Origin: Litorilituus sp.
GTDB lineage: Bacteria; Pseudomonadota; Gammaproteobacteria; Enterobacterales; Alteromonadaceae
NCBI GenBank assembly: GCA_030754235.1
Contig: JASMAS010000092.1
Span: 1 to 32,898, forward strand
Reading direction: 5' to 3'
DNA: 32,898 bases
Position numbers and translations under genes: made by a program. Below are positions 1 to 32,898 of this stretch, piece by piece. The notes under the pieces are model-generated. The model ran no database searches, had not been told where the DNA came from, and saw nothing but the letters and a program-made list of their open reading frames with translations. The stretch's first letter is position 1; each line of letters begins with the position of its first letter.

Positions 1-999
1 ATCAAATGTTGATATGGCAACAGGCTGTCCCTGTGTAGCTCCTTTACGGTGCGTTACAAACAGATAAGGGTGCTTATTAGTATTTGGTGTCTGAGCACGA
101 TATTGGGTAATGTAACGATTCATTAACTCCGCACTTTCGTCACTGACCCTAAGCTTCCTTTCTCTGGTTTTAGCAACGGGTTGCTTAGAACGAGGGTCAT
201 ATTTATCATCATGTGTACGTCTAACCCAAAATGATTTCTTACTACCATGTAGCATCATATCTGTCAGCGCCAGAGAAAGCATTTCACCACGCCTAATACC
301 ATGCCGATCCATTAAATGAAACATTAAGTGATTTCTAAAACGTACATTTTCCTGTGTAAATGGATTTTGTGGATCATCATAATGAGCAACGGCCATAAAC
401 TCTTTGACTAAGCCTTGTGGTAAAGTTTTATCATTAGTTTCATCTAATATATTATTACCCTTTCCTTTAGGCCGAGCTGCTTTGAATTCCTTTTCCATTT
501 TTTTGATTTCACGATTTAGCTGAGGATTAGAGATATGCTTAACGGCTAATTTGGCAATAAAAGTTAAATATTCAATAACAGAAGTCATTCGGTTGTAATG
601 ATGGTTGCGTCCAACTGAAGGTATTACATCAACTAACTTTGGCGTATCAATGATACTGATAACTTTATTTCGGCCTTTACTAGCTTTCTTACTTACATAT
701 TTTAATTGTTTTATATCTGTAGCAAGATAAGATTTAATGTTCTCAATATCATCATCACCAAGAAAAATTCCTTGCTGAAACTCTTTATAAAGATCTCTTT
801 TCTCTTTTACCTGCCAACCTAAAAACCATTTAATATGGTTAAGCTTATTTGAAATGGTTTGATCTGCTTTTCCAACTTTTCTTAGCTTAGTAGTCACCCA
901 AAGTGTTACATGGAAATGTGGCATATCATCATCCCCCATCAAAATAGGATAACGCTCTCCATTTTCAAAAATTAATGTATCAACACGGTAAGTAACCAT
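1..999 (-). CDS. Tyrosine recombinase/integrase, 3' end beyond window
   Basis: An open frame of 333 codons starts with ATG at 999 and runs uninterrupted off the left edge, so the protein is partial. The N-terminal part (about residues 1-210) is basic and helical with no recognisable signature, as expected for a SAM-like core-binding domain. Near residue 235 the stretch HGIRRGEMLSL matches the Arg-I box of tyrosine recombinases, followed by a KxRERKLRV beta-strand segment. The HxxR and catalytic Tyr boxes would lie outside the window. Such proteins cut and rejoin DNA at att or inverted target sites and often mark the edge of a genomic island. The gene follows ssb on the same strand but is separated from it by a strong terminator. 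The family call is firm; whether it belongs to an island cannot be seen here. Confidence 0.85.
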   Translation of the reverse strand, partial: MVTYRVDTLIFENGERYPILMGDDDMPHFHVTLWVTTKLRKVGKADQTISNKLNHIKWFLGWQVKEKRDLYKEFQQGIFLGDDDIENIKSYLATDIKQLKYVSKKASKGRNKVISIIDTPKLVDVIPSVGRNHHYNRMTSVIEYLTFIAKLAVKHISNPQLNREIKKMEKEFKAARPKGKGNNILDETNDKTLPQGLVKEFMAVAHYDDPQNPFTQENVRFRNHLMFHLMDRHGIRRGEMLSLALTDMMLHGSKKSFWVRRTHDDKYDPRSKQPVAKTRERKLRVSDESAELMNRYITQYRAQTPNTNKHPYLFVTHRKGATQGQPVAISTFD

Positions 1000-1016
1000 A
1001 TATTCGAAACACCTTA

Positions 1017-1083
1017 TTTTTACACTTTAGTTATACGTAAATCCTATTTACTCATGATATTTAAAAAAAGTAAAGTGTAAAAA
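1017..1083. repeat. 13-bp perfect inverted repeat upstream of the integrase
   Basis: TTTTTACACTTTA at 1017-1029 is the exact reverse complement of TAAAGTGTAAAAA at 1071-1083, with a 41-bp AT-rich spacer. It begins 18 bp before the integrase start codon. It could be an autoregulatory operator or a pair of recombinase arm sites; the function is inferred from position only. Confidence 0.6.
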
Positions 1084-1119
1084 ACTACAAACCCAGCAAA
1101 AATGCTGGGTTTGTAGTTT
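1082..1119 (-). terminator. Rho-independent terminator of ssb
   Basis: ACTACAAACCCAGCA and its exact complement TGCTGGGTTTGTAGT form a perfect 15-bp stem around a short A/T loop. It is flanked by A and T runs, so it could work in both directions. On the minus strand the hairpin follows the ssb stop codon by about 50 bp and is followed by a T run, which insulates the downstream integrase gene. Confidence 0.9.
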
Positions 1120-1168
1120 AATAACTGTAATTTACTATTTAAATTTACAGTTTTAAAATATACGTTTC

Positions 1169-1837
1169 CTAAAACGGAATATCATCATCAAAATCAATTG
1201 ATGGTTCTTGTGGGTTTACCTTAGGGGCTTGTTGCTGTGGTGATTGTTGTTGAAAACCACCTTGTTGCTGAGATGCTTGCTGCTGAAAACCGCCTTGTTG
1301 CTGTGCTGGTTTATTATAAGCTTGCTGAGGAGTTGCTTGTTGTTGTCCTTGAAAACCACTTTGCTGTTGTGGCGCTTGTTGTCCTTGGAAACCACTTTGT
1401 TGTTGTGGTGCTTGTTGTCCTTGGAAACCACTTTGCTGCTGAGCAAAGCCACCTTGTTGTTGCCCTTGAAAACCACTTTGCTGACCAGAAGCCTTGCCAT
1501 CTAACATTTGCATTACGCCGTTGAAACCTTGTAAGACGATTTCGGTGGTGTATTGATCTTGCCCTTGTTGATTAGTCCATTTACGCGTTTGTAGTTGCCC
1601 TTCAAGATAAACTTTTGAGCCCTTTTTAAGGTATTCACCGGCAATTTCTGCAAGCTTACCAAACATGACTACACGGTGCCATTCAGTTTTTTCTTTTTGC
1701 TCACCTGTTTGTTTATCTTTCCATGTATCTGACGTTGCCACAGTAATATTGGCAACTGCGCCGCCATTTGGCATAAAACGTACCTCAGGATCTTTACCTA
1801 AGTTACCAACGATTATTACTTTATTTACACCTGCCAT
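1169..1837 (-). CDS. ssb: Single-stranded DNA-binding protein
   Basis: Coats single-stranded DNA during replication, repair and recombination and recruits partner proteins through its acidic tail. The 222-residue product opens with [20 protein letters not shown] and carries the OB fold through about residue 112, including [14 protein letters not shown]. Residues 115-208 form a long Gln/Gly-rich linker with near-identical SGFQGQQ repeats, and the protein ends in the canonical DFDDDIPF tail. E. coli SSB has 178 residues, so the extra length is in the linker. The start has an AGGA ribosome site a few bases upstream. It is transcribed alone, with a strong terminator downstream; no uvrA neighbour is present. 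Confidence 0.97.
1338..1445. repeat. ssb: 36-bp tandem repeat in the ssb linker
   Basis: About three copies of a 36-bp unit, each containing CTTGTTGTCCTTGRAAACCA, lie head to tail and encode the [12 protein letters not shown] units of the SSB linker. The copies differ mostly at synonymous positions. Such repeats can gain or lose units by slippage. Confidence 0.75.
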
Positions 1838-2073
1838 GAAAAATCCTATTGATTGAGCATTTCTAGATCAATATGAATACCAAAGCAGCATATTAGTCTA
1901 AAGTTTAAAAATTTTGTTAAGGGAGTAATTCTATAGTGAGAATAGATTAAATTCGAGCGCTTTTTAACTTTAAAAGCTATTTATTTTTACCTGATTGATT
2001 TTGTTTGCTTTAAGCCATGTTAATTCCGTAGCTATCCGCGACAAGTTTCATAGTTTCTAATCCTGCTACGTCT

Positions 2074-2469
2074 TTATTTACTATACATATGTTGTGAAAA
2101 TTCTTCTCTGATATCATCAGGTATTGTTTTAGATAGTTGATTTTCATAATCAAAATGTACCATAGAAGCGGTACCAGACACGCACTTTTCGCCGTGTTGC
2201 CATAGCTCTTGATAAACATCGAAAGAGGCTCCACCCACTCGACCAATATAAGTTCTACTTTCTATTGCCTGACCGTAAAACAATTGACCGTGATAATTCA
2301 CTTCAATTTTGGCAATAATTAAATGCCAATCCTTAGGATTTAAATCTGGCGTAAAAAAGCGAAAAATAGGCTCTCTAGCCCCTTCAAACCACACAGGTAC
2401 TTTGGTGTTATTTATATGGCCTAAGGCATCGGTATCGCTAAAACGTGGCGTTATTTTTTCTTTAAACAT
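2074..2469 (-). CDS. Acyl-CoA thioesterase, hot-dog fold (4HBT/YbgC-like)
   Basis: Predicted to hydrolyse acyl-CoA thioesters in the cytoplasm. The 131-residue length is normal for the family. The N-terminal RFSDTDALGHINN segment is the typical YbgC/4HBT motif, with the Asp of SDTD as the likely catalytic residue near position 13, followed by the usual strands IIAKIEVNYHGQLFYGQAI and ESRTYIGRVGGASFDVYQEL. The gene is divergent from the 2OG oxygenase across a 150-bp AT-rich spacer and is not in an obvious operon. The exact substrate cannot be told from sequence. Confidence 0.85.
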   Translation of the reverse strand: MFKEKITPRFSDTDALGHINNTKVPVWFEGAREPIFRFFTPDLNPKDWHLIIAKIEVNYHGQLFYGQAIESRTYIGRVGGASFDVYQELWQHGEKCVSGTASMVHFDYENQLSKTIPDDIREEFSQHMYSK

Positions 2470-2619
2470 GATTGAAATTTTTTATTCTAAATTTTTTTCA
2501 TTGTATATTCATCATCATATATATGCACTCAATATTGCAACCATTTTGACTCATATTTTTTTTTCTGTAGAGTTAAGTTATAGTATCTAGCCTTATCGCC
2601 TGTTATCAAAAGAAGAATA

Positions 2620-3321
2620 ATGACGGATTTTATCGAAATTTACCCCAACACCTTAACCACTGAATTTTGCAAAAGTTTAGTGGTTAAATTTGACCAAAGC
2701 CCACATAAAACTCCAGGTAGAACAGGCGGTGGCGTAGACGTCTCAAAAAAATTAAGCCAAGATATTTATTTAAATCAACACTCTGAATTTCAACCGGCTT
2801 TGCAAACCATTTTACAAGCTTGCTCAGATAACATTTCTAATTACTTATCAAAGTATTTTTTTAGCTGTATCAGTGGTTTCTCTTTAACAGTAGAACATCC
2901 GGTTACTAAAAAACCTGTCGTTCTCACCCCTGAAAATTTTGAAGAGGTTGGAAAACCTAATATTGTCAAATTAATGCGTTATCTATTTCGTTTGGCTCCA
3001 ATTAATGCCCAAAAATATGACCAAGGCAAAGGAAATTATGGTTATTGGCATTCAGAGATTTTCCCTCAAACCGGTACGAATGACGCATTGCATCGTATGT
3101 TACTATTTATTTTTTACTTAAATGATGTTGAAGAAGGGGGGGAAACAGATTTTTTCTATCAACAGAAAAGTGTTAAACCCAAAGCCGGTACTATGGTGAT
3201 TGCTCCTTGTGGTTTCACACACACCCACAGAGGTAATATCCCTGTTTCCTCAGATAAATATATATTGACTTCCTGGATGATGTTTAATCCAGCGGACCGT
3301 CTTTATACACCAACTCAATAA
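2620..3321 (+). CDS. 2OG-Fe(II) oxygenase, prolyl-4-hydroxylase-like
   Basis: A 233-residue soluble protein with the C-terminal double-stranded beta-helix of Fe(II)/2-oxoglutarate dioxygenases. The metal triad appears to be H144 and E146 (in WHSEIF) plus a distal His in FTHTHRG (H201 or H203). K213 sits where the 2-oxoglutarate-binding basic residue is expected. LNDVEEGGETDFF and KPKAGTMVIAP are characteristic of the prolyl-4-hydroxylase alpha-subunit-like family. The first acidic ligand is Glu instead of the more usual Asp. An AGAAG ribosome site precedes the ATG. The substrate is unknown; the neighbours give no clue. Confidence 0.8.
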   Translation: MTDFIEIYPNTLTTEFCKSLVVKFDQSPHKTPGRTGGGVDVSKKLSQDIYLNQHSEFQPALQTILQACSDNISNYLSKYFFSCISGFSLTVEHPVTKKPVVLTPENFEEVGKPNIVKLMRYLFRLAPINAQKYDQGKGNYGYWHSEIFPQTGTNDALHRMLLFIFYLNDVEEGGETDFFYQQKSVKPKAGTMVIAPCGFTHTHRGNIPVSSDKYILTSWMMFNPADRLYTPTQ

Positions 3322-3395
3322 TCACCGCCTAGAAGAGAAACACTGACATGATAAATACGATTACTGGTGATAAACTTAGTTGGCACGTTATTATT

Positions 3396-3520
3396 GGCCG
3401 TGCATAGGATTTGGTCCCCGATAAAGATCAAACGCCATCAAAGATGGCATTGTTTTTGACACCAAAGACTTACTCGCTGATGGAAGACAAATTGTCACAA
3501 ATGCTAAAAAAGTCAAGTAA
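3396..3520 (+). pseudogene. Possible remnant of a gene 3' end
   Basis: Between the oxygenase and the Omp85-like gene, one frame reads NAIKDGIVFDTKDLLADG and then NAKKVK before a stop at 3518-3520. This resembles the C-terminal tail of amidohydrolase-family enzymes. Upstream the frame is broken, with in-frame stops and no start codon. The resemblance is from memory and weak, so this is offered only as a possible decayed fragment in an otherwise empty 253-bp gap. Confidence 0.3.
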
Positions 3521-3574
3521 ACCTGCTTTAAATCGTTATACTTAACAAAAGCCCTATACACACTTAAAAGGATA

Positions 3575-5197
3575 TTGGTTATAACCATTTGCCGTAAACG
3601 AGTACCTTATTATTTATTGTTGATAGTGCTTACCTTAATCGCAGGCACTATGCCAGTTGTCACCCGAGCACAAGATGATAATTGCCCCAAACAAATCATT
3701 ACCTTTACTCCTCAAACCATATTTGATGAAAGCGAAAAAGACATAATTTTCTTACATCACTGGGCTAATGCCATTCATGTCGACACTAAAATACTTACCT
3801 TAGAGAATGAGTCAGCTTTTTTCATCGACAAGTGTAATAAAAACTATGCTGATTTAGCAGAATTAGAGCGTCACCTACGTAGTAGAAAATACCTTCGTGA
3901 TGCTAAGGTCACCGCAGATGATACGTTGAAAAATATCACCGTTACCACGTGGGATAATTGGTCTTTAATGCCCACCATTAGTTTTGGTCGACAAGGAAGC
4001 CAAAGCAATTATAGTGTTGGTATCAAAGAGCGTAATTTTTTAGGTTTGGGCATTGATGCAGAGTTAGAATCTTATAAAAACTCGCAACGTACAGGTTATA
4101 AAATAAAAACCACCATTCCTTTATTTTCAAGACAAAATATCGATTTACGAGTCCGGTTTGCCGATAATGATGATGGTACACAGCAGTCTTTATTTATACA
4201 AAAACACTTTGCTAGCTTTCACACACAAACTGCTTATATCGCTGGTTTTGATGAAGAATCTCGTGACGACACTATATTTCAAAATAACATAGAGCAAGCA
4301 ATTTATCGCCATACAAAAAGTTTTAAAACACTAGACTATGCTTGGCTTAATTTTAATAACGATAAAGAACTGTTACGCTTGCATCTAGGTATTACTCAAT
4401 CTTACCATACGTTTTCATCCACACCAACCTCGCCTAAGCTACACCCTGATCACGCCATGCCAAAAGATAGAAAGTTTATTTATCCTTGGTTGGGTGTCGA
4501 TTATATTGAAAAAGATTTTAAAAAACTCTCCAACATTCACTTAATTACTCACATTGAAGACTTTAACCATGGTTGGCAATTTAAAGGACGATTAGGCATC
4601 AGTGATGGTAATAAGGAACATTCAGCTTGGGCACTGTTACAAGCAGAAATAAATAAAGGGTTTGAAATGCAAGACAATGCTCTATTATTAATGAACCTTA
4701 GCCTAGAAGGCGATATATACAATAATAACCAGCAACGTTTTTTATTAACCCTTAACAGTGAATATTTTTACCACTTTACTAAAGAGTGGGGGTTTTATTT
4801 AAATAATACTAATGTCATCAGTCGCAATCAATATTTAGATCAACCTGTAACCATGGGAGGAACCTCAGGGCTACGTGGTTTTCCTTTACAGTATCAACAT
4901 GGAAAATATAGCGTCAAAGTCACCAGCGAAATTCGCTATTATCCACAAATCAATTTATTTAAGTTGTTTGATCTCGCCGGTGCCGCTTTTTTTGATACCG
5001 GAAAAGCTTTTGGTAATGCGCCAATGACTAATATCGAAGATAACTGGCTCTACTCCGTTGGTATTGGAGTGAGGTTATATTCACCGCATTCGGGGGGAAA
5101 TCATCAAGTAATACATATCGATTTTGCTTTTCCACAAACAGACAACCAAGATTTAGATAACTTTGCCATTAGAATTGAAGCAAAAAAATCTTTTTAA
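3575..5197 (+). CDS. Omp85-family (BamA/TamA-like) outer membrane protein
   Basis: A 540-residue predicted outer membrane beta-barrel. Residues 1-33 form a Sec signal peptide (basic RKR, hydrophobic LLLIVLTLIAGT, then TRAQ). Residues about 55-125 look like a single POTRA domain (LERHLRSRKYLRDAKV). The rest is barrel, with the Omp85 loop-6 motif GGTSGLRGF near residue 430 and a C-terminal Phe. The family inserts or exports proteins or lipids at the outer membrane. It is far shorter than BamA (about 800 residues, five POTRAs), so it is an accessory member. The only in-frame start before the signal sequence is TTG at 3575, with AAGGA only 2 bp upstream, so the exact start is uncertain. Confidence 0.8.
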   Translation: MVITICRKRVPYYLLLIVLTLIAGTMPVVTRAQDDNCPKQIITFTPQTIFDESEKDIIFLHHWANAIHVDTKILTLENESAFFIDKCNKNYADLAELERHLRSRKYLRDAKVTADDTLKNITVTTWDNWSLMPTISFGRQGSQSNYSVGIKERNFLGLGIDAELESYKNSQRTGYKIKTTIPLFSRQNIDLRVRFADNDDGTQQSLFIQKHFASFHTQTAYIAGFDEESRDDTIFQNNIEQAIYRHTKSFKTLDYAWLNFNNDKELLRLHLGITQSYHTFSSTPTSPKLHPDHAMPKDRKFIYPWLGVDYIEKDFKKLSNIHLITHIEDFNHGWQFKGRLGISDGNKEHSAWALLQAEINKGFEMQDNALLLMNLSLEGDIYNNNQQRFLLTLNSEYFYHFTKEWGFYLNNTNVISRNQYLDQPVTMGGTSGLRGFPLQYQHGKYSVKVTSEIRYYPQINLFKLFDLAGAAFFDTGKAFGNAPMTNIEDNWLYSVGIGVRLYSPHSGGNHQVIHIDFAFPQTDNQDLDNFAIRIEAKKSF

Positions 5198-5252
5198 TCT
5201 GTTTTTTTGAACACAAAGATTGCTTTTTGATTCTGCTGAGTCTATCAAAGGC

Positions 5253-6578
5253 TTACAAAAATCTTTTTAAAACTCGGTCTATTTGGGTTAACCGGATCTT
5301 TTTAAGTAGTTTTTTGGGCTTTTCTGGGTAATCAATAACACTTTCTAACTCATTATAATGATTAACTTGCTTGGTATGCGCCATAATGGCATCAAGCTCT
5401 GGAATTACTTTAACCATAAATGCTTTTGACGGATCATCAAGCAACAAGCCATTTTCTAAATCAAGTGCCCAAGCTCTAGGGTTTAAATTACTACCCGTTA
5501 ATAAATGATGGCGTTCGTCACTAATAATTCCCTTCAAATGAAAGCTATTATCTTCATGCTCCCACAAGTGTATTGATAACAAACCTTGATCAATAAAATG
5601 CTGATAACGTTTTACAAAACGTTTTAATAGCATTTCATAAATATAAGGCACGATACCAATAGTACTAAAAGCACCATCATCTTTGATATAAAAATCATTC
5701 GCGGTTTTATCGCCAACGACTAGGGTAATGTTAACACCACGTTTAAGTGCCTTAACCACATCACGAGCTAAAACGGGTGGTAAATTGAAATAAGGCGTGA
5801 AAAGCAATAATGTCTGTTTAGTATTTTTTATTGTTTGGCTAATCGCGCGATTAAGTTGGTTTTTTCTTCGACCGTAACCTATAAATGGAGTAATAAATAT
5901 AGGCTGTTTAACGATACTTGCGTGATTATTTTCACTGACAGGAATTGGATAGTGTGCTTTTTTCAAACGGCTCTTTAAAGCGATGATATTGCGCTTTTGC
6001 TGGCTTTGACTTGGCAACTCAACACCGTTAATCTGCGGGGTTAAATGAGAGTCTACAAACACTTGCTGCAAATATTGGCAAAAATTATTAGCCAGTGCGG
6101 TACTGTTAATTTGATAATATCGATCTAAACGATACCGCTCACCTTGGTGCATATAAACATCATTAATGCTAGCACCCGTGTAAAAAAGTACATCATCAAA
6201 GACCATGCCTTTTAAGTGCAACACACCAAAAATTTCTTTACGCTTTACTGCCACGCCATAAATAGCAACTGGCTCAGAGTACTGCTTGGCAAGTTCTAAA
6301 TAAAGCTCTCTATTGCCTAAGCTTTCCTTTTCGCCAATAAGCCCACGTTGACCACGATGATAGTCGACAAAAACATTAATCACTAAAGATGGTTTTTTTG
6401 CTTTGGCTTGATATAAAGCGTGTAAAATTTCTCTTCCAGCGTCATCGTCTTGTAAATAAAGGGCTGTGATATAGATTCGCTCTTTCGCATGAGCAATTAA
6501 TGACAATAACTGTTGCTTATACTGTGCTGGCGAAGAGTAGATTTGAATATCTGTGCCACTTACGACTATTTTATTCAT
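5253..6578 (-). CDS. pssA: CDP-diacylglycerol-serine O-phosphatidyltransferase, PLD type
   Basis: Makes phosphatidylserine from CDP-diacylglycerol and serine, the committed step to phosphatidylethanolamine, at the inner face of the membrane. The 441-residue length matches E. coli PssA (451). Two HKD motifs of the phospholipase-D superfamily are present: HLKGMVFDD at residues 121-129, followed by TGASINDVY, and a second HLKGIISDE in the C-terminal half, followed by TGSNLNPRAWALDLENG. The C-terminus is basic, as in peripheral membrane PssA proteins. It converges with the Omp85-like gene and lies about 100 bp beyond the fadH stop on the same strand pattern of housekeeping genes. Confidence 0.93.
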   Translation of the reverse strand: MNKIVVSGTDIQIYSSPAQYKQQLLSLIAHAKERIYITALYLQDDDAGREILHALYQAKAKKPSLVINVFVDYHRGQRGLIGEKESLGNRELYLELAKQYSEPVAIYGVAVKRKEIFGVLHLKGMVFDDVLFYTGASINDVYMHQGERYRLDRYYQINSTALANNFCQYLQQVFVDSHLTPQINGVELPSQSQQKRNIIALKSRLKKAHYPIPVSENNHASIVKQPIFITPFIGYGRRKNQLNRAISQTIKNTKQTLLLFTPYFNLPPVLARDVVKALKRGVNITLVVGDKTANDFYIKDDGAFSTIGIVPYIYEMLLKRFVKRYQHFIDQGLLSIHLWEHEDNSFHLKGIISDERHHLLTGSNLNPRAWALDLENGLLLDDPSKAFMVKVIPELDAIMAHTKQVNHYNELESVIDYPEKPKKLLKKIRLTQIDRVLKRFL

Positions 6579-6675
6579 TAATTATTTTACAAACACACGA
6601 TGATAATGAGGCTGAGTATAACAAGTTTATAGCCTTGTTACATCAGCCTTTTGAACATCAATGTATCAAGAAGGG

Positions 6676-8826
<2,151 letters not shown>

Positions 8827-8892
8827 TTATTTCTACTAAGTTAATAATCATAGTAGAATTTACACGATATAATTATCGGCCAAAAAGAAAAA

Positions 8893-9390
8893 ATGCAGCC
8901 ACTAAAAATAGACAAAAAAGCACTTGTTACGTTAATTTTAAAAGCGCTTAACGATGAATTAACACAAGCAATTAACGCTGCGAATGCCGCTCACGCCGCC
9001 GCAATAGACGATCAAAGTATTGCTGAAACACAGTATGATACACTGGCAATTGAAGCGAGCTATTTAGCTGAGGGACAGTCAAGGCGAGTTGAGGAGTTGC
9101 AGGCCGCCATCAATAATTACCAAATACTAAAATTAATTGCTTTTAATAATAATATGCCCATTTCACTCTCTGCCCTGGTGCAACTGTCAGCAGACAGCAA
9201 AAGTCAACATTGGTTTTTTATTGCCCCCGCGGCAGGTGGTTTTCGTTGTCAACAAGCTGGTCAGCATATTACGGTTATCACCCCTCAATCACCAATGGGG
9301 CAAGCGCTAATGAATAAATTTGAAGATGATGATGTTGAAGTGATGCTCAATAAACAGGCCGTACAGGACTCTATTGAAAAAATATTATAA
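8893..9390 (+). CDS. GreA/GreB-like transcription factor-related protein
   Basis: The 165-residue product has a predicted N-terminal coiled coil (about residues 20-85, rich in Ala, Glu and Gln, including EASYLAEGQSRRVEELQ) and a C-terminal globular part ending in ITPQSPMGQALMNKFEDDDVEVML. That ending resembles the FKBP-like C-terminal domain of GreA/GreB, which reads TPxSPxGxALLGK and is followed by an acidic DxVEV. Gre factors enter the RNA polymerase secondary channel and stimulate cleavage of backtracked RNA. The tip acidic residues typical of GreA are not clearly identifiable, so it may be a Gre paralogue with another role. It is divergent from fadH. Confidence 0.65.
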   Translation: MQPLKIDKKALVTLILKALNDELTQAINAANAAHAAAIDDQSIAETQYDTLAIEASYLAEGQSRRVEELQAAINNYQILKLIAFNNNMPISLSALVQLSADSKSQHWFFIAPAAGGFRCQQAGQHITVITPQSPMGQALMNKFEDDDVEVMLNKQAVQDSIEKIL

Positions 9391-9561
9391 TCATTAAATA
9401 GCCTATTACTTTGAGTATCATACTCAAGATATTTGATGTTGAAAATAATCAAATCGAACATAATCCAATTCAGCGCTTAATTAATCCGTTTGAACGCTTT
9501 TAACTATTATTGTGCTCTTAAGTCTATAAATTTATCTACTAACTTATACTTCAAAAAAAAA

Positions 9562-12500
9562 ATGATAAATATTCGATTTAATACCCGGTTGTTAACATTC
9601 TCTCTCTTGGCACTAGCACTTCAAAGCTGTGGTGGCAGTGATAGCGTTAAAGATACCGCTATGGCAGACACTATAGCACCAATTATTACCTTAACTGGTG
9701 CATCTACAATTCAGCATGAACAGGGTACCAGTTATGTTGATGCTGGCGCATCAGCAACTGATGATATTGATGGATCAGTGGTGGTAAACACTTCAGGAAT
9801 AGTAGGCGAATCAGCGGGTGTTTATACCCTTACCTATACCGCACAAGATAGTGCTGGCAATACCGCAACATCAACCAGAACTATAACGGTTGCAGATACA
9901 ATAGCCCCTGTTATTAGTTTAGTTGGCGCTGCACAAATTAATCACGAGCTAGGCAGCCCTTATATGGATGCGGGAGCTACAGCAATTGATAGCGTAGACG
10001 GCACATTATCAATTACCACTTCTGGCTATGTAGCAGATTCTGCGGGAACCTACATACTTACCTATACCGCACAGGATAATGCTGGTAATAGTGAAACATT
10101 AACCAGAACCGTAACAGTCGCAGACACAATAGCCCCTGCTATTAGCTTAGTTGGCTCAGCGCAAATTAACCACAAGCTCGGCACCCCTTATATTGATGCG
10201 GGTGCAACAGCGATAGATGCTGTAGACGGGACAGTCTCAGTTACTACTATTGGTGCAGTAGCAGACATAATTGGAACCTACATTATTACCTACCAAGCAA
10301 CAGATCTTGCTAATAATACCGCGACAGCAAACAGAACAGTCGAAGTGAGCGCTGAAAATAGTAATAGTAAGGTAATTGTTTTTGATAATGGGGTAGTTGG
10401 TCCAAGTTGGAACAAGGGTATTAATGCTTTTGATGCAGCTATTGGCTGGGGTGAATGTAATAACGATGGTGGTGCTGGCTGTCCCAGTATAGGCTGGGAA
10501 ATTGTTAACGAGCTAGACCGTGGCAATGTCCTTGAGGTGACTCATGCTTCAACAGGGGATCTCGCAGGTTTATTTATTGGTATAAATGGTATCATAGATC
10601 TCTCTAATCATACTGACGGTAAGCTAGTATTTGATATAAAAGTCCTAAGTGGTGACACCAATATTACCATGAAATTAGATTGTATTTTCCCATGTACTTC
10701 TGGTGATCAAAACTTGGGTAGTAAAGGTAATTCTGGTTGGGAAACCGTTGAAGTATCTTTAGCCACACTAGCTGCGGGCGGGCTTGATCTAGCTAGCGTC
10801 AATACAGGTATAGTTATCTGGGCTACCAATGCGACCAGTACCGTGTTTCAGCTAGATAACGTAGTTTTTACTGGCATCAATGATGGTGGTACTATTCCTG
10901 ATGATTATGTTATCACCTCTTATGGAGCAGCTAATATTGCTAACACTATCAATCCGGATAGTTATCGATGTGTTTATGATCATGGTAACTGGATTTATAA
11001 TGCAGGTATTGTTGAACCCGCCATTGCCGCATGTGACACGCAAACAGGCATCCCTTCTGGAACGCCAACCAAGTTACACCCACAATTAACTGGCACCGCG
11101 TTGTCTAAACCAACACCAACCCATAAATGGTGGGGTTCTATCCCATTTATGGGTGAGATGACTATTGGCGATGCTAACCATGCTGCTTATATTACGCCAG
11201 ATCCTATGACCGCACGTATTACCGAGAAAGGTGTTAGAGTTATGGGTATCCCTGCAGGTCTTTCAACTGCCGGTGATGGCTTTATGTATCCTATTCCGGA
11301 CCCATTTAGCGAAGTATTTGATGGTCTAGCCATAGGCAATAGTGTTCACTCCAACTTGGAGGGGTATTTAAAAGACTATAGTGATGGTTCTGTAACCGTT
11401 GAATGGCAGAGCAATGGTGTCGCGATAATGGAGGCAACTTTTGTACATGGTTCGCCTTATATCTACTTTAAAGCCTATGATGGTGTTCCTGTTTTACGTA
11501 CTCTGCGTGAAGATGGTGGCGAGAAAGGAACTTTCTACCAGCAAGGAAACAGCCTAGGCATCTGGACAAGTGTTGCCGGCAACCACAATAACTTCTTGAT
11601 CACAGGAGAAGGAGCAACAACCTTTTCCAATATAGCCAGTAATGAAATTGCTATTAATAATACAGCAAAAGAATTTACGCTAACTTATTTACCTTATTTA
11701 GCTGGAATTCCTAATGACAGTTTAAGCAGCTTCTTTGAAGCTAAAGCGCGCAATGTGGTGGCAGCGGTGTCCATTGATTACTCAGTCAACCAAACAAACA
11801 ATGCCGTGACGGTAAGTCATCGCTATTTAAATGCACAAGGTACGGCCGTTGAAACTATCGCTGGCATGCTTCCTCTGCATTGGAAGAATTCGACACAATC
11901 AACTTCGGCTTATAAAATCAGAAGTGCTCGCGGAAACATTAAGTTCAGTCAAACGGATCATTTTAACTATCAATTACCATTTGTTGGCGTACTGCCCTCA
12001 TTGCCTTCTATTGAAGGTACTTTTGATAAAACTCAACTCACCAACCTGGTTAATGACTTTATTGCCCAAGGGGCAGATTCTTGGAATACTCATACTGATG
12101 CCTATTGGTCAGGTAAAAATTACAATAAGGTAGCTGAATTGATCGCCATTGCTGATGCTAATAAGATGAATGCTCAAGCAACAACTCTACGTAATTGGTT
12201 AAAATCAGAATTATCCGATTGGTTTACCGCTGAAACTGATGGTAGCTTAGATATCAATAAATATTTTGTTTACGATGAAGAATGGAACACACTGTTGGCA
12301 CTAGAAGAGTCTTTTATGAGCCACCAGCAGTTAAACGATCATCACTTTCATTATGGCTACTTTGTTCGCGCTGCTGCCGAAATTTGCCGCACAGATAAGA
12401 CCTGGTGTAGTGCAGAACAATACGGCCCCATGATTGAATTGCTAATCCGTGATTATGCTGGAGGAAAAGATGATGTCATGTTCCCATATTTGAGAAACTT

Positions 12501-13296
12501 CGACCCAGCTAATGGCTTTTCATGGGCGTCTGGTAAAGTTAATTTCGCCCGCGGCAATAATAATGAATCAACTTCAGAAGCTGCTAACTCCTATGGTGCT
12601 ATTGTGCTCTATGGCTTAATTACCGGTAATAGTGAGTTAACGGAACGTGGGATTTACCTTCATGCTTCAACAACGGCGGCTTACTGGGAGTATTGGAATA
12701 ATATCGATAAATATAATAATGTCGGCGAGACAGAGGATAACTTTCCAAGTGGCTATAATAAAATGACCACGTCAATTATTTGGGGTGATGGGGCGGTATT
12801 TTCTACTTGGTTTAGCCCTGCCTACGCACATATTCTCGGTATTCAGGGTTTACCGACTAACCCGTTAACTTTGCATACGGGCTTACATGCAGCATATATG
12901 GCAGATTATGTCACCCTTGGTTTAGCGGAATCTTCTAATGGTAAGCCTTCGGGATTAGTGGCAGATCAATGGCGTGATATTTGGTGGAACCTTTGGGCGA
13001 TGACCGATGCCAATGCTGCAATTGCGGACTATAATAGCGTGACCAGCTATACTGCTGAAGAAGGAGAAACTAAAGCCCATACTTATCATTGGATACACAC
13101 CTTTAGCAGCCTAGGCCACTTAAAAACCGGGACAGGTTCATTAACAGCGGACTATCCCGGAGCTATGGCATTTGAGCATAACGGCGTGATAAGTTATGTC
13201 GTGTATAACTTTAGTGACCAAGCACTGACGGTCAACTTTAGCGACGGTCAGAGTGTTAATGCTGCTCCTAATCATTTTACACTAATCACTAACTAA
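9562..13296 (+). CDS. GH81 endo-beta-1,3-glucanase lipoprotein with Ig-like and CBM-like domains
   Basis: Predicted to cleave internal beta-1,3 bonds of laminarin outside the cytoplasm. From ATG 9562 the product has 1244 residues: a lipoprotein signal with LQSC (C23), three about 75-residue Ig-like repeats (about 36-262) each opening DTIAP, a galactose-binding-like beta-sandwich (about 268-437) resembling the domain in exo-glucanase ExoP, then GH81 (about 505-1244). GH81 residues are visible: THKWWGS, NDHHFHYGYF with D926, and ESTSEA with E1002 and E1006 four residues apart, as in the family. The frame extends upstream to a TTG at 9490, but the lipoprotein signal fixes the later start. A terminator follows. 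The AGTCC operator of the other glucan genes was not found upstream. Confidence 0.92.
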   Translation: MINIRFNTRLLTFSLLALALQSCGGSDSVKDTAMADTIAPIITLTGASTIQHEQGTSYVDAGASATDDIDGSVVVNTSGIVGESAGVYTLTYTAQDSAGNTATSTRTITVADTIAPVISLVGAAQINHELGSPYMDAGATAIDSVDGTLSITTSGYVADSAGTYILTYTAQDNAGNSETLTRTVTVADTIAPAISLVGSAQINHKLGTPYIDAGATAIDAVDGTVSVTTIGAVADIIGTYIITYQATDLANNTATANRTVEVSAENSNSKVIVFDNGVVGPSWNKGINAFDAAIGWGECNNDGGAGCPSIGWEIVNELDRGNVLEVTHASTGDLAGLFIGINGIIDLSNHTDGKLVFDIKVLSGDTNITMKLDCIFPCTSGDQNLGSKGNSGWETVEVSLATLAAGGLDLASVNTGIVIWATNATSTVFQLDNVVFTGINDGGTIPDDYVITSYGAANIANTINPDSYRCVYDHGNWIYNAGIVEPAIAACDTQTGIPSGTPTKLHPQLTGTALSKPTPTHKWWGSIPFMGEMTIGDANHAAYITPDPMTARITEKGVRVMGIPAGLSTAGDGFMYPIPDPFSEVFDGLAIGNSVHSNLEGYLKDYSDGSVTVEWQSNGVAIMEATFVHGSPYIYFKAYDGVPVLRTLREDGGEKGTFYQQGNSLGIWTSVAGNHNNFLITGEGATTFSNIASNEIAINNTAKEFTLTYLPYLAGIPNDSLSSFFEAKARNVVAAVSIDYSVNQTNNAVTVSHRYLNAQGTAVETIAGMLPLHWKNSTQSTSAYKIRSARGNIKFSQTDHFNYQLPFVGVLPSLPSIEGTFDKTQLTNLVNDFIAQGADSWNTHTDAYWSGKNYNKVAELIAIADANKMNAQATTLRNWLKSELSDWFTAETDGSLDINKYFVYDEEWNTLLALEESFMSHQQLNDHHFHYGYFVRAAAEICRTDKTWCSAEQYGPMIELLIRDYAGGKDDVMFPYLRNFDPANGFSWASGKVNFARGNNNESTSEAANSYGAIVLYGLITGNSELTERGIYLHASTTAAYWEYWNNIDKYNNVGETEDNFPSGYNKMTTSIIWGDGAVFSTWFSPAYAHILGIQGLPTNPLTLHTGLHAAYMADYVTLGLAESSNGKPSGLVADQWRDIWWNLWAMTDANAAIADYNSVTSYTAEEGETKAHTYHWIHTFSSLGHLKTGTGSLTADYPGAMAFEHNGVISYVVYNFSDQALTVNFSDGQSVNAAPNHFTLITN
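9667..10350. repeat. Three tandem Ig-like domain repeats in the GH81 gene
   Basis: Three units of about 228 bp encode near-identical beta-sandwich modules, each with DTIAP, GxxYxDAGA, DxxDGxxxV and TYxAxDxAxN. They match the DUF5011/HYR type of spacer domain and probably hold the catalytic module away from the cell surface. Identity between copies 2 and 3 is visibly the highest. Confidence 0.8.
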
Positions 13297-13305
13297 CCTG
13301 ACATT

Positions 13306-13360
13306 GTGTTGGTAACATCATTTAATTACCATTGTTCTGATGCTACCAACACTTTCTTTT
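13306..13360 (+). terminator. Terminator after the GH81 gene
   Basis: GTGTTGGTAACATCA (13306-13320) pairs with TGATGCTACCAACAC (13338-13352) with one mismatch, around a 17-nt loop, and is followed by TTTCTTTT. It starts 10 bp after the GH81 stop, so the downstream GH3 gene needs its own promoter, which is present. Confidence 0.8.
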
Positions 13361-13380
13361 CTCATCTATAAGCATTCAAA

Positions 13381-13429
13381 AGTCCAAATAGTCTGCTTAT
13401 TAGTCCTCTCTATCGTATTTAACTTGTAT
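13381..13429 (+). promoter_or_regulatory. AGTCC direct-repeat operator/promoter of the GH3 gene
   Basis: AGTCC occurs at 13381-13385 and again at 13402-13406, a period of exactly 21 bp, with an extra AGTC at 13390. The proximal copy is followed by exactly 17 bp and then TTGTAT (13424-13429), a -35-like box. The same arrangement stands upstream of three other glucan-utilisation units in the window. It is a candidate binding site for the LytTR regulator encoded at 19001-19822. Confidence 0.65.
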
Positions 13430-13507
13430 CCTAAAATGGTCGTAATAACCTAACAATATTACTTTTTCTGAGATGTTAATAAAGATGAGATTGGATAAGA
13501 CAATAAT

Positions 13508-15313
13508 ATGCACTCAATACTTAACAAACCCGAAGTGAAAAAGATCGTTGATGAACTAATGTCGAAAATGACACTAGCTCAAAAGATTGGCCAAATGACA
13601 CAAGCCGAACGATTAAGCTGTACTCCAACTGAAGCAAGGCGCTACCATTTAGGTTCGGTTATGTGTTCAGCTAGCTCTGCACCCGATAAAAACACACTGC
13701 AACATTGGCTTGATATGGCAGATAGTTATTGGCTGTCCTCAACATCACAAGCTAAAGGCCACCAAGGGATTCCATTACTTTTTGGTATAGATGCTATTCA
13801 TGGTCATAGTAACCTCAAAGGGGCCACAATATTTCCACATAATATTGGTTTAGGTGCGGCGGATGATCCTGCCCTAATAAAAAAGATTGCCATCATTACT
13901 CGTCAAGAAGTTTTAGCAAGTGGTATTGATTGGATATTCGCTCCCAACCTTGCTGTTGCTCAAAACAATCATTGGGGACGATTTTATGAAAGCTTTTCAC
14001 AAACGCCAAGTATTGCAACTAAGTATGCAAGTAATATTATTTCAGGACTACAAAACAACGTTAAACACCAGGGGGTTGTTGCCTGTGTAAAGCACTGGAT
14101 TGGAGATGGCGCAACCTCTTACGGTATAGATCAAGGAAATGCAAAAATATCTTGGAATGAGTTAAACAACACCCATATTAGTCCGTATATTGCTGCGCTT
14201 AATTCAGGCGCTATGACCATCATGGCCTCATTTAGTAGTTGGAATGGCAGCAAATGTCATGGAGATAAGTTTCTGATCACTGATGTGTTGAAAAATCAAC
14301 TCCAATTTTCAGGTTTTGTTGTTTCCGATATGGACGGTATCGACTACCTTTCTGACGATTTTTATTTATCAGTTGCCCTGGGTGTTAATGCTGGTATTGA
14401 TATGTTTATGCTTTCGGGTAACTGGAAACAGTTTATTCGCCATTTGCATAGCCACATAGAACTGGGAACAGTCACACTTTCAAGAATAAATGATGCCGTA
14501 CGTAGGATTCTTTGTGTAAAGGTCGCCTGTGGCTTACTAGATGCACCTATGCCAAGTGAACGACCAGGCGCAAATCAACCAGATGTTAATTCGTTAAAAC
14601 ATAAAAACGTGGCTCGTGAAGCGGTACGAAAATCACTGGTTTTACTTAAAAACGAACATAAACTACTCCCGCTTAAGCACAATGCAAGAATATTAGTGAC
14701 CGGAAAAAACGCCAACAATATAGGTCATCAATGCGGCGGCTTTACGCTTGATTGGCAAGGAGTTTCAGGTAACCATGATTTTCCACAAGCAACTTCTATT
14801 TGGCAAGGTATTAAAGCCATTGCGCCTAATTCAGTATTAAAAGAAACACTCACTAATACAAAAGCAAAAGAGCATGATGTTGCTATCGTTATCATTGGTG
14901 AAACGCCTTATGCAGAAGGATTAGGTGATATTAGAAATGGAGATGACCTTTTTATTGAAGCAGGTTCGCAAATTAATGGGCAAATTAATGTCTCACAGCC
15001 CTATGCCAGCTCTACAGAATTAAACAAAATACACCCTGAAGACTTGTTAACCATCAAAAAACTTACCAGCTTAGGCATACCTGTTGTCGTCATTTTGATA
15101 TCGGGAAGAACACTGATCATTAATGCTGAACTTAAAGCCTCTAGTGCTTTTGTTGCTGCTTGGTTACCCGGTTCAGAAGGACAAGGAGTTAGCGATGTTT
15201 TATTTGGCAAATATAATTTTCAAGGAAAATTATCGTTTGAATGGCCAAAAACGACTGCGGAAAAATCATCAGTGTTATTCCCTTTAGGTTTCGGTTTACA
15301 CTACCCATCCTAA
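13508..15313 (+). CDS. GH3 beta-glucosidase/exo-beta-glucanase, no signal peptide
   Basis: Predicted to release glucose from the non-reducing end of beta-glucooligosaccharides. The 601-residue protein holds the GH3 N-terminal TIM barrel (about 1-340: FGIDAIHGH, CVKHWIGDG) with likely nucleophile D274 in SDMDGID, where most relatives have SDW. The C-terminal alpha/beta domain (about 370-600) contains GETPYAEGLGD, whose Glu is a plausible acid/base. There is no signal peptide or lipobox, so it should act in the cytoplasm, unlike larger secreted ExoP-type relatives of over 800 residues. It is separated from GH81 by a terminator and has its own AGTCC-type promoter. It ends 17 bp from the convergent phosphatase gene. 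Confidence 0.9.
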   Translation: MHSILNKPEVKKIVDELMSKMTLAQKIGQMTQAERLSCTPTEARRYHLGSVMCSASSAPDKNTLQHWLDMADSYWLSSTSQAKGHQGIPLLFGIDAIHGHSNLKGATIFPHNIGLGAADDPALIKKIAIITRQEVLASGIDWIFAPNLAVAQNNHWGRFYESFSQTPSIATKYASNIISGLQNNVKHQGVVACVKHWIGDGATSYGIDQGNAKISWNELNNTHISPYIAALNSGAMTIMASFSSWNGSKCHGDKFLITDVLKNQLQFSGFVVSDMDGIDYLSDDFYLSVALGVNAGIDMFMLSGNWKQFIRHLHSHIELGTVTLSRINDAVRRILCVKVACGLLDAPMPSERPGANQPDVNSLKHKNVAREAVRKSLVLLKNEHKLLPLKHNARILVTGKNANNIGHQCGGFTLDWQGVSGNHDFPQATSIWQGIKAIAPNSVLKETLTNTKAKEHDVAIVIIGETPYAEGLGDIRNGDDLFIEAGSQINGQINVSQPYASSTELNKIHPEDLLTIKKLTSLGIPVVVILISGRTLIINAELKASSAFVAAWLPGSEGQGVSDVLFGKYNFQGKLSFEWPKTTAEKSSVLFPLGFGLHYPS

Positions 15314-15330
15314 TACAAGTTAGTTACGCG

Positions 15331-15855
15331 CTACTTTGCCAGATAAAATACCTCAACTGAGTCGTCTAGCTTTCTGTTTAAATAGTCTATTTGCTTGTTA
15401 ATTTTCAGTGCTTTGGGTTTTAACCTTTGCACTTCGTGTTGAATTTTTAGTGCCGACCAGCCAAGCTGCAACAAAATTAAAGCAATGACAGTACCTGTTC
15501 TTCCGGTACCTCCTTTACAATGAACAGCCACCACACCTTTATTATTGATTTCTTCTAAAATAAGCGCTTTATTTAATACCCACTGTTGTTCAAAAGGGAC
15601 TTGTGGGGCCTCATCATCAACAATAGGAAGGTGTAGCCAAGTGATCTGCAGAGCGTTACATAGCGAAGGTAAGGTACTGATATTATTTGCCAACATTTCA
15701 CCCTCAAACATTAACGTAAGTAGCATAGACACTCCAGCGTGTTTGAGTTGCCCCATAGACTCGTCAAGCCCCACTGATTGGCTACCAGGGCAAGGAGTAA
15801 AAATTAATTTTGCTCCATTTGACAGGGTGAGTGTTTGAAAAGGATGATTAATCAC
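15331..15855 (-). CDS. Dual-specificity/tyrosine protein phosphatase-like
   Basis: A 174-residue cytoplasmic protein with the CX5R signature VHCKGGTGRTGT: C113 is the cysteine nucleophile and R119 the phosphate-binding arginine. LPIVDDEAP (D80/D81) supplies the likely general acid about 32 residues upstream. It resembles the CDKN3-like branch of the dual-specificity phosphatase superfamily. The start is GTG at 15855, preceded by GAGAG. It follows the GH30 gene by 65 bp on the same strand and may be its last operon member. The substrate is not evident; a phosphoprotein, a phosphosugar or another phosphoester is possible. Confidence 0.8.
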   Translation of the reverse strand: MINHPFQTLTLSNGAKLIFTPCPGSQSVGLDESMGQLKHAGVSMLLTLMFEGEMLANNISTLPSLCNALQITWLHLPIVDDEAPQVPFEQQWVLNKALILEEINNKGVVAVHCKGGTGRTGTVIALILLQLGWSALKIQHEVQRLKPKALKINKQIDYLNRKLDDSVEVFYLAK

Positions 15856-15920
15856 TAAATATTCTCTCGTAATACACTGAAATTAAGCGGCGGCACTTTA
15901 AGGCAGTTGCCTACTCATAA

Positions 15921-17621
15921 CTATAATTGCACTCTAATGGTTTTCAGCGCATTTGCCGGCATAGTCACCTCAACAAATTGTTCACCAATTTGTAATGAAA
16001 AGTTTATTGGCGCTTTAGTGGTATTTAATAGTTGCGTACTAACGATATTTTCTTGACTAATTGCTGAGCTAACATGTAAAGCGTCACTGTCTAAACCACT
16101 GAACTGGCTATCTACTTGTATTGCTTTATCACCGGGACGTATGGTGCGACTAAATTGTGATAACACATAATAAATCGGCGTGTAATACACTTCCCCAGTT
16201 TTGGTATCTATCATAATGGGGGCACCACAAAAGTTGCCGACATGGTTTGGACCCCCCTGACTATCTAGGACAATATTCCAGTCAATCCAACCTTCAAGCC
16301 AGTGATTTAAACTAACGATAATATTGCGGGCATATCGATGCACTGGAGTATAAATAGGGTGATCTTCTGGTTTAGGTGCCCATGTTGCCGTATATGCCCA
16401 ATCTGTGGCATTTTCACTCCACCAAAAATCATCGTTTTTGAACCAATTGGACTCTTTAAAACGTAAAGGATCTAGCACCCCTTCTGGCGCCTCTTTACCA
16501 AGATCATCAATAGTACCTTCGGTATGAATAATTGAAAAGTTTGGAAATTTTTCATGAACTCGTTCAAACACTTCTTCACTAACTTTTGTGGTGCTTTCAT
16601 ACCAATGTACCGCAGTACCATAAACATAAGCGGAAGTTTCGCTATCACCGAGTATCTCATCAGTCCAATCCTCCATGTGATCGCGATTTTGATCATAAAT
16701 AAGCAGTTTTACTGCCTGATGATTACTCGCTTTTAATTTAGGTCCTAAATACTGTTTAATAAATTGATTTTGCGTTTTTGGGGTAAAATGCATGCTTTCC
16801 CATTGACCACTATTGCCATTGGGTTCATTCACAGGCGTGAGCGCCCAAATATCAACACCGTGTGCCTTATAAGCATCAAGATATTTTATTAAGTAGTCCG
16901 CATAACTAGCAACGTATTCAGGCTTTAATTCTCCACCTGTGCCTTGATAGTTATTTTCAACGGTAGGATTAATATACCAATCTTCAATATTTTTCATCCA
17001 TGGCGGTGCTGTCCATGCTGATGCAACAATTCTTAAGTCTTTATCGGCTTGTTTATTTTTAATTGCGTAGGCTTCTTTGATCATAGGTAATAGATCAAAC
17101 TGCTCATCTTGAATGCCAGAGTATTGCTTTTGGCTAAAACCGTCTTCATCAACACTAATGCTAAAAGAGTTTAAATGAGTATCATCTTTGACCGGCGCAT
17201 ACGAAAATTTACCTTCAACCGCAAAGTCTGTCGCTGCAATAGTTGTGCGAGCAATAGAAAAATTAGCTCCTTTTTCGCCATAAATACTTTCCATGACCTC
17301 AGCTCTTTTTTCTTTGCTTAAATGAGCAAGTACAAACGCGGAAGATTCAGTAAACGAGCTGCCAATACCTAGAATATTTTGTTTAACAATATCTGGTTTG
17401 ATGGTAATCACCTGACCTTGCGCCTGACCTTCTTTAAAGGAAAGATTTGGCTTAGGTGATATTTTGTCACCCGATTCACTAGTAACAAGGATTTCTGTCG
17501 TTGTTGATAAATGATAATTCATACTGGTCATTTCGTTAGTCACTTGTGTTGTTTTTGTTTGAAATAGACAGCCACATAAAACAATAGAAGACATAACTCC
17601 TAAGATAGTTATTTTTTTCAT
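15921..17621 (-). CDS. GH30 glucanase lipoprotein, probable beta-1,6-glucan side-chain enzyme
   Basis: A 566-residue clan-A glycoside hydrolase. The signal ends in the lipobox LCGC (C18), so it is a lipoprotein. The catalytic barrel has the acid/base E266 in LTPVNEPNGN and the nucleophile E368 in IIHTEGT, the normal GH30 pair. A C-terminal beta-domain (about 470-566) completes the family fold. GH30 members in marine laminarin loci remove beta-1,6-linked glucose branches, and the neighbouring GH81, GH16 and GH17 genes fit that role, though glucosylceramidase-type specificity cannot be excluded by sequence. It lies 94 bp after the CBM9-like gene and is probably cotranscribed from that gene's promoter. 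Confidence 0.88.
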   Translation of the reverse strand: MKKITILGVMSSIVLCGCLFQTKTTQVTNEMTSMNYHLSTTTEILVTSESGDKISPKPNLSFKEGQAQGQVITIKPDIVKQNILGIGSSFTESSAFVLAHLSKEKRAEVMESIYGEKGANFSIARTTIAATDFAVEGKFSYAPVKDDTHLNSFSISVDEDGFSQKQYSGIQDEQFDLLPMIKEAYAIKNKQADKDLRIVASAWTAPPWMKNIEDWYINPTVENNYQGTGGELKPEYVASYADYLIKYLDAYKAHGVDIWALTPVNEPNGNSGQWESMHFTPKTQNQFIKQYLGPKLKASNHQAVKLLIYDQNRDHMEDWTDEILGDSETSAYVYGTAVHWYESTTKVSEEVFERVHEKFPNFSIIHTEGTIDDLGKEAPEGVLDPLRFKESNWFKNDDFWWSENATDWAYTATWAPKPEDHPIYTPVHRYARNIIVSLNHWLEGWIDWNIVLDSQGGPNHVGNFCGAPIMIDTKTGEVYYTPIYYVLSQFSRTIRPGDKAIQVDSQFSGLDSDALHVSSAISQENIVSTQLLNTTKAPINFSLQIGEQFVEVTMPANALKTIRVQL

Positions 17622-17715
17622 AAGATTATTTTACCGATATTAAAGCACCTAAATAGTCGCTATGTTTCTGATCATTTTCCGTTAATCAAATGAACAACAA
17701 CACAGAGAAAAAACA

Positions 17716-18483
17716 CTATTTAGCAAGAATTAATTTGCCAAATAAACCCGCATCTTTCCAACCACGATCTGGCTCCGGACCTGGAGCAGATTCAGAACCA
17801 ATAAAGTTTTCTCGTAATTCACTACCGTCGTTATCGCAATAGGCAACCATTAAGCCCATAATTTTTCCTGCAGATAATGTTATTGATTGATTATCTGTTA
17901 CTAAGTCTTGGTATTCATCAGTATAAATATCAATACTTAACTCCCAAATGACTTTGTCGTCTGCTTGCTTCCATTGACTTTCAACATGGTGAGAGTATGA
18001 GCGAGCTTGCTTGTCGGTTCCAATATCTATCGCTTGATTATCTAGCGAGAAATGATAGGCAAAAGCATTGTGATTAAATTGATGATCACCACCAGAAAAA
18101 TCTTCATCTATAAATATTTCTAAACAATCATCATCCCAATATTGGCTTAATGGATCTCTATGACTATCAATTAATATGTCATCAATAATTTCAGCCATTA
18201 AGTAAAGTTTGTTTTTAGTCCAAACAACTTTATAACGACCTTGAAAATCTTCTTTTGAATATTCAGGGCCTAACCAGCGATTATCCAATTGTTGCCACTT
18301 AGCCAATTGCCAAACACTTTCGTTGGCAACCCCATCTACTTTAGGAGCTTGGCTTGCGAATGGGGCATAATAGTGTGTTCTATCCTGATCATGACTATCA
18401 GCCGCATAAGTAGAGAATGTAAGCATTGCCCACAAAAATGTAACTCTTTTTAAAGCCGATAGTAACAATCTATTATTTGTCAT
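17716..18483 (-). CDS. Secreted CBM9-like carbohydrate-binding protein
   Basis: A 255-residue protein with a Sec signal peptide (cleavage probably after STYA) followed by one CBM9-like beta-sandwich: APKVDGVANESVWQLAKW, YKVVWTKNKLYLMAEIIDD and DDDCLEIFIDED are typical of this domain. No catalytic module is attached, so it likely binds glucan or oligosaccharides in the periplasm or at the surface. It is first in a unit with the GH30 gene and has a promoter of the AGTCC-N17-TTGTCT type. CBM9 domains usually bind chain ends of glucans; the ligand here is inferred from the neighbours. Confidence 0.82.
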   Translation of the reverse strand: MTNNRLLLSALKRVTFLWAMLTFSTYAADSHDQDRTHYYAPFASQAPKVDGVANESVWQLAKWQQLDNRWLGPEYSKEDFQGRYKVVWTKNKLYLMAEIIDDILIDSHRDPLSQYWDDDCLEIFIDEDFSGGDHQFNHNAFAYHFSLDNQAIDIGTDKQARSYSHHVESQWKQADDKVIWELSIDIYTDEYQDLVTDNQSITLSAGKIMGLMVAYCDNDGSELRENFIGSESAPGPEPDRGWKDAGLFGKLILAK

Positions 18484-18584
18484 TTGACACTCTCTTACGG
18501 GAAAATCTTTATTTGCTATTGGTTAATGCGACATGACATTAAACAAAGGCTATTATTGCCCATCATCTAGTGTTAAATAAAACA

Positions 18585-18637
18585 AGACAAGATCATTGCG
18601 CTAAAATGGACTGATATCGCGATAAAAAGGAACTGAT
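18585..18637 (-). promoter_or_regulatory. AGTCC direct-repeat operator/promoter of the CBM9-GH30 unit
   Basis: On the minus strand ATCAGTTCC (18629-18637) and ATCAGTCC (18608-18615) are direct repeats 21-22 bp apart. AGTCC of the proximal copy is followed by exactly 17 bp and then TTGTCT (18585-18590) as a -35-like box. No strong -10 is evident. The distal copy fits the LytTR consensus best of all copies. Confidence 0.6.
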
Positions 18638-19000
18638 TATCTCAGCATAATTATTACCCGATAACACTTTGCACATAGTCGTGGTAGATATTGGTTAGTT
18701 ATACCAACAATAACTGGGGATCCAACGCACAATACACCTTGTTAACAACGGCCATAGAACCAACCAGTATTCAGCTGAAAATGTGGTGTTAATGATGTGA
18801 ATAAATACAAAAGAGGTAATACCAATTACATTAATAAATTAGTCAGCTTAGCGTGACACTAGCGAGCTTTGAACAAATAAAATGACTTAAACAGAGTTAT
18901 TCTATATTCCCATTAATTTTGAGTGGTTATTAGCTAGCTATTGAGATTAAAGCAACGATGTTATTGGAATATTTAGTCCATGTACAATGCTTCGGGTGAA
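18638..19000. other. Intergenic stretch, possible dispersed repeat
   Basis: No gene of useful length is seen between the CBM9-like promoter and the regulator stop. The part from about 18815 to 18990 (TAATACCAATTACATTAAT onward) has the look of a non-coding repeat that I associate with Colwellia-type intergenic regions. This is from memory, and only one copy is in the window. Confidence 0.25.
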
Positions 19001-19822
19001 TTACATGTCAGTTAAAAAGTTTTTAATCACCTCTCGGTAATTACGACTAACTTTAACTTGATCATACTCTCCCAGTTTAAGGAAAAACTCACCTTTAGTA
19101 TGAGGAATAACTTTTTGGATATAATTAAGATTGACTATGGTAGAGCGATGAATACGTTTGAACATTTTAGGATCTAACTCTTCTAACAATTTTTTTAGGG
19201 TGCACCGTTTTATATGGGTTACACCTTGCGCATGAAGACAGACATAATCGCCTGCGGCATCAATCCACTCAATGTTTGCTTGCTTTAATAGGGTAATATC
19301 ATCACGATCCTTAATGACAATTTTACGTTCAATATTCGGGAGCGTTTGCTTTTTTACACTCGTTTCTGGTGCTGGCGGATAGTGTTTAGTTTCTCTTTCA
19401 TTAATCGTATCGATAGCACTGATAATTCGAGATTTATTTAATGCATCTTCATCTGCTTCAAAACGTACTAAAGCCCGTTGAATTGCTCGTTCAATTCGCT
19501 CTTCATCAATGGGTTTAAGAATATAGTCTACTGCATGCACATCAAAAGCATCCAAGGCATACTGTTCAAATGCCGTGGTAAAAATGACCATAGGAACAAT
19601 ATCAGACTGCAGCTTTTTTATCACGCCAAAACCATCGACACCTGGCATTTGTATATCTAAAAAAATTAAATCAGGCGATAAATCCATGGTTTTTTCAATA
19701 GCTTCACGGCCATTTTTGCATTCAGCAATAATCTCAACTTCAGAAATTTTATTTAACTTCGCCCGTAAAAAATTAAGCGCTAATGGCTCGTCATCAACAA
19801 TGATTGTTCTTAGTTTCGTCAT
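19001..19822 (-). CDS. LytTR-family response regulator
   Basis: A 273-residue two-component regulator. Residues 1-120 are a receiver domain with the acidic pocket D10/D11, phospho-acceptor D56 in LIFLDIQMPG and the conserved K in YILKPIDEE. After a linker, residues about 165-273 form a LytTR DNA-binding domain (IEWIDAAGDYVCLH, FKRIHRSTIVNLNYI, VSRNYREVIK). LytTR proteins bind pairs of about 9-bp direct repeats roughly 21 bp apart. It starts 4 bp after the kinase stop, so the two form an operon. It sits in the middle of the glucan region and is the natural candidate to act on the AGTCC repeats, which is inference. Confidence 0.93.
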   Translation of the reverse strand: MTKLRTIIVDDEPLALNFLRAKLNKISEVEIIAECKNGREAIEKTMDLSPDLIFLDIQMPGVDGFGVIKKLQSDIVPMVIFTTAFEQYALDAFDVHAVDYILKPIDEERIERAIQRALVRFEADEDALNKSRIISAIDTINERETKHYPPAPETSVKKQTLPNIERKIVIKDRDDITLLKQANIEWIDAAGDYVCLHAQGVTHIKRCTLKKLLEELDPKMFKRIHRSTIVNLNYIQKVIPHTKGEFFLKLGEYDQVKVSRNYREVIKNFLTDM

Positions 19823-19826
19823 AAGT

Positions 19827-21005
19827 CTAACTAGCCTTGATGGTGTGATATGCTTGATTAACTATATCAGCTTCATCATTGTTTTCTATAGGTAATTTAA
19901 TTGTAGTTTTTAAACCGCCAGAAGGTTTAACATTAAGATGAAAGGTATAATCATCTCCATAAAGCACTTTAAGTCGGTCATCAATATTACGTAAGCCGAC
20001 TCCCCTAGCTGTTTTGCTCTTAATTTTATTTCCATCGATAGGCTTGCCTGACCCCGTATCACTTAATTCAAGCACCAACATATTATCAATGATATTTGCC
20101 CTTAAACTAATTGTGCCTCCGGCCTCATTTTTAGCAATAACATGCTTCATCGAGTTTTCAATAATAGGCTGCAATAGTAAGCTAGGAATTAAAGCCGACT
20201 CCGCACCTTGCGAGACGAGAAAGTCAATTTGTAGCCGCTCTCCAAAACGTGTTTTTTCTATTTCTAAGTACAGGTTTAATGCTTTTATTTCAAATACTAA
20301 GGCCATTTTAGCATCAGGGTTGTTATCTAATGAATAACGTAAAAATTTACTTAATTGAACGGTCATTTGTTGTGCTTTTTCTGACTGTTCACATTCTATT
20401 AAGGAATTAATGGCATTGAGGGTATTACAAAGAAAATGAGGGTTTAACTGATATCGAAGCATTTTTATTTTAGCATCTCTAGCAACAGATTGTGCACTCA
20501 ACCTTTTCAGTTGCTCTGCTTTTGCTTCCTCTTGCTTTTTAAGCATGATTTCATGTTCAAATTGCAACAGTTGATAATATCGAATCCCGTGGAAAAACCC
20601 CGCCCAACACAAATAGATAAAAATACTACTAAAATACCAGCCGCCAAAATCCTCCCAAAGAGTTTCTGTTGCGATTAATTCTATGTAGAGCTCTACTCTA
20701 ATAACGCTCCAGATAAAAGAAACCAATAAGACTGAAGCAATACTAATTAATGCTCGGGTAAAAATAGGCTTATTCCAGTAGCGCATAAATACCCAATACA
20801 ACGGCAAGGTAAAGACGATGCCAACGACTGACTGTAAAAGCGTATGATTAAGGTGTGCGACATCGATTTGTGCATACCACAGGGTCAACGAAATAAGGCT
20901 AATTAACGAAACTAAAGACCAGAAGCAGATTTGTAAAAACCAGAATAAATAAACAGGGTTTTCTGAAAGGGAGTTAATTTTTTGTTGTAAAAAGTGTTCA
21001 GACAT
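19827..21005 (-). CDS. LytS/YehU-type membrane sensor histidine kinase
   Basis: A 392-residue kinase partnering the LytTR regulator. Four hydrophobic helices occupy about residues 18-45, 57-75, 84-105 and 123-143. A coiled coil precedes the His_kinase domain, where LNPHFLCNTLNAINSL carries the phospho-acceptor His (residue 190; the usual F of HFLFN is C). The ATPase boxes QPIIENSMKH, DTGSG and GVGLRNIDDRL follow. There is no large periplasmic or Cache domain, so the signal must be sensed in or near the membrane or through a partner. The frame begins at 21023, but AGGGGG directly before ATG 21005 favours the shorter start. Confidence 0.92.
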   Translation of the reverse strand: MSEHFLQQKINSLSENPVYLFWFLQICFWSLVSLISLISLTLWYAQIDVAHLNHTLLQSVVGIVFTLPLYWVFMRYWNKPIFTRALISIASVLLVSFIWSVIRVELYIELIATETLWEDFGGWYFSSIFIYLCWAGFFHGIRYYQLLQFEHEIMLKKQEEAKAEQLKRLSAQSVARDAKIKMLRYQLNPHFLCNTLNAINSLIECEQSEKAQQMTVQLSKFLRYSLDNNPDAKMALVFEIKALNLYLEIEKTRFGERLQIDFLVSQGAESALIPSLLLQPIIENSMKHVIAKNEAGGTISLRANIIDNMLVLELSDTGSGKPIDGNKIKSKTARGVGLRNIDDRLKVLYGDDYTFHLNVKPSGGLKTTIKLPIENNDEADIVNQAYHTIKAS

Positions 21006-21175
21006 AGCGCCCCCTGAAATCATTACTTATGATATTACAACTTCTTAGCAAAATATTACAGCCTATTAGCGCGAGTATTGAAAGTAAAGCTTCATTCATA
21101 ATGTACACCTTCTTGCGCATTAAGCTCAAATAGGTACTTTCTTCGTAACGGCTAACCTAATCCGTTTTTAAGTAC

Positions 21176-21209
21176 AATAAGCCCTACCTTGAACAAAGCG
21201 AGGGCTATT
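21176..21209 (-). terminator. Hairpin between GH17 operon and kinase gene
   Basis: AGCCCT and AGGGCT bracket a CTT/AAG inner stem, giving a hairpin about 30 bp after the last GH17 stop. A T run is weak, so it could be an attenuating or Rho-assisted end of the GH16-GH149-GH17 transcript. Confidence 0.4.
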
Positions 21210-21235
21210 GGTGTCGTTTAAACAACATAAAAAAA

Positions 21236-22228
21236 CTAGCCGACAGATTCGTTAGGCTCCATCGCTATGACCGTATCAGGATAAATATCTTTCATGACTA
21301 ATTTTGGTTTGCGATCAACCTTAAATAATCCCCAATGTTTTTCTGGCTCAAGCGGGTCGGGAGAGCCCTTCCACGGCTCATCAAATGCTTCAAAAACAAA
21401 GGTTAATATTTTTTCTTCTGTGGTCCAAGCCAGTAATTGCTCATAATAATGCGCTTGTAGATCTTCGTTAGCATTCCATGGTTCTATGCCGCGACCATTA
21501 GAGGCCGTAGTCCAACCAGCTTCAGTGATAATAACGGGCTTGTCAGGGTAATGCTGTGCCACTGAATAATAATTTTGCTTGGTATATTCAAGGGCATCTT
21601 CCATGGTTCTATATTCCCATGCCGGATAGGTATGAATAGAAATAAAGTCTAATACCTCAACCAAAGGTTCTAATTTATAAGTCCAAGGCACATAGTTCTC
21701 ACAAAAGGTAACGGGTTGTTTAATTTCCTTTTTAATTTGCATAACATAGTTGACCAACCTTTCAACAGGCACCATATGATCTGTCCAGTCAACACTTGCT
21801 TCGTTACCAACAGAAACAGAAAAAATAATCTCGTCATACTGTTGTGCTAAGCGAATCATCTTATGTATTTCATCACAGTTATGCTGCCTATTGGCACTGA
21901 TAGTTTCTTCACTAAAATCAGCCCCCCAAGGACAGTGTGGATTACTCATTTCTGCAGCAATATCAACACCTAACATCACTTTAAAGTGTAGTTTTTCAGT
22001 TCTGATAACCTCTAAGACCAACTCAGCATGAGGGCCACTGTCATAGATTCTCAAGTAGTTCCAGTTTTTTGCTAAGATCAGTAAGTCTTCTTTTACCTCA
22101 TCATAGCTAGGGTAAATGCCCTCGCGTGGGTTTTGTCCCTCTCGGTAACCTGAATAACAAATAGCATTAGCATGGCTTAAATTCATAGCGCTTATACTAG
22201 CCACTTTATCACTGTGATTTTTAAACAT
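21236..22228 (-). CDS. GH17 family protein, cytoplasmic (second of pair)
   Basis: A 330-residue TIM-barrel enzyme of glycoside hydrolase family 17, whose members hydrolyse or transfer beta-1,3-glucan chains. The acid/base E143 is in VGNEA and the nucleophile E236 in IITEAGW, both expected for the family; LRIYDSG and ISIHTYPAWE are further barrel landmarks. No signal peptide is present, so it acts in the cytoplasm. The start codon overlaps the end of the preceding GH17 gene by 8 bp, which implies translational coupling. It is clearly diverged from its partner, so the two probably have different cleavage or transfer specificities. Confidence 0.88.
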   Translation of the reverse strand: MFKNHSDKVASISAMNLSHANAICYSGYREGQNPREGIYPSYDEVKEDLLILAKNWNYLRIYDSGPHAELVLEVIRTEKLHFKVMLGVDIAAEMSNPHCPWGADFSEETISANRQHNCDEIHKMIRLAQQYDEIIFSVSVGNEASVDWTDHMVPVERLVNYVMQIKKEIKQPVTFCENYVPWTYKLEPLVEVLDFISIHTYPAWEYRTMEDALEYTKQNYYSVAQHYPDKPVIITEAGWTTASNGRGIEPWNANEDLQAHYYEQLLAWTTEEKILTFVFEAFDEPWKGSPDPLEPEKHWGLFKVDRKPKLVMKDIYPDTVIAMEPNESVG

Positions 22229-23108
22229 ATTTTAATTTACCGTCTTTATCCCATAATCCCCAATAAGCACCAACATCTCCCTCGTCAGCAATTTTCCACT
22301 CTTCATCAAATGATGAAAAGTAGAATACTTCTATACCTTCTTCTTCTGCCCACAAGTACGTATCAATAAAATACCTTAATGCATTTTCATAGGAAGGAAT
22401 TGCTCCACCCTCTGTGCTGCCAAGGTTTGGCCAGCCAGTTTCGGTAATAATGACTCTTTTGCCTTTAGCTGCTTTGATTGCTCTACGGTACATATCTTTC
22501 ATGTATAGCAACGCGTATTCAGCAGGACAGCCTTCCCAAAATGGATAACAGTTCGATAAAATAACATCACAAGCATCAGCAATACGCGGGTGATCTTCAA
22601 ATTCATAATAGGCATCAACATAACCTACTTCAACGTCAGGTAGAGCATCTTTAGCTCGAGCAATATAACCAAGCAACTGCTCTTCGGTTAAATCTTCACG
22701 AAGCAGTACTTCATTACCCACGGCTAAAATGTCAACATGACCTGCTTTGGCTACGTTAATTGCATTTTCAAGCTCTTTTTCATTATTTTCTAAATCATTA
22801 TCTAACCAAACACCAACCATGGTATTTAAGCCATTTTCTTTGGAAATTTTCGGAATTTGCTCATTGCCTTGCGTACAGGAAAATGACCTAACCCAATTAA
22901 TATTGCTTTTAATAATATTTAATCGCGCTTGAATTTGCTCTGCGCTAATTTGTGTGCCGGGCCCTTGGCCTTCAATATAGGGGCTAAAGGATATCCCATG
23001 TATTTTTTCAGCTAAAATATTGCCAGCCATGGCACGTAAATAATCTGTTGACTGAGATGAAAAATTGATCCCCGCTAACGACATATATTTATTATATTTA
23101 CTCGACAC
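22221..23108 (-). CDS. GH17 family protein, cytoplasmic (first of pair)
   Basis: A 295-residue GH17 protein beginning MSSKYNKYMSLAGINFSS with no export signal. Family landmarks are ISFSPYIEGQGPG, VRSFSC, LAVGNEVLL with acid/base E133, SNCYPFWEG, and VIITETGWPNLGS with nucleophile E223. It starts with GTG at 23108, supported by CAGGAG 6 bp upstream. It follows the GH149-like phosphorylase gene by 57 bp and overlaps the next GH17 gene by 8 bp, forming a GH149-GH17-GH17 operon. It is likely to trim or rearrange imported beta-1,3-glucooligosaccharides before phosphorolysis. Confidence 0.88.
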   Translation of the reverse strand: MSSKYNKYMSLAGINFSSQSTDYLRAMAGNILAEKIHGISFSPYIEGQGPGTQISAEQIQARLNIIKSNINWVRSFSCTQGNEQIPKISKENGLNTMVGVWLDNDLENNEKELENAINVAKAGHVDILAVGNEVLLREDLTEEQLLGYIARAKDALPDVEVGYVDAYYEFEDHPRIADACDVILSNCYPFWEGCPAEYALLYMKDMYRRAIKAAKGKRVIITETGWPNLGSTEGGAIPSYENALRYFIDTYLWAEEEGIEVFYFSSFDEEWKIADEGDVGAYWGLWDKDGKLKYV

Positions 23109-23164
23109 ATCAAACTCCTGTTATCAATTTTCGTTCTTTGCCATGCATTGCCACATGACAACAT

Positions 23165-26100
23165 TTATTCCGCAAAAAGTTGCTCTTTGTTTAACAGCAC
23201 ATTAATTTGACGAATACGGCCATTGCGCAAAAACAAGTTTGAACTTTCTTTTGCCGATAGGGCTAATTCAGTCAAAACTACTTCGCTACCATCATCCAAT
23301 GTGATGGTTAGCAACGTTTCATTGCTCTGGATTAATTGGTAAACAATAGGCACCTGACACCAAGTAAAGCCAAGGCTTGATTGAGGTAAGATGATTTCTT
23401 GCCAGTTATTGTCAATGTCGACATAACTAAAAGGGGCAGGACTGTCTAAAAATTCGCAAGCTCTCAGTAAATGAGTTTGGAACTTAACTACACCTGCTTG
23501 CACTCTGATCCCCAGCTCACCAAATCGAGAGAGCACTTCCTCTTTCACTTGACCTGTCATACCCGGTTGCTGCGCACCGGCATGTTTTGGTGTGTGTGAG
23601 TATGGATCTGCGGGAAATGCGCCATATTCTTCTGGGGTTTTATTAAAACCAAGTCCTTGACGCACACGGTAATATAATTGACCAAGGCGGTGACAGGTTT
23701 TTTCATCTTCACCATTGTCTATTGCGCTAAAGAAGTTCTCTTCAACCGCTAATAATAACTTGGCAACCATGTGCCAGTAGATACAACCTAAGCCTTCAAA
23801 GCCAAACATGCCACCAGAGCGGCCTGTAAACTCCTGATGGTTAAACACTTCTTCATATAAAGCTAATAATGGTTGTTTAGCCACTTCAACTAAGTCACCG
23901 TAAACACTGGTTAAGTCTTCTAGTTGGGCAGTAAGTACATCGGCATTGGTTATGTCGGCATTAAAGCGGAAAATGCCATCAGCATCTTGCAACATAACAC
24001 TATCGTCTTGCTCTGCAAGCATGCGTGTTAATAATGCTATCGCTTGTACTTTATCGCTAGGCACACAGTTTTTCTGTAAAAAGCTTGGTAGCTCTCTATC
24101 AGGGTAAAGCATAAAGGTGTTTTGATCTTCACGGTAAACATCACTAGCAAACAATGACTCAAGCACTGAAATAACCTTTTCAGAGCTAAAAGCACCAGAG
24201 CTAAGTGCCGCAACTTGACCTTCTAACATAGGGTAGAGTTCGCTTAGCGTTAAGTTTTCCTGCTCAAAAGAAAGCAAGTTATAGGCATTGTAGAGTTTGT
24301 CTTGGCGCTCATTACTTGTAATAGTATGCTCAATGGCGGCTAAGGCATCATCGAGCATCAGTTTAACTTGCTCAATTGGTTGAGCCACTTTTCCTGAAAA
24401 TGCTTCGTTAAGATAAACACTCTCACGGTAACGGCTTGATGCTTGACCTAATTCACGTAAACAGTTAAAACGCGCTTTTGCTGTAATAGGTCCTTTATTT
24501 AATAATGATCTTATATGACTTAGCGCTCTAGCGGTATCTGCTAACCATATATTCACTTCGCTTGACATAAGTGTTGATTCGGTTTCCTTGGCGAGTAACG
24601 CTTGTAAAAATGAAACATAGCGACGCAAATAATACAAAGTCACAACCGAAACACCTTGGCCAACCAAGGCATTATTGGCATCGTTCCATTCTGGGCGTTG
24701 AGTATTTAACCAAATACCACCATCAACCACCAAATTACCTAGTTTAGCAAGTAGCGGTACAATTAATTTCTCTAATAAGTTTACTTGATATACTTCATTG
24801 TTATTATCAAGAATTAGCTTGCCATCTGCACCCATACTAAGGACACGTTGCTCAAGACGAAATGCCGATTCTTCATCATAGCTCACCGTATCTTTTGCAT
24901 TTTTCACTAAATCATTAAATGACTTAATGCGATAAGGTACATTTGCATAGCTAAATAATGGCTGACGTAATAACTCTGTTAATTTTTCTGGGTGGAATTT
25001 ATTGGATAACTCTAATAACTTCTGTAAGTAGATAATCTGGTGATCACCCCAATAACCAATATAACTCCAAGGATCATCAGGCTCTTCAACTTCCCAATCG
25101 ATACCTTCTTTCGTTATACGGTAAGGGTTGTAACCGTCAATAGTTGAGGCATTGACAAATTTTGCAATCACGCTTTCAACAAACGATGGGTAACTAAATG
25201 TTAACGCTTCCCAATTTTGAAAAATATCACGCCAGTTACCTTGATAGGTTAACAAGCTATTGTTCTTTTCATCTTTTAGTTTAATAGCAAACTGGTTCCA
25301 AGGGCGGCTTGGATCACCGTGTCGACGGCCAAAAAATATCGGTAAATATTCATTACAAAGTCGCTCTAACTGCTGATCTTTTTCTCTTTGAACTAATAAA
25401 AGCAGGTCTGCTAATGCTAATGATTTGGGTAATTGTTTAAAGAATGCCTGATGACGACAATAAACGTCATGATTAAATTGCTTAACAGTATTTGAAAAGT
25501 CTTGTGATGATATTTGATAATGATTATCAAAAGCACCGCCACGTAAGACATTAAATTGCACGTTGGCATAATGGTGTAGCGCCACGTCTTCTTCAGCAGT
25601 TACTTGGAACGCGTCGGCACTAGCCATAATACGCGCAAGTTCATCACTACCTGTTGCAATTGAACTTTCAATATTTTCAACTAAAACAGCCTGTTGGGCA
25701 AGTTGGCTTCGTAATTTCGTCGCTTGGTTTTGAGTTTGCTCAACGTTAGTAACAAATTGCCATGCTTGAGTGTCTTGTGGAGCAAGTTCAATGGTTGAAT
25801 TCACTAAAAAAGCACCCCGAATACCACGCTTGTGTGTTTCTTGAGCCAGTACTTTTCCTAGACGAAATTTTTCTAATTGCTCTGAAGATAGCAGTATTTT
25901 AGATTGCTCAAGACCTAAACAAAAAGCGGTATTAGTTTTCAATGACTCACAAGGCTCGGCTTTATCAGTGATACCAGAATACAGTGTAAAAAATACTAAG
26001 CCAGACGTTTCATCTAACTCAGTTTTTTTGTAAGCATCAACCAAATTGCTAGAATTTGCTTGTGTATATCTAGGTGTACCTGCAGGCAAGATATTTTGAA

Positions 26101-26614
26101 AGCCATCAATCAATTCAATATTTTTGTTTTTATCAGACAAATTCTCTAATGCACATTGGCGGACAAAACCATACTCATCACTTGTCGCCCATGTATAGTT
26201 ATATTTAAGCTGAAGATCATGGTTAATTTCTTCAAAGCAAAGCTTATTTCCTAACAGGTTTTTATATAAATTACGGCTAATATGATAATGTTTATCCTGT
26301 TCACGATTGAACGGTTCCCAATGAGATTGTTGTCCATCAACCTCAACGCGCAACAAAGTCTTGCAACCCGTATGAAGATCACTTTCATGAATTCTATCAA
26401 CAGTGACATAGGGAAATAACGCCGTTTCTGGTGACACACGCCCTGCTGTTAATCCACCCGTTGATGAGACAAATAACCAGTGATCACTATTGGAGACCAC
26501 ACTAATAAAAAATGACGACATTTTATCAACATTGTTGATGGCATAAAATCGCTCATTTCCTAACATAATAAACTCACCAGTCACTTGGTTGTTGCTTGTA
26601 TTACTGTTTTTCAT
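23165..26614 (-). CDS. Beta-1,3-glucan phosphorylase-like (GH149 type)
   Basis: A 1149-residue soluble protein with no signal peptide. It has the GH94-like plan: an N-terminal beta-sandwich (FFISVVSNSDHWLFVSSTGGLTAGRV), an alpha-helical linker, and an (alpha/alpha)6 barrel with NPYRITKEGIDW, GYWGDHQIIYLQKLLE and RPEWNDANNALVG. D645 in EWND is in the place of the general-acid Asp of GH94 phosphorylases. The length matches GH149 and GH161 beta-1,3-glucan phosphorylases rather than the shorter GH94 enzymes; GH149 is my preferred call. Such enzymes release glucose-1-phosphate from beta-1,3-oligoglucans. It lies between GH16 and two GH17 genes, with no AGTCC operator directly in front, so it is probably read from the GH16 promoter. 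Confidence 0.7.
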   Translation of the reverse strand: MKNSNTSNNQVTGEFIMLGNERFYAINNVDKMSSFFISVVSNSDHWLFVSSTGGLTAGRVSPETALFPYVTVDRIHESDLHTGCKTLLRVEVDGQQSHWEPFNREQDKHYHISRNLYKNLLGNKLCFEEINHDLQLKYNYTWATSDEYGFVRQCALENLSDKNKNIELIDGFQNILPAGTPRYTQANSSNLVDAYKKTELDETSGLVFFTLYSGITDKAEPCESLKTNTAFCLGLEQSKILLSSEQLEKFRLGKVLAQETHKRGIRGAFLVNSTIELAPQDTQAWQFVTNVEQTQNQATKLRSQLAQQAVLVENIESSIATGSDELARIMASADAFQVTAEEDVALHHYANVQFNVLRGGAFDNHYQISSQDFSNTVKQFNHDVYCRHQAFFKQLPKSLALADLLLLVQREKDQQLERLCNEYLPIFFGRRHGDPSRPWNQFAIKLKDEKNNSLLTYQGNWRDIFQNWEALTFSYPSFVESVIAKFVNASTIDGYNPYRITKEGIDWEVEEPDDPWSYIGYWGDHQIIYLQKLLELSNKFHPEKLTELLRQPLFSYANVPYRIKSFNDLVKNAKDTVSYDEESAFRLEQRVLSMGADGKLILDNNNEVYQVNLLEKLIVPLLAKLGNLVVDGGIWLNTQRPEWNDANNALVGQGVSVVTLYYLRRYVSFLQALLAKETESTLMSSEVNIWLADTARALSHIRSLLNKGPITAKARFNCLRELGQASSRYRESVYLNEAFSGKVAQPIEQVKLMLDDALAAIEHTITSNERQDKLYNAYNLLSFEQENLTLSELYPMLEGQVAALSSGAFSSEKVISVLESLFASDVYREDQNTFMLYPDRELPSFLQKNCVPSDKVQAIALLTRMLAEQDDSVMLQDADGIFRFNADITNADVLTAQLEDLTSVYGDLVEVAKQPLLALYEEVFNHQEFTGRSGGMFGFEGLGCIYWHMVAKLLLAVEENFFSAIDNGEDEKTCHRLGQLYYRVRQGLGFNKTPEEYGAFPADPYSHTPKHAGAQQPGMTGQVKEEVLSRFGELGIRVQAGVVKFQTHLLRACEFLDSPAPFSYVDIDNNWQEIILPQSSLGFTWCQVPIVYQLIQSNETLLTITLDDGSEVVLTELALSAKESSNLFLRNGRIRQINVLLNKEQLFAE

Positions 26615-26705
26615 ATTAATTCCTACCTAAACTACAGGTATCTATACTACGGAGATGTTTAAATTAACTAAGTGGGTAAATAATCACTCCACCAACTTGG
26701 CCAAT

Positions 26706-28145
26706 CTATTTAATTAAAGGTTTAAAAATTCTTACGTAATCAATTTCCATTGAAACAGGAAACATATTGTCATCTATGGGACCACCAGCACGTCCCCACA
26801 TACCACCAATGGCGAGATTAAGAATGATGTGATAGGGCTGGTCATATGGCCAGGTTTTCCAGCCTGTTGACTCATTTTGATAAAAGAAATAAGGGGTTTC
26901 ATCAAAAAATATGATGATATGCTCAGGTGTCCACTCAATTGAATATACGTGAAACAATTCCTCAACATTTTGGCCTTCGATACTTGCTTTTCTTTGCTCC
27001 CAAGTCTTCCAGTAATAAGCTTTATTGTGCACCGTACCATGAATGGTTTGCATATCGTATCCAACATGCTCCATAAGGTCTATTTCACCTGAGTTTGGCC
27101 ATGCATCACAGGTTGGGCTGCCTTGCCAATCTTCACCTGATTGACACGAAGTAGCATAGGTAAAAGGGTTACTTGGTAACATCCAAATGGCCGCCCATGT
27201 ACCTTGTCCAGCGGGCAGTTTAGCTCTGACTTCAGCTCTACCATATAAAAAATCGCCTTTCCCTTGGGAATGAAGCCTTCCAGAGGTGTATTTAGCATCA
27301 TCAACATCTTCTTTATAAGCCGTGATCACTAAGTTACCCTCTTTAACTTGTACGTTTTTAAGGCTATCGGTATAGGCTTGATCTTCACCATTTACTTTTC
27401 TAGCAGGCCAAATATCGTAGCTCCACTTAGTGGAATCGGGTTTACCTTGATAATTAAATTCATCACTCCAGACAAGCTGCCAATTCTGATGCGATTCAGG
27501 TACTGTAGTGGTATGCGTCTGTCTAACAATGACGGCACTTAAAATGCCTTCACCTTTTGATGCTTTTAGTGCAAGTTTTAGTTGACCATCAGTGACTTCA
27601 ACACCATGCACGGTACGTACTAAAGCTGACTTATGTTTACCATCTCGGGCTAACCTTACATCAAGATCATCAATGACTAATTGGCCCTGGGCAAAAACAT
27701 CAAAAACTCGCTGACCCACTTTAATATCTTCTGGCTCAGCAAACTTTAAAATAATCTCATAACGACCATTTTCAATGGGATGATTTATTGATAAGTCACC
27801 TAAACGATATGACTGAAACAAAGTACTATCTTGAGAACCTTTAATAATATCTATGGTGTACTTATTTTCACCTAATTCGAGGTGATCAGCTTGATAGGTA
27901 ATGCCATCAACGCCCTGATAACTCTCACCACCTACATTTACCGCCCAAACAATATGTTGATTAAATGGATGTAAAACCGCCACTTTATCTATCTGATGCT
28001 CTTTAACGCTTACAGCATTAGTCGTCTTGTCAGCTTCGGCTAAAGAGATTGTCTCGGCTTCATCTACATTACAAGCACATAGACTAAAGATGAGACTAAC
28101 AAGTAATAAAGTAGGTTTATATGGAACTCCTTTTATCATTTTCAT
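26706..28145 (-). CDS. GH16 laminarinase lipoprotein with malectin domain
   Basis: A 479-residue endo-beta-1,3-glucanase. The signal ends in LCAC (C25), so it is lipid-anchored. Residues about 62-210 form a malectin-like carbohydrate-binding domain (WAVNVGGESYQGVDGITYQAD, FAEPED, FDVFAQG). Residues about 222-479 are GH16, with the catalytic signature GEIDLMEHVG: nucleophile E354, D356 and acid/base E359. WSDEF and WPYDQPYHIILNLAIGG are also typical of laminarinases. Expected role: surface or periplasmic cleavage of laminarin. A promoter with AGTCC-N17-TTGTCA and a good -10 lies upstream. The GH149 gene follows after 91 bp in the same direction. Confidence 0.94.
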   Translation of the reverse strand: MKMIKGVPYKPTLLLVSLIFSLCACNVDEAETISLAEADKTTNAVSVKEHQIDKVAVLHPFNQHIVWAVNVGGESYQGVDGITYQADHLELGENKYTIDIIKGSQDSTLFQSYRLGDLSINHPIENGRYEIILKFAEPEDIKVGQRVFDVFAQGQLVIDDLDVRLARDGKHKSALVRTVHGVEVTDGQLKLALKASKGEGILSAVIVRQTHTTTVPESHQNWQLVWSDEFNYQGKPDSTKWSYDIWPARKVNGEDQAYTDSLKNVQVKEGNLVITAYKEDVDDAKYTSGRLHSQGKGDFLYGRAEVRAKLPAGQGTWAAIWMLPSNPFTYATSCQSGEDWQGSPTCDAWPNSGEIDLMEHVGYDMQTIHGTVHNKAYYWKTWEQRKASIEGQNVEELFHVYSIEWTPEHIIIFFDETPYFFYQNESTGWKTWPYDQPYHIILNLAIGGMWGRAGGPIDDNMFPVSMEIDYVRIFKPLIK

Positions 28146-28215
28146 CGAATATTTACCCTCTCATCACTATCAAATAGACAATAACTTGCTATTTGGCTTG
28201 TTATATTTTTTCCTA

Positions 28216-28288
28216 ACAATAAAGTAGCTTGAAATAATGACAATTAAAACGAGCTAAGACGGACTATACATGCGGTAAATACGACTAT
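28216..28288 (-). promoter_or_regulatory. AGTCC direct-repeat operator and promoter of the GH16-GH149-GH17 unit
   Basis: On the minus strand ATAGTCG (28282-28288) and ATAGTCC (28261-28267) are direct repeats exactly 21 bp apart. AGTCC is followed by 17 bp, TTGTCA (28238-28243), a 16-bp spacer and TATTGT (28216-28221), a good sigma-70-like pair. It is very similar over 30 bp to the symporter promoter (TATAGTCCG ... AATTGTC). Confidence 0.7.
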
Positions 28289-28295
28289 CGATTAT

Positions 28296-29040
28296 TCATG
28301 GCGAAAAATCCTTTTGCTACTAATGACACTGCTTTTACTGCTTTCCCCATCAGCGTTATGTCGAATCCTCATCAATGTTACCATCACATCACAAACAAAA
28401 ATCCTTGAGGATCTTAATATTTTACTAGACCATAATTTAAACTTAATCTGCCTCTATTATTCGCTCGAGAACTCGGCATGATAATATCGCTAAAGCTAGA
28501 CAAGCAGCACTTGAGACGATAATTAAGCAGAACATAACAGATAATGTAATTATCAACCAAATCTTCCCTATGTTTTGGAAATCAACCATTATCCATGAAA
28601 GATTCCCTCTTATTACAAAGCGTTACCCTAAAACAGGTGTCTATTGGTGTGCCAGTGATCAAATGGCGCTTGAAATACTCAAAGAACATCAAGCAACGGG
28701 AACTCACCCCGTCATTATCGGCGGATTTGACTGGCTGCCAGAGGCACTAAAAAAAATAAAAAGTAAAGAGTTATCTGCCTCAGCAGGAGGTCATTTTTTA
28801 ATGGCAACGCATGCTCTTATTAAAATTGTAGACTACCACCAAGGTATCGATCGTTTCTTTACTCCGCCACGCATGCTGCAGTTTGAGATCATTAGCGCAA
28901 AGAATGTAGATAAGTTTCTACCTTTTATAGAAGGCAAACACTGGTATAAAATAGATTTCAGCAATTATTTATTTTCTAAAGCCAGTAAAGATAAGCCACA
29001 GTTAACTTTTGAAAATATGGTAGCTAGCATAAAAAAATAA
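28296..29040 (+). pseudogene. Decayed periplasmic sugar-binding protein
   Basis: The C-terminal part is open from about 28460 to 29040 and reads VYWCASDQMALEIL, VIIGGFDWLPEALKKI and SAGGHFLMATHALIKI, which match the last lobe of ABC-type sugar-binding/PBP1-like proteins. Upstream in another frame a signal-peptide-like LLLLMTLLLLLSPSALC is visible, followed by about 40 codons and a stop at about 28481. The gene therefore has a frameshift, lacks a credible start codon and has lost about 100 or more residues compared with the usual 330-360. It points opposite to its neighbours, between the GH16 promoter and the CotH stop. It was probably once a sugar sensor or transporter subunit. Confidence 0.7.
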
Positions 29041-29135
29041 ACATTTTGTTTTATAACTTATCAATAATAATCGCGAATAACATCCACAGAACATGATATT
29101 TACTCATGAAAAATAGCGATCGACGCCTAATTATA

Positions 29136-30725
29136 TTATAAACTCTTAAAGGCATTCTCTAGCCAGTTCATTCGCTCTATATACCAGTTTTTCATATGTG
29201 CCACTTCTTCATCATAGGAGGCTAACACTAAGGGGTTTGGCCATACATAAACACCTATGGTCTGCCATTTATCATCATTTTCTTGTTGTGCCCATTTAAG
29301 CGTTTCAGCATGTTTATCAATCATATCTAACATATAATGTTGATTATCTCTAAAATAGGAAAACCGCTCATTAATTTTACTGACAAAAGCAGGGTCTTGA
29401 AAAAGCCTGCTATACCAAGGATGATCTTTTACCCAAAATCCTTCAGCATATTGGCTGTCGGCATAATCAACATTTCCAAATGATAAATCAAAATCCCAAA
29501 GAGGGCCCATTTTAATCTTTTCACCTGGAATAACATTAAGGTATATACTTGAAAAAAACTTTGAATCGACATTTTTGGTTATTTCACTGATCAGATACCA
29601 GTCAATAAAACTATCAATATCGATAAATTTTGCATAACCTACCTCGGGATCTTTAAACTGACTACCATGTAAAACCGTTTCAAATTCAATGATCATATCT
29701 TTAATGTAATGGTATTCAGTACTAGCAACATCCAACTTAGGCTCTTTAATATTAATTAAAAAATCTTCGCTATAAAAATACACATCATCAGCATCGAGTC
29801 TGTCGAGTTGATCGATTTCTAGCAAGTATCCGCTATCTCCTATGGCCACACGGTTATCTGACTCCTCAATTTTTTGGGTTATGTTATAGGTGCCGTTATA
29901 TTCACCATTGAGATATACCTCGGCGAAGGAGCTTTGTGGGGTCCAATCAAGTAAGCTTATATAGCCCAGCTCAAATGCGATAGTGTTTCTTAACATGGTT
30001 TTGTCGGAATATTCAGCAAGAAACAACCATTTTTTATCTGCCGGCATATTCAAAAATGAACTTTTATCACCAAACTTCATTTGAAAAGGTTTTTTTGGGT
30101 GCAGATACCAGGTTGAATTACCTCTGCCTCTAATTTTCATCTCTGTTTGTGCTAAATTCTCTTTATCTCGCCCACCGTCTACTACAACCGTGCCTTTAAC
30201 ATACTCTTCTTTGGAGACAATGGCTGCGTTGTCATTGGTTGAAAGATAGATTATGGGTAAGCCAGTAAATTTAGTCAGATCTACCTGATAATTTTTTTGC
30301 GAACCATCAGTAGTTTTCACTGTATAGGTAACGATGTCGGTAAAATCGTTACCCGTTGAACTATTGTTTTGCACTGTGCCATTCACCACAACCTCAGCAC
30401 CGTCATGGCTATATGTAGCAACCAGGTTTTCAACATTACTCTTAACAGATACTCTTCCTACAATAAGGTTATCGTTAATCTCTAGGTAAACGTCATTATC
30501 AAGCTCTGGGTTATGCTTTGCTAAAAAAGCAAACTCGCTCAGGTTTGTTCCTTCACTAATAGGTGTTGGTTCGGGTTCGGTAATCTCAGTGGTTTCTGCG
30601 CTGCCACCACAGGCAGTGATAAAAAGCACAGTGAGTGAAAGCAGTGAGTAGTTCAGCGTGTTAATCGCACGAGAAAATAACCAAGATGTAAAGCCTCTTA
30701 GTCTCATTAATTTTACTAGATTCAT
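29136..30725 (-). CDS. CotH-kinase family lipoprotein
   Basis: A 529-residue protein. The signal ends in ITAC (C39), so it is lipid-anchored. Residues about 60-155 look like a cadherin-like/beta-sandwich domain (VTYTVKTTDGSQKNYQVDLT). From about residue 165 it is a CotH domain: MKIRGRGNSTW, KKPFQMKFGDK, KTMLRNTIAFELG, YNGTYNITQKIEE and the catalytic-type GPLWDFDLSFGN. Bacillus CotH phosphorylates spore-coat proteins; the role of exported CotH proteins in Gram-negative glycan loci is not established. It follows the GPH symporter by 48 bp and should be expressed with it. A part in handling glucan at the surface or modifying surface proteins is inference. Confidence 0.85.
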   Translation of the reverse strand: MNLVKLMRLRGFTSWLFSRAINTLNYSLLSLTVLFITACGGSAETTEITEPEPTPISEGTNLSEFAFLAKHNPELDNDVYLEINDNLIVGRVSVKSNVENLVATYSHDGAEVVVNGTVQNNSSTGNDFTDIVTYTVKTTDGSQKNYQVDLTKFTGLPIIYLSTNDNAAIVSKEEYVKGTVVVDGGRDKENLAQTEMKIRGRGNSTWYLHPKKPFQMKFGDKSSFLNMPADKKWLFLAEYSDKTMLRNTIAFELGYISLLDWTPQSSFAEVYLNGEYNGTYNITQKIEESDNRVAIGDSGYLLEIDQLDRLDADDVYFYSEDFLINIKEPKLDVASTEYHYIKDMIIEFETVLHGSQFKDPEVGYAKFIDIDSFIDWYLISEITKNVDSKFFSSIYLNVIPGEKIKMGPLWDFDLSFGNVDYADSQYAEGFWVKDHPWYSRLFQDPAFVSKINERFSYFRDNQHYMLDMIDKHAETLKWAQQENDDKWQTIGVYVWPNPLVLASYDEEVAHMKNWYIERMNWLENAFKSL

Positions 30726-30773
30726 TTGAGCTTACCTATCTTTGTTTTCGTTTAAAAAATTCATAAAAAACGG

Positions 30774-32105
30774 TTAAAGTGAGACCTTGTTATTGAGTGC
30801 CAAGTGTATCTGTTCAACTTTTTGTTTATCGAGAATATACCAGCGCATCACCCAAGCAACCAGGATAGAACCAAAGGCAGGAAAAATGGTAAATGATATT
30901 AATATCCCCTGTTTAGCCGTTTGTGTTTGTTCCACGTCAGCTTGGTAGCCATAATAGGCTAATAGCCAGCCCGCAAAAGCGCCGCCAAAGGCAACACCTA
31001 GCTTAATAAAAAAGACGATAGCAGAATAGATCATACCTGTAATGCGTATGCCATTTTTCCAATGACCATAATCTATGGTATCAGCCATTTTAGCCCATAA
31101 TAACGGTGTTGCCATTTGTAAAAAGAAACTCCACAGAAAAAATAGGACAAAGGCGATAACCACCTGTTCTTTAGGAACAAAATAACTAATAACACAGATG
31201 AATGCGGCAATGAGTTGTAAGCTAATATAGGCCTTGATCTTACACACTCTTTTAGCAACAAATTGCGCTAAGGCACACCCGATAATACTGCCAATCATGC
31301 CAAGGGTGATAAACAGGGTTATTTGTTCTTCAAGATCCAAAACATATTTAACATAGTAAATGGCTAATGTTGCCCTTAACACTTGTCCTGTCAGTAAAAA
31401 CAACCCCGCAAGACATAATATTCGCCACTGATCGTTTTGCCAAAGCGATGATAAGTCTTCAACCAAGGAGGTTTTTTGTTCTTTTGGCGCACAAACACGC
31501 TCTTTGGTTCCGAAAAAGCATAACAAAAACATCACTAAGCCTAAAAGACTCATGGCTACCATGGTTAGTTGGTAACCCCTAGCTTTGTCACCATGACCAA
31601 AAAACTCCACTAATGGTAATGTTCCTGAAGCAACTATTAAGCCCCCTAACATACCCAAAACAAAGCGATATGACTGTACAGAAACTCGCTCAGATGGTTG
31701 CGCCGTTAAAACCCCACCTAAGGCAGAGTAAGGGATATTAATGGCGGTATAAGCAATCATGAGTAAGGTGTAAGTCACAAAGGCATAAATCACTTTACCG
31801 TTATAGGATAAATCAGGGGTAGTGAAGGCCATCATAGAAATAATGGCAAATGGCACTGCCAACCACAGCAAATAAGGTCTAAACTGACCAAAACGTGTTT
31901 TAGTTCGATCGGCAAGTGCTCCCATTAGCGGATCAGTTATCGCATCAAACAAACGTACAACTAAAAACAAGGTACCTACAACGGCTGGTGAAATACCGAC
32001 AACATCAGTATAAAAAAGAAGTAAGAACATCATTACCGTTTGGAAAATAATATTACTGGCGGTATCACCTAAGCCATAAGCTATTTTTTCACGAATGGAT
32101 AACAT
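30774..32105 (-). CDS. GPH-family (MFS) glycoside cation symporter
   Basis: A 443-residue inner-membrane transporter with about 12 hydrophobic helices. The N-terminal half has the GPH signature DAITDPLMGALADRTKTRFGQFRPYLLW, and GLGDTASNIIFQTVMMFLLLFYTD is the usual first helix. GPH transporters (MelB, LacS types) import glycosides with sodium or protons. Together with cytoplasmic GH17, GH3 and phosphorylase genes, the likely cargo is short beta-1,3-glucooligosaccharides. It is the first gene of a unit with CotH and is preceded by an AGTCC-N17-TTGTCT promoter. No outer-membrane partner is in the window. Confidence 0.92.
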   Translation of the reverse strand: MLSIREKIAYGLGDTASNIIFQTVMMFLLLFYTDVVGISPAVVGTLFLVVRLFDAITDPLMGALADRTKTRFGQFRPYLLWLAVPFAIISMMAFTTPDLSYNGKVIYAFVTYTLLMIAYTAINIPYSALGGVLTAQPSERVSVQSYRFVLGMLGGLIVASGTLPLVEFFGHGDKARGYQLTMVAMSLLGLVMFLLCFFGTKERVCAPKEQKTSLVEDLSSLWQNDQWRILCLAGLFLLTGQVLRATLAIYYVKYVLDLEEQITLFITLGMIGSIIGCALAQFVAKRVCKIKAYISLQLIAAFICVISYFVPKEQVVIAFVLFFLWSFFLQMATPLLWAKMADTIDYGHWKNGIRITGMIYSAIVFFIKLGVAFGGAFAGWLLAYYGYQADVEQTQTAKQGILISFTIFPAFGSILVAWVMRWYILDKQKVEQIHLALNNKVSL

Positions 32106-32188
32106 AAAACCTCGTTTATTATTTTTATTTAATGACTTTAAAAGACAGCTAAATATCTAATGGGATGTGGGTATTGATTATCAGTTAA

Positions 32189-32250
32189 ACAATCATAAAC
32201 AGACCACATAAGACAATTTAAATAAGGCAAAGCGGACTATAGTTGAGACT
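32189..32250 (-). promoter_or_regulatory. AGTCC operator and promoter of the symporter-CotH unit
   Basis: On the minus strand TATAGTCCG (AGTCC at 32234-32238) is followed by 17 bp, TTGTCT (32211-32216), a 16-bp spacer and GATTGT (32189-32194). An AGTC lies 12 bp upstream (32247-32250), as also in front of GH3. At 21 bp upstream only AATCG is found, a weak match. Confidence 0.6.
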
Positions 32251-32585
32251 AAACCGATTTTAACCGAATTATTCAAATAGGGTTTATTGATCATTTTACT
32301 GGGTTCTCGCTATTTTTCTTAAGGGCAACCTCACTCCAAAGCCTCTGCCTTGGAGAAATTATCAACACATTTGTGTATAACAATCTCAACAGTTTGACCA
32401 AAGGAGAATCAAAGAAGAAAATGTTCACCAATGCTATTATCAATAAATTAAACAAATTAATTATTTTGTCCATTCCATCTCCCCATTATCCCATTTGACC
32501 GCTTTTGCTAAAACAAGGAAGAAAATGTGTGTTAAACATCAATGCAGAAATGCAATTTTTATTTACATAGTTTGGTATTTCATTT
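32251..32585. other. Intergenic stretch without a credible gene
   Basis: Between the symporter promoter and the GH16 leader hairpin no coding frame looks real; the longest frames are short, AT-driven and lack support. A 10-bp direct repeat (ACCGATTTTA then ACCGAATTAT) lies at about 32252-32272. The upstream part of the second GH16 promoter must lie here or just beyond. Confidence 0.5.
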
Positions 32586-32635
32586 GTTGGCTTAACTTTT
32601 TTGCATCTTAAATAGCGATGCAAGTTCAAGCCAAC
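32586..32635 (+). promoter_or_regulatory. Long hairpin in the 5' leader of the second GH16 gene
   Basis: GTTGGCTT, AACTT and GCATC on the left pair with GATGC, AAGTT and AAGCCAAC on the right, giving about 18 bp with small bulges and a 9-nt loop. It ends 30 bp before the GH16 start codon and is not followed by a T run, so it is unlikely to be an intrinsic terminator. Confidence 0.6.
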
Positions 32636-32665
32636 TAAGATTATTAAAATCGAGGGGAGTGAAGA

Positions 32666-32898
32666 ATGATAACAAAAAATAACGCTAAAAAAATAGCGTT
32701 TGGCTTTTCAACTTCAGTTATTATTGCTGTCTCAGCCGGACTTTCCGGTTGTAATGGCAGCAGTGCAGAAACGGAGACAAAAGTCGACGCTGTTGACCCA
32801 ACCCAACCCGTAAGTGATTGGTTGATGGTATGGAATGATGAATTTGATGGCTCTACCATTGATGCTACCAAGTGGACCCATGAAGTAAACTGTGCCGG
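32666..32898 (+). CDS. GH16 laminarinase lipoprotein, 3' end beyond window
   Basis: The first 77 codons only. A lipoprotein signal ends in LSGC (about residue 29), followed by a short polar linker and then WLMVWNDEFDGSTID and ATKWTHEVNCAG, the standard start of a GH16 beta-1,3-glucanase domain; the catalytic ExDxxE motif would lie outside. The ATG has a strong GGGGAG ribosome site 8 bp upstream. It is divergent from the symporter unit across 560 bp. A second GH16 lipoprotein without a malectin domain at its start suggests division of labour with the one at 26706-28145. Confidence 0.9.
   Translation, partial: MITKNNAKKIAFGFSTSVIIAVSAGLSGCNGSSAETETKVDAVDPTQPVSDWLMVWNDEFDGSTIDATKWTHEVNCA

Follow-up and report, generated by a model that had tools for sequence, protein, structure and literature searches.

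Laminarin ranks with the most abundant polysaccharides of the sea, and the locus analysed here raises the question of which regulator might control its beta-glucan genes, and through which DNA element. The window is a stretch of 32,898 nt (~33 kb) of Litorilituus sp. (GCA_030754235.1), a marine bacterium of the Colwellia type, and makes up about 1% of the 3,325,531-base genome. We found that a GH149 equivalog is combined there with GH81, GH17, GH16, GH3 and GH30 proteins and a symporter, which identifies a laminarin utilization locus. The genes are as follows.

9562-13296, plus strand: GH81 protein with a lipoprotein-like start (Pfam Glyco_hydro81C)
13508-15313, plus strand: GH3 glycosidase (Pfam)
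15921-17621, minus strand: GH30 (nearest NCBIfam model endo-1,6-beta-glucanase, 181 bits, under the cut-off of 700)
17716-18483, minus strand: CBM9 protein (Pfam), first gene downstream of site 3
21236-22228 and 22221-23108, minus strand: two GH17 proteins (Pfam)
23165-26614, minus strand: GH149 beta-1,3-glucan phosphorylase (NCBIfam NF058639, 1739.5 bits, cut-off 1150; PDB 6hq6)
26706-28145, minus strand: malectin-GH16 protein (Pfam), first gene downstream of site 4
30774-32105, minus strand: GPH-family sugar:cation symporter (Pfam MFS_2; TIGR00792 above cut-off)
32666-32898, plus strand: start of a GH16-like lipoprotein, cut by the contig end (translation; GH16 by eye, VWNDEFDG)

The GH81 gene likely starts at the ATG at 9562; the listed TTG at 9490 overlaps site 1.

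An earlier note on this DNA had claimed that one promoter architecture, AGTCC-N17-TTGT, marks the beta-glucan genes. All four of its sites are present, and the window holds exactly four, with the A of AGTCC at 13402 (+), 18612 (-), 28265 (-) and 32238 (-). The idea of a shared architecture was supported in an amended form: the element is a double repeat plus a -35 hexamer, and there are six sites, not four, the additional ones lying at 9483 (+, GH81) and 32488 (+, divergent lipoprotein).

Site 1, 9463-9498, plus strand: units 9463-9477 and 9484-9498, before GH81; no TTG at the -35 position; 24.6 bits, E 6.6e-5
Site 2, 13382-13417, plus strand: units 13382-13396 and 13403-13417, before GH3; -35 TTGTAT 13424-13429; 15.1 bits, E 0.07
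Site 3, 18597-18632, minus strand: units 18632-18618 and 18611-18597, before CBM9-GH30; -35 TTGTCT 18590-18585; 29.8 bits, E 1.5e-6
Site 4, 28250-28285, minus strand: units 28285-28271 and 28264-28250, before GH16-GH149-GH17; -35 TTGTCA 28243-28238; -10 TATTGT 28221-28216; 36.9 bits, E 8.6e-9
Site 5, 32223-32258, minus strand: units 32258-32244 and 32237-32223, before the symporter; -35 TTGTCT 32216-32211; -10 GATTGT 32194-32189; 33.0 bits, E 1.4e-7
Site 6, 32468-32503, plus strand: units 32468-32482 and 32489-32503, before the divergent GH16-like lipoprotein; 17.7 bits, E 0.011

Sites 2 and 6 are weak by their E-values. The repeated element is a 15-bp unit, GTCCnnTTTAnCGCA, present in two head-to-tail copies with a 21-bp period, giving a 36-bp operator. 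AGTCC is the start of the unit. TTGT belongs to the -35 hexamer, which begins 6 bp after the end of the downstream unit, and the -10 lies sixteen bp further downstream. The second AGTC-type copy described before GH3, GH30 and GH16 is present in all three promoters; the 22-bp spacing given for GH30 was a matter of register, and alignment on TCC and CGC gives a period of 21. An extra AGTC noticed 12 bp upstream at GH3 and the symporter falls within the 3' half of the first unit. The agreement of the GH16 and symporter sites at 21 of 30 positions was reproduced, and the 16-bp-spaced (T/G)ATTGT was found at both.

For 92 of 365 single-unit matches, a spacing scan put the best second unit at a distance of exactly 21 bp on the upstream side, the next commonest distance occurring three times. 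Among 123 sites picked on their repeats, TTG stands at +22 in 73 (59%) and the -10 at +44; this enrichment is partly built in, because the matrix behind the tally was seeded on TTGT-bearing sites and spanned the -10. TTG is missing at +22 in the other 50 of 123 sites, and is therefore a part of the promoter and not of the repeat element, so that AGTCC-N17-TTGT was rejected as the element itself. The promoter hexamers diverge strongly from consensus (TTGT.., TATTGT, 16-bp spacer).

The exact AGTCC-N17-TTGT pattern occurs 9 times in 3,325,531 bases, and 4 of the 9 matches are in the window, where the rate elsewhere predicts 0.05 (P for at least four, 2.5e-7). A reversed-pattern control with 30 matches genome-wide predicts 0.30 (P for at least four, 2.6e-4). 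The rest of the genome does not show the pattern at a comparable density, which the earlier note had named as a finding that would refute its reading. Since it was picked after the window had been seen, a model derived solely from relatives is the better test. Such a model (R1) was built from 63 sites of relatives, none from the window, and the six window sites were its six best matches in the 3.33-Mb genome (150 of 710 first-look candidates scored), with site 4 at the top; the bits and E-values in the site list above are those of R1. R1 has eight matches in this genome, and the five exact AGTCC-N17-TTGT occurrences beyond the window are not among them. One of these eight (C24:38206, 12.3 bits) lies inside a coding frame and was rejected as chance. 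Another match (C29:39325, 13.3 bits, E 0.27) precedes an MFS_2 symporter gene by 113 bp and is near a TonB receptor.

The best candidate for the protein acting on these sites is a putative two-component system encoded within the window.

19001-19822, minus strand: response regulator with receiver and LytTR DNA-binding domains (Pfam Response_reg 8e-24, LytTR 8.6e-20, both over cut-off)
19827-21023, minus strand: sensor histidine kinase (Pfam His_kinase PF06580, 7.8e-25)

The LytTR pair is the likely switch, because relatives with the same pair carry the repeats too, and we infer that one protein would bind all six sites. Among NCBIfam models, the regulator matches BtsR (NF008677) best, with 155.8 bits against a cut-off of 246, and it was not taken as BtsR proper. 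A script found three hydrophobic segments in the kinase, perhaps a fourth; the Pfam search recognised no sensor domain and gave no 5TMR-LYT or GAF match. The cited part of PMC10653868 describes 5TMR-LYT as the input domain common to all LytS-like kinases, and the kinase, with a His_kinase part and no 5TMR-LYT, was not classed as LytS-type. LytTR sites consist of two repeats of 9-11 nt with an 11-13-nt spacer, as given in an excerpt of PMC4847170; in S. mutans they precede the -35 by 4-11 bp, and more widely they show a bias to 10 bp, according to a section of PMC6193735. Receiver and LytTR domains, a repeat period of ~21 bp and a gap of only a few bp between the repeats and the -35 downstream of them are all found here.

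The pattern is conserved in related species, as the earlier note's reading required. Among 295 genomes of the family, the motif at E<=1e-3 was present in 47 of 58 with a regulator ortholog and in 0 of 237 without. The limit for orthologs, E<=1e-80, was chosen once the E-values had shown a gap from 2.1e-80 to 9.1e-75. One genome (G009) was reassigned to the group with the regulator, because its contig is identical to L035 over 16,702 bases and encodes a 64% identical regulator copy; the unmoved counts are 46/57 vs 1/238. At E<=0.01, weak matches appear in 16 of the 237 genomes without the regulator, where ~2 are expected if the rough E-values hold. The motif is absent at E<=1e-3 from 11 of the 58 regulator-bearing genomes, and under stricter filters from 6 of these 11 even at E<=0.01. 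Co-occurrence is partly linkage, because the regulator shares a cluster with its putative targets and all 47 GH149-bearing genomes (47/47) carry the regulator. Loci L145-L147 (G292) sit on a contig exactly as long as that of L010, and the two entries are probably one genome.

Leave-one-locus-out matrices, whose training sites had been collected with all loci included in the search, gave 101 matches of at least 16 bits over 54 regulator loci, in 47 of the 54; shuffled loci gave a mean of 0.2 matches, and 26 distant-LytTR loci gave 1. In 21 of 53 loci, against 2.2 expected, the 400 bp ahead of the kinase gene contain a site, and 3 of these 21 sites (L004, L011, L035) face no gene within 400 bp; in this window the 400 bp ahead of the kinase gene contain none. 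On contigs without the regulator, sites lie before genes for GH3, GH81, GH16, CBM9 and a TonB receptor.

These observations bear on three other explanations. An AraC/XylS-type activator encoded elsewhere might bind the double repeats while the LytTR pair serves another job. AraC/XylS-type sites lie near the -35 and are direct repeats with a 21-bp period and two blocks spaced by roughly one helical turn. The present 15-bp unit, which has two blocks and recurs after 21 bp beside the -35, fits this geometry as well; the 12 genomes searched have 1 to 47 HTH_18 matches each. We consider this unlikely: the window proteins scanned (frames of at least 120 aa) gave no HTH_18 match, and the motif tracks the LytTR protein, often at that protein's own operon. 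Among the matches listed, which reach down to about 60 bits, an HTH_18 gene is within ~11 kb of the cluster in 2 of the 12 regulator-bearing genomes (G292 C31:149928; G130 C1:900684) and in none of the other 10, and another genome (G283) has a single HTH_18 match, more than 1 Mb from the cluster.

Slightly less probable still is that the LytTR protein represses from these sites and laminarin lifts the repression. LytTR proteins are able to repress, as the cited parts of PMC2714321 (PlnD) and PMC4227749 (AgrA at bsaA) report, but the repeats here sit upstream of the -35 and not across the promoter core, and hexamers far from consensus are expected of an activated promoter. The position of the repeats, directly ahead of the -35, makes activation likelier than repression. 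The third explanation has no regulator at all and takes the sites as chance or as common descent of the promoter DNA; it could draw on a short pattern chosen post hoc and on the close kinship of many relatives. This explanation is already contradicted and highly improbable, since a model free of window data puts its six best matches of 3.33 Mb in 1% of the genome, on both strands and before unrelated genes; the shuffled loci and the sites on regulator-less contigs also argue against it.

Taken together, the data suggest, with a probability of about 80%, that all six sites serve as operators in a single laminarin (beta-1,3/1,6-glucan) regulon under the LytTR pair at 19001-21023. A glucan-derived signal would alter kinase activity, and the phosphorylated regulator would bind the two 15-bp units on the same DNA face and contact RNA polymerase. 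Transcription of GH81, GH3, CBM9-GH30, GH16-GH149-GH17, the symporter and the second GH16-like gene, in their predicted operons, would thereby be activated. Since the kinase carries no recognised extracellular sensor domain, it may respond to a signal that is membrane-borne or coupled to a transporter. With less assurance, we think it reasonably probable that marine Gammaproteobacteria have in this LytTR system a dedicated sensor-activator for laminarin, which switches scattered beta-glucan genes through one 36-bp operator. With a candidate regulator named, an operator spelled out and targets predicted, laminarin sensing and switching become directly testable, and the operator offers a sequence tag for finding laminarin genes that lie outside the main cluster in genomes of the Alteromonadaceae type.

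A full-text search of open-licence papers found none with both LytTR and laminarin, and none of the papers listed by related searches concerned a laminarin regulator of this kind. The gene content (GH16, GH17, GH3, GH30, GH149, transporter) resembles laminarin polysaccharide utilization loci of marine bacteria. One such locus in Alteromonadaceae has glpR as regulator in the cited part of PMC12844025, whereas a LytTR pair is found here. BtsS/BtsR of Gammaproteobacteria is likewise a kinase-regulator pair, but our regulator scores under the BtsR cut-off, the kinase has no 5TMR-LYT or GAF match, and the neighbours are glucan genes. AraC/XylS-type sites share direct repeats, the 21 bp and the place near the -35, but differ in the scarcity of linked AraC-type genes. 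Closest are the LytTR direct-repeat systems YpdB, AgrA and HdrR/BrsR, the last with membrane partners instead of kinases. In the published excerpts these also combine a LytTR regulator with two direct repeats just upstream of the -35, with a 21-bp period in YpdB (GGCATTTCAT-N11-GGCATTTCAT) or 12-bp gaps. Unlike them, the present element has a longer conserved unit (15 + 6 bp), another sequence and a many-promoter polysaccharide regulon, and we read it as a putative new LytTR regulon for laminarin within the known LytTR operator type.

Four sites of the form AGTCC-N17-TTGT had been proposed in promoters of beta-glucan genes in the window, as the mark of a single regulator, and we found all four at the claimed positions and no others. 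A genome-wide search (3,325,531 bases in 112 contigs, the window being contig C92) returned nine exact matches, four of them within the window, where 0.05 would be expected from the rate elsewhere in the genome and 0.30 from a reversed-pattern control. The exact pattern also recurs in orthologous loci, with 21 matches in the fetched loci L001-L064 (one, in L002, is the window's own), and around the regulator orthologs the similarity of these sites extends well beyond AGTCC-N17-TTGT.

To define the element, an iterated matrix was run on the window and the regulator-ortholog loci (L004-L056, 53 of 80 returned). It gave 108 matches, 105 of them intergenic, compared with one for the reversed matrix. 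The consensus from an alignment of 63 relatives' sites is GTCCnnTTTAnCGCAnnnnnAGTCCnCTTTAnCGnATTT, a 15-bp unit in two copies with a 21-bp period. The best second unit lay exactly 21 bp upstream in 92 of 365 strong single-unit matches (3 at the next-commonest distance), most of the 365 having no second unit and the single-unit matrix itself being derived from 21-bp sites. Across offsets +14 to +39, TTG peaks at +22, where 59% of 123 non-redundant sites carry it (at most 20% elsewhere). Among the 73 TTG-bearing sites, 68% show the -10 signature A2/T6 at +44 (at most 27% elsewhere from +28 to +61); the 123 sites were picked on both repeats, but the matrix was seeded on TTGT-bearing sites, so this enrichment is partly built in. 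These peaks indicate that TTGT is the -35, with a 16-bp spacer. Thus the AGTCC part of the pattern in the earlier note holds as a piece of the double repeat, while TTGT belongs to the promoter rather than to the repeat element. The extra AGTC described there sits within the 3' half of unit 1, and its other sub-observations are likewise accounted for by a double repeat with TTGT as -35 and a 16-bp spacer.

Features of the window:
3575-5197, plus strand: 540-aa frame with zero Pfam matches at E<=0.01
9483, plus strand: site lying 79 bp ahead of the GH81 start codon (ATG)
13402, plus strand: site before GH3
15331-15855, minus strand: dual-specificity-phosphatase-like protein, which comes after GH30 in several Colwellia loci
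18612, minus strand: site before CBM9-GH30
19001-19822, minus strand: LytTR response regulator, the proposed regulator
19827-21023, minus strand: histidine kinase
28265, minus strand: site before GH16
28570-29040, plus strand: 156-aa frame divergent from GH16, possibly a remnant; its similarity to periplasmic binding proteins (Peripla_BP_4, below cut-off) covers just their C-terminal part
32238, minus strand: site before the symporter
32488, plus strand: site upstream of a GH16-like lipoprotein truncated by the contig end

Pfam and NCBIfam identified GH81, GH3, the phosphatase-like protein, GH30, CBM9, the response regulator with its LytTR domain, the histidine kinase (PF06580), two GH17, malectin-GH16, CotH and a GPH-type symporter. 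A 1149-aa protein is a GH149 beta-1,3-glucan phosphorylase (NF058639, 1739.5 bits; PDB 6hq6). We read this gene set as a putative laminarin utilization locus. The regulator's nearest orthologs are from Colwellia (identity 85% and below).

With model R1, trained without the window sequence, the six top matches in the own genome (150 of 710 first-look candidates scored) all fell within the window, in the order 28265, 32238, 18612, 9483, 32488 and 13402. Their E-values ranged from 8.6e-9 to 0.07, and the following two matches had 0.27 and 0.58. Under the stricter filters of the family search (E<=0.01), four of the six pass. The match at E 0.27 (C29:39325; L127 2326-2377) is a weak seventh site 113 bp before an MFS_2 symporter, with a TonB receptor nearby on the other strand, and may be a further regulon member.

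Leave-one-locus-out matrices gave 101 matches in 54 loci, with at least one in 47, compared with a mean of 0.2 in dinucleotide shuffles and one match in 26 distant-LytTR loci (L057-L083 without L071). A same-strand gene lies within 400 bp of 98 of the 108 sites (median 120 bp): GH16 (33), GH149 (13), a Sugar_tr transporter (12), GH3 (10), CBM9 (7) and smaller classes, including four PEP-CTERM proteins and one kinase; two had no class. The other ten lie more than 400 bp from a gene (4), run off the locus (3) or fall inside frames (3). In L010 (11070 and 11121) and L009 (11108 and 11159), a PEP-CTERM protein is preceded by two complete double-repeat sites spaced by 51 bp. The kinase gene has a site upstream of it, at a distance of 63-201 bp, in 21 of the 53 loci (2.2 expected); 20 of these sites point away from the kinase, 12 of them towards a divergent Sugar_tr transporter, and that of L016 points towards the kinase.

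Twelve fetched stretches carry sites about 0.9 Mb from the regulator (L144) or on a regulator-free contig, which in draft genomes may still be close to it. Neighbors were identified in eight (the other four are L130, L131, L137 and L138): GH3 (L134, L142, L143, L144), malectin-GH16 (L133), GH16 and CBM9 (L143), GH81 (L141), a beta-lactamase-like protein of uncertain relevance (L139) and, in L135, both a TonB receptor and a CBM4 protein. In a same-genus relative (L146 11065-19034), the cluster further contains a tryptophan-halogenase-like protein, Cupin_8 and SapC, and a TonB receptor adjoins the symporter. In L145 (3676-13767), a 3363-aa protein with GH81, GH16, CBM56 and CBM4 domains lies beside the regulator.

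We compared motif, regulator, GH149 and GH16 over 295 family genomes, counting G009 as regulator-bearing. The motif at E<=1e-3 occurs in 47/58 regulator-bearing genomes and 0/237 others (Fisher 2e-44, which overstates significance since the genomes are related). At E<=0.01 the counts are 52/58 and 16/237, all 16 with E above 0.001. GH149 was found exclusively with the regulator (47/47 genomes), so the two are inseparable in that direction; among the 11 genomes with the regulator and no GH149, the motif occurs in 3 at E<=1e-3 and 6 at E<=0.01. A GH16 homologue (E<=1e-20, hand count) is present in 56/58 regulator-bearing and 161/237 other genomes, indicating that some GH16 does not by itself bring the motif. 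However, all 29 close relatives of the window malectin-GH16 (at least 52% identity, E<=1e-160, own included) are in regulator-bearing genomes, so this control is valid for distant GH16 enzymes only.

Taken together, these data suggest, with a probability of roughly 0.8, that the six sites are operators of one laminarin regulon under the kinase and LytTR regulator. The main rival is control of the double repeats by an AraC-type activator, whose sites have a geometry similar to those found here; among the matches listed, only two of the 12 genomes have an HTH_18 gene close to the cluster, and we consider this explanation unlikely. The 16 regulator-free genomes that have the motif at E<=0.01 carry single weak matches (two in G142; E 0.001-0.01), above chance if the E-values hold, which may reflect binding by a related LytTR paralogue. 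These matches and the narrower GH16 control led us to rate the LytTR regulon slightly lower and the AraC-type alternative slightly higher.

The LytTR regulator would act as an activator from the double repeat. In its kinase partner, a script detected three hydrophobic segments, with perhaps a fourth visible by eye, and a Pfam scan found no recognised sensor domain. The proposed regulon would be new, and the regulator type is already known. A full-text search of open-licence literature found no paper with both LytTR and laminarin. There is some precedent for a LytTR regulator next to glycan genes, since one has been listed in an arabinoxylan locus of a gut Firmicute (PMC5320581). LytTR proteins are reported to bind two 9-11 nt repeats with spacers of 11-13 nt (PMC4847170), and only a few bp separate such sites from the -35 downstream (PMC6193735). 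Both the YpdB repeat and the sites here have a 21-bp period. The arrangement here fits these published LytTR sites, but the unit is longer.
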